Shown here: one piece after another, positions 1 through 64,000 of the stretch
Numbering within the stretch: position 1 is the stretch's first letter
How the letters are laid out: every line of letters starts with the position of its first letter
Source: Siccirubricoccus phaeus
GTDB lineage: Bacteria > Pseudomonadota > Alphaproteobacteria > Acetobacterales > Acetobacteraceae
Assembly: GCF_008360935.1 (NCBI RefSeq)
Contig: NZ_SRXO01000010.1
Location: forward strand, 124,001 to 188,000
Direction of reading: 5' to 3'
DNA: 64,000 nt
Notes under the pieces: model-generated
Told to the model about the DNA's origin: nothing
What the model saw: only the letters and a program-made list of their open reading frames with translations
Database searches by the model: none
Position numbers and translations under genes: made by a program

Positions 1-475
1 TGCCGGTGCCGGTGAACAGCGCCAGGTCGACCCCGTCCGTCAGCGTGGCCTCGTCGCTGTCGGAGGCGTTGATGCCGCTATAGGTGCGGCCGGAGGTGCC
101 GCCGAAATCGATGGTCCCGTCGAAGGAGGTGACGCTGTCGCTGTTATTGGCGATCGGCGTGGTGATGACGATCGTGGCGCCGCCGCCCGGGCGGGACAGG
201 GTCAGCACCGCCGAGAGCTGGGTGGTGATGGTGGCCGAGCTGGCAGCGAAATTCTCGAAGGAGATGCTGCCGGTCGCAACGCCCGACAGGGTGAATTTCA
301 CCGAAGTCAGAGTGCCGTTATTCGCCACCGCGTCGAACAGCGGCAGGCTGAAGGCGCTGTCGAAATTGGTGAGCTGGGTGGGCACGGTATCGCTGTAGGT
401 GAGCACTGCGGCCTTGGCGGAACCGATGCTCAGGGCGACACCGAGAACGGCGGCGGCGAGGGTGATGTTACGCAC
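1..475 (-). CDS. Choice-of-anchor E domain secreted protein (3' end outside window)
   Basis: The gene reads leftward off the window edge, so only about 158 N-terminal residues are visible. I chose the GTG at 475 because AAGGAA sits about 8 bases before it and the protein then opens with a short Arg-Asn start, a hydrophobic stretch ([13 protein letters not shown]) and an Ala-Lys-Ala cleavage-like site, a good Sec signal peptide. The mature part begins [15 protein letters not shown] and is rich in Ser/Thr/Asn and beta-forming residues, matching choice-of-anchor E proteins, which are exported and often carry a PEP-CTERM-type sorting tail. That tail would lie outside the window. The function of the family is unknown; an extracellular matrix or surface role is usual inference. 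It is divergent from kup. Confidence 0.75.
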
Positions 476-729
476 GGTGGTTTCCTTACCGAGGGTCTGT
501 TGCAGGCCTCGCACCGGTTTTTTCCAGGAGCGGCGCTTCGCCCCAACTCTCGCAACTCCCGTGCCAGCACCCTAAACCCTTGATCTCGCTGACTCCGGAA
601 AATGCCAGCCGGACAAGGTGTAAAATCCACCGACTCTTTCCGCTCACGGACCGCCCGCCGCCCCACCCCTTGCCTTCCCGCCGCCCCCCGCCTTATCCGT
701 GCCGCATTCCGGCCCAGGGCCACGTCACC

Positions 730-2616
730 TTGTCCGATTCCCACGCCCCCGCCGACCGCCGGCCTCTCACCCCCGCCCTCATCCTCGGCGTGCTCGGCGT
801 GGTCTATGGCGATATCGGCACCAGCCCGCTCTACGCCCTGAAGGCCTCGGTCCTGCATTTCTCGGCGGATGGGGTGGAGCGCTGGGAGGTGCTCGGGCTG
901 CTCAGCCTGATCTTCTGGTCCCTCGTCCTCACCGTCACGGTGAAATACGTCGTCGTCATCCTCCGCGCCGACAACCGGGGCGAGGGCGGCATCCTGGCGC
1001 TCATGGCCCTTGCCCAGCGAAGCTGCGCCACGGAGCGGGGGCGCTGGCTGGTGGCGCTGGTCGGCATGGCCGGCGCCTGCCTCTTCTTCGGCGACGGCAT
1101 CATCACCCCGGCCATCTCCGTGCTCTCGGCGGTGGAGGGGCTGAAGGTCGTCTCCCCGGCCTTCGAGGAGGCGGTGATCCCCCTCTCCCTGCTCATCCTG
1201 CTCGGCCTCTTCCTGGTGCAGTACCGCGGCACCGGCAGCGTCGGGGCGGTGTTCGGGCCGGTCTGCGCCCTCTGGTTCGCCAGCATCGGCCTGCTCGGCC
1301 TCATCGAGATCGTGCGGGAGCCGGCGGTGCTCGTCGCCCTCTCCCCCACCTACGCCCTCCATTTCTGCGCGGTGTACCGGCTGGCCGCCTTCGTCGCGAT
1401 GGGCAGCGTGGTGCTGGCCGTGACCGGGGCGGAGGCCCTCTATGCCGATATGGGCCATTTCGGCAAGCGGCCGATCCAGACCGCCTGGCTCGGCTTCGTC
1501 CTGCCCGCCCTGGCGCTGAACTATTTCGGCCAGGGGGCGCTGCTGCTCTCCAACCCGGCGGCGCTGGAGAATCCCTTCTTCCTGCTGGCGCCGGACTGGG
1601 CGCGGCTGCCCATGGTGGTGCTGGCGACGGCGGCCACCATCATCGCCAGCCAGGCGATGATCTCCGGCGCCTATTCCATCGCCCGGCAATGCGTCCAGCT
1701 CGGCTTCTCCCCGCGACTGGAGGTGCGGCACACCAGCGAGACGGCGGAGGGGCAGATCTACATGCCCCAGGTGAATTTCGCCCTGCTCATCGGCGTCGTC
1801 ATCCTGGTGATGGAGTTCCACAGCTCGGACAGCCTGGCGGCGGCCTACGGCATCGCCGTCACCGGCACCTTCCTCTGCACCTCCTGCCTCGCCTTCCTGG
1901 TCTTCCGCCGGCAGTTCCGCTGGTCGGTCCTGCTCACCCTGGCGGTGTTCGTGCCGCTCTTCGCGCTCGACCTGGTATTCTTCATCGCCAATGTCCTGAA
2001 GATCCCGGATGGCGGCTATGTGCCGCTGATCCTCGGCGCGCTGCTGATGCTGCTGATGACCACCTGGTATCGCGGCCGCCAGCTCCTCTTCGCCCGCTTC
2101 CGGCAGGACAGCCTGCCGCTGAAATCCTTCCTCGCCCGGCTGCCGCAGAGCCGCACCATCCGCGTCCCCGGCATCGCCGTCTTCATGACCGGCCAGGCCG
2201 ACCTCGTCCCCGGGGCGCTGCTGCACAACCTCAAGCACAACAAGGTGCTGCATGAGCGGGTGCTGTTCGTCACCGTGCTGAACGAGGACGTGCCGCAGGT
2301 GGCGGATGTGAAGCGGCGGGAGGTCTCGGAGCTGGCGCCGGACATCCACCGCGTCATCCTCCGCTACGGCTTCCAGGAAAGCCCGAACATCCCGCGGGAG
2401 CTGGAAGCGCTGCGCGCCGAGGGGGTGCAGTTCGAGGCGATGCAGAGCAGCTATTTCCTGGGGCGGGAGACGCTGGTGCAGGCGGTGGTGCCGAAGATGT
2501 CGCGCTGGCGGCAATGGCTGTTCACCCTGATGTCGCGCAACGCCGTGCCGGCCACCGAATTCTTCCGCATCCCCTCCGACCGGGTGGTGGAGCTGGGCGT
2601 CCGGGTGGCGATCTGA
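730..2616 (+). CDS. kup: KUP-family potassium uptake transporter
   Basis: Low-affinity K+/H+ symporter of the inner membrane. The family signature [16 protein letters not shown] lies at about residues 23-38, followed by about twelve hydrophobic membrane segments and a soluble C-terminal third ending near residue 628. This is close to the roughly 620-residue usual length. The frame is open from 580, but the upstream 50 codons are Pro/Arg-rich and not KUP-like, so I prefer the TTG at 730; its ribosome-binding site is poor, so the start is uncertain. The gene stands alone, divergent from the secreted-protein gene, with a 113-base gap and a GC-rich hairpin after it. Family assignment is firm. Confidence 0.93.
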
Positions 2617-2619
2617 GCC

Positions 2620-2638
2620 GCCGGCCGGGCGGGCCGGC
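2620..2638 (+). terminator. GC-rich hairpin after kup
   Basis: A 7-bp perfect stem (GCCGGCC / GGCCGGC) with a 5-base loop starts 4 bases after the kup stop codon. No T-run follows, so it could be an intrinsic terminator of weak type or only a 3'-end stabiliser. Confidence 0.4.
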
Positions 2639-2726
2639 CCTCGGGCGCGGCGCCGAACCGGGGCCGGTCCCGGGCGTTCGGCCACGGCCCCGATCCTGGC
2701 GGCAGGCGGGGGGTGGAGACAGGCCG

Positions 2727-3092
2727 ATGCCCCTGGTGACGCTGGTGCTGGCCGCCGGCCCCGGCTTTCCGGGCGGCAGCCCGGGCCATCGCTATGAATT
2801 GGAGGTGACGCTGACCGCCGACCGGCGGCTGGACGCCGCCGCCTGGGCGGAGGGCGGGGCGCCCTGGCCGGCCCGCCGCCTCTGGCCCGGGGAGGGGTGG
2901 CGGCAGGGCCTTCTGCTTCACGATCCCGATACCGGCTGGGCCCTGCACTTCCCGCCCCGGCCTGGGGAGGCGGCGGATGCCGCGCCCCAGGCCCTGCTGC
3001 GCCAGCCCGGACAGATCCGCCCCGGCGAATATCTGACGATCCAGGAACCGGATGGGCGCGACTATGGCTGGCGCGTGGTAGGGGTGGCGTAG
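2727..3092 (+). CDS. Hypothetical protein, 121 aa
   Basis: Unrecognised small soluble protein. The ATG at 2727 is chosen because GGTGGAG precedes it by about 8 bases; the same frame is open further upstream but overlaps kup. The sequence opens MPLVTLVLAAGPGFPGGS, is rich in Gly, Pro, Trp and acidic residues, has no membrane segment, and ends in a beta-like segment (GEYLTIQEPDGRDYGWRVVGV) typical of small all-beta folds. Codon usage is like that of its neighbours. A stem-loop follows directly. It lies between kup and the zapA locus with no obvious functional link to either. Confidence 0.6.
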   Translation: MPLVTLVLAAGPGFPGGSPGHRYELEVTLTADRRLDAAAWAEGGAPWPARRLWPGEGWRQGLLLHDPDTGWALHFPPRPGEAADAAPQALLRQPGQIRPGEYLTIQEPDGRDYGWRVVGVA

Positions 3093-3099
3093 CCCGCCG

Positions 3100-3121
3100 C
3101 CGGCCTGAGCGCGCAGGCCGG
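3100..3121 (+). terminator. Stem-loop after the 121-aa gene
   Basis: CCGGCCTG pairs perfectly with CAGGCCGG around a 6-base loop, 8 bases after the stop codon at 3092. No T-tract follows. It may separate this gene from the zapA transcript. Confidence 0.35.
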
Positions 3122-3273
3122 AGCGGGCCACGCTCAAGCCGTGGATCGCCGGCCCTGGAATGTCCGGACCCGCACCCCGCGTGAACGTTGACCCGGGACT
3201 CCCCGCATGCCAAGGCTGCCGCGCCGGAATGCCGCGCCAGGCAAAGCCGGCGGGCGATTCGGCCAGGAGCGGC

Positions 3274-3522
3274 ATGAGCGACAGCGCGGGTGATCCGGCG
3301 AGCACCGATCCGGTGACCAAGGCGGCGATGCGGCTGGAAGCGGCGGTGGAGAAGCTGGCCGCCCTGCTCGCCGCCAGCCAGGAGCGGCTGGCCGCCGGGA
3401 CCGAGACCGTCCCCCGGGCGGAGGTCGCCATCCTGGCGGAGCGGCTGGATGCAACGCTCGGCCGGCTGCGCCTTGCGCTTGCCGAGGAGCTGCGCGGCGC
3501 GCCCGAGGAGGAAGAGGAGTAG
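3274..3522 (+). CDS. DUF4164-like coiled-coil protein upstream of zapA
   Basis: An 82-residue, highly charged, mostly helical protein: heptad-like spacing of Leu/Ala through about residues 18-75 (for example AMRLEAAVEKLAALLAA) and a run of five Glu at the C terminus. The start at 3274 is supported by AGGAG about 6 bases upstream. Only 3 bases separate its stop from the zapA start, so the two are almost surely co-transcribed. Small coiled-coil proteins of this kind commonly precede zapA in alphaproteobacteria; the exact job is unknown, and a link to the division ring is inferred from position only. Confidence 0.7.
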   Translation: MSDSAGDPASTDPVTKAAMRLEAAVEKLAALLAASQERLAAGTETVPRAEVAILAERLDATLGRLRLALAEELRGAPEEEEE

Positions 3523-3525
3523 CGC

Positions 3526-3888
3526 GTGGGGCAGGTTACCGTCCGGGTCAATGGCTACCAGCACACCATCGGCTGCAAGGATGGTGAGGAGCCGCATGTC
3601 ACCGGCCTCATCGCCCAGATCGAGGACAAGGTGCGGCTGATCCGCGCCATGGGCGGCCAGTTCTCGGAAGCGCGGATGCTGCTGCATGTGGCGCTGCTGC
3701 TGGCCGATGAGCTGCATGATCTGCGCGCCGTCGGCGGCATCCCGACCGCCCCCGTCGCTGCGCCGGACCCGCTGCTGGCGGAGCGGCTGGGTCGCATCGC
3801 CGAGCGCATCGAGGGCCTGGCCCGGACCCTGGACCCCCAGGCTCCGGACCCTCAGACTCTGGACCCCCAGACCCTCGACCGCGGCTGA
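3526..3888 (+). CDS. zapA: Cell division protein ZapA
   Basis: Cytoplasmic factor that binds and cross-links FtsZ filaments at the division ring. The N-terminal half (about residues 1-65) is a typical ZapA domain: GQVTVRVNGYQHTIGC, then HVTGLIAQIEDKV, then a helical segment ending ALLLADELHDL. It is followed by a helical tail and a Pro/Asp/Gln-repeated end (PDPQTLDPQTLD). The start is GTG at 3526, 3 bases after the previous gene. Total length 120 aa, slightly longer than the common 100-110. The 6S RNA gene begins about 20 bases downstream, the usual arrangement. Confidence 0.92.
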   Translation: MGQVTVRVNGYQHTIGCKDGEEPHVTGLIAQIEDKVRLIRAMGGQFSEARMLLHVALLLADELHDLRAVGGIPTAPVAAPDPLLAERLGRIAERIEGLARTLDPQAPDPQTLDPQTLDRG

Positions 3889-3907
3889 TCCCCACCCTAT
3901 ATGGGTC

Positions 3908-4066
3908 ATGCGGAGCTGCCCGGTGCGTCAGGCACTTCATCCCCGGGGCCAATAAGCATCCTCCGGGAACTGGCTCTGCCCGGATCGTGGTCCGGGTACC
4001 TGGTGCCCACCTGCTCACGCAGGCCTTGGGAGGATGAGACGCCAACGGCCATGGTGGCCCCGCACT
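3908..4066 (+). ncRNA. ssrS: 6S RNA
   Basis: Sits between zapA and the 5-formyltetrahydrofolate cyclo-ligase gene, the classical 6S RNA position. The sequence has the long interrupted hairpin expected: CCGGTGCGTC near the 5' side, a central open region around CCAATAAGCATCC, and a complementary returning strand (CCCGGATCGTGGTCCGGG and CTGGTGCCC). 6S RNA mimics an open promoter and binds sigma-70 RNA polymerase, lowering transcription in stationary phase. The ends are estimated from TGCGG near 3909 pairing with CCGCA near 4064. A TATATG at 3898-3903 may be the -10 element. Confidence 0.8.
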
Positions 4067-4334
4067 TTCCCCCGGTTCCATTTATGGTTGCGGCGGCGCT
4101 TCGCGGTGCGGCGGCGGCGCCTTGTGTTGTGGCGGCGCTTCGCAGCGGGGCGGCGGTGCCTGGTGCCGCGTCGGGGCTGCGGGCCTGGGTGTCGGTGCTT
4201 CGGGCTGCTGTGGCGGGGTGTGGCGCCGCTGGCCGGGGCGCGGCGCGGGGGTGGCGGGGCGGCGGCCGGTGGTCCGCAGGGCGGCGCCGGCCGGGAAACT
4301 GCCTGCCGGGACGCTGCCTGCCGGGGCGTGCGCG

Positions 4335-4952
4335 ATGACCGGGGAGGCCGGGCCGCCGCCTGCCGCCGACGGGGCGGCACCCTTTCCGCTTTGCGAGGAA
4401 TTGCTGTCCGGCCTGAAGGCGGAGGCGCGGCTCGCGGCACTGGCGCGGCGCGAAGGCGCCGATCCGGCGCGCGGCGAGGCGCTGGTCGCGCCGCTGCTGG
4501 ACTCCGGCCTGGTGCCGACGGGCGCGGTGGTGGCCGGCTTCTGGCCGATGGGTCCGGAGATCGACCCGCGGCCGCTGCTGCGCGCCTTCGCCGCGCGCGG
4601 CCATGGCCTGGCCCTGCCGGTGACGCCGAAGCGCGGCCTGCCGTTGGCCTTCCGCCGCTTCCGCTTCGGCGATCCCCTGGCGCATGGGCCCTTCGGCACG
4701 CGCCAGCCGGCGGGGGGCGAGCCCGTGATCCCCGATGCGCTGCTGGTGCCGCTGCTGGCCTTCGACCGTGCCGGGCGGCGGCTGGGCTATGGCGGCGGCT
4801 ATTACGACCGGACCCTGGCCGCCCTGCCGGGCGCGCTCGCCATCGGCCTTGCCTATGCGGCGCAGGAGGTGGCGGAGGTGCCGGCCGGGCCGCTGGACTG
4901 GCGTTTGCCCTTCATCCTGACGGAGGCCGGCCTGATCCGGTGCGGAGGCTGA
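4335..4952 (+). CDS. fau: 5-formyltetrahydrofolate cyclo-ligase
   Basis: Converts 5-formyl-THF to 5,10-methenyl-THF using ATP; cytoplasmic folate recycling. Key signature GYGGGYYDRTL is present at about residues 151-161, with FWPMGPEIDPRPL and a basic N-terminal segment before it. Length 205 aa is normal. The frame is open about 210 bases upstream, but that part is a low-complexity Gly/Arg run; the ATG at 4335 matches the family's start. The 270 bases between the 6S RNA and this start are GC-rich and hold no recognisable gene. Its stop is 4 bases before the next start, so the two genes are co-transcribed. Confidence 0.92.
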   Translation: MTGEAGPPPAADGAAPFPLCEELLSGLKAEARLAALARREGADPARGEALVAPLLDSGLVPTGAVVAGFWPMGPEIDPRPLLRAFAARGHGLALPVTPKRGLPLAFRRFRFGDPLAHGPFGTRQPAGGEPVIPDALLVPLLAFDRAGRRLGYGGGYYDRTLAALPGALAIGLAYAAQEVAEVPAGPLDWRLPFILTEAGLIRCGG

Positions 4953-4956
4953 CCGG

Positions 4957-5778
4957 ATGCGGATCCTCTTCCTGGGCGATGTAGTGGGACGGACGGGGCG
5001 GGACGCCCTGACCGCCCGCCTGCCGGCGCTGCGGACGGCGCTGGCCGCCGACCTCGTGGTGGTGAATGGCGAGAACGCCTCGCACGGCTTCGGCCTGGCG
5101 CCGGACATGGCGCGCGCCTTCCTGGCGGCAGGGGCGGATGTCATCACCCTCGGCAACCACGCCTGGGACCGGAAGGAGATCATCCCCTATCTGGAGACCG
5201 AGAAGCGCGTCATCCGCCCGGCCAATTTCCCGCCCGGCACGCCGGGGCAGGGGGCCTATGTGGCGGAGGTGGCGGGCGGGCGCCGGGCGCTGGTGATGAA
5301 CGTCATGGGCCGGCTGTTCATGGACCCGCTGGACGATCCCTTCCGCGCCGTGCAGGCGGAGCTGGCGAAGCACCGCATGGGCGCCGGCGGCACGGTGCAG
5401 GCGGTGGTGCTGGACGTGCATGCCGAGGCGAGCAGCGAGAAATACGCCTTCGGCCACAGCTTCGACGGCATGGTGAGCCTGGTGGTGGGAACGCACACCC
5501 ACACCCCCTCGGCCGACCACCAGATCCTGCCCGGCGGCACCGCCTACATGACCGATGCCGGCATGTGCGGCGACTATGACAGCGTCATCGGCATGCAGAA
5601 GGGCGGCGCCGCGCTGCGCTTCTGGCGGAAGATGCCGGGGGAGAAGCTGGCGCCGGCGGAAGGCGAGGCGACGCTCTGCGGCGTGTTCGTGGAGACGGAT
5701 GACGCGACAGGGCTGGCGAAGCGGGTGGAGCCGGTAAGGCTGGGCGGGCGGCTTTCCCAGGCGATGCCGGTGGGGTAG
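4957..5778 (+). CDS. YmdB-family metallophosphoesterase (TIGR00282)
   Basis: Soluble di-metal phosphoesterase; relatives act as 2',3'-cyclic nucleotide phosphodiesterases. Metal- and phosphate-binding motifs are visible in order: LGDVVGRTGR (residues 6-15), NGENASHG, GNHAWD, and THTHTPSAD near residue 180. Length 273 aa is usual. It follows fau by 4 bases and probably shares its transcript. Substrate in this organism cannot be told from sequence. A long intergenic stretch with two mobile-like repeats follows. Confidence 0.9.
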   Translation: MRILFLGDVVGRTGRDALTARLPALRTALAADLVVVNGENASHGFGLAPDMARAFLAAGADVITLGNHAWDRKEIIPYLETEKRVIRPANFPPGTPGQGAYVAEVAGGRRALVMNVMGRLFMDPLDDPFRAVQAELAKHRMGAGGTVQAVVLDVHAEASSEKYAFGHSFDGMVSLVVGTHTHTPSADHQILPGGTAYMTDAGMCGDYDSVIGMQKGGAALRFWRKMPGEKLAPAEGEATLCGVFVETDDATGLAKRVEPVRLGGRLSQAMPVG

Positions 5779-5886
5779 GGCGGACATCGGGGGCTCCGCC
5801 CACGAACCCCCGCCGGGCCAGGACCTGGCCCCGGACCCCGGTCTGGGTTTCAGGCCCATGGGTCAGCGAACTTCGCGGGCAGGACA

Positions 5887-5993
5887 CTAGAGCGGGATCG
5901 GTTGAGCTGCGCTCACCCGCCCCGCTCTAGCTTATTGTTCGGTAGCGTGATTCACGGTTTCAGTCGATTCGACCTCAACCGATCACGCTCTAG
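5887..5993 (+). repeat. 107-bp CTAG-bounded element, type A, copy 1
   Basis: Starts and ends with CTAG. The first 44 bp form a hairpin (CTAGAGCGGG pairs with CCCGCTCTAG) ending in an internal CTAG that also opens the 67-bp body. The two outer ends are inverted repeats of about 20 bp with one mismatch. It is 104/107 identical to the copy at 24238-24344. Its last CTAG is shared with the next element. Confidence 0.85.
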
Positions 5994-6096
5994 AGCGGCT
6001 TCACGCTGACTGTGCAGCGCGAAACCGCTCTAGCTTATGGATTGTAGAGCAGATTCACGCCTTCGGGCGATGCCACCCTCCGGCGATCTGTTCTAG
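5990..6096 (+). repeat. 107-bp CTAG-bounded element, type D (diverged from A)
   Basis: Same architecture and exact length as type A: a 44-bp hairpin (CTAGAGCGG / CCGCTCTAG outside, CGCTG / CAGCG inside) and a 67-bp body, CTAG at both ends and between the modules. The body shares GATTCACG and a TCGG.CGAT block with type A but is otherwise diverged. It abuts copy A1 through a shared CTAG at 5990-5993 and ends 4 bases before the stop codon of the receptor gene on the other strand. Confidence 0.75.
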
Positions 6097-6100
6097 AAGG

Positions 6101-7072
6101 TCAGCTGTCAAGCCTGACATTCGCAATCCGGGCGACCTCGCGCCATTTCTCCGTCTCGCTGCGGATGAAGGCGGCGAACTCGGCTGGAGTCCCCGGATCG
6201 GGCGAGCCACCAAGACTTTCCAGGCGCTGCGAGGAGGACGGGTCGCGCAGGATGCGCACCACCTCCGCATTGATCCGGCTGACCAGCGGCCCGGGGGTGG
6301 CGACCGGCGCGACCATGCCGATCCAGCCCACCGCCTCGAACTCGCCCAGCGTCTCGGCCGCGGTCGGCACGTCCGGCAATTGCGGCGCGCGGTTCCGCCC
6401 GGTGATGACAAGGGCCTTCAACCGGCCGTCGCGCACATGCGGCAGCGCGCTCGCCAGGCTGTCGCTGACCAGCGGCAGGGTGCCGCCGAGCAGGTCGGCC
6501 AATGCCGGGCCGGTCCCGCGATAAGGGACGTGCTGCATCCGGATGCCCGCGCGGTGCGCCAGGTATTCCCCCGCCATGTGGCCCGCCGTGCCCGGTCCCG
6601 GCGAGCCGTAGCCCAGCTCGCCCGGCCTTTGCCGTGCCAGGGCCTGGAGTTCGGGCAAGGTATGGGCCGGGAAGTCAGGGCGCGCCACCAGCAGCAGCGG
6701 CATGGTGGCAAGATTGCTGATGGGCGCGAAGTCGCGCAGCACGTCGTAGGAGAGGTTAGGGATGATGGCCGGGTTCACCGCCAGGGTGCCGGAGGAGCCG
6801 ACGACCAGGGTGTACCCATCCCCCGCCGCGCGTGCTCCGGCATCCATGCCCACGGCCCCGGCGCCGCCGCTGCGGTTCTCGACGACGACGCGCTGCGGCC
6901 AGGACTGCGACAGAGCGTCGGCGATGAAGCGCGCGACGATGTCGGTGGAATTCCCCGGCGGAAAGGGCACGATGATGCGCACCGGCCGGGCCGGGTAGGG
7001 CTGGGCACGCGCCACGGCCGGCGCCGCCAGGATGGCGGCCAGCAGCAGCGGCCTGCGGGCAAGACGGAGCAT
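6101..7072 (-). CDS. Bug/TctC-type periplasmic solute receptor
   Basis: Tripartite tricarboxylate transporter receptor-like protein of 323 aa. A signal peptide (MLRLARRPLLLAAILAAPAVARA) leads into YPARPVRIIVPFPPGNSTD, the standard Bug opening, followed by VVENRSGGAGAVGMDAGARA and DGYTLVVGSSG. These proteins bind carboxylates or amides in the periplasm. No TctA/TctB membrane partner is near, as is common for Bug receptors. It is the last gene of a leftward set after two MmgE/PrpD genes (18-base gap), so its ligand is probably a carboxylate handled by those enzymes; this is inference. Confidence 0.9.
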   Translation of the reverse strand: MLRLARRPLLLAAILAAPAVARAQPYPARPVRIIVPFPPGNSTDIVARFIADALSQSWPQRVVVENRSGGAGAVGMDAGARAAGDGYTLVVGSSGTLAVNPAIIPNLSYDVLRDFAPISNLATMPLLLVARPDFPAHTLPELQALARQRPGELGYGSPGPGTAGHMAGEYLAHRAGIRMQHVPYRGTGPALADLLGGTLPLVSDSLASALPHVRDGRLKALVITGRNRAPQLPDVPTAAETLGEFEAVGWIGMVAPVATPGPLVSRINAEVVRILRDPSSSQRLESLGGSPDPGTPAEFAAFIRSETEKWREVARIANVRLDS

Positions 7073-7090
7073 TTTTCTTTCCTCCCGTGC

Positions 7091-8467
7091 TCAGGGCCGC
7101 AGCAGGGCCAGCAGGGCGGCGGTGTCCGCCAGCCGCTCCAGGCCCAGCACGGTCTCGATGCAGCGCGCCGCGGCCGCGTCGGGGATGACGCCGGCTGCAT
7201 TCGCGGTGAATTTCGCGACGATGTCCTCGGTGCCGAGGGGATTGGCCGGCGTGCCGCGCATGTCCACCACCCGGTGGTGCAGCACGCGGCCATCGGTGGT
7301 GCGGATGGTCACGTCGCCGCTCCAGCGCCGGCGGTCGGTGGCGTACTCATCCACGCGGTGGTTGATGCGGGCTCGCAGCGCGGCGATGCGCGGGTCGGCC
7401 AGCGTCGCCTCGGTGTAGCTGCGCTTGTCCAGCCGGCCGGTGACCAGCAGCTCGGCGATGGAATGCTGCAGGCTGAAGCGCGCATGCCAGGGCGTGTTGG
7501 GATGCGCCTTCTCGGCCACCGGCTCGCAGACCAACGGCACCATGTAGTCGGCCACCGCGCACTCCACCGCGGCGATCTCCTCGGCCCGCAGATGATGGCG
7601 CCGCTGCAGCGTCTCGGCCGCGTCGGTGAAGGGCTGGATGTAGTGGCCGTTCGGATAGACCTTGGCGGCGATGCTCAGCAGCTCCCAGCGCTCGCCCAGC
7701 GCGGCGGTCGCGGCCTCCCAGCGGAAGGCGTAGCCCGGCGCCTGGACATGGGCGGGGAAGAAGCCGAAGCGCCCCTCGAACACCACGCCGGGGCCGCTGA
7801 CGCCGTGCCGCGCCAGCGCCAGCGCCTGCAGTGCATCCTGTGCCGCCAGGCCGGCATGCAGCGACTTGCTCTCGCTGCCATCCTCCCACGCCGCCATCAG
7901 CGCTGCGCTCATGCTACCGGCGAGGCCGAGCGCGCTGCCATGTACCGCGGCCGGCTGGCGCTGCAGGCTGGCGAGCGCGGCGACCGCACCAAAGATGCCG
8001 AACACGCCGGTGGGATGGAAGCCGTGGCGATGGAACATGCCGGGTGCGACGCAGGCGAGCCGGCATGCCACCTCATTGCCGAGCGCCACCGCGAGCAGCA
8101 GGTCTCGCCCGGAGCGATGCAGCGCCTCCGCCTGGCCGAGCGCTGCGGCCAGCACGGGGCTGGTGGGATGCACCCCGGTCTCGACATGGCTGTCATCGTA
8201 TTCGAGCACATGCGCTGTCGTGCCATTGACCAGCGCCGCCAGGCCGAGCGGAGCTCGCGCCGCGCTGCCGACGAGCGTCGTGCCACCCTCCCCGTTCTCG
8301 GCCACCGCGGCGAGGACCCGCGCGGCGAGCGTGGTCTCGCTGCCCGCCAGCATGGCGCCGAGGATGTCCAGGATGCGGAGCTTCGTCGCCTGTCGAGCCG
8401 CTTCGGGCAACGCCTCCAAGGTCAGGCCGGCGGCCCATGCGGCCAGGCGGTGCGAAATCATCGTCAT
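7091..8467 (-). CDS. MmgE/PrpD family protein (first paralogue)
   Basis: A 458-aa member of the family that includes 2-methylcitrate dehydratase PrpD, cis-aconitate decarboxylase and iminodisuccinate epimerase. The all-helical N-terminal part starts MISHRLAAWAAGL and carries LRILDILGAMLAG and NGTTAHVLEYDDSHVETGVHPTSP, the active-site region of the family with conserved Asp/His. GFHPTGVFGIFGA is another typical block. The C-terminal part has KVYPNGHYIQPFTDA. Start ATG 8467; an ATG two codons in is also possible. It lies 3 bases after the second paralogue on the same strand. The exact substrate is unknown. Confidence 0.88.
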   Translation of the reverse strand: MTMISHRLAAWAAGLTLEALPEAARQATKLRILDILGAMLAGSETTLAARVLAAVAENGEGGTTLVGSAARAPLGLAALVNGTTAHVLEYDDSHVETGVHPTSPVLAAALGQAEALHRSGRDLLLAVALGNEVACRLACVAPGMFHRHGFHPTGVFGIFGAVAALASLQRQPAAVHGSALGLAGSMSAALMAAWEDGSESKSLHAGLAAQDALQALALARHGVSGPGVVFEGRFGFFPAHVQAPGYAFRWEAATAALGERWELLSIAAKVYPNGHYIQPFTDAAETLQRRHHLRAEEIAAVECAVADYMVPLVCEPVAEKAHPNTPWHARFSLQHSIAELLVTGRLDKRSYTEATLADPRIAALRARINHRVDEYATDRRRWSGDVTIRTTDGRVLHHRVVDMRGTPANPLGTEDIVAKFTANAAGVIPDAAAARCIETVLGLERLADTAALLALLRP

Positions 8468-8470
8468 GGC

Positions 8471-9859
8471 TCAGCGCCCCGCCGCAGCGGTGAAGATGGC
8501 AGCGACCTCGCCGCCCTGCGCCAAGGCCGTGACCGCGCTGCGCAGCGCCTCCGCCTTGCCCTCGGCGGGCGTTCCCCGCAGGCAGGAATGCAACTTGGCC
8601 ATCAGCTGGTCGTCACGCATGTGGTCGTCGCGGCCGTGGAAGTGGATGCTCTCCAGCCGCGTGCCGTCGTCGAGCTCGACCTCGATCCAGCCCTTGTAGC
8701 GCTCGTCGCGCGGCGCATCGGGGTCGATGACGTACTCGACCTTCTGCGCCAGCGCGAGCAGCGCCGGGTTGGCGCGGTTCTCCGCGCTGTAGGCCGAGGC
8801 TTCCAACCGACCGAAGAACAGCGTCTCGGCCACGGTGAAGGGCAGGCTCACACGGCAGTGCCAGTCGGTGCTGGGCCGCTTCTTCTCCGCCGCCGGCTCG
8901 CAGACCACGGGCGTGATCCATTGCGCCGCATGGCAGGTGACGCGGCGGATCCGCTCCGCCCGGGCGCCCCTCGCATGTAGCTCGAGCGCGCAATCCACGA
9001 AGGGGATGCTGACATGCCCTGTCGGATAGGGCTTGATCGCGATGTTGCGGCTCTCCCAGACCTCGCCCAGGGCCGCGGTGGCGCGCGCGTAGTCCAGCCG
9101 GTAGTCGCGATCCTGCACATGGCTCGGGAACAGGCCGAAGCTGCCTTCCAGCACCGCGGCGGGGCCGGAGAAGCCCTTCGCCGCCAGCACCGCGGCGGTG
9201 ATTCCTGCCTGGGAGGCCCAGCCCGGATCGACGATCTGCGCCCAGCTCCCGTCGCGCCAGCACTCATTGCTGCCCGAGGCGAGCGTGCCGGCGATGCCGG
9301 CGGCATGGACCAGGCCGGCGGCATCGAGGCCGAGCAGCCGGCCGGCGACGAAGGCGGCGCCAAAGGCCCCGACGATGCCGGTCGGATGGAACCCGCTGCG
9401 GTGGAATTGCCCCGGCGCCACCGCGCCGATGCGGCAGATCGCCTCATTGCCGAGGGCGATCGCCAGCAGCACCTCGGGCCCCGCGATGCCCCGCCATTCA
9501 GCGAGGGCGAGCGCGGTGGCGGCGGTGGTGCAGGTGCAGTGGATCAGCGTCTCGGTCTGCGAATCATCGAAGGCCAGGGCCGATGCCATGCTGCCATTGG
9601 CGAAGGCGGCGCTGGTCGCGAGCGTACCATCCGGCCCGCCGAGGATGTGGCATGGGCCCGGCGCGCCCATGGCCAGCGCGGCCTCGGCCGCGACCTGGCC
9701 CTGCGGCCGGGCGCCGGCGGCGAGCGCGACGCCGATGACGTTCAGCAGCCGCTGCTCGGTTGCGTGGCGGAGGTCTGCCGGCAGATCCGCAGCGGCGAAT
9801 CCGGCGCACCAGGCCGCCAGGGATTGGGTAATGGTCCGCGCCGGATCCAGCGTGGTCAC
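8471..9859 (-). CDS. MmgE/PrpD family protein (second paralogue)
   Basis: A 462-aa paralogue of the adjacent gene with the same landmarks: SLAAWCAGF near the N terminus, MASALAFDDSQTETLIHCT in the active-site region, GFHPTGIVGAFGA, and KPYPTGHVSIPFVDC. I chose the GTG at 9859 because AGGAGG lies 9 bases upstream and the N terminus then matches the paralogue; ATGs at 9877 and 9889 would place that site inside the gene. In the shared DDSH position this copy has DDSQ, so one conserved His is replaced, hinting at a different substrate or a heteromeric pair. First gene of the leftward operon, divergent from a LysR gene. Confidence 0.87.
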   Translation of the reverse strand: MTTLDPARTITQSLAAWCAGFAAADLPADLRHATEQRLLNVIGVALAAGARPQGQVAAEAALAMGAPGPCHILGGPDGTLATSAAFANGSMASALAFDDSQTETLIHCTCTTAATALALAEWRGIAGPEVLLAIALGNEAICRIGAVAPGQFHRSGFHPTGIVGAFGAAFVAGRLLGLDAAGLVHAAGIAGTLASGSNECWRDGSWAQIVDPGWASQAGITAAVLAAKGFSGPAAVLEGSFGLFPSHVQDRDYRLDYARATAALGEVWESRNIAIKPYPTGHVSIPFVDCALELHARGARAERIRRVTCHAAQWITPVVCEPAAEKKRPSTDWHCRVSLPFTVAETLFFGRLEASAYSAENRANPALLALAQKVEYVIDPDAPRDERYKGWIEVELDDGTRLESIHFHGRDDHMRDDQLMAKLHSCLRGTPAEGKAEALRSAVTALAQGGEVAAIFTAAAGR

Positions 9860-9963
9860 TATGGCGTCCCTCCTCATGGGGAGAGGCATGAGCACCGGAA
9901 CGCTCGTGACTTCCCTGGTCTTACGGCCAGTCTCCGGATTTTGCTGATCGACACAAACTATTA

Positions 9964-9987
9964 TTTCTGATCTTTCTTGATCAGAAA
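9964..9987. promoter_or_regulatory. 9-bp inverted repeat in the divergent LysR/MmgE promoter region
   Basis: TTTCTGATC and GATCAGAAA face each other across a 6-base spacer, in an AT-rich island in otherwise GC-rich DNA, between the divergent starts at 9859 and 10033. Another TGATCA follows at 9991-9996. LysR regulators usually bind such dyads between themselves and a divergent target, so this is the best operator candidate. Binding is inferred. Confidence 0.6.
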
Positions 9988-10032
9988 AAATGATCAATAT
10001 CGGTGACATGCGGCGCCGGGGAGACCAGGAAG

Positions 10033-10950
10033 ATGAACTTCCAGCAGCTCGAAACACTGGTGTGGCTGGCGCGGCTGCGGAACTTCCATGCCGTGGCGGG
10101 CAAGCTGCACACCACGCAGCCCAGCGTCTCCGCACGGCTGCAAAGGTTGGAAGAAGACCTCGGTACGCGTCTGGTGGATCGTGGCCCTCAGGGCGTTGCG
10201 CTGACCGCCGCCGGTCGGGAGTGCCTGATCTATGCGGAGCGGATCCTCGCCTGGCAGGGGAGGATGCGGCAATGCGCCGGCGGCGAGGACCGGTTGCGCG
10301 GCAGGGTCAGTGTTGGCGTGAGCGAGATCGTCGCCTGCACCTGGCTGCCCGACCTCTTGCATCGCCTGGCGAGCCGCCATCCCGAGGTGATCATCGACAC
10401 CCATGTCGATCTGACGCCGCAGCTCGCACGCGGCCTCGAAGAGGGCAGCTTCGACGTTATCCTGGCCGGCTCCTACCGGCTGGCGACAGTGCATCCCACG
10501 CGCTCGCTGGGCGATACGCGCCTGGGCTGGATGGCGGCCCCCGGCGCATTCGCCTTCCGCGAACCGGCTACGCCGGCGGCCCTGCAGCGGATGCCGCTGA
10601 TCACCTGGCCGGAACACTCCGCGATCTACAGTCAGATATCGGACTGGTTCGCCGCCGGTGACGTCTTCCCGGTGCCGCGGCATACCTCGAACTCGGTCGT
10701 TACCCTGGCGCGCCTCGCAACCGCCGGCCTGGGCGTGGCGCTGCTGCCCCTGCAAGTGGTTCAGCGTGAGCTGGACGAAGGTAAACTGGTTCTCGTGCCG
10801 ACCCGGCCGGACTTTCCCAATGTGGAGTACCGAGCCGTCTATGTGGAGCGACAGGGCTCACTCGGAGCGATGGTCGCAGAGGTCGCGGCGGAATGCAGCA
10901 GCTTTACCATGACGACGGGCTTGGGCCCGAGGGTTCGACCTGCAGACTAG
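10033..10950 (+). CDS. LysR-family transcriptional regulator
   Basis: A 305-aa LysR regulator. The winged helix-turn-helix fills residues 1-60 (MNFQQLETLVWLARLRNFH then TTQPSVSARLQRLEEDLG), followed by a periplasmic-binding-like effector domain. Start ATG 10033 with AGGA upstream. It is divergent from the MmgE/MmgE/Bug operon across a 173-base region holding a strong dyad, so it likely controls that operon in response to a small acid. The TAG stop at 10948-10950 lies in a CTAG, and two intergenic repeat elements follow. Confidence 0.92.
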   Translation: MNFQQLETLVWLARLRNFHAVAGKLHTTQPSVSARLQRLEEDLGTRLVDRGPQGVALTAAGRECLIYAERILAWQGRMRQCAGGEDRLRGRVSVGVSEIVACTWLPDLLHRLASRHPEVIIDTHVDLTPQLARGLEEGSFDVILAGSYRLATVHPTRSLGDTRLGWMAAPGAFAFREPATPAALQRMPLITWPEHSAIYSQISDWFAAGDVFPVPRHTSNSVVTLARLATAGLGVALLPLQVVQRELDEGKLVLVPTRPDFPNVEYRAVYVERQGSLGAMVAEVAAECSSFTMTTGLGPRVRPAD

Positions 10951-10978
10951 GGGGCGGGTAGGGTTGGCGGCACCGCCG

Positions 10979-11100
10979 CTGGTGTCCTGCCCGCTGCGTT
11001 CGCCGGATTTCGGGCGAACGCAGCGGACAAGCAGGCCACGGAAAACAAAAGCTGGTGGCCCGATGCCGAAGTCCGCAGGAATTCGGCATCGGACCACTGG
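10979..11100 (+). repeat. Intergenic repeat type C, copy 1
   Basis: A 122-bp unit bounded by CTGG at both ends, closely matching 22161-22281. Shared blocks include CTGGTGTCCTGCCCG, ACGCAGCGGACAAGCAGG, CAAAAGC and GAAGTCCGCAGGA. It contains two dyads (GCGTTCGCC / GGCGAACGC and TGCCGAA / TTCGGCA). Its terminal CTGG is also the first four bases of the next element. Confidence 0.75.
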
Positions 11101-11203
11101 AGCGGTTTCACCGAGCCTGCGCTCGGTGAACCTGCTCTGGCTTTTCGTTCTGTCGCATTTTCCGCGGCGTCCGGCGATTCCGCCGGACTTGAATGTGCTC
11201 TAA
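11097..11203 (-). repeat. 107-bp CTAG-type element, type B, copy 3 (reverse)
   Basis: Aligns end to end with the reverse complement of 32417-32523, at the same 107-bp length: a 44-bp hairpin (GAGCGGTTTCACCGAGC paired with GCTCGGTGAACCTGCTC) and a body containing GTCGCATTTTCC, GTCCGGCGATTCCGCC and GACTTGAA. The terminal tetranucleotides have decayed to CTGG and CTAA. It lies between the LysR gene and the convergent redoxin gene. Confidence 0.75.
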
Positions 11204-11216
11204 CCCTACCCGGCGG

Positions 11217-11876
11217 TCAGGCGGCGTATTTCACGCTGCAGCCATAGGGGCGCGTCACCGCCTGCTGCACCGGCTTGCCCTCGGCCACGGCGCGGAAGGC
11301 GTTGCGGAAATAGGGCGTCGCCTTCTCCAGATCCGCCAGGTTGGTGGAGGCGATGGAATCGATCCCGCCCATGTAGAGCAGCCTGCCATCGGCGCCGATG
11401 ACATACATGTGCGGCGTGGTCTGCGCGCCATAGGCGCGGCCGACATTGCCCTCGGGGTCCAGCAGCACCGCCGTCGGCACCGCCTGGCGGCTGCTGCTCA
11501 GCTCATTCGCCTGGGCCGGGGTGACGAAGCCCTGCTCGCCAGGCGCGGAGGAGATGACGGAAAGCCAGGCCGCGCCTGCTCCCGTCACCTCCCGCTGCAA
11601 GGTCTGCATGTTGCTCGAGCGGTAGTGCTTCTGCACGAAGGGGCATTCATGGTTGGTCCATTCCAGGACCACCAGCTTGCCGCGCAGCGCTTCCAGCGTC
11701 TGGGTCCGGCCATTGCTGTCCTGCGCGGAGAAGGCCGGCGCGGGCTGGCCGATCGCCGGGGCGGCCTGGGCGGGGCGGCCGCGCAGCAGCGCCGGCGCCA
11801 CGGCAAGCCCGGCGCCGCCGAGCAGCAGCGCCCGGCGCCTTGCGGTGAAGGGAAGGCGGGTCGTCGGTGTCGTCAT
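11217..11876 (-). CDS. Redoxin (AhpC/TSA-like) with Tat-type signal
   Basis: A 219-aa exported thioredoxin-fold protein. The N terminus has RRRALLLGGAGLAVAP, a twin-arginine-like signal, and Ala-Gln-Ala as cleavage site. The redoxin core has APAFSAQDSNGRTQTLEAL, LRGKLVVLEWTNHECPFVQKHY (single active Cys, no CxxC) and a cis-Pro region. GGAGG about 7 bases before the ATG at 11876 fixes this start. It follows the DsbD-like gene by 20 bases on the same strand, so it is probably a periplasmic client that DsbD keeps reduced. Peroxidase activity is possible but not shown. Confidence 0.85.
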   Translation of the reverse strand: MTTPTTRLPFTARRRALLLGGAGLAVAPALLRGRPAQAAPAIGQPAPAFSAQDSNGRTQTLEALRGKLVVLEWTNHECPFVQKHYRSSNMQTLQREVTGAGAAWLSVISSAPGEQGFVTPAQANELSSSRQAVPTAVLLDPEGNVGRAYGAQTTPHMYVIGADGRLLYMGGIDSIASTNLADLEKATPYFRNAFRAVAEGKPVQQAVTRPYGCSVKYAA

Positions 11877-11896
11877 CGGTGATCCTCCGGCTGCGG

Positions 11897-14017
11897 TCAT
11901 GGGGTCGAGACGTTGCGCGTCAGCTCGGCCGTCACGATGCTCTCGGTGAGCACCGGCGGCAGCACCACCGGGTCGCGCTTCCCGGCGGGAAAGAAGACGT
12001 AGAAGGGCAGCCCGTCGCGGCCGAAGCCGCGCAGGAATTCGGTGATCTGCGGGTCCTGGTTGGTCCAGTCGCCGCGCAGATAGGTGATGCCGTTCTGCGC
12101 CAGCGCAGCCTGCACGCCAGCCGTGGCGAGGGCGGCGCGTTCATTGACCTTGCAGGTGATGCACCAGGCCGCCGTCATGTTGACGAAGACCGGCTTGCCT
12201 TCCGCCCGCAGCGCGGCGAGGCGCGCTGCGGTGAAGGGCTCCGCGCCGCTGGTGGACGCGGCCTGGGCGCCCGGGGCGGCGGCATGGCGGAGCTGCGGCA
12301 GCAGGGCAAGGGTGCCGGCCAGCGCCAGCGCCGCGGCGCCGCGGGAGAACAGGGCACGTCCGCCGCTATGCTGCGCGATGCCGTAGAGCCAGGCAGCCAG
12401 GCCGATCAGCACCCCGCCGGCCAGCGCCACCAGCACGCCGAGCTCCCCGGTCTGCTGCACCAGCACCCAGACCAGCCAGGCGGCGGAGGCGTACATCGGG
12501 AAGGCCATGCCCTGGCGCAGCCGCAGCATCCAGGCACCCGGCCGCGGCAGAGTCCGGGCGATCCGCGGGAAGATCCCGAGCAGCGCGTAAGGCAGCGCCA
12601 GGCCCAGCCCCATCGCCAGGAACAGCGCCAGTGCCAAAGCGGGCGGCGCGGCCAGCGCCGTGCCGATCGCGGCCCCCATGAAGGGCGCGGTGCAGGGCGT
12701 GGCCACCACCACCGCCAGCAGCCCGGTGAAGAAGCTGCCGCCATGGCCCTGCTGCGTGGCCAGGGACTGGCCGGTGCCGCTGAGGGACTGGCCGACCTCG
12801 AACACCCCGGAGAGGTTCAGCCCGATGGCCAGCAGCAGCCAGACCATCAGCGTGACGAAGACCGGCGACTGGAATTGGAAGCCCCAGCCCACCGCGGCGC
12901 CCGAGGCGCGCACCGCCAGCAGCAGCGCGGCGAGCGCCGTGAAGGCGACCAGCACGCCGATGGTGTAGAAGAGGCCGGAAAGCCGCACCTGCCGCAGCGC
13001 CCCGCCCGACATGCGGGCCACGGCGGTCGCCTTGATGGCGAGGACCGGGAAGACGCAGGGCATCAGGTTCAGGATCAGCCCGCCGAGGAAGGCGAAGAGC
13101 GCCGCCTGCCAGAAGGGCAGGGCCAGGGCTGCCGCCCCGGCGCCGCCGCCGGCCGGCAGGGGGCCGAGGCGGGGCGCCAGCTCCAGCCAGCGGGTCTGGC
13201 CGGTGCCGTCCGAGACGGCAAGCAGCCCTGCCAGGGGCGCCGAGGCATCCAGCGCCTGCCCCCTGGCCAGGGAGAGGGTCAGGCGGCCATTCTCGACCTG
13301 CAGCGCCTGCGGCGCCGCGTGCTCCACCGCCCCCCAGGCGGCGGGGAAGAAGAAGGCGCCCTTCACCGCGGCCGGCGTAATATCCTCGCCCTCCACCGCC
13401 AGCACCAGCGCCTCGCCCTCGCTGCCCAGCCGGGACGGCCAGGGCGAGGGCACCGGCCGCCTGGCATCGGCGGCGGCGAAGGCAGCGGCGATCTCGCCGC
13501 CGGCCGGGGTGCCGGTGGCTTCCACCGGGACCTCGATGCGGAAGCTGCCCTCCTCGGGGATGCATTCGCGCTCGCAGACCAGCCAGCTTGCCCTGGCCTC
13601 GATCGGCAGGGTCCGGCCGGGCTGCGCGGTCGGCGGCACGGTGACCGTCATCGGCAGGACGATCTCGTTCTCGTAGCCGAAATTCACCAGCGGGCCGAAG
13701 GGCAGCCGGTCCGGCCCGGGCCAGGCGATCTCCCCGGACGTCACCCCCTCCGGCAAGGTCAGGGCGATCTCCGGCGGCGTGCCGGCATCGCCCGGATTGG
13801 TCCAGTAGGTGTGCCAATGCGGCGCCAGGCGCTGCCGCAGCCCGATGCGGAAGCTCTCGCCGGGGGCGACGGCGGCCGCCTCGCTCACCAGGGTCACGGT
13901 GGCGCGGGGGCTCTGCTGGGCGGTGCTCTCGATTGCCCCGGCCCCGCCCGGCGACAGCAGCAGGGCCAACAGCCCCGCAAGGGTCGGTAGGGCGATCCGG
14001 GTCCAGGCGAGACGCAT
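11897..14017 (-). CDS. DsbD/ScsB-like thiol:disulfide interchange protein
   Basis: A 706-aa inner-membrane reductant conduit carrying electrons from cytoplasmic thioredoxin to periplasmic thiols. A signal peptide is followed by a DsbD N-terminal-like domain (HWHTYWTNPGDAGTPP, WLVCERECIPEEGSF). Then comes a membrane CcdA/DsbD core with the two essential Cys-Pro motifs (LMPCVFPVLAIK and VVATPCTAPFMGAAIG), then a C-terminal thioredoxin domain with AAWCITCKVN near residue 622. Start ATG 14017 has GGAGGAGG upstream. The two-Cys N-terminal domain resembles the ScsB branch more than E. coli DsbD. It pairs with the redoxin gene downstream. Confidence 0.9.
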   Translation of the reverse strand: MRLAWTRIALPTLAGLLALLLSPGGAGAIESTAQQSPRATVTLVSEAAAVAPGESFRIGLRQRLAPHWHTYWTNPGDAGTPPEIALTLPEGVTSGEIAWPGPDRLPFGPLVNFGYENEIVLPMTVTVPPTAQPGRTLPIEARASWLVCERECIPEEGSFRIEVPVEATGTPAGGEIAAAFAAADARRPVPSPWPSRLGSEGEALVLAVEGEDITPAAVKGAFFFPAAWGAVEHAAPQALQVENGRLTLSLARGQALDASAPLAGLLAVSDGTGQTRWLELAPRLGPLPAGGGAGAAALALPFWQAALFAFLGGLILNLMPCVFPVLAIKATAVARMSGGALRQVRLSGLFYTIGVLVAFTALAALLLAVRASGAAVGWGFQFQSPVFVTLMVWLLLAIGLNLSGVFEVGQSLSGTGQSLATQQGHGGSFFTGLLAVVVATPCTAPFMGAAIGTALAAPPALALALFLAMGLGLALPYALLGIFPRIARTLPRPGAWMLRLRQGMAFPMYASAAWLVWVLVQQTGELGVLVALAGGVLIGLAAWLYGIAQHSGGRALFSRGAAALALAGTLALLPQLRHAAAPGAQAASTSGAEPFTAARLAALRAEGKPVFVNMTAAWCITCKVNERAALATAGVQAALAQNGITYLRGDWTNQDPQITEFLRGFGRDGLPFYVFFPAGKRDPVVLPPVLTESIVTAELTRNVSTP

Positions 14018-14102
14018 CGCGGGATCCTCCTCCATCCGGGGCAGGGCGGCAGCCCTGCGTATCTGGCGTCGCAGCCATGCGTTTGCACCGCGGCAGGGAC
14101 GT

Positions 14103-14129
14103 ATATGCCCCATATGCCCAGCGTATGGG
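14103..14129. promoter_or_regulatory. Repeated ATATGCCC motif upstream of the DsbD-like gene
   Basis: ATATGCCC occurs at 14103-14110 and again at 14112-14119, and CCCATA / TATGGG form an inverted repeat (14109-14114 and 14124-14129). The group lies 86-112 bases upstream of the DsbD-like start, in AT-rich sequence. It may be an operator for that operon; no regulator is adjacent, so the binding factor is unknown. Confidence 0.35.
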
Positions 14130-14555
14130 ATGGGGCCCCGGCCGGTGCAAAAGCTTCCCCCCACCAAGCGGAAAATGCGGAGGGAGTGGAAGCGATCTAT
14201 ACCGGGCGACCTGCGGGACGAGACGAGGCGAAGCTGCGGCGAGGATGCCCCGCCATCGCCAGCCCCGGTAGCGCGGGCGGTTTGCCGGTAAGGACGGGGT
14301 TGGAGGAGCGCGCCGCGCATGCCGTTACCGCCGATGGCGATCAAGGGGCATCGCACGGGCCGCGACGCATGGGCCGCACCTTCTTCGGCCCGCGGCGGGC
14401 AGGGCGAGGGCCGCATCTCCCGGGCGAGGAGCCCGGGCCTTTTCCCCTATGGCCGATCACGAACCCGTTGGCGGCGGCTTGCCCTGGGGCGAACATCCGG
14501 GGATGCTCCCGGCCTCGTTGCTGCCCAGGGCAGCCATCGAAATCGGAGGAAGCGA
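14130..14555. other. Divergent intergenic stretch, no gene seen
   Basis: About 425 bases between the DsbD-like gene and the LIV-type receptor gene. Open frames here are out of step with any recognisable protein; the frame leading into the receptor gene is open but Arg/Gly/Pro-rich. It should hold the receptor promoter, but no clear -35/-10 pair stands out. Confidence 0.4.
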
Positions 14556-15800
14556 ATGATCCTGCGTCGCCGTGCCGTCCTCGGCACCGGAATGTTTGCG
14601 GCAGCCTCGCTCGGGGCCCCGGCCCTCGCGCAGCCAAGGCGGCCGGAGGAGACCATCCGCGTCGGCCTGCTGCAGGACATGTCCGGCGCCTACCGCGACA
14701 TCTCCGGCCCGACCAGCGTCGCCTGCGCGCGGCAGGCGATACGGGAGTTCCAGGCCGCCAATCCGGAAATCGCCGTCGATCTGCTGGTGGCGGACCACCA
14801 GAACAAATCCGATGTCGGCCTGACCGTCGTGCGCCAATGGTTCGACCGGGATGGCGTCGACATGGTGCTCGGCGTCAGCAACTCGGCGCTGGCGATCGCC
14901 ATGAAGGCGGTGGTCGAGCAGAAGGACAAGGTGCATCTGAACACCTCCGCCGCGACCTCCTCCCTCACCTCCGAGCATTGCAGCCCGAATGCGATCCACT
15001 GGGCCTACGACACCTACTGCCTGTCCCACGCCACGGGCGAGCCGCTGGTGAAGCAGGGCTACGGCACCTGGTTCTTCATCACGCCGAACTACGCCTTCGG
15101 CCACACGCTGCAGGCCGATACGACGCATTCGGTGGAGACGAGCGGCGGCCGGGTGCTCGGCGCGGTCAGCTATCCCTTCCCGGAGACGACCGATTTCTCC
15201 GCCTTCCTGCTGCAGGCGCAGGCAAGCCGCGCCAAGGTCGTCGCCTTCCTCGGCGCCGGCACGGATTTCGTGAACGCGGTCAAGCAGGCGCAGGAATTCG
15301 GGCTCATGCGGTCCGGCATCCGCTTCGTCGGGCTGACCGGCTACATCAACAGCGTCATGTCGCTCGGGCTGCAGGCGGCGCAGGGCATGACGCAGACGGA
15401 AACCTTCTACTGGGACCTGAACGACCGCACCCGCGCCTTCATGGACCGCCTGCGCCCGCACCTGCCGGCCAACACCTTCCCCTGCCACAACCATGCGGGC
15501 GATTACTCGGCGCTGGTCCACTACCTCAAGGCGGTCAAGGCGCTGGGTCCCGCACGCGCGAAGGCTTCCGGGAAGGAGACGGTCGCTGCCATGAAGGAGA
15601 TGGCAACGGATGATGACTGCTTCGGCCAGGGCACCATCCGCCGGGACGGCCGCAAGCTACACCCCACCTACCTGTTCATGGTGAAGTCGCCGGCCGAGAG
15701 CCGCGGCCCGGGCGACGTGTACAAGGTGCTGGCGGTGACCCCGGCGGAGCGTTCCTTCCGCCCGATCGCCGAGGGCATGTGCGCCATGGCGAAGTCCTGA
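14556..15800 (+). CDS. LIV/urea-type ABC transporter substrate-binding protein (orphan)
   Basis: A 414-aa periplasmic type I binding protein. Signal peptide MILRRRAVLGTGMFAAASLGAP, then IRVGLLQDMSGAYRDISGPTS, the usual start of branched-chain amino acid/amide receptors. Other family blocks are VDLLVADHQNKSDVGLTVVRQWFD and YGTWFFITPNYAFGHTLQAD. GGAGGA lies 7 bases before the ATG at 14556. No permease or ATPase of this class adjoins it, so it must use one encoded elsewhere. Ligand unknown. Confidence 0.88.
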   Translation: MILRRRAVLGTGMFAAASLGAPALAQPRRPEETIRVGLLQDMSGAYRDISGPTSVACARQAIREFQAANPEIAVDLLVADHQNKSDVGLTVVRQWFDRDGVDMVLGVSNSALAIAMKAVVEQKDKVHLNTSAATSSLTSEHCSPNAIHWAYDTYCLSHATGEPLVKQGYGTWFFITPNYAFGHTLQADTTHSVETSGGRVLGAVSYPFPETTDFSAFLLQAQASRAKVVAFLGAGTDFVNAVKQAQEFGLMRSGIRFVGLTGYINSVMSLGLQAAQGMTQTETFYWDLNDRTRAFMDRLRPHLPANTFPCHNHAGDYSALVHYLKAVKALGPARAKASGKETVAAMKEMATDDDCFGQGTIRRDGRKLHPTYLFMVKSPAESRGPGDVYKVLAVTPAERSFRPIAEGMCAMAKS

Positions 15801-15837
15801 AAGGCGGATAGCCCGCGCGGGACCGGTCTCTCCATGC

Positions 15838-15866
15838 CGCGGCGGATCGGCTGACGATCCGCCGCG
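15838..15866. terminator. Bidirectional stem-loop between convergent genes
   Basis: A perfect 12-bp stem (CGCGGCGGATCG with CGATCCGCCGCG) and a 5-base loop GCTGA, centred between the stop codons at 15800 and 15907 of two convergent genes. There is no T-run, but its position and stability fit a shared terminator. Confidence 0.6.
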
Positions 15867-15906
15867 ACGCCATCCTGCCGGCCGGAGCGTCGCGGCTGAA
15901 CGGGCT

Positions 15907-18900
15907 TCACGCCGCCTCCGTGCCCGTCATCTGCCAGTTGACCAGGCGGGCATAGGCACCGCCCCGGGCGAGGAGCTCGGCATGCGAGCCTGCCTCCACC
16001 ACGCGGCCGGCCTGCATCACCAGGATCGCATCCGCGTGGCGGATGGTGGAGAGGCGGTGCGCGATCACCAGCACGGTGCGGTCGCGCATCAGCGCGTCCA
16101 GCGCGGCGCGCACCCGCGCCTCGCTGATCGCGTCGAGATGCGAGGTCGCCTCATCCAGCACCAGCACCGGCGCGTCCTTGAGGAAGGCGCGGGCGATGGC
16201 GATGCGCTGGCGCTGCCCACCCGAGAGCTGCACGCCGCGCTCGCCGACGCGGGTCGCGAGGCCCTCCGGCAGGCTGGCGACGAACTCCGCCAGCGCCGCG
16301 CGGTCCAGCGCCAGGGCAAGATCGGCGGCGCTCGCCTCCGGCCGGGCGAGGCGGATATTCGCCTCCAGCGTGTCGTTGAACAGGTAGGTGTCCTGCGCCA
16401 CCAGCGCCACGTGCCGGCGCAGCCCGTCCAGCGTCAGCTCGCGCAGCTCCGTGCCATCCAGCGTGACACGACCGGAATCGGGGTCCCAGAAGCGCAGCAG
16501 CAGGCTGGCGACGGTGGATTTGCCGGCGCCGGAGGGGCCGACCAGTGCCACGGTGCGGCCGGCCGGGATGGCGAGCGTCACGCCATCCAGCGCCGGGCGG
16601 GTGCGGCCGGGATAGGTGAATCGCACCGCCTGGAACGCCACCTCGGAGCCGCCTTCCCGCGCGGCTGGGAGCCGCGTGCCGCCGGTGACCGCCGGCTGCT
16701 CCCGTTCCACCACGCGCAGCCGGCGGGTGGAGGCGATGGTGTCGGCGAGCTGCCGCCCGACCTGGGCGATTTCCGAGACCGGCAGAAAGGCGGCGATGGC
16801 GATCAGGATGAACATGGGCAGCAGCCCGGCGGCAAGCTGGCCCTGGGCCACCAGCGTCGCGCCCATCGCCGCCACGGCGAGGCCGCCGAGGCCGGTCGCG
16901 ACCTCCAGCCCGGCGGCGGCGCGGGACTGGTCCTCCTGCAACGCCAGGCGGCGCCGCTGGTACTCGGCGACCAGGCCGAGAAAGCCCGCCCGCCGCGCCG
17001 GCACGGCGCGGAAGGCCAGCAGGTCGCCGAGCCCCTGGATGGTCTCCGTCACATGCGCGCCGAGCCCGCCCAGCGCGCCGCGCGCCTCGGCCCCCAGCCG
17101 GTCGATGCGCGCCCGGCCGCGCAGCGGGGAGAGGGCGGCGAAGAGCAGGAAGGGCAGCAGCGCCAGGGCCAGCGGCCAGGCGATGAGGGCCAGCACCAGC
17201 AGCACCGTCCCCGGCACCAGCAGCGCCACCACGGCGGGCGCGACGGTATGGGCGTAGAAATACTCCACCGTCTCGACATCCGTGGTGGCGAGGCTCACCA
17301 GATCCCCGGCACGGCGGCGCAGCAGATAGGCCGGGCCCAGCGCATCCAGCCGGGCGAAGAGCGCGATGCGCATCTCCGCCAGCAGCCGGTAGGCCATGTC
17401 ATGCGCCAGCCAGGATTCCAGCCAGTGCAGCCCGCCCGCGACCGGCGCGGCGATCAGCAGCGCGATGGCGAGGCCGGCGGTCGGCGCGCTTTCGCGCAGC
17501 GCCGCGATCAGCAGCGCGCCGAGCACGCCGACGCCGACGAAGGCGGCCACCCGGCCGATGCCGAACAGCACCACCAGCGCGAACCTGCCGCGCCAGGGCA
17601 GGATGTAGCGGACCAGGCTCGCCAGCGTCTCCCGCCAGCCGATGGCGGCGGCCGCCTCGGCGATGGACTCCGGCGGCGGCGCGCCGGCCTCCTCCGGCAG
17701 CTTCGGCGAAGCCGGGGCGGCCGGTGCCGGCAGCTCCGCCATCCCGCCACGCTCGGCCGCCTGGGCGCCCATCAGCCGGCGATAGGTGCCGTCCCGCTGC
17801 ATCAGCTCGGCATGGCTGCCGCTCTCCACCACCCGGCCCCGATCCAGCACCAGGATGCGGTCGGCGCCGATGACGCTGGACAGGCGGTGCGCCAGGATCA
17901 GCGTGGTGCGGCCCTGCATCAGCCGGTCCAGCGCCTGCTGGATCAGCGCCTCGTTCTCCGCATCCACGGCGGACAGCGCCTCGTCCAGGATCAGGATCGG
18001 CGCGTCGCGCAGCAGGGCGCGGGCGATGGCCAGGCGCTGCCGCTGCCCCCCCGAAAGCCGCGCGCCGCGCTCGCCGATCGTCGCGCCATAGCCGCCGGGC
18101 AGGGCCAGGATGAAGTCATGCGCGTTGGCGGCGCGGCAGGCGGCCTCCATCTCCGCCTGGGTCGCGTTCGGCCGGCCGAGCCGGAGGTTCTCCGCCACCG
18201 TGCCGTGGAACAGCGTGGCATCCTGCGCCACGATCGCGACCTGCGCGGCGATGCTCGCCGGGTCGAGGCCCGCGATGTCCTGCCCGCCGATCAGGATGCG
18301 GCCGGCCTGCGGATCGTGCTGCCGCAGCAGCAGCCGCAGGATGGAGGATTTGCCGGCGCCGCTCGGCCCCACGATGCCGACACGCTCGCCGCCGGCGATG
18401 GCGAAATCCAGCCCGTCATGCGCGGGCGCGCGGCCGCCGGGATAGGCGAAGCGCACGGCGTCGAAGGCGATATCCGGGGCCCGGCCCTGCAGCTCCAGCG
18501 CCGCGCCGCCCGGCGCCACGGCCGGCTCCGCCTCCAGCAGCGCGTGGATGCCCATGGCGGCGGACTGGCCGACCATGCCCTGGTGCAGCACGGAGCGCAG
18601 GTCGCGCAGCGGCCGGAAGATCTCGGTGCCGGCCATCAGCACCACCAGCAGCGCCTCCAGGCTCATCTCGCCCGCGCCGACGCGGTGCACGCCGAGGATG
18701 AGGGCGATGGCGGCGCCGAGCGCCATGCCGGTATCGGTGATGCCACGCGTCAGCACGCTGAGGGCCAGCACCCAGAAGGTGCTGCGGTAGAGCCCCCGCG
18801 CCTTCCCGGCCAGCTTCTCGCCGTAGCTGCGGCTCTGGCCGAAGGCCTGCAGCGTCGGCAGGCCCTGCACGGCGTCCAGGAACTCGCCGCCGAAGGCCTT

Positions 18901-19473
18901 GAAGGCCTGCTGCCGCGCCAGCGAGGCGCGCCGGTCCCAGCGATGCACCAGGGCCGGCAGCACCAGCGTCACCAGCGCGGCGGCAAGCAGCACCAGCGCC
19001 ACCGGCATGTCCCAGAAGGCGATGAAGGCGAAGATCGCGACCGGCGCACAGGCGGCGATGGCAAGCTGCGGCAGGTACTGGCCGAAGAAGGTCTGCAATT
19101 GCTCCACGCCATCGACCATGGCGAGCATGACGCCGCCGGTGCGCTCGCCGGCGAACCAGGCCGGGCCGAGCGCCGCGATGCGGTCGAACAGCGCGGCGCG
19201 CAGCCTGGTCTGCACCGCCGCCGCGCTGCGATGCGCCTGCACGGTGCGGGCATGGTCCAGCGCCGCGCGCAGCAGCACGGCGAGCACCGCGCCAGTCAGC
19301 GGCCAGGCGATCTCCGCCGCCCCGGCGTCGGCGAAGACCCGGGCCAGGGCCACGCCCAGGAAGGCGAAGCGGGCAATGCCGGCGGCCAGCGCCAGCAGGC
19401 CGAGCGCGACGCCGCCCAGCATGCTGGCCCGCAGCCCTGCCGTCAGCCGCCACAGCCGCAGATCGAAATACAT
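15907..19473 (-). CDS. CydDC-like fused ABC exporter (two TMD-NBD units in one chain)
   Basis: A 1188-aa inner-membrane protein made of two complete exporter halves. The first half has a membrane domain with DGVEQLQTFFGQYLPQL, a CydD-like block, then Walker A GPSGAGKSS near residue 374 and signature LSGGQRQR near 474. The second half has AGDLVSLATTDVETVEYFY, CydC-like, then GPSGAGKST near 982 and LSGGQRQR near 1082. CydDC exports cysteine/glutathione and supports cytochrome assembly; that role is inferred. No cydAB genes are in the window, but an oxidase operon is about 6 kb away. Start ATG 19473 with AGGAG upstream; divergent from a LysR gene. Confidence 0.85.
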   Translation of the reverse strand: MYFDLRLWRLTAGLRASMLGGVALGLLALAAGIARFAFLGVALARVFADAGAAEIAWPLTGAVLAVLLRAALDHARTVQAHRSAAAVQTRLRAALFDRIAALGPAWFAGERTGGVMLAMVDGVEQLQTFFGQYLPQLAIAACAPVAIFAFIAFWDMPVALVLLAAALVTLVLPALVHRWDRRASLARQQAFKAFGGEFLDAVQGLPTLQAFGQSRSYGEKLAGKARGLYRSTFWVLALSVLTRGITDTGMALGAAIALILGVHRVGAGEMSLEALLVVLMAGTEIFRPLRDLRSVLHQGMVGQSAAMGIHALLEAEPAVAPGGAALELQGRAPDIAFDAVRFAYPGGRAPAHDGLDFAIAGGERVGIVGPSGAGKSSILRLLLRQHDPQAGRILIGGQDIAGLDPASIAAQVAIVAQDATLFHGTVAENLRLGRPNATQAEMEAACRAANAHDFILALPGGYGATIGERGARLSGGQRQRLAIARALLRDAPILILDEALSAVDAENEALIQQALDRLMQGRTTLILAHRLSSVIGADRILVLDRGRVVESGSHAELMQRDGTYRRLMGAQAAERGGMAELPAPAAPASPKLPEEAGAPPPESIAEAAAAIGWRETLASLVRYILPWRGRFALVVLFGIGRVAAFVGVGVLGALLIAALRESAPTAGLAIALLIAAPVAGGLHWLESWLAHDMAYRLLAEMRIALFARLDALGPAYLLRRRAGDLVSLATTDVETVEYFYAHTVAPAVVALLVPGTVLLVLALIAWPLALALLPFLLFAALSPLRGRARIDRLGAEARGALGGLGAHVTETIQGLGDLLAFRAVPARRAGFLGLVAEYQRRRLALQEDQSRAAAGLEVATGLGGLAVAAMGATLVAQGQLAAGLLPMFILIAIAAFLPVSEIAQVGRQLADTIASTRRLRVVEREQPAVTGGTRLPAAREGGSEVAFQAVRFTYPGRTRPALDGVTLAIPAGRTVALVGPSGAGKSTVASLLLRFWDPDSGRVTLDGTELRELTLDGLRRHVALVAQDTYLFNDTLEANIRLARPEASAADLALALDRAALAEFVASLPEGLATRVGERGVQLSGGQRQRIAIARAFLKDAPVLVLDEATSHLDAISEARVRAALDALMRDRTVLVIAHRLSTIRHADAILVMQAGRVVEAGSHAELLARGGAYARLVNWQMTGTEAA

Positions 19474-19590
19474 GCCTCGCAATCTCCTGGCGCCGGCGAC
19501 TCCGCGGGGCCGCCAGGCGCATGCTGGGCGGCGGCCCATCGGGCCGCAAATGCAAGATTCTCATCTGCTGTTGAGCTATATTGAACGGCG

Positions 19591-20502
19591 ATGACCGCCC
19601 CTCTCCCACCGCTCGCCGCCCTGCGCGCCTTCGCCGCGGTTGCCCGCCAGGGCAGCTTCGCCCGCGCCGCGGCCGCGCTCAATGTCAGCACCAGCGCCGT
19701 CAGCCACCAGATCCGTGCGCTGGAGGCGGAGCTGCGCGTGCCGCTGCTGACCCGGGCGCGCAACGGCACCGGGCATAGCCGGACGGCGCCCACCCCGGCC
19801 GGGCTGGAATTGCTGGTGGCGATCGAGGCGGCGCTGACGCGGCTCGGCGATGCCTGTGACGCCATCCGCGGCCAGGCGCGGCGGGCCCGGCCGAAGCTGA
19901 CCATCTCGGCCAATGGCTCCTTCGCCTCGCTGTGGCTGGCGCCGCGCCTGGCCACCTTCGCCGGCATGCATCCCAGCACGGCCTGGAGCATGCGGGCGAT
20001 CGAGGAGGACCGGCCGGACATGGCGCGGGAGGAGCTCGACCTCGCCATCCTGCGGCTGCGCGCCGGCACGGTGCGGCCGCCGGATGCGCTGCTGTTCGCG
20101 GAGACCATCTTCCCGGTCTGCAGCCCCGCCCTGGGCAGGCTGGAGGAACCGGCGGCGCTGCTCCGCCACAGCCTGCTGGAGGAGGAGCATGGCAACAGCC
20201 CCGAGATGGCCTGGCGCCACTGGCTTGGCCTGCTGGGCCTGCCGCCGGCGACAGGCCGGGTGGTGCGGTTCAGCAGCTTCAACCAGGTGATCGCGGCCGC
20301 CATCGCCGGGGCGGGCATCGCGCTCGGCCGCGCACCGATGCTGGAGGCCGAGCTTGCGGCCGGGCGGCTGGTGCGGCTGTTCGCGCCGCGCCAGCTTCCC
20401 GGCTCCTTCGTCTTCGCTTTGCATAGCCGGCCGGGGCTGGCGCGGGATCCGCATGTGCTGCAGTTGCGGGAATTCCTGCTGGCCTCGGCGCGTGGCGGGT
20501 GA
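19591..20502 (+). CDS. LysR-family regulator (GcvA-like)
   Basis: A 303-aa LysR regulator. Its N-terminal helix-turn-helix, PLAALRAFAAVARQGSFARA then NVSTSAVSHQIRALEAEL, is of the GcvA-like subgroup. The effector-binding part has LTISANGSFASLWLAPRLATF. It is divergent from the fused ABC exporter (117-base gap) and 192 bases upstream of an MFS gene on the same strand, so either could be its target. The 20503-20694 gap holds no gene. Confidence 0.9.
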   Translation: MTAPLPPLAALRAFAAVARQGSFARAAAALNVSTSAVSHQIRALEAELRVPLLTRARNGTGHSRTAPTPAGLELLVAIEAALTRLGDACDAIRGQARRARPKLTISANGSFASLWLAPRLATFAGMHPSTAWSMRAIEEDRPDMAREELDLAILRLRAGTVRPPDALLFAETIFPVCSPALGRLEEPAALLRHSLLEEEHGNSPEMAWRHWLGLLGLPPATGRVVRFSSFNQVIAAAIAGAGIALGRAPMLEAELAAGRLVRLFAPRQLPGSFVFALHSRPGLARDPHVLQLREFLLASARGG

Positions 20503-20694
20503 GGGGCAGCATGTCCGGCTCGCATCGCGGCGTAGCCGCAGGCGGGCGAGGCGGACACGCTCGCTTGACGCGGCAGCGCACCGATCTTGAACGCGGTTGC
20601 GCCCTGCACGTCTGGGTTGCAGCATCCCTCGGTGAGGCCGAGCCCAATCGGTCCGCACCCGGCCGCGAGGCCAGGCAGAAGGGAGAAATGTCCG

Positions 20695-22101
20695 ATGAGC
20701 TCGACTGCACTCGATGCAGCAGGCGCACGCGCGCCCGATATCACGCCACCGCTCACCCCCGGCGGCCCGCTGGAGGCGAAGCACATGCGCAGCGCCGCCT
20801 ACCGCAACGCCGCACAGCAGGGCAAGCTGACCAGCACCCATTGGCACATCGCCTGGGCCAATGGGCTGGGCTGGGGGTTCGACGGCATGGACGGCGCGAT
20901 CTTCGCGCTGGTCGCGCCGATGGTGATGCAGGAATTCGCCGTCACCCTGCCGGAGTACCGCAGCGGCGTGCAGATCGCCATGCTGTTCGGCATCATCGGC
21001 CTCTATCTCTGGCCCTGGCTGGCGGACCAGTTCGGTCGGCGGACGCTGCTCGCCATCAACATCGCGATGTTCTCGCTGATGATGCCGCTGGTGGCGCTCT
21101 CCCCGAACTGGGGCTTCTTCGTCGCCGCCTATGCCATCGTCCGCTTCGCGCTGAACGGCGAATGGGCGATCGGCTCCATGCTGGTGGCGGAGACCTGGCC
21201 GGCAAGGCTGCGCGGCATGATCGTCAGCGCGGACCGCTCCGCCTGGGGCGTCGGTGCTGCCCTCGCCGGGACCATCACCGCGGTGGTGGTGCAGAATTGG
21301 GGCTGGCGCGCGGCCTTCGTGCTGCCTGCGGTGGTGGCGCTGCTGGCGATCTATGTCCGGCTGCTCTGTCCCGAATCGCCCTATTGGGTGCGGACCATGG
21401 ACCGCAAGCGGCGCATCCGGGCCGCGCTGCAGACCGGCCAGGGCATCAGCGAGGAGGACCGCCACTGGATCGACAAGGCGGAGAAGGTCGGCATCCGCCA
21501 GCTCTTCCTGCCCGACATGCGACGCGGCACCCTGCTCGCCACCTTCGTCGCCTGCACCAACGTCATCGCCTTCTCCACCGTCGGCCTCTGGATGCCGCTC
21601 TTCCTGAAGGAAGCGCATGGCTGGTCGGCGGCGGAATATGGCAGCTTCTACGTCGCCTGGGGATTGATCGGCGTGGTCGGCATCATCGGCGCCGGCTGGA
21701 TCATCGACAAATTCGGCCGCCGCCTCGGCTTCGTGCTGATGCTGGTGGAAGGGGCGGTGTTCCTCACCCTCTGGACCTATACCAACGACAACACGCTGCT
21801 CTGGGTCTATGGCCTGCTGTGGAGCATCGGCTTCCTCGGCGTCTGGGGACCGGCGACGACCTATACGGCGGAGATGTACCCGACGCGCATCCGCGGCGTC
21901 GGCAATGGCTTCTCCTGGGCGCTGGCCTTCTTCGTCGGCTATGTGCTGTGGCCCTTCGTCTCGGTCTGGATCCGCGAGGCGACCGGCAGCTTCCAGCTCG
22001 CCTTCCTGCTCATCCCCGTGGTGATGCTCGGCCAGGCCGCCGTGGTCTGGTGGTGGAGCCCGGAGAATGCCGGGAAGGATCTGGACGGCATCCATGTCTA
22101 G
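20695..22101 (+). CDS. MFS transporter
   Basis: A 468-aa major facilitator of twelve membrane segments in two halves with a cytoplasmic loop between. It shows DQFGRRTLLAINIAMF after segment 2 (the MFS motif A region), EWAIGSMLVAETWPARLRGM, and the C-half repeat DKFGRRLGFVL. EMYPTRIRGVGNG is the pattern of sugar/organic-acid porters of the SHS/AAHS type. The ATG at 20695 is preceded by GGGAGA; the frame is open earlier but not membrane-like. The substrate is likely an organic acid but not established. The TAG stop codon (22099-22101) is part of the CTAG that opens the following repeat. Confidence 0.87.
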   Translation: MSSTALDAAGARAPDITPPLTPGGPLEAKHMRSAAYRNAAQQGKLTSTHWHIAWANGLGWGFDGMDGAIFALVAPMVMQEFAVTLPEYRSGVQIAMLFGIIGLYLWPWLADQFGRRTLLAINIAMFSLMMPLVALSPNWGFFVAAYAIVRFALNGEWAIGSMLVAETWPARLRGMIVSADRSAWGVGAALAGTITAVVVQNWGWRAAFVLPAVVALLAIYVRLLCPESPYWVRTMDRKRRIRAALQTGQGISEEDRHWIDKAEKVGIRQLFLPDMRRGTLLATFVACTNVIAFSTVGLWMPLFLKEAHGWSAAEYGSFYVAWGLIGVVGIIGAGWIIDKFGRRLGFVLMLVEGAVFLTLWTYTNDNTLLWVYGLLWSIGFLGVWGPATTYTAEMYPTRIRGVGNGFSWALAFFVGYVLWPFVSVWIREATGSFQLAFLLIPVVMLGQAAVVWWWSPENAGKDLDGIHV

Positions 22102-22321
22102 AGCGCGATCGGTCGAGGCCGATCGAGCCGGTGCCGTGAAGCACGTGATCAAGCAATGAGCTGGTGTCCTGCCCGTGAAGTTCGCTGGATTTCCGGCAAA
22201 CGCAGCGGACAAGCAGGCCACTGAAACAAAAGCCAGCGGCCCGAGAACGAAGTCCGCAGGACTTCGGAATCGGGACACTGGAGCGGGAAGAGTGAGCGAA
22301 GCTCGACCGATCCCGCTCCAG
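22098..22321 (-). repeat. Type A element (reverse) split by a type C insertion
   Basis: 22098-22164 matches the 67-bp body of type A in reverse complement, and 22278-22321 matches its 44-bp hairpin module. Removing the 117 bases between (type C with one border tetranucleotide) leaves exactly 107 bp. The outer ends are CTAG and CCAG. The split falls at the CTAG that joins the two modules in the intact copies. Confidence 0.8.
22161..22281 (+). repeat. Intergenic repeat type C, copy 2, nested in type A
   Basis: A 121-bp unit bounded by CTGG at both ends, homologous to 10979-11100. The flanking CTGG pair looks like a duplicated target tetranucleotide (CTAG in intact type A copies) that has since mutated to CTGG. 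Confidence 0.78.
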
Positions 22322-22673
22322 GTAGGGCCAGCCCCTTCCCCCCTGGAGCAGGGAGGAAGGGGGGTCACGCCGCCAGAAGCGGCCGGGGGCGGCGCGACCC
22401 GCTCGCCGTGCCCGGTGGCGATGCCTGGGCGGTAACGGGGCCCGTCCTGCCATGCGCTGCGTCATCAGCCGGCATGGCAGCAGGCGTGGCTCCTCAGGCG
22501 GCAGCCGCCCGGCGCCGGCGCTGCCCGCGCCAGCCCAGCTTCCATGGTGCCGGACGAAAGCCCTTCCCGCATCCGCGGCGACCGCGGCGCGTTGCGGTCG
22601 CTGAGGCGGGGTGGTGCGGCCATGCCCGGCCGCGATGCCCGCCTGGTCTCCGGCGATGAAGGAGCAACCCGCA
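22322..22673. other. Intergenic stretch with one hairpin
   Basis: About 350 bases with no convincing gene on either strand. The only structure noticed is a 9-bp stem CTGCCATGC (22447-22455) / GCATGGCAG (22472-22480) with a 16-base loop, possibly a terminator or 5'-leader element of the next gene. Confidence 0.35.
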
Positions 22674-23090
22674 ATGGCAAAGCAGAGCAAGGCGCAGAAG
22701 GATACCGTCGGCCGCGTCATGCATGAGTTCAAGCATGGCGAGCTGGAGAGCGGCAGCGGGCGGAAGGTGCGCAACCCGAGGCAGGCCATCGCCATCGGCC
22801 TCAGCGAGGCAGGCGCCTCGAACCAGCAGAGCCCGGGCCGCAACAAGGAGAATCTGACCCGCACCAAGGCGAAGGAGCGCCGGGGAGAGACGGCGCAGGC
22901 GCAGAAGGAGGGGCGCGGCGCCCAGACCCGCAGCACCAAGGCTCGCACCACCCAGGCCCGCAGCACCCCGGGCCGCGGCGGTGGCGTGCAGACCCGGGCC
23001 GAACTCTATCAGGCGGCCAGGAAGCGGAACATTCCCGGCCGCTCGCAGATGAGCAAGGCCGAGCTGCAGGACGCGCTGCACCAGCACTGA
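22674..23090 (+). CDS. DUF6496 domain protein
   Basis: A 138-aa basic, low-complexity protein. The N-terminal block MAKQSKAQKDTVGRVMHEFK followed by GELESGSGRKVRNPRQAIAI is typical of DUF6496 proteins. The middle is a Lys/Arg/Thr/Gln-rich, probably disordered region with repeated TRSTKAR-like units. The C terminus (RAELYQAARKRNIPGRSQMS, then KAELQDALHQH) resembles a SAP/Rho-N-like small helical nucleic-acid-binding motif. Start ATG 22674 with GGAG upstream. Role unknown; DNA or RNA binding is only suggested by charge and the C-terminal helices. Confidence 0.75.
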   Translation: MAKQSKAQKDTVGRVMHEFKHGELESGSGRKVRNPRQAIAIGLSEAGASNQQSPGRNKENLTRTKAKERRGETAQAQKEGRGAQTRSTKARTTQARSTPGRGGGVQTRAELYQAARKRNIPGRSQMSKAELQDALHQH

Positions 23091-23257
23091 GCCCTTCCGC
23101 CGCCGACGCGGAACGGGGCCGCGACTGCCATGCAGGGCGGCGCCGTCATCGCCTGGACCCGCCTTTCGGCCGGGCGGCCGGCCGACCGGGCACGGAAGCG
23201 CCGGCGCCGCTTCCGCTGCCCGTCCGAGAACGGCGCCACCGGAACGGAGATCGCCCC

Positions 23258-23590
23258 ATGCAGAAGCTCTCGCCAGAACTGCGGTCCTGCATCGAGGAAT
23301 GCCTGCGCTGCCACGGCACCTGCCTGGGCATGGCCATGAATCATTGCCTGGAACAGGGCGGCAAGCACCTCGAGCCACGGCATTTCAGGCTCATGCTGGC
23401 CTGTGCCGAGATCTGCCAGACCGCGGCGAATTTCATGCTCATCGGCACGCCGCACCATAAGCACACCTGCGGCGAATGCGCCGAGATCTGCGAGGAATGC
23501 GCCAGCTCCTGCGAGCAGGTCGGGGAGATGGAGGAATGCGTGCAGGCCTGCCGAAGCTGCGCCGAGAGCTGCCGGAAGATGGCGGCCTGA
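23258..23590 (+). CDS. Four-helix-bundle copper-storage protein (Csp/DUF326)
   Basis: A 110-aa protein with 16 cysteines arranged as CxxC, CxxxC and single Cys along helices (CIEECLRCHGTC, CAEICQ, CGECAEICEECASSC, CVQACRSCAESC). This is the pattern of Csp copper-storage bundles, in which inward-facing Cys bind many Cu(I) ions. It has no signal peptide, so it is of the cytosolic Csp3 type. Start ATG 23258; GGAG lies about 9 bases upstream. Nearby is a copper-requiring caa3 oxidase operon on the other strand, which makes a role in copper buffering plausible. Confidence 0.9.
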   Translation: MQKLSPELRSCIEECLRCHGTCLGMAMNHCLEQGGKHLEPRHFRLMLACAEICQTAANFMLIGTPHHKHTCGECAEICEECASSCEQVGEMEECVQACRSCAESCRKMAA

Positions 23591-23688
23591 CCTCCAGGAC
23601 CGGGGAGAGCTGCGCGGCGGCCGGCGATCCCGGCGCCGGCGCTGACGCCGTCCCGGCGCCGGCGCGGGTGGCGCGGCGCAGCCAGGGC

Positions 23689-24844
23689 TCAGCCGCCCGG
23701 CGGGCCCCGCAGCGACCACAGCACGGCAACGCCGAGCCCATAGCAGACCAGCGCCGCCAGCGAGTCCCAGCCCATGCACGGGATCGTGCGGTCGCGCCGC
23801 TCGATGACGCCGGCCATGAAGATGACGGTCAGCACGATCCCGAGCAGCGCGCCGAAGGCGGAGAAGGCGCCGACCTGCATCAGCACCGGCTCGCCCGGCG
23901 CCAGGACGTCGATCAGGAAGAGCAGCGCGGCGTTGAACAAATTGGTGCCGAAGACGTCGCCGATCGCCATCTCGTAGCGCCGCAGCCGCACCGCGCCGAC
24001 CATGGCGCTGATCTCCGGCAGGGAGGTGGCGACCGCCAGCAGCGGGGCGCCGAAGAAGGCCGAGCCAAGGCCGGTCTTCGCCGCCGCCGCCGCGCCGGTC
24101 TCGCTCAGCAGATAGCCGGCGGCCAGGATGAGCAGGGCGAGCAAGGCGAGGCGGCGCAGCAGGCCGCCCAGGGAAATGCCCGCCGTCGCCTCACCTTTCG
24201 GCGCCGGCGGCTCGGCCGCCTTGGCCTGCTGTGCCTTCTAGAGCGGGATCGGTTGAGCTGCGCTCACCCGCCCCGCTCTAGCTCATTGTTCGGTCGCGTG
24301 ATTCACGGTTTCGGTCGATTCGACCTCAACCGATCACGCTCTAGGGCGTCCGGCCCTCATAGCCGGAGACGATGGCGATGGCGGCGAAATAGCCCAGCAG
24401 CAGCACCCCGTTCCACAGGCCGAAGCCGGCCATGGCGATGTCGCCCGCGGTGATGGCGCCGGCCACCAGCGCCAGCAGGATGACGTTCAGCGCCCCCTGC
24501 AGCAGCGCGACCGGATCCACCACGACCGAGGTCAGCGCGCTGCGGCCGATCAGCGCATCGGCCAGGGCCAGCAGCGCCACCTGCGCCGCGACGCTGCCGA
24601 GCAGGGTGTTGACCGCCAGCGCCGCCTCGCCCTCCAGCGCCGCGGTGACGGAGACGGCGACCTCCGGCAGGGAGGTGATGCCGCCGAGCAGCAGCATGCC
24701 GGCGAAGCCCTGCCCCATGCCGGTGCGCTCGCTGACTGCATCGACGATCCGGGCGAGGCGCGCGCCCGCCCCCTAGACCACCGCGGCGGCGCCGGCGAAG
24801 GCGGCAGCGAGGAGCTAGAGCGGCCAGGACTGGAAATCCGGCAT
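23689..24844 (-). pseudogene. Broken Ca2+/Na+ antiporter (CaCA family)
   Basis: Reading from the ATG at 24844, the frame gives a CaCA N-terminal half (MPDFQSWPL then LLAAAFAGAAAVV then GAGARLARIVDA) but is interrupted by in-frame TAG codons at about 24815 and 24773. GGITSLPEVAVS, the first cation-binding alpha-repeat motif, follows. The first half ends in a TAG at 24341-24343 inside a 107-bp repeat. The second half resumes after the repeat, with AAEPPAPKGE of the central loop and VATSLPEISAMVGAV, the second alpha repeat, ending at 23689. Both halves together are the size of a normal 330-370-aa antiporter. It lies 6 bases downstream of the oxidase operon. Confidence 0.85.
24238..24344 (+). repeat. 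107-bp CTAG-bounded element, type A, copy 2, inside the antiporter gene
   Basis: 104/107 identical to 5887-5993. CTAG at 24238-24241, 24278-24281 (between hairpin and body) and 24341-24344. If one CTAG is counted as target duplication, the inserted length is 103 bases, and removing it puts the two antiporter halves back in the same frame, although a TAG remains at the junction. Confidence 0.85.
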
Positions 24845-24850
24845 GGCGGC

Positions 24851-25222
24851 TCAGCGGCAGCTATGCAGGAGGAGCACCGGCACCGCCTCCCACAGGATGG
24901 CGAGCGCGGCCAGCAGCGCGGTGGCGAGGGTGAGCCAGGCGAGGAAGCGCGGCGCGTCCTCGCCCGCCTCCGCCGCCAGGCTGCCGTCGAGCCGCCGCCA
25001 GGCGCGCCACCCGACCAGGCCGACCGCCAGCAGCGCGGCCAGGCTGGCGCCCAGCACCAGCGCCGGCACCGCCGGCAGGCCGAGCAGCGCGGCATCCGCG
25101 AAGCCGCGCTCGCAGGCCAGGGCATGCGCGCCATAGATCAGCGTGAAATGCCCGGCCCAGACCAGCAGCGCCGCCAGCGCACCGGTGATGGCGGAGAAGC
25201 CGGGGGCGCGCGCCCGCATCAT
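24851..25222 (-). CDS. Small four-helix membrane protein of the oxidase operon
   Basis: A 123-aa protein with about three to four hydrophobic helices: FSAITGALAALLVWAGHFT, LPAVPALVLGASLAALLAV, and LATALLAALAILWEAVPVLL. Its start (ATG at 25222) overlaps the stop of the subunit I-III gene as ATGA, so it is translationally coupled. His in the first helix and a lone C-terminal Cys are visible, but no known metal motif. Proteins in this position are usually unannotated parts of caa3 oxidase loci; an accessory or small-subunit role is inferred. Confidence 0.65.
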   Translation of the reverse strand: MMRARAPGFSAITGALAALLVWAGHFTLIYGAHALACERGFADAALLGLPAVPALVLGASLAALLAVGLVGWRAWRRLDGSLAAEAGEDAPRFLAWLTLATALLAALAILWEAVPVLLLHSCR

Positions 25223-27786
25223 GCCAACCCGCGCGGGAAGAGATGCGTCAGCGCCATCCCGGCCAGGGCCTGCGCCACGGCATAGAGCCAGAACAGCCGC
25301 ACCACCTCGAAGGTGAGGCGGCGCACCGGATCGACCATGCCGGCCCAGCTCCGCGCCACCAGGTAGAGCGCCATGACCAGCACCGCGGCGGCGTGCACCC
25401 CCTGCCAGAATTGGTTGGCGAAGACCGCGGCGCCGAAGGCATGCGCCTCCGGCCGCAGCCCGGCCGCCCGCAGCGCCTGCAGGTCGGTGCCGAGGCCGGC
25501 CAGCAGCAGGCCGAGCGCAGCCAGCACCGCAAGGGACATGGCCAGGGCCCGGCCGCGCCGCAGCAGCCGCCCGGCCAGGCAGATCGCGGCGCCGCTGGCC
25601 GCCACCAGCGCCGCCGGCAGCGCCGCCGCCGGCAGCGGCGGCAGCGCCATGCCGGCGGGGGGCCAGGCGCCATCGCCATTGACCAGCCAGAGGAAGCCAT
25701 GGGTGAAGGCGAGGCAGGCGAAGATGGTCCCGTCCACCAGCAGCAGCACGACCATCGCCCACCAGCCGACGCTTTCCGGGCCGGTGGCATAGACCGGGAG
25801 GCGGAGCCCCCCGCCGATCTCCGCCGGTTCCCGTATTTCGCCGAGATCCGTGCCGGTCCAGAGCCAGCGCAGCACCGAAGCCACCGCCAGGGCGCCGAAG
25901 CCGGCGGCGACCAGCACCCATTCGACGGTGAGCGAGAGGAAGAAGCCCGCCGTGCCGATGGCGGCGAGCACATGCGCCCAGCCCGGCCCGGGGATGATTG
26001 CCAGGTATTGCGGCCGCGCCTCGACCGGGCTGGTGACGAGGCTCTCGCGCCGGCCGGTGGCGGTGCCGGGCAGGAAGTGCCGGCCCTGCAGCACCTGCTC
26101 GGCAAGGTCGGGATCGTCCCAGAGCGGCTCGCGGCTGGTGACGCGCGGGATGCTGCGCGCGGCGTAATTGCCCTGGGGCAGCCATTCCAGCGTGCCGGCA
26201 TGGAAGGGGTTGCCCGCCATGGTGCCCTTGATGCGGAAGTGCAGCAGGACGTCGATCGCCACCAGCAGCACGCCGAGCGCGGCGACGACCGCGCCGATGG
26301 TCGAGAGCAGGTTCCAGACCTCCAGCCCCATCCCGGCCGGATAGGTCCAGACGCGCCGCGGCATGCCCATCAGCCCGCTGACATGCATGGGGAAGAAGGT
26401 GAGGTTGATGCCGAGAAAGAGCAGCCAGAAGGCGAAGGTGCCGAGCCGGCGCGACAGCCCCTGCCCGCCCGCGGCGGGCGCCCAGTAATAGATCGCGGCC
26501 AGCAGCGGGAACACCATCCCGCCGATCAGCACATAGTGCAGATGCGCGACGACGAAGTAGGTGTCGTGCGCCTGCCAGTCGAAGGGCACCACCGCCACCA
26601 TCACCCCAGTCAGCCCGCCCAGCACGAAGATGAACAGGAAGCCCAGGATGAACAGCATCGGCACCTGCAGCCGCGGCCGGCCGGTGGCGATGGTGGCGAT
26701 CCAGGCGAAGACCTGGATGCCGGTGGGCACGGAGACGGCGAAGGAGGCGGCGGAGAAGAAGGCTAGGGAGAGGTTCGGGATCCCCGTGGCGAACATGTGG
26801 TGCACCCAGAGCCCGAAGCTGAGGAAGCCGGTGCCCAGCAGCGCCATCGCCACCAGCCCGTGGCCGACCAGCCGGGCCTGCACCATGGCGGGGATGATCA
26901 TGGAAACCATGCCGGCCGCCGGCAGGAAGATGATGTAGACCTCCGGGTGGCCGAAGAACCAGAACAGATGCTGCCACAGCAGCGGGTCGCCGCCGCGCGC
27001 CGCGATGAAGAAGGGCCAGCCGAAGGCGCGCTCCAGCTCCAGCAGGATGGTGCCCCAGATCACCGCCGGGAAGGCGAAGACGATCATCGCGGCGAAGACC
27101 AGCATGGCCCAGGCGAAGATCGGCATGCGCGCCAGCGTCATGCCCGGCGCCCGGTTCTTCAGCACGCCGACGATGATCTCGATGGCGCCGGCGATGGCCG
27201 AGATCTCGATGAAGCCGATGCCGAGCAGCCAGAAATCGGCATTGACCCCGGGCGAGTACTGCTTGCCGGTGAGCGGCGGGTACATGAACCAGCCGCCATC
27301 CGGCGCCGCGCCGTAGAAGATGGAGGAGAAGAAGACCAGCCCGCCGATGGCGTAGGCCCAGTAGGCATAGGCGGAAAGCCGCGGGAAGGGCAGGTCGCGC
27401 GCCGCCAGCATGGCGGGCAGCAGATAGACCCCCATCGCCTCCACCGCCGGCACGGCGAAGAGGAACATCATCACCGTGCCATGGGTGGTGAAGAGCTGGT
27501 TGTAGAGGTCCTGCCCGATCAGGTCGTTCTCCGGCAGGGCGAGCTGAGCCCGCATCAGCAGCGCCAGCACCCCCGCCAGCACGAAGAACAGCAGCGCCGT
27601 GCCGAGATAGAGCACGCCGATCCAGGTGTTGTTGACCACGGTGGGGAAGCGCCAGCCGGTCGGCCGGCGCCAGGCCCGCTCCAGCGCTTCCAGCTCGCCG
27701 GCGGGCCGGGGCAGGGGGTTGGGCAGGGGCGCGTCGGGCGAGAGCGGGTCGGGCTCCGGCGGGCCCGCCATCCCGTGCGGGCTCAC
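25219..27786 (-). CDS. ctaD: Cytochrome c oxidase subunits I and III fused
   Basis: An 855-aa inner-membrane protein. The first about 560 residues are the heme-copper subunit I: FTTHGTVMMF near residue 100 (low-spin heme His), HLFWFFGHPEVYIIFLP (CuB His with the cross-linked Tyr and D-channel Glu), and VHHMFATG. The C-terminal about 190 residues (GWWAMVVLLLVDGTIFACLA, FTHGFLWLVNG, ANQFWQGVHAAAVLVMALY) are a subunit III domain. Such I-III fusions are known in caa3 oxidases. It is the terminal O2-reducing, proton-pumping enzyme. Start GTG 27786 overlaps the coxB stop as GTGA; ATG 27771 is an alternative. Confidence 0.93.
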   Translation of the reverse strand: MSPHGMAGPPEPDPLSPDAPLPNPLPRPAGELEALERAWRRPTGWRFPTVVNNTWIGVLYLGTALLFFVLAGVLALLMRAQLALPENDLIGQDLYNQLFTTHGTVMMFLFAVPAVEAMGVYLLPAMLAARDLPFPRLSAYAYWAYAIGGLVFFSSIFYGAAPDGGWFMYPPLTGKQYSPGVNADFWLLGIGFIEISAIAGAIEIIVGVLKNRAPGMTLARMPIFAWAMLVFAAMIVFAFPAVIWGTILLELERAFGWPFFIAARGGDPLLWQHLFWFFGHPEVYIIFLPAAGMVSMIIPAMVQARLVGHGLVAMALLGTGFLSFGLWVHHMFATGIPNLSLAFFSAASFAVSVPTGIQVFAWIATIATGRPRLQVPMLFILGFLFIFVLGGLTGVMVAVVPFDWQAHDTYFVVAHLHYVLIGGMVFPLLAAIYYWAPAAGGQGLSRRLGTFAFWLLFLGINLTFFPMHVSGLMGMPRRVWTYPAGMGLEVWNLLSTIGAVVAALGVLLVAIDVLLHFRIKGTMAGNPFHAGTLEWLPQGNYAARSIPRVTSREPLWDDPDLAEQVLQGRHFLPGTATGRRESLVTSPVEARPQYLAIIPGPGWAHVLAAIGTAGFFLSLTVEWVLVAAGFGALAVASVLRWLWTGTDLGEIREPAEIGGGLRLPVYATGPESVGWWAMVVLLLVDGTIFACLAFTHGFLWLVNGDGAWPPAGMALPPLPAAALPAALVAASGAAICLAGRLLRRGRALAMSLAVLAALGLLLAGLGTDLQALRAAGLRPEAHAFGAAVFANQFWQGVHAAAVLVMALYLVARSWAGMVDPVRRLTFEVVRLFWLYAVAQALAGMALTHLFPRGLA

Positions 27787-28703
27787 CGCAGGCTCTCCAG
27801 CCAGGCGGCCAGGGCGCGCAGCTCCTTCCCGTCCAGCACCGTGTTGAAGGCGGGCATGGCATTGCCCGGCTTGATCTCCTGCGGCCCGGCGATCCAGCCG
27901 GCGAGCGTCGCCTGATGGTTGTCGAGCGTGCCGGCGGCGAGGCTTCGCCGCTCGCCCAGCAGGGTCAGGTCCGGCCCGCTGCGCCCCGCCCAGGGCGTGC
28001 CGTGGATGGCGTGGCAGGCGCCGCAGCCGGCCCGGCCGAAGGCCTGCCAGCCCAGGGCGAGGGTGGGATCCGCCGGCGCCGCCACCGGCACCTTATGGCG
28101 CGCGACCCAGGCGGCGAAGGCGCTCTCCTCCTCCGCGATCACCAGCATGGCCATCAGCGCATGCTGGGTGCCGCAGAATTCGGCGCATTGCCCGCGCAGC
28201 ACGCCCGGCCGGTCCAGGCTGAAGCGCAGGCTGGTCACCCTGCCCGGGATCATGTCCCGCTTGCCGTGCAGGGCGGGCACCCAGAAGCTGTGGATCACGT
28301 CGCCGCTGTCCAGCAGCAGCTCGATCCGGCGGCCGACCGGCACCCGGATCTCATTGGCCGTGGTGATCCCTTGCGCCGGGTAGCGTACCTCCCACCAATA
28401 TTGCCGGCCGGTCACCTCGATGCGCAGCGCCGGCTCCCTGCCGCCGGCGCCGAGCGCTGCGGCGACGCCCAGCACATGCAGCAGCAGCGCGCTCAGCACC
28501 GCTACCGGAAAGGCGACGCCGCCCGCCAGGATGGCGCGGCGCGCGCCCAGCCGCCGCCGCACGCCCTCGCCGCCACCCAGGGCCAGCAGCAGCGCCAGCA
28601 TGACCAGCAGGAAGATGGCGCCGCCGCCGAGGAAGAGCAGCCAGGCCAGCTCGGCGATCCGCGCCGCCTCCGGCCCCATGGGCGAAAAGACGGAATGCTG
28701 CAT
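27783..28703 (-). CDS. coxB: Cytochrome c oxidase subunit II with fused cytochrome c
   Basis: A 306-aa caa3-type subunit II. Two N-terminal membrane helices precede a cupredoxin domain with the CuA ligands in GQCAEFCGTQHALM near residue 172 and the upstream His in SGDVIHSFWVPALHGK. A C-terminal cytochrome c domain carries CGACHAIHG near residue 226, with Met in GNAMPAFN as likely sixth ligand. It passes electrons from cytochrome c to CuA and then to subunit I. Start ATG 28703 overlaps the stop of the CtaG gene as ATGA. The frame is open upstream but only as an antisense-like shadow of that gene. Confidence 0.93.
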   Translation of the reverse strand: MQHSVFSPMGPEAARIAELAWLLFLGGGAIFLLVMLALLLALGGGEGVRRRLGARRAILAGGVAFPVAVLSALLLHVLGVAAALGAGGREPALRIEVTGRQYWWEVRYPAQGITTANEIRVPVGRRIELLLDSGDVIHSFWVPALHGKRDMIPGRVTSLRFSLDRPGVLRGQCAEFCGTQHALMAMLVIAEEESAFAAWVARHKVPVAAPADPTLALGWQAFGRAGCGACHAIHGTPWAGRSGPDLTLLGERRSLAAGTLDNHQATLAGWIAGPQEIKPGNAMPAFNTVLDGKELRALAAWLESLR

Positions 28704-29440
28704 CAGCCGGCAGGGGTCGGGGCGGCGCCGCGCCGCAGCGCGAGGCCGAGCCCGGCCAGGGCGAGCGCCGCGAAGAGCAGCCCGCCCGGCACCCACATCA
28801 GCAGGCCGCCAAGCTGCTGGTCCTCGAGCGGTGAAAGCCCCCAGGGCGCGGTGACGCCGGCCGCATGCACCGCGAGGAAGAGCGGCCGCGGCGCCAGGGT
28901 CAGCAGGGCGCCGAGCAGCCCCATCTGCACCGCCGTCGCCAGGGCGGCGAGCGCCGCCGCATCCGGCCGCGGCGCGGCGACCCGCCACAGCGCCGCCCAG
29001 AGCCAGAGGGCAGTGCCGAACAGCGTGGCATGCATCGCCCAATAGGTCGTGTCGCTGGCGAAGCTGGCGGCATAGGGGCCCGGCAGGTGCCAGGCCCAGA
29101 GCGCCAGGGCGAAGCCGGCAGCGGCGGCGCCGAGTCCCGGCGGGCGGCCGGCACTGCCCCAGGCGCCAAAGGCGAGCAGCGGCGCCGCCACAAGGCTGAG
29201 CAGCATGTGCTGCCCGATCCGGGCCGAGAACAGCGCCACCGAGAGGTTGCAGAGCGGCGACACCAGGGCGAGGGCCAGCACCAGCCAGCCCAGGGCGGCG
29301 GCGCCCAGCCGCGCCCCGCCCGGCGCCCGCCACAGCGCCGCGGCGCCGCAGAGGCCGAGCGCGCCGATCAGCAGGGGGTCGAGCTGCCAGGCCAGGGCGC
29401 CCGGCACCGGCGGCGTGCCGCAATAGGGAATGCTCGGCAT
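28703..29440 (-). CDS. CtaG-type (caa3_CtaG) oxidase assembly protein
   Basis: A 245-aa polytopic protein of the caa3_CtaG family, about six to seven helices, with conserved His-bearing helices (ARIGQHMLLSLVAAPLLAFG, LWAWHLPGPYAASF, YWAMHATLFGTALW). It is thought to help copper or subunit assembly of caa3 oxidases; that role is family knowledge. Start ATG 29440; the gene lies between the lipoprotein cytochrome (77-base gap) and coxB, with which it overlaps. Confidence 0.88.
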   Translation of the reverse strand: MPSIPYCGTPPVPGALAWQLDPLLIGALGLCGAAALWRAPGGARLGAAALGWLVLALALVSPLCNLSVALFSARIGQHMLLSLVAAPLLAFGAWGSAGRPPGLGAAAAGFALALWAWHLPGPYAASFASDTTYWAMHATLFGTALWLWAALWRVAAPRPDAAALAALATAVQMGLLGALLTLAPRPLFLAVHAAGVTAPWGLSPLEDQQLGGLLMWVPGGLLFAALALAGLGLALRRGAAPTPAG

Positions 29441-29517
29441 CTCAGGCGCTCCCGGTCGGCGCTCTCGCTCCGCCGGGTCTAACCGCCGGCACCGGGGCGG
29501 GTTGCCTGCCCGGCCGC

Positions 29518-29889
29518 CTATTGCAGGCGGTAGAGATAGGCGGCGACGTCGCGCAGCTCGCCCTCGGTCAGCGCGAAGCCCGGCATGGCGGTGTCCGGCG
29601 TCATGGCAGGCGCCTCGCGGATCCAGCGGATCAGCAGCGGCGCGCGGTTGGGGAATTGGCCGGCGATGTAGCCGCGCCGGGCGAAGCCGGCGAGCGGCGG
29701 CCCGACCCGCCCGCGCGCGCCGCGCAGGCCGGGGATCAGGTGACAGGCGCCGCAGCCCTCCCGCCGCATCACCTGCAGCCCGGCGGCCGGGTCGCCCTCC
29801 ACCAGCATGCGCCGGTCGCCGACATCGCTGTCCTCGCAGCCGGCGAGCAGCGCGAGCAGCAGCAGCGCGAAGCGGCGGCGCGGCCGCAT
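29518..29889 (-). CDS. Lipoprotein c-type cytochrome
   Basis: A 123-aa protein. The N terminus MRPRRRFALLLLALLAGC is a lipobox signal (LLAGC), so it should be lipid-anchored on the periplasmic side. One heme-binding motif, CGACH, sits near residue 48 (REGCGACHLIPGLRG), and MTPDTAMPGF near residue 95 supplies the Met ligand. Likely an electron donor to the caa3 oxidase encoded downstream. Its ATG overlaps the stop of the triheme gene as ATGA. Confidence 0.9.
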   Translation of the reverse strand: MRPRRRFALLLLALLAGCEDSDVGDRRMLVEGDPAAGLQVMRREGCGACHLIPGLRGARGRVGPPLAGFARRGYIAGQFPNRAPLLIRWIREAPAMTPDTAMPGFALTEGELRDVAAYLYRLQ

Positions 29890-31223
29890 CAGCGGGAGGC
29901 CGCCAGCGGCGGGTCCGCCAGGGTGGCGGGCTGCGCGGCGTACCAGGCGGCCACGGCGCGGATCTCCGCCGGCGACAGGGGCCAGAGCGCCTCGCGCGCC
30001 GGCGGGCGGCGCGGATCGACGCCCACGGCGAGCGCCATGAGGCGGGCGGAGGGTGCCTCATACTCGCCGCCGCGTATGCCGCGCATCCAGAGGGCAAGCT
30101 GATCGACCAGGTAGCCCGGCTGCTGGCCGGCCAGCCGGGGGAAGCCGGGGTTCACGCCCCCCGGCGCCGGGCCGTGACAGCCGGCACAGGCGGCGACGCG
30201 GCGCTCGGGCAGCCCCTCCAGCGCAATGCGGCGGCCAAGCGCCAGCATGGCGGGGTCGGCCGGCGGGGCAGGGGGCGCCGGGTCAGGCGGCTGGGCGGCG
30301 TAATGCCGCGCCAGCAGCCGCATCTCCGCTTCATCCAGCTCGGCCGCCACGGGCTGCATGATGCCGCTGGGCCGGGTGCCGAGGGCGTAGGCCTTCAGCG
30401 CCTCATACAGATAGGTCTCGGTCTGGCCCTGCAGGCGCGGGAAGGCGCCTTCCGGCCCGCCGCCGCCGCTGGTGCCGTGGCAGCGGCGGCAGGCGGCGAT
30501 GCCGCCCCCGACCGGACCGTTGCGCAGCAGCAATTCCAGCCCCTCGGCCGCCGCCGTGGTACTGCCCGCCGCCTCGCCATAGGCCAGGCGCTGGTATTCG
30601 GCCAGCTCCAGCCCGGGCAGGCGGAGCAGGAAGGCGACCATGGCCCAGACCTCGTCCTCCCGGTCCGGCGCCACCCAGGCGGGCATGCCGGTATATTTGA
30701 TGCCGTGCTGGACGATCCAGAACAGCTCGGCCGGGCGCCAATCGGCGATCCGCGGCGCCAGGTAGGGCGGTTCCGGCAGCATGCGCCGGGTGATCGGGTT
30801 GCGGGCCTGGCCCGGGGCGCCATGGCACGGGGCGCAGCCGCCCTGGTAATGGCCGGCGCCGCGGCGGATCAGCGCCGGGTCGTCCAGATTGTCCGGAACC
30901 TCGATGCCCATGGTGTGGGTGCGGACCGATTGCTGCAACCCGAAGGCAAGGAGGTAGCGGAAGGCCGGGTAGTGCCCGGCGGTGGCGGCGACGCTGTAGA
31001 GGCCCGACCAGGCGAAGAGCAGCGCGCCGGCGCAGGCGGTGGCGAGGAGGCCCAGCACCAGCCGCCAGTGCTGCAGCACATGCTCGACCAGATCGGCCGC
31101 GTTCGCGTGCAGGCCGGCGATCAGGGCGTGCAGGCGCCCGCGCTTCTGCTCCGGCCGTCCGGTCGGGCGCGGCGCGTCCGGCGTCGCAGCGGTCGCCGCC
31201 TCCTCCGGCCTGCTCCTTCCCAT
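29889..31223 (-). CDS. Membrane-anchored triheme cytochrome c
   Basis: A 444-aa protein with a single N-terminal membrane helix after a cytosolic Arg-rich segment (about residues 45-70, LVLGLLATACAGALLFAW). Three cytochrome c domains follow: CAPCH near residue 130, CRRCH near 244 and CAGCH near 346. Middle and last domains resemble cytochrome c4-type repeats (HGTSGGGG..., HGPAPGGVNPGFPRLAGQQPGYL). The architecture, a membrane-anchored multi-domain cytochrome ahead of a caa3 oxidase, suggests a relay from the quinol side or from alcohol dehydrogenases to the oxidase; this is inferred. First gene of the operon. I chose ATG 31223 (GGAG upstream) over GTG 31229. Confidence 0.9.
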   Translation of the reverse strand: MGRSRPEEAATAATPDAPRPTGRPEQKRGRLHALIAGLHANAADLVEHVLQHWRLVLGLLATACAGALLFAWSGLYSVAATAGHYPAFRYLLAFGLQQSVRTHTMGIEVPDNLDDPALIRRGAGHYQGGCAPCHGAPGQARNPITRRMLPEPPYLAPRIADWRPAELFWIVQHGIKYTGMPAWVAPDREDEVWAMVAFLLRLPGLELAEYQRLAYGEAAGSTTAAAEGLELLLRNGPVGGGIAACRRCHGTSGGGGPEGAFPRLQGQTETYLYEALKAYALGTRPSGIMQPVAAELDEAEMRLLARHYAAQPPDPAPPAPPADPAMLALGRRIALEGLPERRVAACAGCHGPAPGGVNPGFPRLAGQQPGYLVDQLALWMRGIRGGEYEAPSARLMALAVGVDPRRPPAREALWPLSPAEIRAVAAWYAAQPATLADPPLAASR

Positions 31224-31377
31224 GCCCACTCCGCCCCGGCTTCGTCAGGCGGAGCGCAGCCGCCTGCCCGTGGTTGCGCCTGCCGTGAGGGCAAGGCGCG
31301 GCGCCGCTGCCGCAAAGCCGGCCGGCCCGCACGGCGTTGTCCGGGCATCACCACGACCCGGACAAGGACCAGCACGC

Positions 31378-32319
31378 ATGCAGACCATGAAGGCGATCCG
31401 CATCCACGCCTTCGGCGGGCCGGAGGTGCTGGTGCCGGAGGAGCTCCCCATCCCGCAGGCGCAGGATGACGAGGTCGTGATCCGGGTGCTCGCCGCCAGC
31501 GTCAACCCGGTGGACTACAAGACCCGCGCCGGCCGCTACCCGGCGGTGAAGCCGGCGGATCTGCCGGTCGTGCTCGGCCGCGATGTCTGCGGCGTCATCG
31601 AGAGTTGCGGCACGCGGGCGCATAACGCGCTGCGCCAGGGCGACCCCATCCATGCGCTGCTGGGCCGGGACCGCGGCGGCTATGCCGAATATGTGGTCGT
31701 GAAGGCCACCGAGGGGACGGCACCGCCGCGGAACCTGGACCCTATCCAGGCCGCCGCCCTGCCGCTGGCCGGGCTGACCGCCTGGCAGGGCCTGTTCGAC
31801 CAGGGCGGGCTGCGGCAGGGTCAGCGGGTGCTGATCCATGGCGGCGCCGGCGGCGTCGGCCATTTCGCCGTGCAATTCGCCAAGGCCTGCGGCGCCTACG
31901 TCGCCACCACCGTCTCCGGCAAGGATCTCGATTTCGTCCGCGGCTTCGGTGCCGACCAGGCCATCGACTACAAGGAAGAGCGCTTCGAGGCGGCGGTGCG
32001 CGACATGGACCTTGTCTTCGACCTCATCGCGGGCGAGACCCAGGACCGCTCCTGGGCGGTGCTGAAGCCGGGCGGCATCCTCGTCTCCACCCTCGGCCCG
32101 CCCGATGCGGCGAAGGCCCGGCAGCATGGCATGCGCGGCGCCGGCTACATGGCGCAGCCGAACGCGGCGCAGTTGCGGGAGATCGACGGGCTGGTCGAGG
32201 CGGGGAAGGTGCGGCCGGCGGTCGAACGGGTCTTTCCCCTGGCCGAGGTGGCCGAGGCGCATCGCTTCCTCGAAACCAGCCATCCCCACGGCAAGACCGT
32301 GCTGCGCGTCGCCGCCTAG
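31378..32319 (+). CDS. NADPH:quinone oxidoreductase-like medium-chain dehydrogenase
   Basis: A 313-aa zinc-less MDR protein of the quinone oxidoreductase type: MKAIRIHAFGGPEVLVPEEL at the start, then AASVNPVDYKTRAGRYP and the nucleotide-binding GQRVLIHGGAGGVGHFAVQ near residue 155. It reduces quinones or enones with NADPH; the substrate is not evident. The start at 31378 has AAGGA upstream; an ATG three codons in is also possible. Divergent from the oxidase operon. Its TAG stop (32317-32319) is inside the CTAG that opens a repeat element. Confidence 0.88.
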   Translation: MQTMKAIRIHAFGGPEVLVPEELPIPQAQDDEVVIRVLAASVNPVDYKTRAGRYPAVKPADLPVVLGRDVCGVIESCGTRAHNALRQGDPIHALLGRDRGGYAEYVVVKATEGTAPPRNLDPIQAAALPLAGLTAWQGLFDQGGLRQGQRVLIHGGAGGVGHFAVQFAKACGAYVATTVSGKDLDFVRGFGADQAIDYKEERFEAAVRDMDLVFDLIAGETQDRSWAVLKPGGILVSTLGPPDAAKARQHGMRGAGYMAQPNAAQLREIDGLVEAGKVRPAVERVFPLAEVAEAHRFLETSHPHGKTVLRVAA

Positions 32320-32420
32320 AGCGGCTTCAAATCCGGCGGATACGCGGACGGTCCGGAAACGCGACCAAGGGCGCGCGGGAGCGGGTTCACCCGTGCGTGG
32401 CACGGGCGAACCCGCGCTAG
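32316..32420 (-). repeat. CTAG-bounded element, type B, copy 1 (105 bp)
   Basis: CTAG at both ends. Body first (TTCAAATCCGGCGGATACGC, GGAAACGCGACC), then a hairpin (GAGCGGGTTCACCCGTGC with GCACGGGCGAACCCGC). Homologous to the next copy and to 11097-11203. It supplies the stop codon of the upstream gene and shares its last CTAG with the next element. Confidence 0.8.
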
Positions 32421-32523
32421 AGCATTTTCAAGTCTGGCGGAATCACCGGACGACTCGAAAAATGCGACCAGACAAAGGGCTGGAGCGGGTTCGCCGAGCG
32501 CAGGCGAGGTGAAACCGCTCTAG
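32417..32523 (-). repeat. CTAG-bounded element, type B, copy 2 (107 bp)
   Basis: A 67-bp body (TTTTCAAGTCTGGCGGAATC and GAAAAATGCGACC) and a 44-bp hairpin (CTGGAGCGG / CCGCTCTAG outside). CTAG at 32417-32420 is shared with copy 1; CTAG at 32520-32523 supplies the stop codon of the gene on the other strand. The two copies together make up the whole gap between two convergent genes. Confidence 0.82.
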
Positions 32524-33491
32524 CCCTTCCCGCCGGGCCGGAAGATCTCGCCGAGCCGGCCCTCGCGCCGCTCCTGCGCCACGCTCTCCTCAGGGCCGAA
32601 GGGGTGGCCGCCGAAGCCGTGGCGCATCTGCACGATCGCCTTCGCCGCCTCCGCCGCGGCGCCGCGGGAGGCGAAGAGCTGCATCACCGATTGCGCGATG
32701 ACGGGGATCGGCACCTCCATGCGCATGGCGTCCATCACCAGCCAATTCACCTCGCCGGTATCCTCGATATAGGCGGAGGGTTTCTCCAGGCCGGGATCCT
32801 GCCGCAGCGCCTCGGCCAGCAGGTCGATGAGCCAGGAGCGCACGACCGAGCCGTGGCGCCAGCACTCCAACGTGCCCGGGAGGTCCAGCGGCGCGTGCCA
32901 GTGGCGCAGCAGTCCATAGCCCTCGGCAATGGCCTGCAGCATGCCGAATTCGATGCCGTTATGGACCAGCTTGACGAAATGCCCCGCCCCGGGCGGCCCG
33001 GCATGGACGAAACCACCCGGGACGGCGAGGGTTCGCAGCACCGGCTCCAACGCTGCTACCGCCTCGCGTTCGCCCCCGGCCATGAAGCAGGCGCCGGCCT
33101 CGGCGCCGGGAATGCCGCCGCTGGTGCCGAGATCGACGAAGCGGAGGCCGCGTTCGGCAAGCCGGGAATGCCGGCGGATGGAATCGCCCCAATAGGCGTT
33201 GCCGCCATCGGCGATCACATCGCCCGGCTCCAGCGCTGCCGCCACCTGGTCCAGCACGGTCTCCGTCGCCGGCCCGGCCGGAACGTAGAGCAGCACCCGG
33301 CGCGGCGGCGCCAGGCGCTGGCGGAAATCCGCCGCGTCGCGGATCTCCTCGAGTCCCGCCTGCACGAGTTCCGCCGGCGCGCCGCTGCGCGTCTGCCCCA
33401 CGACGCGAATGCCCTTGCCGAGCGCGTTCCGCGCCAGCCCGCCGCCGATGCGGCCAAGCCCCACAATGCCGATGGCCTGCTGGTCGTTCAT
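32520..33491 (-). CDS. 6-phosphogluconate dehydrogenase, NAD-dependent decarboxylating type
   Basis: A 323-aa short-form 6-phosphogluconate dehydrogenase. Rossmann motif IGIVGLGRIGGGLARNAL at residues 7-24 (the usual GLGRMG with Ile for Met), substrate loop FVDLGTSGGIPGAEAGACFM, and HFVKLVHNGIEFGM with the catalytic Lys-Asn region. About 300-330 aa is typical of the NAD-type GndA/YqeC-like branch. It makes ribulose-5-phosphate. Start ATG 33491, 8 bases after the flavoprotein gene, so co-transcribed with it. The TAG stop (32520-32522) lies inside the CTAG of the neighbouring repeat. Confidence 0.92.
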   Translation of the reverse strand: MNDQQAIGIVGLGRIGGGLARNALGKGIRVVGQTRSGAPAELVQAGLEEIRDAADFRQRLAPPRRVLLYVPAGPATETVLDQVAAALEPGDVIADGGNAYWGDSIRRHSRLAERGLRFVDLGTSGGIPGAEAGACFMAGGEREAVAALEPVLRTLAVPGGFVHAGPPGAGHFVKLVHNGIEFGMLQAIAEGYGLLRHWHAPLDLPGTLECWRHGSVVRSWLIDLLAEALRQDPGLEKPSAYIEDTGEVNWLVMDAMRMEVPIPVIAQSVMQLFASRGAAAEAAKAIVQMRHGFGGHPFGPEESVAQERREGRLGEIFRPGGKG

Positions 33492-33499
33492 CTTCGCCC

Positions 33500-34846
33500 T
33501 CACCGCAGCATGCTGCTGATATTCGAGGCGCCGGAGGGGTAGGCCGAGAGCAACTCGCCCAGCTCTCGCGCCGGCAGGCGCAGCCGGACCGCCAGGGCGA
33601 AGAGGTTGATCACCTCCGCCGCATCCGGCCCCAGCAGATGCGCGCCGAGCAAACAGCCGCTCTCCGGCGCCAGCAGCAGCCTGAAGGCTGCGGTGGCCTC
33701 GCCGGTGCGGCGCACCGATTGGTAGTCGGCCATGTCGCCTTCCTTCACCTCGACGCGCAGGCCCTTCTCCCGCGCCGCCTCCTCCGTCAGCCCCACCGAG
33801 GCGAGGGGCGGGATGGTGAAGACCGCGCTGGTCACGCCGGTGTAGTCGGGCGCGTGGCGGCAGCCCTCCAGCAGGTTGCGCGCGACCGCATCGGCATCCA
33901 GCAGCGCGACCGGCGTGAGCTGCGGCCCCGCCGCCGCGGCGTCGCCGGCAGCGAAGACGGCGGGGTTGGAGAGGCTGCGCAGATGCCGGTCCAGCCGCAG
34001 CCGTCCATCCTCCGCCGCGACCTCCCCGGCGGCGAGGTCGAGCCCTTCCAGATTGGGGACCCGGCCCAGGCCGTGCAGGGCGAAATCGGCCTCGAAGCGC
34101 CGCCCATCCTCGGTCAGCACGGTGAAGCCCGCCGCGCCGCGTTCCACCGCCGCGGCGCGGCAACCGAGCTCGATGCGGATGCCGATGCGGCGCGAATGCG
34201 CGACGAGGCGCTGCACCAGCGCCTGGTCGAACGGCGCCAGGGGGCGGTCATCGGCGTTCAGGATGGCCACCTCCGCCCCGGCGCGGGCGGCGATATGGGC
34301 GCATTCGAAGGAGATATAGCCGCCGCCGAGCATGAGCAGCCGCCGCGGCAGCCGCTCCAGGGCCAGGAAGTCGTCGCTGCTGGCGAGTAATTCGGCACCG
34401 GGGACGGGCGGCGCGGCGGGCTTCGCGCCGGTGGCGATCAGGATATGCCGCGCCTCCAGCCGCCGCCCCGCGACCTCCACCGCCCGCGGCCCGACGAAGC
34501 GCGCCGCGCCCTGGATGGCCTCGATCCCGGCTTCGGCATAGGCCTGGGCGCGCCGCTCCGGCACCGGATCGGTGAAGCTGCGCTTGAAGGCCATGAGGGC
34601 GGGCCAGTCGATCGTCACGCGGTCGCCCCCGGCCAGCCCCATGCCGGCCAGGCGGCGGGCGCGGTCCGCCGCCTCCGCGATGGTCCAGAGCGTCTTCTTC
34701 GGCTCGCAGCCGCGCAGTGCGCAGGTGCCGCCGAGCTCGCGGGCCTCGATGATGGCGACCCGCCAGCCGGCGGCGCGGCAGCGCCTGGCCACGGCATCCG
34801 CGGCAGTGCCGCTGCCGAGGGCGACAAGGTCGAATTGGTCTGGCAT
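33500..34846 (-). CDS. FAD-dependent pyridine nucleotide-disulfide oxidoreductase
   Basis: A 448-aa flavoprotein of the glutathione/mercuric reductase family. FAD motif LVALGSGTAADAVARRCRAA at the N terminus, redox Cys pair in GGTCALRGCEPKK near residue 40, NAD(P) motif LLMLGGGYISFECAHIAA, and the second FAD motif AVFAAGDAAA. The C-terminal interface segment reads LLSAYPSGASNISSML where glutathione reductase has the catalytic His-Pro-Thr, so the usual acid/base His is replaced by Tyr. The true substrate is therefore open. Start ATG 34846. Probably an operon with the 6-phosphogluconate dehydrogenase, a possible NADPH link. Confidence 0.88.
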   Translation of the reverse strand: MPDQFDLVALGSGTAADAVARRCRAAGWRVAIIEARELGGTCALRGCEPKKTLWTIAEAADRARRLAGMGLAGGDRVTIDWPALMAFKRSFTDPVPERRAQAYAEAGIEAIQGAARFVGPRAVEVAGRRLEARHILIATGAKPAAPPVPGAELLASSDDFLALERLPRRLLMLGGGYISFECAHIAARAGAEVAILNADDRPLAPFDQALVQRLVAHSRRIGIRIELGCRAAAVERGAAGFTVLTEDGRRFEADFALHGLGRVPNLEGLDLAAGEVAAEDGRLRLDRHLRSLSNPAVFAAGDAAAAGPQLTPVALLDADAVARNLLEGCRHAPDYTGVTSAVFTIPPLASVGLTEEAAREKGLRVEVKEGDMADYQSVRRTGEATAAFRLLLAPESGCLLGAHLLGPDAAEVINLFALAVRLRLPARELGELLSAYPSGASNISSMLR

Positions 34847-35627
34847 CGGTGGCGGTTCTCCTCGGCGGCTTCCGTCGCGCCCACAACCCCGCGGATGGCA
34901 GGGCGTTGCCTGGACCGGTCGCCGCCTGCGGGATTCCGTGGCGAGGTCCCTTGCATGCCGGCGCCCCGGACGGCCGATCCGCCAGGTGGTTGCGGGCCGG
35001 ATGCCGCGATGCCTTGCGCAGCGGCGATGCCTCCGGAGCGCGATCCGGCCCGGGCTGCGCAACGCTATTGCTGGCTACCGGCTTCGGGATGCCATCGGAT
35101 GTGCGGCTGGGTTTGGTTGGCGTCGCGTGCCGGACCGGTCGGGCGTGGCGCCGACCCTGCCCACGCCGCGACGGTGCCATTGCTGGCCTTCCGGCTTCGG
35201 GATGCCGCCGGATCTGTGCCTGTGCGTGGTTGACGTCGCGTGCCGGGCCAGTCGGGCGCGGCGCCGACCCTGCCCACGCCGCGACAGTGCCATGCGCCAT
35301 CCAGCCGGATCACCAGCCTCGGCCCCTGCGCGACCTCGCCAGGATTTTCGACGGAAACGCACCAACGCTTGCCGGCGCCCGGCCTGTCCCTTTCGGCGGG
35401 ACCCTCGGGGGGCGATGCGATGCTGGCCGTGCTCCGGCGCGGAAATTGCATCCTCGGGCGCAAGGCCGTGGGCGCCACGCTGATGGACGCTCGGCCAAAC
35501 CGGGGAAGGCCGCGACAGCCGCACCGCAAGGGCATGATCGCCTGAGGCTGGCCAGCCGAAAGGCGCGAATCGCGCCCTCATGACCGCTCTGTTCGGGAGC
35601 GGGTCTGCCCATGGGAGGTGCTGGGCC
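34847..35627. other. 780-bp intergenic region
   Basis: Between the divergent flavoprotein and dipeptide-receptor genes. Open frames on both strands here are Arg/Pro/Gly-rich and look like chance frames of GC-rich DNA. The only clear structure is the tandem duplication at 35067-35291. Promoters for both flanking genes should lie here but none is obvious. Confidence 0.5.
35067..35291. repeat. Tandem duplication, two units of about 112 bp
   Basis: Unit 1 (35067-35178) and unit 2 (35179-35291) both start ATTGCTGGC, share CCGGCTTCGGGATGCC, GACCCTGCCCACGCCGCGAC and end GTGCC. They differ by scattered substitutions and a 1-base length difference. They do not resemble the CTAG-type elements. Confidence 0.8.
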
Positions 35628-37214
35628 ATGAAGCGACGTGAATTGCTGGCGGGGGCGGGGGGCGGCATCGCCGCTCTCGCGGCGCCACGCCTGGGTGCGG
35701 CCCAGGGCAACGCGGTGCTGCGGTTCAAGCCGCAGACCGATCTCACCATCCTCGATCCGGTCTTCACCACCTCCTATGCCAGCCGCTTCCTCGGCTTCGC
35801 CAGCTACGACACGCTCTACGGCGTGGACGACCAGCTCAATCCGCACCCGCAGATGGTGGCCGGCCATGTGGTGGAGGAGGATGGCAAGCGGTGGCGGCTG
35901 ACGCTGCGCGACGGGCTGAAATTCCACGATGGCGAGCCCGTGCGCGCGCGCGACGCGGTGGCCAGCGTGAAGCGCTGGGGGGCGGTGGATGTCTTCGGCC
36001 AGCTCCTCATGGCCGCGACGGACGAGATCTCGGCGCCCTCGGACAAGGAGATCGTCTTCCGGCTCAAGCGGCCCTTCCCGCTGCTGCCCAATGCGCTGGG
36101 CAAGAGCACCAGCTACGTGCCGGTGATCATGCCGGAGCGGCTGGTGCCGGCCGATCCGCGCCAGCAGGTGACGGAGGTGGTGGGCAGCGGCCCCTATCGC
36201 TACATCGCCGCCGAGCGCATCTCCGGCGTGCGCCAGGTATGGGAGAAATTCGCCGGCTACGTCCCGCGCGAGGGCGGTACCACGCAATTCACCTCCGGCC
36301 CCAAGATCGCCTACATCCCGCGCATCGAGTGGAACTACATCCCCGACCACCCCACCGCCGCCGCGGCGCTGATGAGCGGCGAGATCGACTGGATCGAGGA
36401 TGTGCTGCTCGACCTCGCGCCGCAGCTTCGCGCCTCCCGCCAGGTCACGCTGGGCAGCTTCAATCCTCCCGGCCATATGGGCGTGTTCCGTCTGAACCAC
36501 ATCCAGCCGCCCTTCGACAACCCGGCGATCCGCCGCGTGGCGCTGATGGCGGTGAACCAGACGGAGATCGTGACCAGCGTGGCGGGCGAGGATGCCTCGC
36601 AATGGAACGACAAGGTGGGGGTCTTCGCTCCGCTCTCGCCCATGGCCTCCGATGCCGGGCTGGAGGTGCTGACCGGCCCGCGCGACTACGGCGCGGCGAA
36701 GCGCGCGCTGGAAGCGGCGGGCTACAAGGGCGAGAAGGTGGTGTTCATCTCTGCCGTCGACAATTTCGGCATGAATCAGCAGGCGATGGTCGCCGCCGAT
36801 CAGCTCCGCCGCGCCGGCTTCAATGTGGAGGTGGTGCCGATCGCCTTCGGCGTCTGGCTGCAGCGCCGCGGCAGCCGCAACCCGCCGGAACAGGGCGGCT
36901 GGAGCTGCACCTGCACCATTCTGCCGGGCCTCGACTTCTGGGACCCGGTCTCGCATCTGGCGTTGCGCGGCAACGGGCTGGCGGCCTGGCCCGGCTGGCC
37001 GACCAGCCCGGAGCTGGAAGCGCTGCGCGACCGCTGGGTGGAGGCGCCGGACGTGCCGGCGCGGCAGGAAATCGCGCGGCAGATGCAACTGCAATCCTGG
37101 AAGGACGTGCCCTATATCCCCGCCGGCAATTGGCGGGATCTGACCGCCTTCCGCCGCAACCTGACCGGCATGCTGAATGGCGGGGTGATGTTCTACAATC
37201 TCAAGAAGGGCTGA
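35628..37214 (+). CDS. Dipeptide-type ABC transporter substrate-binding protein (SBP family 5)
   Basis: A 528-aa exported receptor. Twin-Arg-like signal peptide (MKRRELLAGAGGGIAALAAP), then LRFKPQTDLTILDPVFTTSY, RLTLRDGLKFHDGEPVRARD and VGSGPYRYIA, all typical of DppA/OppA/NikA-like proteins. GGGAGG is 9 bases before the ATG at 35628. No permease or ATPase genes are adjacent; it is convergent with the hydantoinase genes. A role in uptake of peptides, opines or cyclic amides used by those enzymes is inferred from position only. Confidence 0.9.
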   Translation: MKRRELLAGAGGGIAALAAPRLGAAQGNAVLRFKPQTDLTILDPVFTTSYASRFLGFASYDTLYGVDDQLNPHPQMVAGHVVEEDGKRWRLTLRDGLKFHDGEPVRARDAVASVKRWGAVDVFGQLLMAATDEISAPSDKEIVFRLKRPFPLLPNALGKSTSYVPVIMPERLVPADPRQQVTEVVGSGPYRYIAAERISGVRQVWEKFAGYVPREGGTTQFTSGPKIAYIPRIEWNYIPDHPTAAAALMSGEIDWIEDVLLDLAPQLRASRQVTLGSFNPPGHMGVFRLNHIQPPFDNPAIRRVALMAVNQTEIVTSVAGEDASQWNDKVGVFAPLSPMASDAGLEVLTGPRDYGAAKRALEAAGYKGEKVVFISAVDNFGMNQQAMVAADQLRRAGFNVEVVPIAFGVWLQRRGSRNPPEQGGWSCTCTILPGLDFWDPVSHLALRGNGLAAWPGWPTSPELEALRDRWVEAPDVPARQEIARQMQLQSWKDVPYIPAGNWRDLTAFRRNLTGMLNGGVMFYNLKKG

Positions 37215-37238
37215 GACGGCGGCCTGAGCCCATCATGG

Positions 37239-37269
37239 CGCGCCGTCGGCGATTCCGTCCGACGGCGCG
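37239..37269. terminator. Bidirectional stem-loop between convergent genes
   Basis: A perfect 11-bp stem, CGCGCCGTCGG / CCGACGGCGCG, with a 9-base loop, midway between the stop codons at 37214 and 37295. Confidence 0.6.
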
Positions 37270-37294
37270 AGGCGGCGACGACGGAACAGGCGCG

Positions 37295-39037
37295 TCAGCG
37301 CGTCTCCTCCCATGTCGTGCCGAGCAGGCTCTCCGGCGCCACGCCATAATCGCGCCGCGCGGCTTCCGGGCTAACATAGCCGTCCAGCAGATCGTCGCGC
37401 AGCCGCGCCGTGTCCCGCCCCGCGGGCGGGCCGTAGCCGCCGGAGCCCGGCACCTGCAGCACCAGGCACGATCCGGCTGGGGCGATGAAGGCGCCCTTGC
37501 CGAGAATCGGCCGCACCTCGCCATCCGGCAATTCCAGCCGGATGCTGGCCGTGGCGCCGGGCAACCCGCCGGAGAGGCCGAAGGGCGGCGTCGCCACGCG
37601 CTCGCAGCAGGTGGCGCAATGCGCGTCCCGCTCCAGCACCCGCCAGCTCCGGCGCACGCCGAGGCCGCCGCGCCAGGTGCCGGCCCCGCCGCTGTCCGGC
37701 ACCAGGGCGTATTCCTCGATGCGCAGCGGGAAGCTCATCTCCAGCACCTCGATCGGCGTGTTGAGCATGTTGCTGACGGAGGAGGAGACGGCGTTGATGC
37801 CATCCATCATCGGCCGCGCCCCGAAGCCGCCTTTCGTCGACTCGTAGCTGACATAGCGGTCATCGGTGCGGTAATCCGTGCCGCCGAAGGTCACCACGGC
37901 GCTGGTGCCCTGGGAGCCGGCCATGACCGTTTGCGGCGCGATCCGATGCATCGCGGCGAAGACGATATCCGCGATGCGGTGGGACATCTCGTGATTGGCG
38001 TAGGTGACCGGCGCCGGCTCCTGCGCGTGCACCACGGAGCCCGGCGGCGCGATCACCGTCACCGGCCGCCAGGCGCCGGAATTTGGCGGGATCAGGCTCT
38101 TCGGATCAGCGATCATCTTGAGCGCGGTGAAGACGCCGGAGGAGGTGACGGTCAGCGGCGCGTTCATCGGCCCGGCCACGCGAGGGTCGGAGCCGGCGAA
38201 ATCCACGGTGACGGTATCGCCGCTCTTGCGGATGCTCATGGCCACGCGGAATTGCGCGTCCTGCGTCTCGCCCGGCGCCAGGATGCCGTCGCCGTCGATG
38301 GTGTCGGTGAACTGCGCCTCGCCATCCGGCAGGGCACGCAGGGCGGCGCGCATCATCGTCTCGGAATAGTCGAGGATGCGGTCCATGATGCGCAGCAGCT
38401 CCTCGGCGCCGTATTTCCGCGCCAGCGCCGCCATGCGCTGCGCCGCCCGGCGGTTCGCCGCGACCTGGGCGCGGATGTCGCCCTGCCGTTCGGAGGGCGT
38501 GCGGACATTGGCCAGGATGATGGCCTCGATGCCCGGGTCCGGCTGGCCGTCGCGATAGAGCTTCACCGGCGGCAGGCGCAGCCCCTCGCCATAGATCTCC
38601 GTCACCGCGCCATAGCTGCCCGGCGTCGCGCTGCCGATATCCGGCCAATGCGCCCGGACGCAGCCATAGCCGAGCAGCACGTCGCCCAGAAAGGCCGGCA
38701 CCACCACATTCACATCCGGCAGATGGGAGCCGCCGTGATAGGGATCGTTGTGGATATAGACATCGCCCGGATCGGGTTGCGGGAAAGCACGCACCACGCT
38801 GCGCACCGCATCCGGCATGGAGCCGAGATGGATGGGCAGGTCCGGCCCCTGCGCCACCATATTGCCCTGCCGGTCGAAGATGCCGCAGGAGTAGTCGCCC
38901 GCCACCTTCAGCAGCGGCGAATAGGCGGTCTTGGCGAGGACGATCTTCATCTCCTCGGCCGCGGAGAGCAGCGCGTTCTTCACCACCTCGAAGCGCGCGG
39001 GGTCGATGCCGGCAAGGGCGGTTGCGGAGTCCGGCAT
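37295..39037 (-). CDS. Hydantoinase B/oxoprolinase family protein
   Basis: A 580-aa subunit of N-methylhydantoinase/5-oxoprolinase-type ATP-dependent amide hydrolases (also acetophenone carboxylase-like). Family blocks visible are IDPARFEVVKNALLSAAEEM at the start, YSPLLKVAGDYSCGIFD, DVYIHNDPYHGGSHLPDV and GSGGYGPPAGRD near the end. It works with the HyuA-type subunit, whose gene ends 3 bases upstream, so the two are co-transcribed and surely form one enzyme. Substrate (hydantoin, oxoproline or related cyclic amide) not shown. Confidence 0.93.
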   Translation of the reverse strand: MPDSATALAGIDPARFEVVKNALLSAAEEMKIVLAKTAYSPLLKVAGDYSCGIFDRQGNMVAQGPDLPIHLGSMPDAVRSVVRAFPQPDPGDVYIHNDPYHGGSHLPDVNVVVPAFLGDVLLGYGCVRAHWPDIGSATPGSYGAVTEIYGEGLRLPPVKLYRDGQPDPGIEAIILANVRTPSERQGDIRAQVAANRRAAQRMAALARKYGAEELLRIMDRILDYSETMMRAALRALPDGEAQFTDTIDGDGILAPGETQDAQFRVAMSIRKSGDTVTVDFAGSDPRVAGPMNAPLTVTSSGVFTALKMIADPKSLIPPNSGAWRPVTVIAPPGSVVHAQEPAPVTYANHEMSHRIADIVFAAMHRIAPQTVMAGSQGTSAVVTFGGTDYRTDDRYVSYESTKGGFGARPMMDGINAVSSSVSNMLNTPIEVLEMSFPLRIEEYALVPDSGGAGTWRGGLGVRRSWRVLERDAHCATCCERVATPPFGLSGGLPGATASIRLELPDGEVRPILGKGAFIAPAGSCLVLQVPGSGGYGPPAGRDTARLRDDLLDGYVSPEAARRDYGVAPESLLGTTWEETR

Positions 39038-39040
39038 GGC

Positions 39041-41113
39041 TCAGCTCCTCGTCACGCGCAGATAGGCGTCGGCGTCCACCCGCGCCGTCCAGCCGGGCGG
39101 CAGCACGAAGGTGGAATCGAGCGATTCCACCACACAGGGGCCGGTGATCTCGGCCCCCGGCACCAGCCCTTCCCGCCATAGAATGGGGCAAGGGGTGAGG
39201 CCGGTCGCCGGGAACCAGACCTGCCGCTCGCGCCGACGCGCCGCCTCCGCCTTCCAGGGCTGCGCCAGCTTCATCGGCGGCAGGCGGCCGATGGCGGTGA
39301 GGCGCAGATTGACCATCTGCACCGGCTCCACCTCATTCGCATGGCCATAGGTCTGCTCATGCCGGCGGTGGAAGGCGGCGGCCAGGGCAGCAAGGCTTTG
39401 CGCCGTGATCGGCCCCTCCTCCAGCGGCACGGTCAGCTCATAGGCCTGGCGGCGGTAGCGGAGATCGGCCGAGCGCTGGAAGCCGCGCCGCGAAACCGGC
39501 ACCCGCGCCGCCTCCAGCATCGCCATCCCCTCGCCTTCCATGGCCGCGAAAGCCTCGGCGATCTGCGCCGGGTCGACCGTGGCAAGGCTGGCATAGAGGG
39601 TGCGCGCATAGTCGCGCTTGATGTCGGAGGAGACCAGGCCAAGGGCGGAGAAGGCGCCGGGCGCCGGCGGGATGATCACCTCCGGGATGTCGAGCTCCTC
39701 GGCCAGCGCCACCGCATGGATGGGCCCCGCGCCGCCGAAGGCCATCAGGCTGAATTCGCGCGGGTCATGGCCGCGCTCCACCGAGACGATGCGGAGCGCC
39801 TGATGCATGTTGGCGTTCACCACCTCGACGATGCGCGCCGCCGCCTCCACCACGCTCAGCCCCAGCGGGCCGGCGATGTGCTGCTGAATCGCGGCCTCGG
39901 CCGCCGGCTTGTCCATGGCGAGGTCGCCATCCAGCAGCGCATCCGGCGCCAGATAGCCCAGCGCAACATTGGCATCGGTCACCGTCGGCAGGGTGCCGCC
40001 GCGGCCATAGGCCACGGGCCCGGGGCGCGCGCCGGCGCTGTGCGGCCCGACCTTCAGCGCGCCACCCGGGTCCAGCCAGGCGATGGAGCCGCCGCCGGCG
40101 CTGACCTCGGCGAGGTCCACCACCGGCACGCGAATGGGATGGCCGCTGCCGACCAGCCAGCGCTTGGCATTGGCGGCGCCGCCCACCTCGTAATCGGCGG
40201 TGACGGCGATCTCGCCCTCGGCGATCACGCTCGCCTTCGCCGTGGTGCCGCCCATGTCGAAGGAGAGCAGGTTGCCGAGGCCGAGCTGCTTGCCGGCGAG
40301 CCCCGCCGCGATGACGCCGGCCGCCGGCCCGCTCTCCACCGCCATGGCCGGCATGCGCAGGCATTCCTTGACATCGAGCACGCCGCCGCCGCTCGCCATC
40401 ACATGCAGGGCGGGCAGGCCGATGCCATCCACGGCGCTTTGCAGCCGCTGCAGATAGCTTTGCAGGAGCGGGCCGACGAAGGCGCAGACCGCGGTGGTGC
40501 TGGCGCGCTCGAATTCCCGGATTTCCGGCAGCACCTCGCAGGAGAGGAAGACCTGCACCCCGGGCAGCGCGGCCCGCAGCGCCGCGCCAAGCTGCCGCTC
40601 ATGCGCATCGTTCAGGAAGGAGAAGAGCAGGGAGACGGCGACCGTCTGCACCTCGGCTTCACGCAGCGCCGCGACCAGGGCGGGAATCTCCGCCATGGCC
40701 AGGGGCGTGATCACCTCGCCTTGGGCGTCGATGCGCTCGGTGATCTCGAAGCGGTGCCGGCGCGGCACCAGAACCGGTGGCGCCTCCTGGAACAGATCGT
40801 AGAGATCGGTGCGGGCACTGCGGCGCAATTCCAGGATGTCGCGGAAGCCCCGCGTGGCGATGAAGGCGGTGCGCGCCCCCTTATTCTCCAGCAGCGCGTT
40901 GGTGACGATGGTGGTGGCGTGGGCCAGCAGCGAGACCTCGCGCGCCGCCACGCCGCTGCCCTGCAGCCCCTGGTTCAGCCCGTCCAGCACGCCTTCGGCG
41001 AAATCCAGCGGCGTGGTCGGCACCTTGGCGATGCCGATGCGTCCGGTGCTTTCCTCCACCATGGCCACATCGGTGAAGGTGCCGCCGATATCGATTCCGA
41101 TCCGCCACTCCAT
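39041..41113 (-). CDS. Hydantoinase A/oxoprolinase family protein
   Basis: A 690-aa ATP-binding subunit. The N-terminal hydantoinaseA/oxoprolinase domain starts MEWRIGIDIGGTFTDVAMVE (actin-like phosphate loop). It contains LAHATTIVTNALLENKG and the central LLSFDMGGTTAKASVI and GVIAAGLAGKQLG. The C-terminal part has RYRRQAYELTVPL. ATP-driven opening of a cyclic amide is the family reaction. First gene of the leftward pair; divergent from the siderophore receptor gene across 245 bases that contain a Fur-like site. Confidence 0.93.
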   Translation of the reverse strand: MEWRIGIDIGGTFTDVAMVEESTGRIGIAKVPTTPLDFAEGVLDGLNQGLQGSGVAAREVSLLAHATTIVTNALLENKGARTAFIATRGFRDILELRRSARTDLYDLFQEAPPVLVPRRHRFEITERIDAQGEVITPLAMAEIPALVAALREAEVQTVAVSLLFSFLNDAHERQLGAALRAALPGVQVFLSCEVLPEIREFERASTTAVCAFVGPLLQSYLQRLQSAVDGIGLPALHVMASGGGVLDVKECLRMPAMAVESGPAAGVIAAGLAGKQLGLGNLLSFDMGGTTAKASVIAEGEIAVTADYEVGGAANAKRWLVGSGHPIRVPVVDLAEVSAGGGSIAWLDPGGALKVGPHSAGARPGPVAYGRGGTLPTVTDANVALGYLAPDALLDGDLAMDKPAAEAAIQQHIAGPLGLSVVEAAARIVEVVNANMHQALRIVSVERGHDPREFSLMAFGGAGPIHAVALAEELDIPEVIIPPAPGAFSALGLVSSDIKRDYARTLYASLATVDPAQIAEAFAAMEGEGMAMLEAARVPVSRRGFQRSADLRYRRQAYELTVPLEEGPITAQSLAALAAAFHRRHEQTYGHANEVEPVQMVNLRLTAIGRLPPMKLAQPWKAEAARRRERQVWFPATGLTPCPILWREGLVPGAEITGPCVVESLDSTFVLPPGWTARVDADAYLRVTRS

Positions 41114-41302
41114 GCTGAGGCAGGCTCCCTGAGGGTTGGTGCGGGCAGGGCGTTGGGCTGTGTTGCGCCCCCAGATTTAAGCAACGCCCGTGCCAGGCTC
41201 GGCCGTCAGGACGAGCGAGGCGGCATCGCGCGAGCATGACCCAGCCGGGTCATTCCGGCCAGCCCATGTCGAATTGGCCTTGCCCGGACCGCCAGCTCAA
41301 TT

Positions 41303-41321
41303 GCAATTGACTCTCATTATC
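41303..41321 (+). promoter_or_regulatory. Fur-box-like operator upstream of the siderophore receptor
   Basis: GCAATTGACTCTCATTATC matches the 19-bp Fur consensus at 13 of 19 positions, with a perfect right half (TCATTATC), 38 bases before the receptor ATG. AATTGCAATT just upstream forms a small palindrome. Iron-repressed control of the receptor and esterase is the likely meaning; not tested. Confidence 0.7.
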
Positions 41322-41358
41322 GACTGGGACTGCGGTCCCGCTATTCGGGTTCCGGGAT

Positions 41359-43578
41359 ATGGCGCCACTCATCCGCCCCAGCGGCCTGCTGGCCACCTTC
41401 CTGCTGATGAGCCTTGTCCAAGGCCATGGGCTGGCGCAGGAGAACGTGCCGCCGCCATCGCCCGCCGGCGCGCTGGAACTGCCGGAGGTGGACGTGCAGG
41501 CCACGGCCTGGCGCTCCTGGCAGCCGGTCCGGGGCTATGTCGCTCCCGTCACGACGACGGGTGCGAAAACCGACACGCCCCTGATCGAGGCGCCGCAATC
41601 GGTAGGCGTCGTCACCCGCGACCAGATCGACGACCAGGCGGCGCAAAGCGTCTCCCAGGCGCTGCGCTACACCGCCGGGGTGCTGCCCGAAGTGCGGCCC
41701 AGCGGGCGCTATGACAGCGTCTTCGTGCGCGGCTTCGGCGGCCAGGGCACCAATGCCGCCTTCGTCAATTTCCTCGACGGGCTGCGCCAGGGGCGGGGCG
41801 GCGGCTTCGGCGTGCCGAACACCGATCCCTGGCTGCTGGAGCGCATCGAGGTGCTGCGCGGCCCGGCCTCCGTGCTCTACGGCCAGACCGGCGCCGGCGG
41901 GCTGGTCAACCTGGTCAGCCGCCGCCCGACCGAGGACAGCCGGCACGAGGTGCGGCTGGAAGCCGGCGAATATGCCCGGCTGCAAGCTGCCTTCGACTTC
42001 AGCGGGCCGCTGACCGAGGACCGCCGCTTCCTCTACCGCCTGACCGGCATCGGCCGCATCTCCGACACGCAATATGATTATGCGCGCGAGGAGCGCATCG
42101 CCATCGCGCCGGCCCTGACCTGGCGGCCCAGCGCCGACACGACGCTCACTTTCCTCGCCAGCTACCAGGAGGATCCGCGCGGCGGCTTCTACAATTTCGT
42201 GCCGGCGACCGGCACGGTGCTGCCCAACCGCTTCGGGCGGCTGCGTTCCAATTTCTTCGGCGGCGATCCTGGCTATGACCGCTTCAGCCGCACCCAGGCC
42301 GCCATCGGCTACCAATTCGAGCACCGCTTCGACAGCGTGTGGACGGTGCGGCAGAATTTCCGCTACTCGCACATCGATGCCGAGGTGAACGTCGTCTCCA
42401 TCAACGCCATCACCAATGACCGCACCGGCACGCGTTCCGCCACCTTCCTCTCCGACCACGCCAATGCCTTCGCCCTGGACAACCAGGCTCAGGCCAGCTT
42501 CAGCACAGGGAAGCTGCGCCATACCACGCTCCTCGGCGTGGACTGGTCGCGCGCCTCGGCCCGGACGCGGCAGGCGACGATCAATGCCGCCGCGGGCGTG
42601 CCTTCGCTCGACCTCTTCGCGCCGGTCTATTTCCAGAGCATCCCGCCGATCCAGGCCGGGCTGGCCGGCCTCGCCAATCAGGATCTGGACCAGACCGGCT
42701 TCTATCTTCAGGACCAGGTCGCGCTGGATCGCTGGCGCTTCAACCTCGGCGTCCGCTACGACATCGCCCGCGCCGGCACCACGCGGCACCTCAACAGCGG
42801 TGCGCCGACGGCGCAGATCTCCCAGGTGGATGAGGAGGTCACCTGGCGGGCCGGCCTGCTCTACCTGTTCGACAGCGGCATCGCCCCCTATGTGAGCTAC
42901 TCCACCTCCTTCCTGCCCAACAGCGGCACGACGGCGCCGGCGCGCGGGATGGAGCCCTTCGCGCCGACCAAGGGCGAGCAGGTTGAGGTCGGCGTGAAGT
43001 ATCAGCCGCCCGGCCTGGACAGCTTCATCCAGCTCGCCGCCTTTCAGATCGTCCAAAGCAATGTGCTCACCCCGGACCCGGAGAATAACGGCTTCCAGGT
43101 GACCACGGGCGAGATCCGCTCCCGCGGCATCGAGCTGGAGGGCCGCGCCAGCCTGAACCAGAATCTCGACCTGATCGGCACCTACACCTACATCGATGCG
43201 GAGATCACCCGCTCCAACACCGCGGGCGTCGCAGGCAATGCGGTGCCGCAGGTGCCGCGCCACATCGCCAGCGGCTGGGCGAATTACCGCTTCCTCGAAG
43301 GCCCGCTGCGCGGCCTCGAGCTCGGCGGCGGCGTCCGCTACATGAGCGCCACCTACGGGAATGAGGCCAACAGCTTCAAGGTGCCGGATGTGACGCTGCT
43401 TGACGCCGCGATCCGCTATGATGTCGGGGCGCGCTTCCCCCAGGCGCAGGGGCTGGAGCTGACGCTAAACGTCAGCAACCTCGCCGATGAGGAATACGTG
43501 TCGAGCTGCTCCTCGGTTACCGCCTGCTATTTCGGCAATCGCCGGCTGATCCTCGGCGGCGTAAGGGCAAGGTGGTGA
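41359..43578 (+). CDS. TonB-dependent siderophore receptor
   Basis: A 739-aa outer-membrane protein. Signal peptide (residues 1-27, ending GHGLAQ), a plug domain with TPLIEAPQSVGVVTRDQIDD and GVLPEVRPSGRYDSVFVRGF, then the beta-barrel with IEVLRGPASVLYGQTGAGGL. The C terminus ends in an aromatic residue (RARW), as barrel proteins need for assembly. Closest to ferrichrome/catechol-type receptors (FhuA/FiuA group). A Fur-like site precedes it, and an esterase gene overlaps its end, so the imported ferric siderophore is probably an ester or is hydrolysed to release iron. Confidence 0.94.
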   Translation: MAPLIRPSGLLATFLLMSLVQGHGLAQENVPPPSPAGALELPEVDVQATAWRSWQPVRGYVAPVTTTGAKTDTPLIEAPQSVGVVTRDQIDDQAAQSVSQALRYTAGVLPEVRPSGRYDSVFVRGFGGQGTNAAFVNFLDGLRQGRGGGFGVPNTDPWLLERIEVLRGPASVLYGQTGAGGLVNLVSRRPTEDSRHEVRLEAGEYARLQAAFDFSGPLTEDRRFLYRLTGIGRISDTQYDYAREERIAIAPALTWRPSADTTLTFLASYQEDPRGGFYNFVPATGTVLPNRFGRLRSNFFGGDPGYDRFSRTQAAIGYQFEHRFDSVWTVRQNFRYSHIDAEVNVVSINAITNDRTGTRSATFLSDHANAFALDNQAQASFSTGKLRHTTLLGVDWSRASARTRQATINAAAGVPSLDLFAPVYFQSIPPIQAGLAGLANQDLDQTGFYLQDQVALDRWRFNLGVRYDIARAGTTRHLNSGAPTAQISQVDEEVTWRAGLLYLFDSGIAPYVSYSTSFLPNSGTTAPARGMEPFAPTKGEQVEVGVKYQPPGLDSFIQLAAFQIVQSNVLTPDPENNGFQVTTGEIRSRGIELEGRASLNQNLDLIGTYTYIDAEITRSNTAGVAGNAVPQVPRHIASGWANYRFLEGPLRGLELGGGVRYMSATYGNEANSFKVPDVTLLDAAIRYDVGARFPQAQGLELTLNVSNLADEEYVSSCSSVTACYFGNRRLILGGVRARW

Positions 43579-44483
43579 GCGGCGCAGTCGCGCGGCGCGC
43601 GCTTGGCGGGGCCATGGCCGGCCTTCTCGCCGGCCGCCCCGTCTCGGCGGCGGAGGGGGAGCGGCCGGTGACGCTGCCGCGCAGCCTGCAATGGGAGCTG
43701 CCGGCGCCGGGCGATCCGGCCCGCCCTTACCGCATCATGGCGGCCTGGCCGGAGGAAGCGCCGCCGCCGGGCGGCTTCCCCGTGCTCTACCTGCTCGACG
43801 GCAACGCCATCTTCGCCACGGCGGTGGAAGCCGCGCGGGTGCAGGGGCGGCGCGCCGCTGCCACCGGCGTGGCGCCGGCGCTTCTCGTCGGCATCGGCTA
43901 CCCGACCGAGAGCCCCTTCGACATGGCGCGCCGCAGCCGCGACTACACGCCGCCCGCCGCCACGGCGCCCGAGGGGACGGGCGGTGCCGACGCCTTCCTC
44001 GACTTCCTGCTGCAGGTGGTGCGGCCGGCGGTCGCCGCGCGCTTTCCGGTGAACCCGGACCGCACAGCGCTGTTCGGCCATTCCTTCGGCGGGCTGTTCG
44101 CGCTGCACGCCCTGTTCGCCCGGCCCGGCAGCTTCCGCCGCACCATCGCCGCCAGCCCGTCCATCTGGTTCGCCGGCGGGGCCGTGCTGGAGTCCGAGCG
44201 CCGCTTCGCCGCCGCGCCGCCGCCGGAGGCCGCGCAGCTCGGCCTGCTGATCACCGTGGGCGGGTTGGAGGAGCAGGATGCCGGCGCCAGCCCGGCGCGC
44301 CAGGCGGTGCTGCGGGAACGCCGGATGGCCGGCCAGGCGCGCGAGCTTGCTGCCCGGCTGGCGGCACTCGGCCCGCGCGGGCCGCAGGTGAGCTTCGTCG
44401 AATTCCCCGGCGAGAACCATGGCTCGGTACTGCCGGTCGCGGTGAACCGGGCCCTGCGCTTCGCCCTGGGGCCGGAGCCGTAG
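43572..44483 (+). CDS. Alpha/beta-hydrolase esterase (IroE/Fes-like)
   Basis: A 303-aa esterase-D/enterochelin-esterase family protein. Starts GTG 43572, overlapping the receptor stop by 7 bases, so coupled. N-terminal hydrophobic stretch (GAMAGLLAGRPVSA) looks like a signal peptide, placing it in the periplasm as IroE. Nucleophile elbow GHSFGG near residue 171; catalytic His probably in GENHGSVLP near the end. PVLYLLDGNAIFATAVEAAR is typical of the family. Expected to cut a ferric-siderophore ester. Confidence 0.88.
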   Translation: MVSGAVARRALGGAMAGLLAGRPVSAAEGERPVTLPRSLQWELPAPGDPARPYRIMAAWPEEAPPPGGFPVLYLLDGNAIFATAVEAARVQGRRAAATGVAPALLVGIGYPTESPFDMARRSRDYTPPAATAPEGTGGADAFLDFLLQVVRPAVAARFPVNPDRTALFGHSFGGLFALHALFARPGSFRRTIAASPSIWFAGGAVLESERRFAAAPPPEAAQLGLLITVGGLEEQDAGASPARQAVLRERRMAGQARELAARLAALGPRGPQVSFVEFPGENHGSVLPVAVNRALRFALGPEP

Positions 44484-44489
44484 CGGCCG

Positions 44490-45593
44490 CTACAGCCGGT
44501 ACACCGCCTTCGCATTGCCGGCGAAGATCGCCCGCTTCTCCGCCTCGCTCATCTGACATTTGAAGGCGTAGCGCGGGTCGTCGCTATCCCAGTGCGGGTA
44601 GTCGGTGGCGAAGAGCAGCCGGTCCCAGCCGATCCAGTCGATCAGCTTGCGCAGATGCTCGGGATTCTCCGGCTCCTCCACCGGCTGGGTGGTGAACCAG
44701 AAATTGGCTTGCAGATACTCCGAGGGCTTGCGCCGCAGATGCGGCACCTCGCTGCGCAGCGCCGTCCAATGGCTGTCCATCCGCCAGCCGAGGCTCGGCA
44801 CCCAGCCGAAGCCACCCTCGATAATGACCAGTTTGAGGTCGGGGAAGCGTTCCGGCACGCCTTCCAGGATGAAGCTTGCGGTCATGGCGGCGAGCGACAT
44901 GGCGACCGCCTGATGCTCCTCGTAATAGTAGGAAGGCCAGCCGCCGCCGGCGACCGAATGCCCGCTGGTGCCCAGCGTGTGCAGCCCGATCGGCAGGCCG
45001 AAATGCGCTGCCGCCTCGTAGATCGGCCAATAGCGGCTGCGCCCCAGCGGCTCCAGCGCGCGGGTTACCATGGAGATCTGGACGAAATCCGGATGCCCGG
45101 CCCAGCGCTCGATCTCCTTCACCGCCGCCTGCGCATCCTCCCCGGGGACGGCGATGGTGCCCTTCAGCCGCTTGTCCTTCGCCGTCCAGTCATCGTGCTG
45201 CCATTCATTCACGGCGCAGGAGACCGCTTCGGCGAAGCCGGGAACGCGCTCATCCATGCCGCGCACGGAAAGCGGCTGCAGCATGCCGTATTCGATGTCG
45301 TGGAAATCGAGATGCTGCTGCCGCATGAAGTCGAGATCGCTGCCCGGCGGTCCGCCGCCCGGCGGCCAGGCATCGCGGCGGGACAACGCCGGCGCCGATT
45401 TCGGGTAGGGATAGGTGCTGGTGAAGGGCTGGCGCAGCCGCAGCCCGTAGTCCCGGCGGTGCTGCTGCCAGCGCGGCGGCAGCCAGCGGTCCAGCTCCGC
45501 CGCCGAGCGCATGGCCGGGTGGACATCGCAATCCACGATGCGCAGCCTTGTCTCCGCCGCCGCTTCGGTCCGAGGAAGGGTGGTTGCACTCAC
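44490..45593 (-). CDS. Amidohydrolase-2 family protein (first paralogue)
   Basis: A 367-aa TIM-barrel protein of the ACMSD/gamma-resorcylate decarboxylase superfamily. It has RIVDCDVHPAMRS at the first strand (DxH in place of the usual HxH), GLPIGLHTLGTSGHS with the strand-5 His, IIEGGFGWVPSLGWR, and LLFATDYPHWDSDDP with the strand-8 Asp. Start GTG 45593 overlaps the next gene's stop as GTGA. The frame upstream is open but unrelated. Last gene of the Rieske/amidohydrolase operon. Probable C-C or C-N bond-cleaving hydrolase; substrate unknown. Confidence 0.88.
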   Translation of the reverse strand: MSATTLPRTEAAAETRLRIVDCDVHPAMRSAAELDRWLPPRWQQHRRDYGLRLRQPFTSTYPYPKSAPALSRRDAWPPGGGPPGSDLDFMRQQHLDFHDIEYGMLQPLSVRGMDERVPGFAEAVSCAVNEWQHDDWTAKDKRLKGTIAVPGEDAQAAVKEIERWAGHPDFVQISMVTRALEPLGRSRYWPIYEAAAHFGLPIGLHTLGTSGHSVAGGGWPSYYYEEHQAVAMSLAAMTASFILEGVPERFPDLKLVIIEGGFGWVPSLGWRMDSHWTALRSEVPHLRRKPSEYLQANFWFTTQPVEEPENPEHLRKLIDWIGWDRLLFATDYPHWDSDDPRYAFKCQMSEAEKRAIFAGNAKAVYRL

Positions 45594-46660
45594 GGCAAGC
45601 TCTCCTTCAGCCTGGGATAGGTGGCCAGCGCGTTCTCGCGCAGCACGCGCGGCCGCAGCCGCTCCGGCAGGCCGGGCGGCAGCGCGTCCGTGCCCTCGAA
45701 GCGCCAATGCGGCCAGTCAGTGGCGAAAAGCAGCATCTCGTCGCTGCCGACCATCTCGAGCAGCGCGGCGAGATCCGCGGGGTCGGGCGGCGCATCGATC
45801 GGCTGGATCGAGATGCGCACATGGTCGCGGAAGATAGCGGCGGGGTCGCGGTCCACCCAGGGCACTTCCCGCCGCAGCGCCCGCCATTCCTTGGTGCCGC
45901 GCCAGAGGAAGCTCGGCACCCAGCCGATGCCGGCATTCAGCAGCACCAGCTTCAGCCCGGGATAGCGGCTGAACACGCCTTCCGAAATCATCGAGAGCAA
46001 TTGGCTCTGGAAGGTCTGGGCGAAATTGACGTGGTCCTCGATCAGGTAGGTCGGCCAGCCATTCGCCGTCGGCGCCACGCGGGTGGCGCTGGTGACCTGC
46101 AGGGCGACCGGCAGGCCATGCTTCTCCGCCGCCTCGTAGATCGGCCAGTTCACCCGCCGGCCGAGCAGCGTCTCCGCCGCGCCGAGCAGCAGCACCTGCA
46201 CGAAGCGGCGATCCGCGGCGCGGCGCTCGATCTCCTGCACCGCCAGCTCCGGGCTTTCCATCGGCACCAGGATGCCGGCGCGCAGCCGCGCATCCCGGTC
46301 CAGCCATTCCCGCGCCACCCAGTCATTCGTCGCGCGGCACAGCGCCGCGGCCATGTCCACATTGTGCAGCGCCGGCGCGCCGAACAGCGTGTTGAGGATG
46401 CCGATGCTGCTGCCGAAAGGATCCAGCGCCTGGGCGCGGACGAGATCGACGCTGCCGCCTGCCAGCCCCTGGGCCGGCCGCCAATCCTGGCGGGCGGTCA
46501 GCGGCGCGTTGCGCGGCCAGAGCGCGAGATCGAGATCGTCGAGGCCGCGGCTGACGATCTCCTCCCGCCAATGCCCGTCGAGATAGGGCAGCAGCGCCAT
46601 GCAGCCAGGCAGCGCCGGGTGCAAGTCGCAATCGATGGCGCCGGGCGTTTCGGCCGACAT
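45590..46660 (-). CDS. Amidohydrolase-2 family protein (second paralogue)
   Basis: A 356-aa paralogue of the adjacent gene: AIDCDLHPALPG at strand 1, NWPIYEAAEKHGLPVALQV at strand 5, LLNAGIGWVPSFLWR and LLFATDWPHWRFEG at strand 8. Compared with its neighbour, the strand-5 metal-ligand His is Gln (ALQV for GLHT) and the strand-6 Glu is Asn-like (LNAG for IEGG), so the metal site looks altered. It may be a structural partner or use a different chemistry. ATG 46660 has GGAGGAGG upstream. Coupled to the first paralogue. Confidence 0.88.
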   Translation of the reverse strand: MSAETPGAIDCDLHPALPGCMALLPYLDGHWREEIVSRGLDDLDLALWPRNAPLTARQDWRPAQGLAGGSVDLVRAQALDPFGSSIGILNTLFGAPALHNVDMAAALCRATNDWVAREWLDRDARLRAGILVPMESPELAVQEIERRAADRRFVQVLLLGAAETLLGRRVNWPIYEAAEKHGLPVALQVTSATRVAPTANGWPTYLIEDHVNFAQTFQSQLLSMISEGVFSRYPGLKLVLLNAGIGWVPSFLWRGTKEWRALRREVPWVDRDPAAIFRDHVRISIQPIDAPPDPADLAALLEMVGSDEMLLFATDWPHWRFEGTDALPPGLPERLRPRVLRENALATYPRLKESLP

Positions 46661-46792
46661 GAACGTCCTCCTCCGCGCATCATCCGGCCAGGCCGGTAGG
46701 CGCGCCGGCCGGGTACCGCCACGCGGCCCCGGCATCCTTGCCGGCAGCATGGGTTGGCGGGCGGGCCGCGGTCAACAGGAAGCGCTGCGGCG

Positions 46793-47206
46793 TCAGACTT
46801 CGAGGACGACGTAATCCTCTTCGATGCGCACCGGGACCGTCTCCGCCACGTAAGGGCCCTGCACGAGGCGCGCGCCTGGCGCGACCTCGACGGGGTAGGG
46901 CCTGATCCGGATGCGGGACGGATCGCACCAGGATTGGCCGGTGCGGATGTCGAATTCCCAGCCATGCCAGGGGCAGCGGATGATCTCGCCTTCGCGCGAG
47001 ACGTGGAATTCGCCCGGCCGGTCGGAGGTGACGAGGCCGGTGATCTCGCCCTCGCACAGGCCGGCGCCCTGGTGCGGGCAGCGATTCACCAGCGCGAAGA
47101 ATTCACCGCTAAGGTTGAAGACGACGATGGGCCGCCCCTTGATGGTCACCTGCCTGCGGCTGCCGGCGGGCAGGTCGGAGACCGCGGCGACGACATGCTT
47201 GCTCAT
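46793..47206 (-). CDS. Rieske [2Fe-2S] ferredoxin
   Basis: A 137-aa small soluble Rieske protein with both cluster motifs, CPHQGAGLC near residue 44 and CPWHGWEFD near 77, giving the two Cys and two His ligands. VFNLSGEFFALVN is a standard strand before the first motif. It is the first gene of the amidohydrolase operon (132 bases to the next start) and lies back to back with the flavin monooxygenase. It is likely an electron carrier to an oxygenase; no Rieske oxygenase large subunit is in the window, so the partner is unknown. Confidence 0.9.
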   Translation of the reverse strand: MSKHVVAAVSDLPAGSRRQVTIKGRPIVVFNLSGEFFALVNRCPHQGAGLCEGEITGLVTSDRPGEFHVSREGEIIRCPWHGWEFDIRTGQSWCDPSRIRIRPYPVEVAPGARLVQGPYVAETVPVRIEEDYVVLEV

Positions 47207-47303
47207 CTGGCGGCATTCCCTCCCTGGTTTGTCTTGGACGCTACCATTCGGCTTCCAACGCCGGCAATTGCGGTCCTGCGGCGCCACTCCCCGGCCAGAT
47301 GCA

Positions 47304-47333
47304 TGGACGGACGTCCGACTATCTGACTATAAT
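47304..47333 (+). promoter_or_regulatory. Sigma-70-like promoter of the monooxygenase operon
   Basis: A perfect TATAAT at 47328-47333 with TGGACG at 47304-47309, an 18-base spacer, 44 bases before the ATG at 47377. GGACGTCC, an 8-bp palindrome overlapping the -35 region, could be a repressor site. Confidence 0.6.
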
Positions 47334-47376
47334 TCGGCAATGGCCACCGGCTGCAACGCCCCAAGGTGAGGAAGCG

Positions 47377-49167
47377 ATGAACGATTTCGATCAAGCCTTG
47401 CGTGAGTTCCAGCTTGCGCAGCAAGCGAAGCGGGAAGCCGCGGTCTGGCTCGGGAATTTCGAGGCGGCGCTGGCAAGCCGTGATGCCGCGCGGATCGGTG
47501 CCTTGTTCCATGAGGACTCCCATTGGCGGGATGTCCTGGCCTTCACCTGGTACATGACGCCGGTCTCCGGCCGGGACGGCATCGCCCAGCGCCTCGCCGC
47601 GGAGCAGGCGCGCGCCGCCGCGCATGGTTTCCACCTGCCGCGCGAGCGACGGGCGCCGCGCCGGGTGACGCGCCTCGGCATCGACAGCATCGAGGCGATC
47701 TTCGAATTCAGCACGGCGGAGGGCCGTGGTGCCGGCATTGTCCGCCTCTCCACCGCCGGAGAGGGCGAGGCGATGAAGGCCTGGCACCTCTCCACCACGC
47801 TGCAATCGTTGACGGGCCATGAGGAGAAGATCGGCGCCAACCGTCCCACCGGTGCTGCCTATTCGCGCAATTTCGGCGGCGACAATTGGGCGGATATGCG
47901 TCGCAAGGCCGTGGCCTATGCGGACCGGGACCCGGCCGTTCTGGTGATCGGCGCCGCTCAGGCGGGGCTTGCGATCGCCGCGCGGCTGAACCAGCTCGGT
48001 GTGGACACGCTCGTGGTCGAGAAATGGCCGCGCATCGGCGACAGTTGGCGGAAGCGCTACCACTCGCTGGCGCTGCACAACTCGATCCACATCAACCACC
48101 TGCCCTACATGCCCTTCCCGCCGACCTGGCCGACCTACATTCCGAAGGACATGCTGGGGAATTGGTTCGAGTTCTATGCCGATGCCATGGAGATCAATTG
48201 CTGGACGGATACCGAATTCGTCAGCGGCGCCTGGGATGAGGCGACGAAGAGCTGGACCGCGCGCGTGCGGCGTGGCGACGGGACCGAGCGCGTCCTCCGC
48301 CCCCGGCATCTTGTCTTCGCCAATGGCGTCAGCAGCTACCCGAAGATTCCGGAGCTGCCGGGCCTCAGCGACTTCAAGGGTGAGGTGATCCATTCCGAAG
48401 GCTTCGACAGCGGCGCTGCCTGGGCGGGGAAAAAGGCGCTCATCCTCGGCACCGGCAGCAGCGCCAATGACATCGCGCTGGATCTGCACAGCCATGGCGT
48501 GCACACCACGCTCATCCAGCGCGGCTCCACCACCGTCGTCTCGATCAACCCGAGCGCCCGACTCAACGAGGCGATCTGGGATGAAGGCGGGCTGCTCGAG
48601 GATTGCGACCTGATCGTCTCCTCCGCCACGCCGCCGCTGACCCGCAAGGCCTATCAGGCCGTGGTGAAGCGCATGGTCGAATTCGACAAGGAGATGATCG
48701 AGGGCCTCAAGGGCATCGGCTTCAAGCACGATATCGGCGAGGACGAGACCGGCCACCAGATGAAGTATTACCGGCGTGGCGGTGGCTACAACCTCGATGC
48801 CGGCAGCTCCGCCCTGATGATCAAGGGCGAGCTGGGCCTGCTGCAATTCGACACCATCGAATGCTTCACCGCCGGGGGCGCGCTGCTGAAGGACGGGACG
48901 AATGTTCCGGCCGACCTCATCGTGCTGGCAACGGGCTACTTCCCGCAGCAGGAACTCGTCCGCCGCGCGCTGGGCGAGGAGATGCTGGAGCGCATCGGGC
49001 CGGTCTGGGGCATCGCCCCGAATGGCGAGCTGAACAACATGTACAAGCGCACGCCGCAGCAGGGGCTGTGGTTCATCGCCGGCGGGCTGGCGCAGTGCCG
49101 GATCAACTCGAAGTATCTGGCCTTGCAGATCAAGGCTATGGAGCTCGGGAAGCTCGGCCCGCTCTGA
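47377..49167 (+). CDS. Flavin-containing (Baeyer-Villiger-like) monooxygenase with NTF2-like N-terminal domain
   Basis: A 596-aa protein. Residues about 20-125 are an NTF2/SnoaL-like fold (FEAALASRDAARIGALFHED, HWRDVLAFTWYM). From about residue 185 it is an FAD/NADPH monooxygenase: VLVIGAAQAGLAIAARL (FAD), LVVEKWPRIGDSWRKRYHSL, FKGEVIHSEGFD (the FMO/BVMO fingerprint FxGxxxH), and ALILGTGSSANDIALDL (NADPH). It inserts oxygen next to a ketone or at N/S. GAGGAAG precedes ATG 47377. It heads an operon with an alcohol dehydrogenase and a diketone-hydrolase-like crotonase, so oxidation of a cyclic alcohol/ketone is the likely theme. Confidence 0.9.
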   Translation: MNDFDQALREFQLAQQAKREAAVWLGNFEAALASRDAARIGALFHEDSHWRDVLAFTWYMTPVSGRDGIAQRLAAEQARAAAHGFHLPRERRAPRRVTRLGIDSIEAIFEFSTAEGRGAGIVRLSTAGEGEAMKAWHLSTTLQSLTGHEEKIGANRPTGAAYSRNFGGDNWADMRRKAVAYADRDPAVLVIGAAQAGLAIAARLNQLGVDTLVVEKWPRIGDSWRKRYHSLALHNSIHINHLPYMPFPPTWPTYIPKDMLGNWFEFYADAMEINCWTDTEFVSGAWDEATKSWTARVRRGDGTERVLRPRHLVFANGVSSYPKIPELPGLSDFKGEVIHSEGFDSGAAWAGKKALILGTGSSANDIALDLHSHGVHTTLIQRGSTTVVSINPSARLNEAIWDEGGLLEDCDLIVSSATPPLTRKAYQAVVKRMVEFDKEMIEGLKGIGFKHDIGEDETGHQMKYYRRGGGYNLDAGSSALMIKGELGLLQFDTIECFTAGGALLKDGTNVPADLIVLATGYFPQQELVRRALGEEMLERIGPVWGIAPNGELNNMYKRTPQQGLWFIAGGLAQCRINSKYLALQIKAMELGKLGPL

Positions 49168-49228
49168 TCCGGCGCTGGCCTGCGCCCGGTGCCGTGCTAT
49201 CCTTCCTCAAAACGAGGAGGAGACGCCG

Positions 49229-50377
49229 ATGAGCCGCAACGGGCGCGTGGTGTTCAGCCGCATGGAGGAGGTGGTGTTCGGCCGCCCCGCCGCGGCGGCG
49301 GTGGCCGAGCTGGCTGAACGCCTGGGCGCGAAGCGCGTGCTGGTGATGGCCAGCGCGACGCTGGACCGCGAGACCACCAGCGTCGCTGGCATCCGCAACG
49401 CGCTGGGGTCGCGCTTTGCCGCGCAATACCAGGGCATGCCGGCGCATTCGCCGCGCGCCGCGGTGCTGGACGCGGCGCGCATGGCGCGCGAGGCGGGGGC
49501 CGATCTGATCGTCACGGTCGGCGGCGGGTCCATCACCGATGCGGCCAAAGCGGTGCAGCTTTGCCTGGCGAATGGTGTGGACAGTATCGAGGCGATGGAC
49601 CGGCTGCGGCCCGGCGGCGCGCCGTTGCGGGCGCCGAGCCTGCGGCAGGTGACGGTGCCCACCACGCTGTCTGCCGGGGAGTTCAGCGCCTTCGCCGGCG
49701 TCACCGACGAACGCAGCAAGGTGAAGGAGGTGTTCCACCACCCCGGCACCATCCCCGCCGCGGTGGTGTTGGACCCGGCGATGACGCTGGCGACGCCGGA
49801 ATGGCTGTTCCTCTCCACCGGCATCCGTGCGGTGGATCATTGCGTCGAGGGCATCTGCTCGCCCGAGGCGCATCCTTTCGCCGACGCCCAGGCGCTGCGC
49901 GGGCTTGCCCTGCTGGCCTCCGGCCTGCCGCGGGTGAAGGCCGACCCGACCGATATCGAGGCGCGGCTGGATTGCCAGCTCGGCTCCTGGCTCTCCATGG
50001 CGCCGCTGGCCACTGGCGTGCCGATGGGTGCCAGCCATGGCATCGGCTATGTGCTGGGCGCCGCCTTCGGCATTCCGCACGGCCACACCTCCTGCATCAT
50101 GCTGCCGGCGGTGATGCGCTGGAACCTGCCGGCGAATGCCGAGCGTCAGGCGATGGTCGCCGCCGCCATGGGACAGCCGGGCGGCAAAGCGGCGGAGCTG
50201 CTGCACCGGCTGATCGAGGGGCTCGGCATGCCGCGCAGCCTCGGCGCCGTCGGCATCGGGCGCGATGCCTTCGCCCGCATCGCCGAGTCCGCGATGGGTA
50301 CGCCCTGGGTGCCGCGCAACCCGCGCCGTATCGAGGGGCCGACGCAGGTGCGGGAGATCCTGGAGCTGGCGGCATGA
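49229..50377 (+). CDS. Iron-containing alcohol dehydrogenase / maleylacetate reductase family
   Basis: A 382-aa group III alcohol dehydrogenase-like protein. NAD-binding loop VTVGGGSITDAAKAVQL near residue 92, metal-ligand region STGIRAVDHCVEG, and SHGIGYVLGAAFGIPHGHTS with the usual His ligands. The overall pattern, including TTLSAGEFSAFAGVTDE, is closest to maleylacetate reductases. GAGGAGG lies before ATG 49229. Located between the monooxygenase (61-base gap) and the crotonase (4-base overlap). It could reduce a ring-cleavage product or oxidise a secondary alcohol. Confidence 0.88.
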   Translation: MSRNGRVVFSRMEEVVFGRPAAAAVAELAERLGAKRVLVMASATLDRETTSVAGIRNALGSRFAAQYQGMPAHSPRAAVLDAARMAREAGADLIVTVGGGSITDAAKAVQLCLANGVDSIEAMDRLRPGGAPLRAPSLRQVTVPTTLSAGEFSAFAGVTDERSKVKEVFHHPGTIPAAVVLDPAMTLATPEWLFLSTGIRAVDHCVEGICSPEAHPFADAQALRGLALLASGLPRVKADPTDIEARLDCQLGSWLSMAPLATGVPMGASHGIGYVLGAAFGIPHGHTSCIMLPAVMRWNLPANAERQAMVAAAMGQPGGKAAELLHRLIEGLGMPRSLGAVGIGRDAFARIAESAMGTPWVPRNPRRIEGPTQVREILELAA

Positions 50378-51138
50378 GCCGCTTCGAAAGCTACCGCGAC
50401 AAATTCTCCTGCCTGAAGATGCGGCGGGAGGACGGCATCCTGGAGATGCGGCTGCACACGGAGGACGGGCCGCTACGCTGGGGCCTGGTGCCGCATGGCG
50501 AGTTGCCCGACGCCTTCGCCGAGGTGGGGCGCGACCGCGAGAACCGCGTCGTCATCCTGACCGGTACGGGCGAGGAATTCTCCGGTGTTCGCGCCACCGC
50601 CGGCACGCGGTCGCTCGCCCAGGGCATCACCGCCAACGCCTATGACCGGGTGCATTGGGAGGGGCGGGCGCTGCTGATGAACCTGCTCAACATCGAATGC
50701 CCGGTGATCGCCGCCATCAACGGCCCGGCCTGGCGGCATTGCGAGATCCCCCTGCTCTCCGACATCGTGCTGGCTTCGGACATGGCGCAGTTCCAGGATT
50801 CGGCGCATTTCATGTCCGGCATGCTGCCGGGCGACGGCATGCACATCGTCATGCCACTGCTGATGGGGATGAATCGCGGCCGCTATTTCCTGCTGACCGG
50901 CCAGACGCTGAGCGCCGAGGAGGCGAAGGCGCTGGGCCTGGTGAACGAGGTGCTGCCGCAGGACCAGGTGCTGGCCCGCGCCTGGGAGCATGCGCGGCTG
51001 CTGGCGACGAAGCCGACCCTGCTGTTGCGCTACACAAGGCTGATGTTCACCGAGCATCTGCGCAAGCGCATGCAGGATCTGCTGGGCTATGGCCTGGCCA
51101 TGGAGGGGTTGGCGCTGATGGAGCAGCCCGCCGAATAG
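50374..51138 (+). CDS. Crotonase-superfamily hydrolase resembling 6-oxocamphor hydrolase
   Basis: A 254-aa enoyl-CoA hydratase/isomerase-fold protein. Its best remembered match is 6-oxocamphor hydrolase, a CoA-independent beta-diketone (retro-Claisen) hydrolase: shared blocks are NGPAWRHCEIPLLSDIVLAS, FQDSAHF, PGDGMHIV, NRGRYFLLTGQ and LGLVNEVLPQ. The His (RHCE), His (AHF), Asp (PGDG) and late Glu (MEG) positions that are catalytic there are kept. Start ATG 50374 overlaps the dehydrogenase stop as ATGA. It would cleave a cyclic 1,3-diketone made by the upstream enzymes. An ordinary CoA-dependent hydratase is the alternative. Confidence 0.82.
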   Translation: MSRFESYRDKFSCLKMRREDGILEMRLHTEDGPLRWGLVPHGELPDAFAEVGRDRENRVVILTGTGEEFSGVRATAGTRSLAQGITANAYDRVHWEGRALLMNLLNIECPVIAAINGPAWRHCEIPLLSDIVLASDMAQFQDSAHFMSGMLPGDGMHIVMPLLMGMNRGRYFLLTGQTLSAEEAKALGLVNEVLPQDQVLARAWEHARLLATKPTLLLRYTRLMFTEHLRKRMQDLLGYGLAMEGLALMEQPAE

Positions 51139-51141
51139 CCT

Positions 51142-52101
51142 TTATTCGGGCTGGATGCCGGCGATGCGCATCAGCTCCTGGTTGCGCTGCCGATCCTCCG
51201 CGATGCGGGCCAGCATGTCGGCGCGGCCGCGCGCCGCCGGCACCAGCCCGTTCTCCGCCAGCTTCGCTGCTGCCGCCGGCGTGGCGAAGGCGCGCCTCGC
51301 GGAGTCCTCGAGCTGTGCCAGCAGCGCCGGCGCCACGCCGGGCGGCGCGGAGAGGCTGTACCAGGGCAGCATCACGAAGCCCTCATAGCCCAGCTCCTGC
51401 ATCGTCGGCAGCTCCGGGTAGGACGGGATGCGCTGCGGCGAGGGCGTGGCGATGGCGCGCAGCCGGCCGCCCTGCACATGCGGCAGGGCGGCCGCCATGG
51501 TGGTGAAGATCACATCCGCCCGGCCGGCGATGATCTCGATGAGGGCGGGCGGCGTGCCGTTGAACGGCACATGCAGCATGTCGATGTTGTTGCGCCGGCA
51601 GAAATCGACGCCGAGCAGATGCGCGACCGAGCCGACGCCCCAGCTCGTATAGACCAGCTCCCCTGGCCGCCGCTTCGCCTCCGCCACGAGCTGCTCGACG
51701 CTTTGCCATTTCGGGTTGGCGGCGACGAAGTAGAGCGCCTCGCTGAGCAGCGAGATGTGGTGGAAATCCGCATCCGGGTCGAAGCCTGGATTGCGATAGG
51801 CGAATTGCGCCATGGTGAAGGTGACGTTGGTGGCCAGCAGCAGGGTGGTGCCGTCCGGCCTTGCGCGGGCCACGTAGCGCGCCGCGACGGTGGTGCCGGC
51901 GCCGGGGCGGTGGTCGTTCACATAGCTGCCGCCGCCGAAGCTTTCGGCGAGGCCGTCGGTGAGGATGCGGCTGGTCACCTCCTGCCCGGCGCTCGGCGAG
52001 TAGGGCAGCACGATCGAGACCGGACGACCCTCGGTGAAGCCCTGCGCCCGGGCGATCGCGGGGACGGCGAGGGCGCTGGCCAGCAGGGCGCGGCGAAGCA
52101 T
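51142..52101 (-). CDS. Bug/TctC-type periplasmic solute receptor
   Basis: A 319-aa Bug receptor: signal peptide MLRRALLASALAVPAIARA, then FTEGRPVSIVLPYSPSAGQE, VNDHRPGAGTTVAARYVARA and MLHVPFNGTPPALIEIIAG, standard blocks of the family. Lies 12 bases after livF on the same strand, so it is the last gene of the LIV operon, an uncommon association of two receptor types. Convergent with the crotonase gene (3-base gap). No TctAB partner present. Confidence 0.9.
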   Translation of the reverse strand: MLRRALLASALAVPAIARAQGFTEGRPVSIVLPYSPSAGQEVTSRILTDGLAESFGGGSYVNDHRPGAGTTVAARYVARARPDGTTLLLATNVTFTMAQFAYRNPGFDPDADFHHISLLSEALYFVAANPKWQSVEQLVAEAKRRPGELVYTSWGVGSVAHLLGVDFCRRNNIDMLHVPFNGTPPALIEIIAGRADVIFTTMAAALPHVQGGRLRAIATPSPQRIPSYPELPTMQELGYEGFVMLPWYSLSAPPGVAPALLAQLEDSARRAFATPAAAAKLAENGLVPAARGRADMLARIAEDRQRNQELMRIAGIQPE

Positions 52102-52113
52102 GATCGGTGTCTC

Positions 52114-52824
52114 CTACAGGTAGCTGGCGGCCAGGGCCTTGCCGTCGCTGCCCTGGCGCAATTCGTCGCTGGGGCCTTGCAGCACCACGCGGCCGCGCCG
52201 CAGTACCAGGCAGTGGCGCGAGACTTTCAGCGCCAGCATCGCCATCTGCTCGGCGATGACGACGGTGATGCCGCTGCGCGCGGCATAGTCGGTGATGAAG
52301 CCGTAGATCTGCTGCACGATGATGGGCGCCAGGCCCAGCGAGGGCTCATCCAGCAGAAGGCAGCGCGGGCTGCGGATGGTGGTGCAGCTCAGGATCACCA
52401 TCTGCTGCTGCCCGCCAGAGAGCAGTCCGGCCGGGATGCGCGCCTTCTCCTTCAGGATCGGGAAGCGGTCATACACTTCGGCCAACGAGGCGGACAGCGC
52501 CACCCGGCGCGCGCCGAAGCTCCAGGCCAGCTTGAGATTGTCCTCCACGGTCAGTTGGCGGAACAGCCGCCGCCCTTCCATGGCATGGGCGATGCCGAGC
52601 TTCGCCCGCGCCGGCGCTGGCAGGCTGGTGATGTCCTGCCCATCCAGCCGCACGCTCCCCGCCACCACCGGGGCGATGCCCGAGACCGCGCGCATCAGCG
52701 AGGATTTGCCCGCGCCATTGGCGCCGAGGATGGCGGTGATGCCGCCGGCCTCCGCCCGCAGGGAGAGATCCTCCAGCGCCTGCACCGCGCCGTAGCGCAC
52801 CGTCACGCCGCGCAGCTCAAGCAT
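52114..52824 (-). CDS. livF: Branched-chain amino acid-type ABC transporter ATPase LivF
   Basis: A 236-aa ATPase. Walker A GANGAGKSS near residue 40, signature LLSGGQQQMV, Walker B CLLLDEPSLGLAP. The insertion and C-terminal end (LVLRRGRVVLQGPSDEL) are LivF-type. Its start overlaps the LivM-LivG gene by 8 bases. Together with LivH and the fused LivMG it forms a complete uptake system for an amino acid, amide or aromatic acid. Confidence 0.92.
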   Translation of the reverse strand: MLELRGVTVRYGAVQALEDLSLRAEAGGITAILGANGAGKSSLMRAVSGIAPVVAGSVRLDGQDITSLPAPARAKLGIAHAMEGRRLFRQLTVEDNLKLAWSFGARRVALSASLAEVYDRFPILKEKARIPAGLLSGGQQQMVILSCTTIRSPRCLLLDEPSLGLAPIIVQQIYGFITDYAARSGITVVIAEQMAMLALKVSRHCLVLRRGRVVLQGPSDELRQGSDGKALAASYL

Positions 52825-54622
52825 GGGCCGCCTCGTCGCCCAGATAGGCGGCGATCACCTGGGCATCGCCGCGCATGCCGGCGATGTCGCCACGATAGAT
52901 CATGCGGCCGCTGTCCAGCACCACCACGTCATCCACCAGCTCCGCCAGGAAATCCATGTGGTGGTCGATCAGCAGGATCGCGAGACCCATGGCCTTCATG
53001 TCCCGGATGAGTTGGGAGAGCCGTTCCATCTCCGCCTCCGAGAGACCGGCGGCGGGCTCGTCCAGCAGGATGACGCGGGGCCGCGCCAGCAGGGCGCGCC
53101 CGACCTCGGCCATGCGGCGGGTGCCGTAGGGCAGGGTGTCGATGGGCCGGTCGGCGACATCAGTGAGGTCGGCCAGCGCCAGCACCGCTTCCACCAGGGC
53201 GAGCTGCGCGGCCTCGTCGCGCGTGGCGCCGGGCAGCGCCAGCGCGGCGGAGAGGCCGGTATGGCGGAGTTGGCGGTGCGCGCCCAGCAGCAGATTCTCC
53301 CGCACGGTGAAATGCGGCACCAGCCGCGGGTCCTGGAAGGTGCGGACCACGCCGGCCGCAGCCACCCGATGGTCGGGCAGGCCGGTGATGTCCTGCCCGG
53401 CGAAGCGCACCCGCCCGGCGCTGGGCCGGTAGATGCCGGTGACGACGTTGACGAAGGTGCTCTTGCCCGAGCCGTTCGGGCCGACCAGCGCGGTGATCCG
53501 CCCCGGCTCCAGCCGCAGCGAGACATCATCCACCGCCACCAGCCCGCCGAAGCGCATGGTGATGCCCTCGGCCTCCAGCGCGGCGGCGTCGCCGCTCGGG
53601 CGCAGCGTCGTGGCCTCGGCGCGCTGCGTAGCCGCCCGCGCCAGGGCGCGCGGCCGGATGAAGCGCGGCGGCAGGAAGAGCAGGCCGCCAATGCCCCGGG
53701 GCAGCACCAGTAGGGAGAAGGTGAGGATCAGCCCATAGGCGATGAACTGCCACTCGGCGAAGACCTGCAGCCGCTCCGGCAGGAAGGTGAACAGCGCCGC
53801 GCTCAAAACCTGCCCAGCGATGGAGCCCAGCCCGCCGACGATGGCGATGACCAGCACCTCGATGGAGCGCGGCAGGGCGAAACTCTCCGGCCCCAGATAG
53901 CCGACGAGATGCGCATAAAGCGCCCCGGCCAGCCCGGCCAGTGCGCCGGAGAGCGCATAGGCGAGCTGCTTGGTGCGGCCGGCCGGGATGCCGATGCTGC
54001 CCGCCGCGACCTCGCTGACATGGATGGCGTAGAAGGCGCGGCCGATGCGCGACTGCGTTAGGTTGCGCATCAGCAGGATGACGCCAGCGGTGACCAGCAG
54101 CACCAGGCGGAAATAGCCCAGCCCGTCCACCTGCATGCCCAGGATGGTCAGCGTGCGCAGTGCCGCGGAGGGCACGCCGGGCAGGCCCATCGTGCCGCCG
54201 GTGACGTCGTTCCATTCCCGCACGACCTCGAAGAACACCATGCCGAAGCCCAGCGTCATCATCGCGAGGTAGACGTCGCGCACCCGGTTGGCGGGGAAGG
54301 AAAGCAGCCAGCCGGTCAGCCCCGCCAGCAGCACCGCGGCCGGCACGCCGAGCGCCACGTCCAGCCCATGCGTCTTCACCAGGATACCGGTGCAGTACGC
54401 GCCGATGCCGAAGAAGCCGGCATGGCCAAGCGAGATCTGCCCGGCCAGGCCGGTGAGCAGGTTGATGCTCTGGGCGAAGATGGCGGCGATGAGGACGAAG
54501 CTGACGATCTGCACCGTGCCGGGCGAGAGCAGCGGCGCCCCCAGCAGCAGCGCCGCCACCAGCAGCAGCCCCAGCCGCCAATCGGCCGCCAGGGCGCTGA
54601 GCCGCGCGCGCACAGCGTTCAT
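52817..54622 (-). CDS. LivM permease fused to LivG ATPase
   Basis: A 601-aa fusion. Residues about 1-320 are a LivM permease (IFAQSINLLTGLAGQISLGH, the EAA-like segment GIPAGRTKQLAYALSGALAG, LVIAIVGGLGSIAGQVLSA). After an Arg/Ala linker, residues about 350-601 are a LivG ATPase: Walker A VGPNGSGKST near 382, VRTFQDPRLVPHFTVREN, signature-like PYGTRRMAEVGRAL and Walker B VILLDEPAAGL. Start ATG 54622 overlaps the livH stop as ATGA. Such fusions occur in LIV-type systems and keep a fixed stoichiometry of permease and ATPase. Confidence 0.92.
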   Translation of the reverse strand: MNAVRARLSALAADWRLGLLLVAALLLGAPLLSPGTVQIVSFVLIAAIFAQSINLLTGLAGQISLGHAGFFGIGAYCTGILVKTHGLDVALGVPAAVLLAGLTGWLLSFPANRVRDVYLAMMTLGFGMVFFEVVREWNDVTGGTMGLPGVPSAALRTLTILGMQVDGLGYFRLVLLVTAGVILLMRNLTQSRIGRAFYAIHVSEVAAGSIGIPAGRTKQLAYALSGALAGLAGALYAHLVGYLGPESFALPRSIEVLVIAIVGGLGSIAGQVLSAALFTFLPERLQVFAEWQFIAYGLILTFSLLVLPRGIGGLLFLPPRFIRPRALARAATQRAEATTLRPSGDAAALEAEGITMRFGGLVAVDDVSLRLEPGRITALVGPNGSGKSTFVNVVTGIYRPSAGRVRFAGQDITGLPDHRVAAAGVVRTFQDPRLVPHFTVRENLLLGAHRQLRHTGLSAALALPGATRDEAAQLALVEAVLALADLTDVADRPIDTLPYGTRRMAEVGRALLARPRVILLDEPAAGLSEAEMERLSQLIRDMKAMGLAILLIDHHMDFLAELVDDVVVLDSGRMIYRGDIAGMRGDAQVIAAYLGDEAAHA

Positions 54623-55509
54623 GCCTTGCTGACCTCCGGTCGGCCGAACAGACCCTGCGGGCGCACCGCCAGCGCCAGCATCAGCAGCGCGAAGGCGATG
54701 CCGTGCTCCGCCGCGGTGGAGACATAGCCGCCGACCAGCTTGCTGAGGATGCCCACCACCAGCCCGCCGGCCAGCGCGCCGAAGGAACTGCCCATACCGC
54801 CCAGCACAGCGGCGACGAAGCCCAGCAGTACCAGATCGAAGCCGAAGGCCGGGTCCACCGTGCCGCCGATCTGCGCGATCAGCACCCCCGCCACGCCGGC
54901 CAGCACGGAGGAGAGCATGAAGGAGCCGAGCACCAGGCGCCGCACCGGAATGCCCTGCACCAGCGCCAGCTCCGGGTCCAGCGAGACGGCCTGCACCGCC
55001 TGGCCCCACACCGTCTTCCGCACGAACAGCTCCAGCGCCAGGATCAGCGCCACCGCCACTGCCAGCACCACCAGATACTGCAGGGAGACGAACTGGCCGA
55101 AGAGGGTGACGTAATCCTGCGCGGAGAAGATCACGTCGGGGAAGGCCATGGCCTGGGAGCCGAAATACTTCGCCGCCATGCCTTGCAGGAAGATGCCGAA
55201 GCCCAGCGTCGAGACGACCCAGCCCATGCTGCCGCTGCTGGCCTTCAGCGCCGGCCGCACCGTCCAGCGCTCGATGAACATGCCGAGCGCGGCGACCACC
55301 ACCAGGCTGCCCAGCACCGCCAGCGCCACGGCGATGCCCTGGCTGGACAGCCAGACGGTGAGCATGGCGCAGAGCATCATCAGCGAGCCCTGGCCGAAAT
55401 TCAGCGTCTTGGTCGTCCAGAAGGTCAGGTTCAGGCCGAGCGCGATGAGCGCATAGACCGCACCCACGCTGACCCCGGCGAGCAGCAGTGAGAAGAAGAA
55501 GTCGTCCAT
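54619..55509 (-). CDS. livH: Branched-chain amino acid-type ABC permease LivH
   Basis: A 296-aa polytopic permease: VGAVYALIALGLNLTFWTTK at the start, ATLGFGIFLQGM, the interaction loop SLDPELALVQGIPVRRLVLG, and GFDLVLLGFVAAVLGGMGSS. Begins immediately after the livK stop codon, and its stop overlaps the LivMG start. Confidence 0.93.
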   Translation of the reverse strand: MDDFFFSLLLAGVSVGAVYALIALGLNLTFWTTKTLNFGQGSLMMLCAMLTVWLSSQGIAVALAVLGSLVVVAALGMFIERWTVRPALKASSGSMGWVVSTLGFGIFLQGMAAKYFGSQAMAFPDVIFSAQDYVTLFGQFVSLQYLVVLAVAVALILALELFVRKTVWGQAVQAVSLDPELALVQGIPVRRLVLGSFMLSSVLAGVAGVLIAQIGGTVDPAFGFDLVLLGFVAAVLGGMGSSFGALAGGLVVGILSKLVGGYVSTAAEHGIAFALLMLALAVRPQGLFGRPEVSKA

Positions 55510-56715
55510 CTATTGGTCACGCAGCTCCAGCACCACGCGGCCATCGCGCTTCAGCATTTCGTACATGCCGAGATCCTCCAGCTTCAGCGCCACATGGTTC
55601 TGTGGGGTGAAGCTGATGCGGCGGATGGTAGCGCCTTCGTAATCCGTGGTCTGGTCTAGCGCCTTGACCATGTCGGCGGCGCTGGTGGAGCCGGCACGAC
55701 GGATGGAATCCAGCAGCAGGTTGATGCAGTCATAGCCGCTGGCCACGGTACCGGCGAGGGAGATGAGCGGGTTGGCGGCATCGGTGCCGTACCAGCGATC
55801 CGTGCCGAATTTCGCGCGGTAGAGATCGGCGAATTTCTGCGCCGTCGCATGCATCGGCCGGCGGCCGAAGGCGGCGTGGTTGACGGCGCGGGTGCCGGCC
55901 GCCAGGTCGCCGGCGCCCTCGATATAGGGCACCGTCACCGCGCCGGTGGAGCCGTAGAGCGCGGGGTTCATGTTCAGCCGGCTCATATTGCGCCGGATGA
56001 CGGCGAAATCGGCGCCGAGGCCGATGACCAGCATCGCCTCGGCATTCGCCCGCTGCACCCGGACGAGCTGCGCCGTCATGTCCTGGGCGCGCTGGTTGTA
56101 GCTCTCCACCGTCACCCGGGCGCGGGCGTTGCGGCGCTGGATCTCCTTCCGCACCAGGTCGGCGCCGGTGACGCCATAGCCGGTGCTCTCATGCAGCACG
56201 CCGATGCGGCTGAACTCCGAGAGCGCCGCCGCCAGCTTCTCGGATTCCACCACATTGCCGATGGAGATGGAGAAGAGGTTGGGCCGCGGCGGCTTATCCA
56301 GACCGTTGGGATAGACGATGGAGGGCGTCTGCGCCTGCGGGTTGATGATCGGCCTGCCATCGGCCTGGATCATGTCGGCGATCGCCAGGGTGGGGCCGGA
56401 GCCGGAGGGGCACATCAGGCCAACGATTTCCCGGTTGTCCAGGATGCGGCGGAGATTCTGCACCGCGCGGTCCGGGACGAGCTGATCGTCCAGCACCTCG
56501 GCCAGCTCCACCATGCGGCCATTGATGCCGCCGGCCTTATTGCACTCCTCCACCGCGATCTGGGCGCCGCGGTTGATGCCCTCGCCGAATTCGTTGAACG
56601 GCCCGGTGAGGGCGGCGGTGAAGCCGAGCTTGATCGGGGCGGATTGCGCCCGCAGCACCCCGGGCATGGCCAGCATCGCGGCGCCGAGCGCCAGATCCCT
56701 GCGGCTGATCTTCAT
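55510..56715 (-). CDS. livK: LIV-type ABC substrate-binding protein LivK
   Basis: A 401-aa periplasmic receptor. Signal peptide MKISRRDLALGAAMLAMPGV, mature start IKLGFTAALTGPFNEFGEG, then GGINGRMVELAEVLDDQLVP and MCPSGSGPTLAIADM. Typical type I fold; ligand unknown, but the operon context suggests an aromatic or alicyclic acid rather than leucine. GGGAGGGG lies before ATG 56715. 17 bases after the duplicated CMD gene. Confidence 0.92.
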   Translation of the reverse strand: MKISRRDLALGAAMLAMPGVLRAQSAPIKLGFTAALTGPFNEFGEGINRGAQIAVEECNKAGGINGRMVELAEVLDDQLVPDRAVQNLRRILDNREIVGLMCPSGSGPTLAIADMIQADGRPIINPQAQTPSIVYPNGLDKPPRPNLFSISIGNVVESEKLAAALSEFSRIGVLHESTGYGVTGADLVRKEIQRRNARARVTVESYNQRAQDMTAQLVRVQRANAEAMLVIGLGADFAVIRRNMSRLNMNPALYGSTGAVTVPYIEGAGDLAAGTRAVNHAAFGRRPMHATAQKFADLYRAKFGTDRWYGTDAANPLISLAGTVASGYDCINLLLDSIRRAGSTSAADMVKALDQTTDYEGATIRRISFTPQNHVALKLEDLGMYEMLKRDGRVVLELRDQ

Positions 56716-56732
56716 CGTGGTCCCCTCCCGTT

Positions 56733-57506
56733 TCAGCCCTTGCCGGCCGCCTTCAGCTCTTCCAGCAGGATCGGCACGCCATGCGTGGTGCTGTGGATGC
56801 CGAGCACGCTGACCAGCTCCAGCACCTCCATGATCTCCTGCTGCGTCGCGCCATGGTTGAGGGCGTTGCGGATATGGATGCGGGTGCCGGGTGCATAGAG
56901 ATGCGTCGTCGCGGCATCGATCGCGATGTAGATGAACTCCTTCACCTTCGGTTCCAGCATGCCGTGCTGCCACGGTACCGAGGAGAAGCGCAGATAGGCC
57001 TCAAAGAAATCCGGCGAGAGGGCGAGGACATTGTCCCATAGCTCGCTCCAATAGCCGCGGGCCGCGGTGAATTCGGCCTTCAGCCGGGCCTCGCGCTCGC
57101 CGCCCTGGCCGGGCTTCGGCAGCTCCTCGCCGCGGCCGGCTTCCGTCAGCTCCTCCACCAGGATCGGCACGCCATGCGTCACGCTGTGGATGCCGAGCAC
57201 GGAGATGAGCTGCAGCACCTCCATGATCTCCTGCCGCGTCGCGCCGTAGCGCAGCGCGTTCCGCATATGCACGCGGGTGCCTGAGGCATGGAGATGCGTG
57301 GTGGAGGCGTCGATCGCGACGTAGATGAACTCGCGCACCTTCGGCTCCAGCACGCCATGGCGCCAGGGGACCGAGGAGAAGTTCATATAGGCTTCGAAGA
57401 ACTCCGGATCGAGCGCCAGCACCTGGTCCCAGGTCGGGCTCCAATAGCCGCGTGCCCGGGTGAACTCCTCTTTCAGCGCGCGCTGACGCGGCGAGAGCTC
57501 GCTCAT
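56733..57506 (-). CDS. Tandem carboxymuconolactone decarboxylase-like (CMD) protein
   Basis: A 257-aa protein built from two CMD domains, residues about 1-125 and 130-257. They repeat almost the same text: ARGYWSPTWDQVLALDPEFF / ARGYWSELWDNVLALSPDFF, EPKVREFIYVAIDA / EPKVKEFIYIAIDA, ATRQEIMEVLQLISVLGIHS / ATQQEIMEVLELVSVLGIHS. Neither half has the CxxC of AhpD-type peroxidases, so decarboxylase-like or another lactone chemistry is more likely. GHERLG-like start: ATG 57506, with GAAACGAGAG before it. First gene of the LIV operon. Confidence 0.88.
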   Translation of the reverse strand: MSELSPRQRALKEEFTRARGYWSPTWDQVLALDPEFFEAYMNFSSVPWRHGVLEPKVREFIYVAIDASTTHLHASGTRVHMRNALRYGATRQEIMEVLQLISVLGIHSVTHGVPILVEELTEAGRGEELPKPGQGGEREARLKAEFTAARGYWSELWDNVLALSPDFFEAYLRFSSVPWQHGMLEPKVKEFIYIAIDAATTHLYAPGTRIHIRNALNHGATQQEIMEVLELVSVLGIHSTTHGVPILLEELKAAGKG

Positions 57507-57638
57507 GGCCTCTCGTTTCCTTCCCCTCCTGGCCGGCGCGTTGCCCGCGCCTCGGCAATGCCGCAGCATGCGGCATCGCGCCCGGCTTGGAAATGTTGTC
57601 CCATGATCAGGAGCTTTGCGGCAGGCGAAAAGGTCGAG

Positions 57639-58589
57639 CTATTCGGCCGCCAGCGGAAAGGCGCCACTCCGTCCCGCCGGGTTGCGCAGCGCCTGGGCCA
57701 GAAATTCCACAAAGGCGCGGATCTTCGGCGGCATATGGCGGTGCCGCTGGTACACGGCGTAGATGCCATGGTCGAAGGTGGTCGGCGTCGCCTGCCAGGA
57801 AGGCAGCACGCGTTCCAGCCGCCCGGCGGCGATCTCGCCGGCCACGCACCACACCGGCAGCAGCGCGATGCCGAGCCCGGCCAGCGCTGCCTCGCGCAGC
57901 ATCTCGCCATTGTTCACTTGCAGGTTGCCGGCGACGCGCAGCTCCCGCCGGCCGCCCGGGCCGCGGAATTGCCACACCGCATGGCCGTCCTCATGCCGCC
58001 CGTCCAGCGGCCAGGTCAGGCAGTTGTGCCGCAGCAGATCCTCGGGTGCGCGGATCGGCCCATGGCGGGCCAGGTAGTCCGGGCTGGCGAAAAGGATGCG
58101 CTCCGAGGCATCGGCCAATTTTCGCAAGGCCAGCAGCGGCTCGCCGGCATTGCCCAGGCGGATGGCGACGTCGATGCCGTTCTCCACCAGGTCGCGCGGC
58201 TCCTCGGTCAGCCACAGCTTCAGCGTCACCTCCGGATAGCGGGCGAGGAATTCCGGCAGCAGCGGCGCCAGGAAATGATGCCCCACCGCCACCCGCGCAT
58301 GCACATGCAGCAAGCCGCGCGGCCTTGCCTGGTGCTGGCTGAGCTGGCCGGCCAAGGCGTCGATATCCGCCAGGATGCGCGTAGCCTTTTCCAAATAGAG
58401 CTGCCCCGCTTCCGTCAGGGCGTGGCGCCGGCTGGTGCGGTTGATGAGCCGCACGCCGAACTCGCTCTCCAGCGCATTCACCCGGCGCGAGACCGAGGCC
58501 GGCGACAGGCCGAAGGCGCGGCCTGCCGCGGACAGGCTCTCCGACTGCGCAATGCGGACGAAGAGACGCATGGTCTCCAGCGTTTCCAT
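57639..58589 (-). CDS. LysR-family transcriptional regulator
   Basis: A 316-aa LysR protein: helix-turn-helix METLETMRLFVRIAQSESLS then GLSPASVSRRVNALESEFG, and the substrate domain with LLHVHARVAVGHHFLAPLLP. It is the CrgA/DmlR-like subgroup. It is divergent from the luciferase-like gene (159-base gap) and upstream, on the same strand, of the CMD-LIV operon (132-base gap), so it is the natural regulator of one or both. Confidence 0.92.
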   Translation of the reverse strand: METLETMRLFVRIAQSESLSAAGRAFGLSPASVSRRVNALESEFGVRLINRTSRRHALTEAGQLYLEKATRILADIDALAGQLSQHQARPRGLLHVHARVAVGHHFLAPLLPEFLARYPEVTLKLWLTEEPRDLVENGIDVAIRLGNAGEPLLALRKLADASERILFASPDYLARHGPIRAPEDLLRHNCLTWPLDGRHEDGHAVWQFRGPGGRRELRVAGNLQVNNGEMLREAALAGLGIALLPVWCVAGEIAAGRLERVLPSWQATPTTFDHGIYAVYQRHRHMPPKIRAFVEFLAQALRNPAGRSGAFPLAAE

Positions 58590-58748
58590 CCCAGCCTCGA
58601 TCTTGCTCTTGGCCGCGAATGGTAGCGCCGGCGGGGGGCGAGTCCAGCGCCAGCTTTGCGGCTGGCGGAAAGATGCTCCTCGCCGCGCGGCGGTTGCCTT
58701 GGCCGGGCGCCGCCGCGCACCCTGGCCGCAAGCACGCGGAGGAAGCCC

Positions 58749-60035
58749 ATGCAATTCGGCCTGTTCTACGAACACCAGATGCCGCGCCCCTGGGGCCCGG
58801 ATTCCGAGCTGGCCCTGTACCAGCAGGCGCTGGACCAGGTGGAGCTGGCCGATCGGCTGGGGCTGCACTATATCTGGGAGGTGGAGCACCATTTCCTCGA
58901 GGAGTATTCGCATTCCTCGGCACCGGAGGTGTTCCTGGCCGCCTGCTCGCAGCGGACGAAGCGCATCCGCCTGGGCCATGGCGTGATGCTGATGCCGAGC
59001 CCCTACAACCACCCCGCCCGCGCGGCGGAGCGCATCGCCACGCTCGATCTCGTCAGCAATGGTCGCGTGGATTGGGGCACCGGCGAAAGCGCCACGGCGA
59101 TGGAAATGGGCGGCTTCAACATGCAGCCGGACAACAAGACCGCCATGTGGCGCGAGAGCACCGAACAGGCGGCCAATATGCTGGCGATGAACCCCTATCC
59201 GGGCTTCGCGGGCAGCTATTTCAGCATGCCGCCGCGCAGCATCCTGCCCAAGCCGGCGCAGCGGCCGCACCCGCCGATGTGGATGGCCTGCTCCCGCCGC
59301 GAAAGCATCCACCGCGCCGCCCGCCACGGCATGGGCGCCCTGACCTTCGCCTTCGTCGAGCCGGAGCAGGCGGCGAAATGGGTGGAGGAATATTACGACA
59401 TCATCCGCTCCGAGGACTGCGTCCCGCTTGGCCATACCGTCAATCCCAACGTCGCGCTGGTCTCCGGCATGTCCCTGCATGAGGAGGAGCAGGAGGCGAT
59501 CCGCCGTGGGCTGGATGGCTTCCGCTTCTTCGGCTACTCGCTGGGCTATTACGGGCTGTTCGGTGCGCACCGGCCGGGCCGCGACAACGTGTGGGAGAAA
59601 TTCCTGCAGGTGAAGGACACGCTGCCGGACAATGCCGGCCGCGGCGGCATCGGCACGCCGGACCAGGTGCGGGAACACCTGCTGCGCTATGAGCGGATCG
59701 GGGTGGACCAGATCATTTTCGTGCAGCAATCCGGCAAGAACCGGCACGACCATATCTGCGACAGCCTGGAGCTCTTCGCCCGCACCCTGCTGCCGGAATT
59801 CCAGGCGCGGGAGGAGGAGCGGCAGAAGCGGAAGCAGGCGGAGCTGGCGCCCTTCATCGCCGCCGCCCTGGCGCGCAAGCAGCGCATGGCGCCGCTGGCC
59901 GAGGAGGCCGTACCGGTGGTGGAGGCCTTCGGCCGCCAGGGCGCCAAGGTCGGCGTCGCCCAGGCCAGCACCTTCAATGATCGCGGCGGCGCGATTTCCG
60001 TGCCACGTTTCGACCCGCACGCAAAGCAGGGATGA
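58749..60035 (+). CDS. LLM-class (luciferase-like) flavin-dependent oxidoreductase
   Basis: A 428-aa F420/FMN-type monooxygenase of the bacterial luciferase superfamily: MQFGLFYEHQMPRPWGPDSE, GLHYIWEVEHHFLEEYSHSS, RIRLGHGVMLMPSPYNHPAR and the flavin-loop GRVDWGTGESATAMEM. A Lys/Arg/Glu-rich helical tail follows the barrel. It usually needs a separate flavin reductase, not seen nearby. GGAGGA precedes the ATG at 58749. Its stop overlaps the next start (ATGA), so it is coupled with the esterase. Oxidation of a terpenoid, alkyl or aromatic compound is likely. Confidence 0.9.
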   Translation: MQFGLFYEHQMPRPWGPDSELALYQQALDQVELADRLGLHYIWEVEHHFLEEYSHSSAPEVFLAACSQRTKRIRLGHGVMLMPSPYNHPARAAERIATLDLVSNGRVDWGTGESATAMEMGGFNMQPDNKTAMWRESTEQAANMLAMNPYPGFAGSYFSMPPRSILPKPAQRPHPPMWMACSRRESIHRAARHGMGALTFAFVEPEQAAKWVEEYYDIIRSEDCVPLGHTVNPNVALVSGMSLHEEEQEAIRRGLDGFRFFGYSLGYYGLFGAHRPGRDNVWEKFLQVKDTLPDNAGRGGIGTPDQVREHLLRYERIGVDQIIFVQQSGKNRHDHICDSLELFARTLLPEFQAREEERQKRKQAELAPFIAAALARKQRMAPLAEEAVPVVEAFGRQGAKVGVAQASTFNDRGGAISVPRFDPHAKQG

Positions 60036-60985
60036 GCCCGCCGATGAAGCTGGACCCCGATGCCGAGGCATTGCTGGCCGCTGCCCGCGCCGCCAACCGC
60101 CCGGCCTGGAACGAGTTGACGCCCGAGCAGGCGCGCGAAGCCTATATGGCGACGCGCGCCCTTTCCGCCCCGCCACCGGTTGCGGTGGCAGAGGTGCGGG
60201 ACCTGACCTGTCCGGGCCCGCACGGCCCCATCCCGCTGCGGCTCTATCGCCCGGCAGCGGCCCCGGCGAGGGATGCGCCGGTGCTGGTCTATGCGCATGG
60301 CGGCGGCTGGGTGTTCGGCAATCTCGAATCGCATGACGGCCTTTGCCGGCACCTGGCCGAGGGCAGCGGCTGCGTGGTAGTGGCGGTGGATTACCGCCTG
60401 GCGCCGGAGCACCGCTTCCCCGCCGCCTTCGACGACGCGTTGGCGGCCACGCGCTGGGTCGCGGCGGAGGCCGAAGCGCTGGGCGTCGACCCAGCTCGCC
60501 TCGCCGTGGGCGGCGACAGCGCCGGCGGCAACCTCATGGCTGCGGTGTGCCTGCACGCGCGCGACCATGGCGGCCCGGCCATCGCCTACCAGATGCTGCT
60601 CTACCCGGTGACGGATCTGGCGATGGACACACCCTCCCACCGCCGCTTCGGGGAGGGGCATTCGCTGACCACCGCCGCCATGCGCTGGTTCGCCGGTCTC
60701 TACCTGGGGCCAACGGAAAGCACGGATTGGCGCGTCGCGCCGCTGCGCGCCGCCAGCCTCGCCGGGCTGCCGCCCGCCTTCGTGCTGACCGCCAGCCACG
60801 ACCCGCTGCGCGACGAGGGCGAGGCCTATGGTCGGCGCCTGGCCGAGGAAGCCGGCGTGCCGGTGACGCTGTGGCGCGCGCCGGGCCAACTGCATGGCTT
60901 CCTGCCGATGGGTAAGCTGCTGCGCGCCGCCGACCCCGCGCTCGACCGGCTGGCGGCGGCGCTGCGGCTGGCCCTCAGCGCCTGA
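60032..60985 (+). CDS. HSL-type alpha/beta hydrolase
   Basis: A 317-aa hormone-sensitive-lipase-family esterase: oxyanion motif YAHGGGWVFGNLESHDG near residue 88, nucleophile GDSAGGNLMA near 161, with the Asp (ASHDPLRDEGEAY) and His (GQLHGFLPM) of the triad. No signal peptide, so cytoplasmic. It could open the ester or lactone made by the upstream oxygenases. ATG 60032 overlaps the previous stop. Confidence 0.92.
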   Translation: MSPPMKLDPDAEALLAAARAANRPAWNELTPEQAREAYMATRALSAPPPVAVAEVRDLTCPGPHGPIPLRLYRPAAAPARDAPVLVYAHGGGWVFGNLESHDGLCRHLAEGSGCVVVAVDYRLAPEHRFPAAFDDALAATRWVAAEAEALGVDPARLAVGGDSAGGNLMAAVCLHARDHGGPAIAYQMLLYPVTDLAMDTPSHRRFGEGHSLTTAAMRWFAGLYLGPTESTDWRVAPLRAASLAGLPPAFVLTASHDPLRDEGEAYGRRLAEEAGVPVTLWRAPGQLHGFLPMGKLLRAADPALDRLAAALRLALSA

Positions 60986-60988
60986 TCG

Positions 60989-61011
60989 TTTGCGGCTGCT
61001 GCAACCGCAAA
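60989..61011. terminator. Stem-loop between convergent genes
   Basis: TTTGCGG / CCGCAAA with a 9-base loop, starting 4 bases after the esterase stop and ahead of the converging Bug gene. Confidence 0.5.
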
Positions 61012-61048
61012 TAGCTGGGGGCGCGCGCGAAGCGAACGCATCCCCCCT

Positions 61049-62038
61049 TCAGCCCTCCAGCTTGATCCCGGCCGCCTGGATCACCTGCTGCCAGCGGCGG
61101 CGCTCGGCCAGGATCGTGTCGGCGGCCTGTTCCGGGCTGTGATGGCCGATCGGCTCCAGCCCGGTGGCCACCATGCGGGTCACGATGTCGGGCTCGGTGA
61201 GCGCGCGGTTGAAGGCGGCGTTCACGGCCATGATGATGTCGCGCGGCGTGCCGGCGGGGACGGCGATGTAGTTATAGGCGGTAGCCTCGAAGCCCGGCAC
61301 CGTCTCCGCCACCGTCGGCACCTCCGGCAGCAGCGGGCTGCGCTGCGCGCTGGTCACCGCCACCCGCACCAGTGAGCTATTGGCGCTGAGCCCGAGCATG
61401 TCGGAGATGGTGCCGAAGCACATATGCACCCGGCCGGCCAGCAACTCGGCGGAATAGGCGCCGAAGCCGCGGAACGGCACATGCTGCATCTGCACCCCGG
61501 CCATGCTGTTGAACAGCTCGCCCGAGAGATGGTTGCTGCTGCCGGTATTGCTGCTGGCGAAGGTCAGCTCCCCCGGCCGGCGCTTCGCCAGCGCGATCAG
61601 CCCGGCAATGTCGCGCACGCCCAGCGAGGGATGCACCAGCAGCAAATTCGGCGCGCGCATGATGCTGCCGGTCGCCACCAGATCCTTGTCCGGATCGTAG
61701 GGCAGGTTCGGCATCAGCGAGGGGTTGATGATCTGCGTCGCCGGCGTGCCGTAGAACAGCGTGTAGCCATCCGGCGCGCTGCGGGCGACGAATTGCGCGC
61801 CGATCGCGGTGCCGCCGCCAGGGCGGTTGTCCACCACCAATTGTTGGCCGAGCTGCGGCGTCATCTTCTCTGCCAGCATGCGCCCGACGACATCGACCGA
61901 GCCACCGGCGCCGAAGGGAATCACCAGCCGCACCGGCCGGTCGGGCCAGCGCGCGGCCCGGGCCCCGCCGGGGTGCAGCAGGGGCAGGGCCAGGGTGCTG
62001 GCCAGGAGCCCGCGACGGGCACAGACAACAATGTGCAT
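61049..62038 (-). CDS. Bug/TctC-type periplasmic solute receptor
   Basis: A 329-aa Bug receptor: signal peptide with MHIVVCARRGLLASTLALP, then WPDRPVRLVIPFGAGGSVDV, VVDNRPGGGTAIGAQFVARS and DGYTLFYGTPATQI. GGAGAGGAC is upstream of ATG 62038. Third such receptor of the window, again without membrane partners. Convergent with the luciferase/esterase pair. Confidence 0.9.
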   Translation of the reverse strand: MHIVVCARRGLLASTLALPLLHPGGARAARWPDRPVRLVIPFGAGGSVDVVGRMLAEKMTPQLGQQLVVDNRPGGGTAIGAQFVARSAPDGYTLFYGTPATQIINPSLMPNLPYDPDKDLVATGSIMRAPNLLLVHPSLGVRDIAGLIALAKRRPGELTFASSNTGSSNHLSGELFNSMAGVQMQHVPFRGFGAYSAELLAGRVHMCFGTISDMLGLSANSSLVRVAVTSAQRSPLLPEVPTVAETVPGFEATAYNYIAVPAGTPRDIIMAVNAAFNRALTEPDIVTRMVATGLEPIGHHSPEQAADTILAERRRWQQVIQAAGIKLEG

Positions 62039-62636
62039 GGACGTCCTCTCCGTTTCCCCATGCATAGAATGGGCCCGGGCCGGAGCGGAAGTGGCTTCGC
62101 CGCCGCGATGCGCGCCACCGCATAGCGGCCGCCGCTTAATCTCCGACAAGGCGGCCGCCTTGCGATCGGGGAAGAACGCCTGGCGCCGCCGGCGAGCAGC
62201 CCGGCCGGCTTCCGGTGGTCAGCAGCGGTGCGTCCGTCTGGTCCTGCGGCCCGAGCCGGTGGTGCGGACGAATCCACTGGCGATCTCGATGGCCCGGCTG
62301 TTGCTGCCCCGGCGTCACCCGCCGGCGTGGCGAGTTGCGTGTGGGCCGGACCGCTTTTCCTGCCGGCGCGGCTCGGCCATGTCGCCCCGGGCAGGTTGAA
62401 TCACTTGCTGTTCCGAGGCGCGCCTTCATGGCGACTTCCTGCGCAATTCTCCTCGCGAATGTATAGTTCTTGCGCGTCCTGTGCATCGCTGCTGGAAATT
62501 AAGGCTAAACGAGCAGGCGCGCCACCTTGCCGCCTGGCTGCTTCTCCGGTTCGATCCTGTCGCGCCCAGGCGGCGGGCTCCCGCCTCGGTGCCCGGCCGC
62601 GCCATCGCCGCCCATGCTGTTCATCGGAGAGGAATC
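62039..62636. other. 600-bp divergent intergenic region
   Basis: Between the divergent Bug gene and the LIV-type receptor. Open frames here on both strands are Arg/Pro/Gly-rich and not protein-like. It presumably holds both promoters. No repeat of the CTAG type is present. Confidence 0.45.
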
Positions 62637-63818
62637 ATGCGGATCGCCTTGAAGCGCCTGCCGATGCTGCTGCTGGCCTTCCTGCTGCTGGCGCCCCACC
62701 TGGCCGTGGCGCAGGAGGTGCCGGGCGTCAGCGCCGAGGCCATCCGCATCGGCTCCTTCGGCGCGCTGACCGGGCCGGGCTATCTCTACGGCCGGCTGGT
62801 GATGAACGGCGTGGAGGCGGTGTTCGACAAGGTAAATGCCGCCGGCGGCGTGCATGGCCGCCGCCTCACTTTGGTGCGCGAGGATGACCGCTGCGAGCCG
62901 AGCGGCGCCATCGCCGCCGTCCGCAAGCTGGTCTTTCAGGAGCAGAGTTTTGCTCTCGTCGGCGGCGGCTGCAGCAACGCCACCCTCGCCGCACGGGGCG
63001 AGATCGAGCAATCCGGCGTGCCCTTCGTGAATTTCGCCTCGGTGCATGACGGCATCACCCTGCCGCGGGCCCGTAACATCTTCTCCACGGCGCTGACCTC
63101 CGGCATCGAGAGCCAGGCCCAGATCGCTTATGCGCTGGACCAGGGCGCGCGGCGCATCGCCGTGGTCTCCATGCGCGATGCCTGGGGCCGCTCCCGCTAC
63201 GAGCCGCTGATGGCCGAGATCCGCCGCCGCGGCATTACCCTGGTGGCGGATGAGGAAGTGCCGCCGGACGCCAATGACGCGACGCCGCAGGTGCTGCGGG
63301 TGCGCCAGGCGAATGCCGATGCGGTCATCCTGCTGCTCTACCCGAAGCCCGGCGCAGTCTTCCTGCGCGACGCGGCGAAATTCGGCTTCCGGCCGCTGGC
63401 CATCGGCCAGTCCGGCATCGCCGACCCGGCGGCCTTCGAGGAGCAGGTGGGCGTGCCCGGCGCCACTGCCCGCTTCGTCACCATCTCCATGGTCCGCTAC
63501 ACGCCGGATTCGCCGGAGGTCGCCGCCTGGCGCGACGCGATCCAGGCGAAATACCCGGCGGACCGGCTTTCCGTCTTCAACCTGTTCGGCATCGGCAATG
63601 CGCAGACCCTGGTGGAGGCGCTGCGCCGCGCCGGCCCGCAGCCGACGCGGGAGGGGCTGATCGCGGCGCTGAACACCATAAGCGACTTCCCGACCGATGC
63701 CTTCGGGTCCGGCATCACCTGCACGCCGGAGGATGGGCGCTGCAACAAGACCGTGGTCTGGATCCAGAAGCCGCCGGGCGGGCCGATCCGCGTCATCGGC
63801 ACCACCACGGTGCAATAA
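62637..63818 (+). CDS. LIV-type ABC substrate-binding protein (second system)
   Basis: A 393-aa receptor: signal peptide MRIALKRLPMLLLAFLLLAP ending VAQ, then IRIGSFGALTGPGYLYGRL, KVNAAGGVHGRRLTLVREDD and QSFALVGGGCSNATLAARGE. It has Cys at two places in the C-terminal part (GITCTPEDGRCNK) that could form a disulfide. Start ATG 62637 with GGAGAGG. 6 bases before the next permease gene, so a second LIV operon starts here. Confidence 0.92.
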   Translation: MRIALKRLPMLLLAFLLLAPHLAVAQEVPGVSAEAIRIGSFGALTGPGYLYGRLVMNGVEAVFDKVNAAGGVHGRRLTLVREDDRCEPSGAIAAVRKLVFQEQSFALVGGGCSNATLAARGEIEQSGVPFVNFASVHDGITLPRARNIFSTALTSGIESQAQIAYALDQGARRIAVVSMRDAWGRSRYEPLMAEIRRRGITLVADEEVPPDANDATPQVLRVRQANADAVILLLYPKPGAVFLRDAAKFGFRPLAIGQSGIADPAAFEEQVGVPGATARFVTISMVRYTPDSPEVAAWRDAIQAKYPADRLSVFNLFGIGNAQTLVEALRRAGPQPTREGLIAALNTISDFPTDAFGSGITCTPEDGRCNKTVVWIQKPPGGPIRVIGTTTVQ

Positions 63819-63824
63819 GCCGCC

Positions 63825-64000
63825 TTGCTCTCCTACCTGGTGCTGAGCGGGCTGACGACCGGCTCCATCTACGCCCTCGTCGCCCTCGGGATCGTGCTGG
63901 TCTACAAGGCGACCGGCACGATCAATTTCGCCCATGGCGACCAGCTCATGATCGCCGGCTTCCTGGCCTACACCCTGCATGTGATGCTCGGCCTGCCCTA
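63825..64000 (+). CDS. LivH-type permease, 5' part
   Basis: Only the first 58 codons are in the window. TTG 63825 is the likely start, 6 bases after the receptor stop. The frame reads LSYLVLSGLTTGSIYALVAL then GIVLVYKATGTINFAHGDQL, a typical LivH N terminus. It continues past 64000. Confidence 0.85.
   Translation, partial: MLSYLVLSGLTTGSIYALVALGIVLVYKATGTINFAHGDQLMIAGFLAYTLHVMLGLP

Follow-up and report, generated by a model that had tools for sequence, protein, structure and literature searches.

The seven intergenic units found in the window, a stretch of 64,000 nucleotides of Siccirubricoccus phaeus DNA, are probably (at roughly three chances in four) miniature non-autonomous elements (MITEs) of the Tc1/mariner-IS630 kind. 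This reading, which includes the IS630-moved miniature element proposed in the initial annotation, is supported by the base statistics of the unit ends, by nested insertions, by the ends of IS630 elements and by patchy occupancy between species. All seven of the units first listed are present; CTAG or a close variant marks their ends and the internal joint, and the proposed layout is borne out in that each unit of 105–107 bp comprises a 44-bp hairpin and a 67-bp body with one CTAG common to both. The body is a second hairpin preceded by a linker, in most types a T-rich one. In folding, the six uninterrupted units outperform their shuffles (z −3.3 to −6.6). CTAG is scarce in the window (17 occurrences versus 77 expected from dinucleotide shuffles), and CTAGAGC is over-represented (13 versus 3.6, with 0 of 100 shuffles as high). 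The sole match in the window at Rfam gathering scores is 6S RNA. Coordinates are collected in Table 1.

Table 1. Units of both families in the window and the stop codons formed at their ends.
Feature	Position	Strand	Details
A-type unit	5887..5993	+	hairpin 5887-5930, body 5927-5993; z -6.6; 87.6 bits
D-type unit	5990..6096	+	hairpin 5990-6033, body 6030-6096; z -5.6; in tandem with the A unit, common CTAG 5990-5993
Family II unit, CTGG-ended	10979..11100	.	directly adjoins B unit 11097..11203
B-type unit	11097..11203	+	ends CTGG / CTAA; z -5.6 (other strand folded); 72.9 bits
A-type unit with a family II unit in its internal CTAG	22098..22321	-	
Family II unit within A unit 22098..22321, at its internal CTAG	22161..22281	.	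CTGG at both ends
TAG stop codon of MFS transporter gene (20695-22101)	22099..22101	+	made by the first CTAG of unit 22098..22321
A-type unit	24238..24344	+	z -6.1; 89.1 bits
TAG stop codon of minus-strand gene 24341-24718 (Na_Ca_ex match)	24341..24343	-	made by the last CTAG of unit 24238..24344
B-like unit, 105 bp, decayed	32316..32420	-	z -3.3; CTAG supplies TAG stop 32317-32319 of zinc-dehydrogenase gene 31378-32319
B-type unit	32417..32523	-	in tandem with 32316..32420; z -4.3 (other strand folded); 95.4 bits
TAG stop codon of minus-strand gene 32520-33503	32520..32522	-	CTAG of unit 32417..32523

The covariance-model search of the window returned no separate plus-strand match for the unit at 5990–6096, probably because of its 4-base overlap with the neighbouring unit. 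Decay has gone furthest in the unit at 32316–32420 (25.7 bits, E 3e-5), and the unit at 24238–24344 is one of 12 copies identical across all 107 bp, among 40 candidates scored in the genome. A second family, here termed family II, has a unit of 121–122 bp formed by a 49-bp hairpin and a 76/77-bp body, with CTGG or CTAG at the ends; its copies in the window are the insertion in the split A unit and the unit adjoining a B unit (Table 1). Variant ends had been described as decay products of CTAG. CTGG and CCAG do look decayed, whereas CTAA, like TTAG, is better read as an alternative target.

A total of 79 covariance-model matches of at least 40 bits were found in 1.243 Mb of the S. phaeus genome, and the pattern CTAGAGC-N20..50-GCTCTAG occurs 182 times in the whole genome versus 8 times for a reversed-pattern control. 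Type A units at 99–100% identity account for all 40 candidates that were scored, from a set of 253. The units are short, lack a coding gene and recur in many near-identical copies at unrelated sites, as is characteristic of MITEs. Their terminal inverted repeats agree, by eye, at 16 of 17 bases in type A, and at GAGC and few further bases only in type D. Apparently solitary modules were not counted; many, by eye, are units whose partner has decayed below the threshold. A search of plasmid records at the DNA level with an A unit gave no match.

Compared with internal bases, variation across the near-identical copies is about 24-fold higher at the last base and about 6-fold higher at the first. 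Among 43 A copies with at most 3 internal mismatches, the last G is changed in 8 and the first C in 2, compared with an internal mean of 0.0078 per site (Fisher p 3.6e-9 for the last-G excess). The corresponding changes in 20 D copies number 1 and 0, so that the end-base case gains nothing from this type. TA is kept at 109 of the 178 outer ends of 89 arrays, in the form of CTAG (93), CTAA (9), TTAG (5) or CTAC (2). Nested insertions lie exactly at an internal CTAG, with family II in A (22098 in the window), D in family II (C12:347955), family II in B (C1:587918) and A in D (L024). Taken together, the type A end-base statistics and the nested insertions indicate that TA is the duplicated target site.

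Occupied and empty sites, the comparison of which had been suggested for strains, were compared between species. On that basis occupancy is patchy, both at repeats and at a single gene end: two relatives (G001 and G002) are without the unit at 22098, and the stop codon of the MFS gene there is TGA in both. Two junctions were tried, of which one was readable and the other lies in an intergenic region that is too diverged. A mobile origin had been considered unlikely should copies occupy one fixed position in all relatives, with no empty sites and no matching transposase ends; patchy occupancy, an empty site and transposase ends that match were found instead.

From these features we infer that an IS630-type transposase acts on the units in trans, duplicating TA and preferring CTAG. 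The mobile piece would be the 103-bp GAGC...GCTC segment in C-TA-[GAGC...GCTC]-TA-G, in which the host target would contribute the outermost C and G, and TA alone would be duplicated. Both ends of a unit are hairpin arms, and the hairpin of 44 bp is a complete GAGC...GCTC palindrome whose inner end remakes CTAG, so that one unit could supply targets at either end as well as internally, and new units landing in those targets would generate tandem and nested mosaics. CTAG is uncommon in the S. phaeus genome, and insertion at an xxC-TAG stop would keep the TAG intact, and could therefore be harmless and retained.

A transposase of the IS630 kind with matching ends, which the initial annotation had proposed should exist, was found, with a close match for type D and a general motif for the remainder. 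IS630 elements of about 1.03–1.08 kb with GAGC ends at TA are present in S. phaeus itself (G000) and in G001, G020, G106, G054, G116 and others. This subgroup resembles the units in its ends, in its CTAG/TTAG/CTAA context and in the TA repeated at both ends, and differs in its length, in carrying a transposase gene and in having ends that by eye form no 44-bp palindrome. The match for type D is a 1076-bp IS630 element (L387) in another genus (G116); following the TA, each of its inverted repeats shares 19 of 20 bases with the D arm. G116 has no model matches, a statement for which the two 120-genome searches were taken as one set, since their handles and tallies agree. G002 carries one IS630 with such a GAGC end, yet none of the exact hairpins. 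More generally, 20 IS630 ends, some of them from near-copies within one genome, fit a matrix of 42 distinct MITE ends at positions 5–17 (p 1.4e-13), and 17 of the 20 fall within the top 5% of the null; compared with their own shuffles, 19 distinct IS630 ends give z 10.1 (0 of 5000). In S. phaeus a single IS630 locus has GAGC ends, which by eye resemble type A only loosely; its conserved stretches are split over two frames, so that it may be dead.

The association between the presence of IS630 and that of the elements is weak. In 120 genomes, IS630 is present in 46 of 81 with elements versus 17 of 39 without (p 0.24), and in 26 of 39 with at least 20 model matches versus 37 of the remaining 81 (p 0.034); 13 of those 39 rich genomes are without it. 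The IS630 profile PF13358 returned no hit in C. vibrioides OR37, which has 116 model matches (some places being counted on both strands), in a C. vibrioides MAG (50 model matches) or in G022. The same MITEs could conceivably be moved by another TA-duplicating enzyme, for example of the IS5/IS427 type, and the GAGC ends shared with IS630 would then be ancient or convergent. We regard this as unlikely, even though the richest named genome searched is without IS630 and 107 of the 109 TA-keeping outer ends read YTAR, the reported target of IS711; in Brucella, IS711 is described as duplicating TA at YTAR, also within Bru-RS1 (PMC3163539). The ends of IS630 and of the MITEs agree beyond GAGC, which argues against such an enzyme, and a search of three genomes with one IS5-type profile (PF01609) returned 0 matches in OR37, 3 in G407 and 5 in G022, with a flanking TAGAGC...GCTCTA pair at 0 of the 8 loci.

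All 89 arrays examined, from both families, are intergenic, in the sense that less than half of the array overlaps a called gene; the 934 genes were called by a simple custom script, not a standard gene finder. A TAG or TAA stop codon lies at the end of 30 of the 89. Special targeting of stop codons was considered and set aside, as the supply of targets mostly accounts for this figure: 44 of 188 free non-coding CTAG sites outside elements (23%) are stops (p 0.018 for the comparison with the arrays). Placement at gene ends may thus be explained without a selected function, given a target that is often a stop codon and is regenerated by insertion.

Selection for a folded RNA or DNA function, with the units kept as terminators (hairpin 1 followed by the T-rich linker) or as carriers of CcrM sites (GANTC), appears as improbable as a different enzyme. 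Such a function would fit the enrichment of arrays in convergent gaps (35 of 89 versus 21% expected by length, p 1e-4), the T-rich linker that follows hairpin 1 in most units from other genera, and the density of GANTC, which is 10.4 per kb in elements versus 2.3 in other intergenic DNA and 1.1 overall. It would also fit the covariation seen in hairpin 1 when units from seven genomes are compared (99 double-changed cells versus 37.6 in shuffles; score 0.454 versus 0.126), which counts for the MITE reading as well and upholds the earlier claim that the types keep their lengths and hairpin despite differing sequence. By a further measure, pairs changed on both sides, covariation is not above shuffles (9 versus 8.1; 74 of 500). 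The T-run after hairpin 1 is suggestive of a terminator, but orientation is unbiased at stop codons, where the hairpin rather than the body faces the gene in 16 versus 14 cases (both families) or 11 versus 12 (family I), though one orientation only is terminator-like. GANTC lies at the usual body positions in only 20 of 33 diverse units, and is found anywhere in just 8 of the 20 units that were read in named genomes. Near-identical copies and the nested insertion, moreover, show recent movement. Palindromes of the REP/BIME kind, spread by a RAYT (HUH) transposase, would likewise be short, tetranucleotide-bounded hairpins in arrays, but this origin is very improbable, as the IS630 ends match, and a defined 103-bp two-ended unit, TA duplication and self-insertion are unlike single-strand movement of the IS200/IS605 type.

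The initial annotation named no known family with this layout, but the layout exists in the CIR of Caulobacter, of which the units look like a local form. These Caulobacter CcrM-associated intergenic repeats (Chen and Shapiro 2003, as cited in the review by Delihas, PMC2229807) are described there as intergenic, about 110 bp long, with two inverted-repeat arms and a linker, GANTC in the terminal loop and TA termini. Size, arms and linker, termini and intergenic placement are, by description, as in the units of the window. GANTC lies in the terminal loop (body position 40) in types A and B (31 of 37 and 7 of 9 bodies), and three units read from OR37 carry GATTC in the second loop. Type D differs, with GANTC at the loop in 2 of 30 bodies and in a bulge (body position 23) in 25 of 30, as do three units that were read in the C. 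vibrioides MAG and are without GANTC. In its account of CIR the 2007 review notes no usual inverted repeats, gives duplication as unknown and leaves mobility open (PMC2229807); the mechanism inferred for the units may apply to CIR-like repeats elsewhere. The RUP of Streptococcus pneumoniae is described as a 107-bp, mostly intergenic element that inserts at TA, has IS630-Spn1-like ends and is clustered, with elements inserting into one another (PMC2229807, PMC10969869, PMC3049150). By description the units share its length, TA insertion, IS630-like ends, intergenic placement and self-insertion; in RUP, however, the end repeats pair with each other in one fold, without a two-arm layout, and the element is A+T-rich.

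A covariance model was built and searched in the Acetobacteraceae, as the initial annotation had recommended, and gave matches in 81 of 120 genomes, or 74 of 113 once the seven source genomes are set aside. Similar layouts occur in two other palindromic intergenic repeats of Alphaproteobacteria that are of about the unit size, RIME of rhizobia and Bru-RS1/2 of Brucella (Bru-RS 103–105 bp). Across the class, 35 of 289 genomes have model matches (34 of 288 without S. phaeus), although 12 of the 35 have a single match, some of which may be due to chance, and the model E-values are rough. The exact hairpin pattern is present in 14 of 40 relatives, S. phaeus included, and in several is no commoner than the reversed control. 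As a negative control, model R1 found nothing up to E 1 in a small sample of 150 kb of E. coli, Thiodictyon and Novosphingobium DNA, the last of which is itself from an alphaproteobacterium.

It is tentatively suggested that CIR, probably also RIME and Bru-RS, and the families of the window are all forms of one IS630-mobilised double-hairpin superfamily that has spread across much of the class. The superfamily would persist through CTAG targets that in a G+C-rich genome are often stop codons regenerated by insertion, and through the fresh targets in each unit. Wherever the GANTC of the second hairpin is kept, movement would come under CcrM methylation, which would link transposition with the cell cycle. 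Should the reading as IS630-moved MITEs be right, this kind of repeat would become directly testable in its mechanism, its target and its partner transposase, and a covariance model of such units would allow annotators to mark them in bulk. Sinorhizobium megaplasmids hold 11 model matches, of which pSymB of S. meliloti has 10 (best E 6e-8) and pSymA has 1 (E 1e-5); four of these units were read, three of which start with CTAGAGC and one with TTAGAGC.

The repeat family is real, abundant and mobile. The seven units of about 107 bp described in the initial annotation, each a 44-bp hairpin and a 67-bp body sharing a CTAG and assigned to types A, B and D, are all present in the window as reported. 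CTAG is rarer than expected there (17 observed versus 77) and CTAGAGC is commoner (13 versus 3.6). The six uninterrupted units have folding z-scores of −3.3 to −6.6, with the 44-bp hairpin, CTAGAGC...GCTCTAG, followed by a roughly 10-base linker and then a second hairpin with a GCTCTAG end. The insertion noted in the remaining unit is present and proves to be a different unit, of a second family (hereafter, family II) of CTAGTGTCC-type, which has a 49-bp hairpin and a 76–77-bp body. The family II hairpin is also followed by a T-rich linker, similar to that of family I.

Throughout the genome of origin (G000; 6.55 Mb in 54 contigs) there are 182 occurrences of the hairpin pattern versus 8 in control, and the 40 candidates for the A unit that were scored, of 253, are all copies at 99–100% identity. 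A 1.243 Mb sample, composed of the window and 1.18 Mb more of G000 (contigs C1, C12 and C2:1-100000), was used for closer analysis. Spacings from CTAG to CTAG peak at 40 and 63 (36x each), corresponding to the two modules. The family I search model, R1, returned 116 rows at E ≤0.001, 79 of them with at least 40 bits; of the remaining 37, 24 span part of the model and are largely opposite-strand echoes. Ungapped scanning identified 36, 11 and 27 hairpins and 37, 9 and 30 bodies of types A, B and D, respectively, together with 28 hairpins and 30 bodies of family II, and these modules group into 89 arrays. By eye, hairpin and body types are swapped among units at loci L160, L162, L163 and L166 of a relative, G020, and one hairpin there is a hybrid of two types; the modules therefore seem to recombine.

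The nested cases show the insertion target, as all lie precisely at an internal CTAG (see table), and tandem units have a single CTAG common to both. End statistics were drawn from 45 A copies (the 1.243 Mb sample and the best matches of the A-unit search), of which 43 have at most 3 internal mismatches. Of these, 8 deviate at the last G and 2 at the first C, versus 0.0078 per site internally (p 3.6e-9 for the last G); in the 19 copies free of internal mismatch, the first base differs in 1 and the last in 6. The 20 D copies, with end differences of 1 and 0, add nothing. Since the end bases vary more than internal sites, the outer C and G probably come from the host sequence, leaving TA as the duplicated target. 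CTAG is the usual target; CTAA or TTAG is used sometimes, and CTAC or CTAT rarely. Decayed outer ends in the sample are mostly CCAG (20) and CTGG (18), versus 93 CTAG. Vsr-type short-patch repair would yield changes in this direction, and could be part of the reason for the rarity of CTAG in G000.

Coordinates of units at stop codons, nested units and other features (C1 and C12, contigs of G000; L024 and L067, loci)
Feature	Sequence	Position	Remark
Stop formed by unit CTAG	window	20695-22101	gene
Stop formed by unit CTAG	window	24341-24718	gene
Stop formed by unit CTAG	window	31378-32319	gene
Stop formed by unit CTAG	window	32520-33503	gene
II inside A	window	22098-22321	nested exactly at internal CTAG
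D inside II	C12	347955	nested exactly at internal CTAG
II inside B	C1	587918	nested exactly at internal CTAG
A inside D	L024		nested exactly at internal CTAG
Short palindrome beside units	C1	252766-252809	neither family I nor II
Short palindrome beside units	C1	near 209236	neither family I nor II; ends at the two C1 places TTAG/CTAG or CTGG
IS630 element	L067 (G001)	925-2068	CTAGTGCA ends
6S RNA gene	window	3910-4064	+ strand; Rfam RF00013, 73.4 bits
Tandem pair of 106-nt repeat	window	35075-35293	87% identical, spacing 113; without CTAG, unlike the units
300-nt direct repeat	window	56742-57434	80% identical, spacing 393

All 89 arrays count as intergenic, overlap with a called gene being under half (a crude script called 934 genes in the 1.243 Mb), versus 47 coding sites among 235 free CTAGs. 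In 30 of the 89 the neighbouring gene ends in a TAG or TAA stop that includes the array's end TA. Of the CTAGs at stop codons, 25 are within elements and 44 are free. The excess of arrays at stops (34%) over the supply of free non-coding CTAG is modest (p 0.018), because 44 of those 188 sites (23%) are already stops. The excess over free non-coding YTAR sites, of which 72 of 490 (15%) are stops, is clear (p 6e-6). Convergent gaps hold 35 of the 89 arrays versus 21% of intergenic length (p 1e-4). Units could be at gene ends through selection as terminators, but the stop is faced about as often by the hairpin side as by the body side (16 and 14 in both families together; 11 and 12 in family I alone), which argues against this.

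There is good evidence that the family works like IS630 miniature transposable elements (MITEs) such as RUP. Loci matching the IS630 transposase profile PF13358 number 2 in G000, one of which is a remnant, 10 in G001, 12 in G002 and 21 in G020. One subgroup has TA-GAGC...GCTC-TA ends in a CTAG, TTAG or CTAA context and measures 1.03–1.08 kb when complete; different end repeats occur at certain other IS630 loci of these genomes. Scored beyond GAGC (positions 5–17) with a matrix of 42 distinct MITE ends, 20 ends of this subgroup rank above a null of 13,402 genomic GAGC 17-mers (Mann-Whitney p 1.4e-13); 17 fall within the top 5% of the null, the other three being at 0.37, 0.064 and 0.051. Because this null is more G+C-rich and some of the ends are from near-copies, per-end shuffling was added, and gave z 10.1 for 19 distinct ends (0/5000). 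The two end repeats of an insertion sequence in locus L387 of G116 are identical to each other and agree with the D hairpin arm at 19 of 20 bases after TA. From its ends, the L067 element is perhaps of the kind serving family II units.

Other evidence speaks against the IS630 link. No PF13358 match was found in Caulobacter vibrioides OR37, a C. vibrioides MAG or G022, all unit-rich. Over 120 genomes transposase and elements are weakly associated: the transposase is present in 46 of 81 element-bearing genomes versus 17 of 39 others (p 0.24), and in 26 of 39 genomes with at least 20 matches versus 37 of 81 (p 0.034), being absent from 13 of those 39. G002 lacks the exact hairpin, yet one of its IS630 elements carries such an end. 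Multi-copy insertion sequences are often missing from draft assemblies, and either such an assembly gap or loss of the donor after a burst may be a reason for a missing IS630. In the sole good IS630 of G000 the conserved stretches fall into two frames; two switches are needed there versus one in a G106 copy, so the G000 element may be dead.

Occupancy at 22098 fits the mobile origin proposed initially: the unit is absent in both other genomes of the genus, G001 and G002, and the orthologous gene stop is TGA. Exact hairpins number 26 in G001, mostly of other types, and 0 in G002; G001 additionally has A-like copies at 82–88% and II-like copies at 80–83% identity. The exact pattern occurs in 14 of 40 genomes, own included, clearly above control in G000 (176 versus 3), G001 (versus 2) and G020 (89 versus 6); several others of the matching genomes are not above control. 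Forty fetched places yielded 37 complete units of 104–108 bp with differing stems, and for 10 hairpins there the far end was not recognised. Most linkers of these units, though not all, are T-rich (TTTGTTTT-like). The alignment behind R1 holds 33 units, 5 of the 7 in the window and 28 of the 37 extracted, from G000, G001, G017, G019, G020, G021 and G022. Its first hairpin is 92% paired versus 72% after shuffling, with 99 double-changed cells versus 37.6 and a covariation score of 0.454 versus 0.126; slid controls, which weigh most because kinship alone can lift sequences above shuffles without structure, reach at most 0.085. Pairs changed on both sides (9) are not above the 8.1 in shuffles (74/500). 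The body region folds with z < −2 in 23 of the 33 units.

The search beyond the own genome that had been suggested gave R1 matches in 81 of 120 family genomes and 68 of 102 genera, the 81 including the seven alignment source genomes, which match by construction; per-genome counts of 32 denote at least 32. At 1e-6, 35 of 289 genomes of the class, own included, are positive, in 25 family groups, 12 with a single match; 150 kb of control DNA gave none. This reach across the class and the target logic at stop codons are new here.

The family belongs with alphaproteobacterial double-palindrome repeats such as CIR, which occurs in Caulobacter and other alphaproteobacteria, has about 110 bp, two arms, a linker and GANTC in the terminal loop, is absent from gene interiors and carries TA at its ends, its mobility being left unexplained in a review (PMC2229807). 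CIR is described as strictly intergenic, and pneumococcal repeats as inserting into each other (PMC10969869). Bru-RS measures 103–105 bp (PMC2267715), and IS711 insertion in Bru-RS1 duplicates TA at YTAR (PMC3163539). RUP, of 107 bp with IS630-Spn1-like ends (PMC2229807, PMC3049150), is the closest known system in mechanism. Among titles and abstract openings, mostly outside subscription journals, none joins CIR-like repeats with IS630 or reports their insertion at stop codons, although absence is not thereby proven.

We call the family CIR-like rather than CIR because the pattern of GANTC, the CcrM methylation site, is mixed and CIR was compared by its published description. In genomes reached via a Caulobacter protein search, R1 at E 0.01 has 116 matches among 150 candidates scored in OR37, in fewer places since at least 10 were counted on both strands, and 50 among 150 in the MAG. 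Two other Caulobacter have 8 and 5, two Phenylobacterium 3 and 5, C. segnis FS 0, and Sinorhizobium meliloti 10 on pSymB and 1 on pSymA. The three OR37 units read start with CTAGAGC or TTAGAGC, and their second loop contains GATTC; the three MAG units read have no GANTC, and 8 of the 20 units read from these genomes have any. In G000, GANTC reaches 10.4 per kb in elements, versus 2.3 in other intergenic DNA and 1.1 overall; its position is the loop for A and B units and the bulge for D units.
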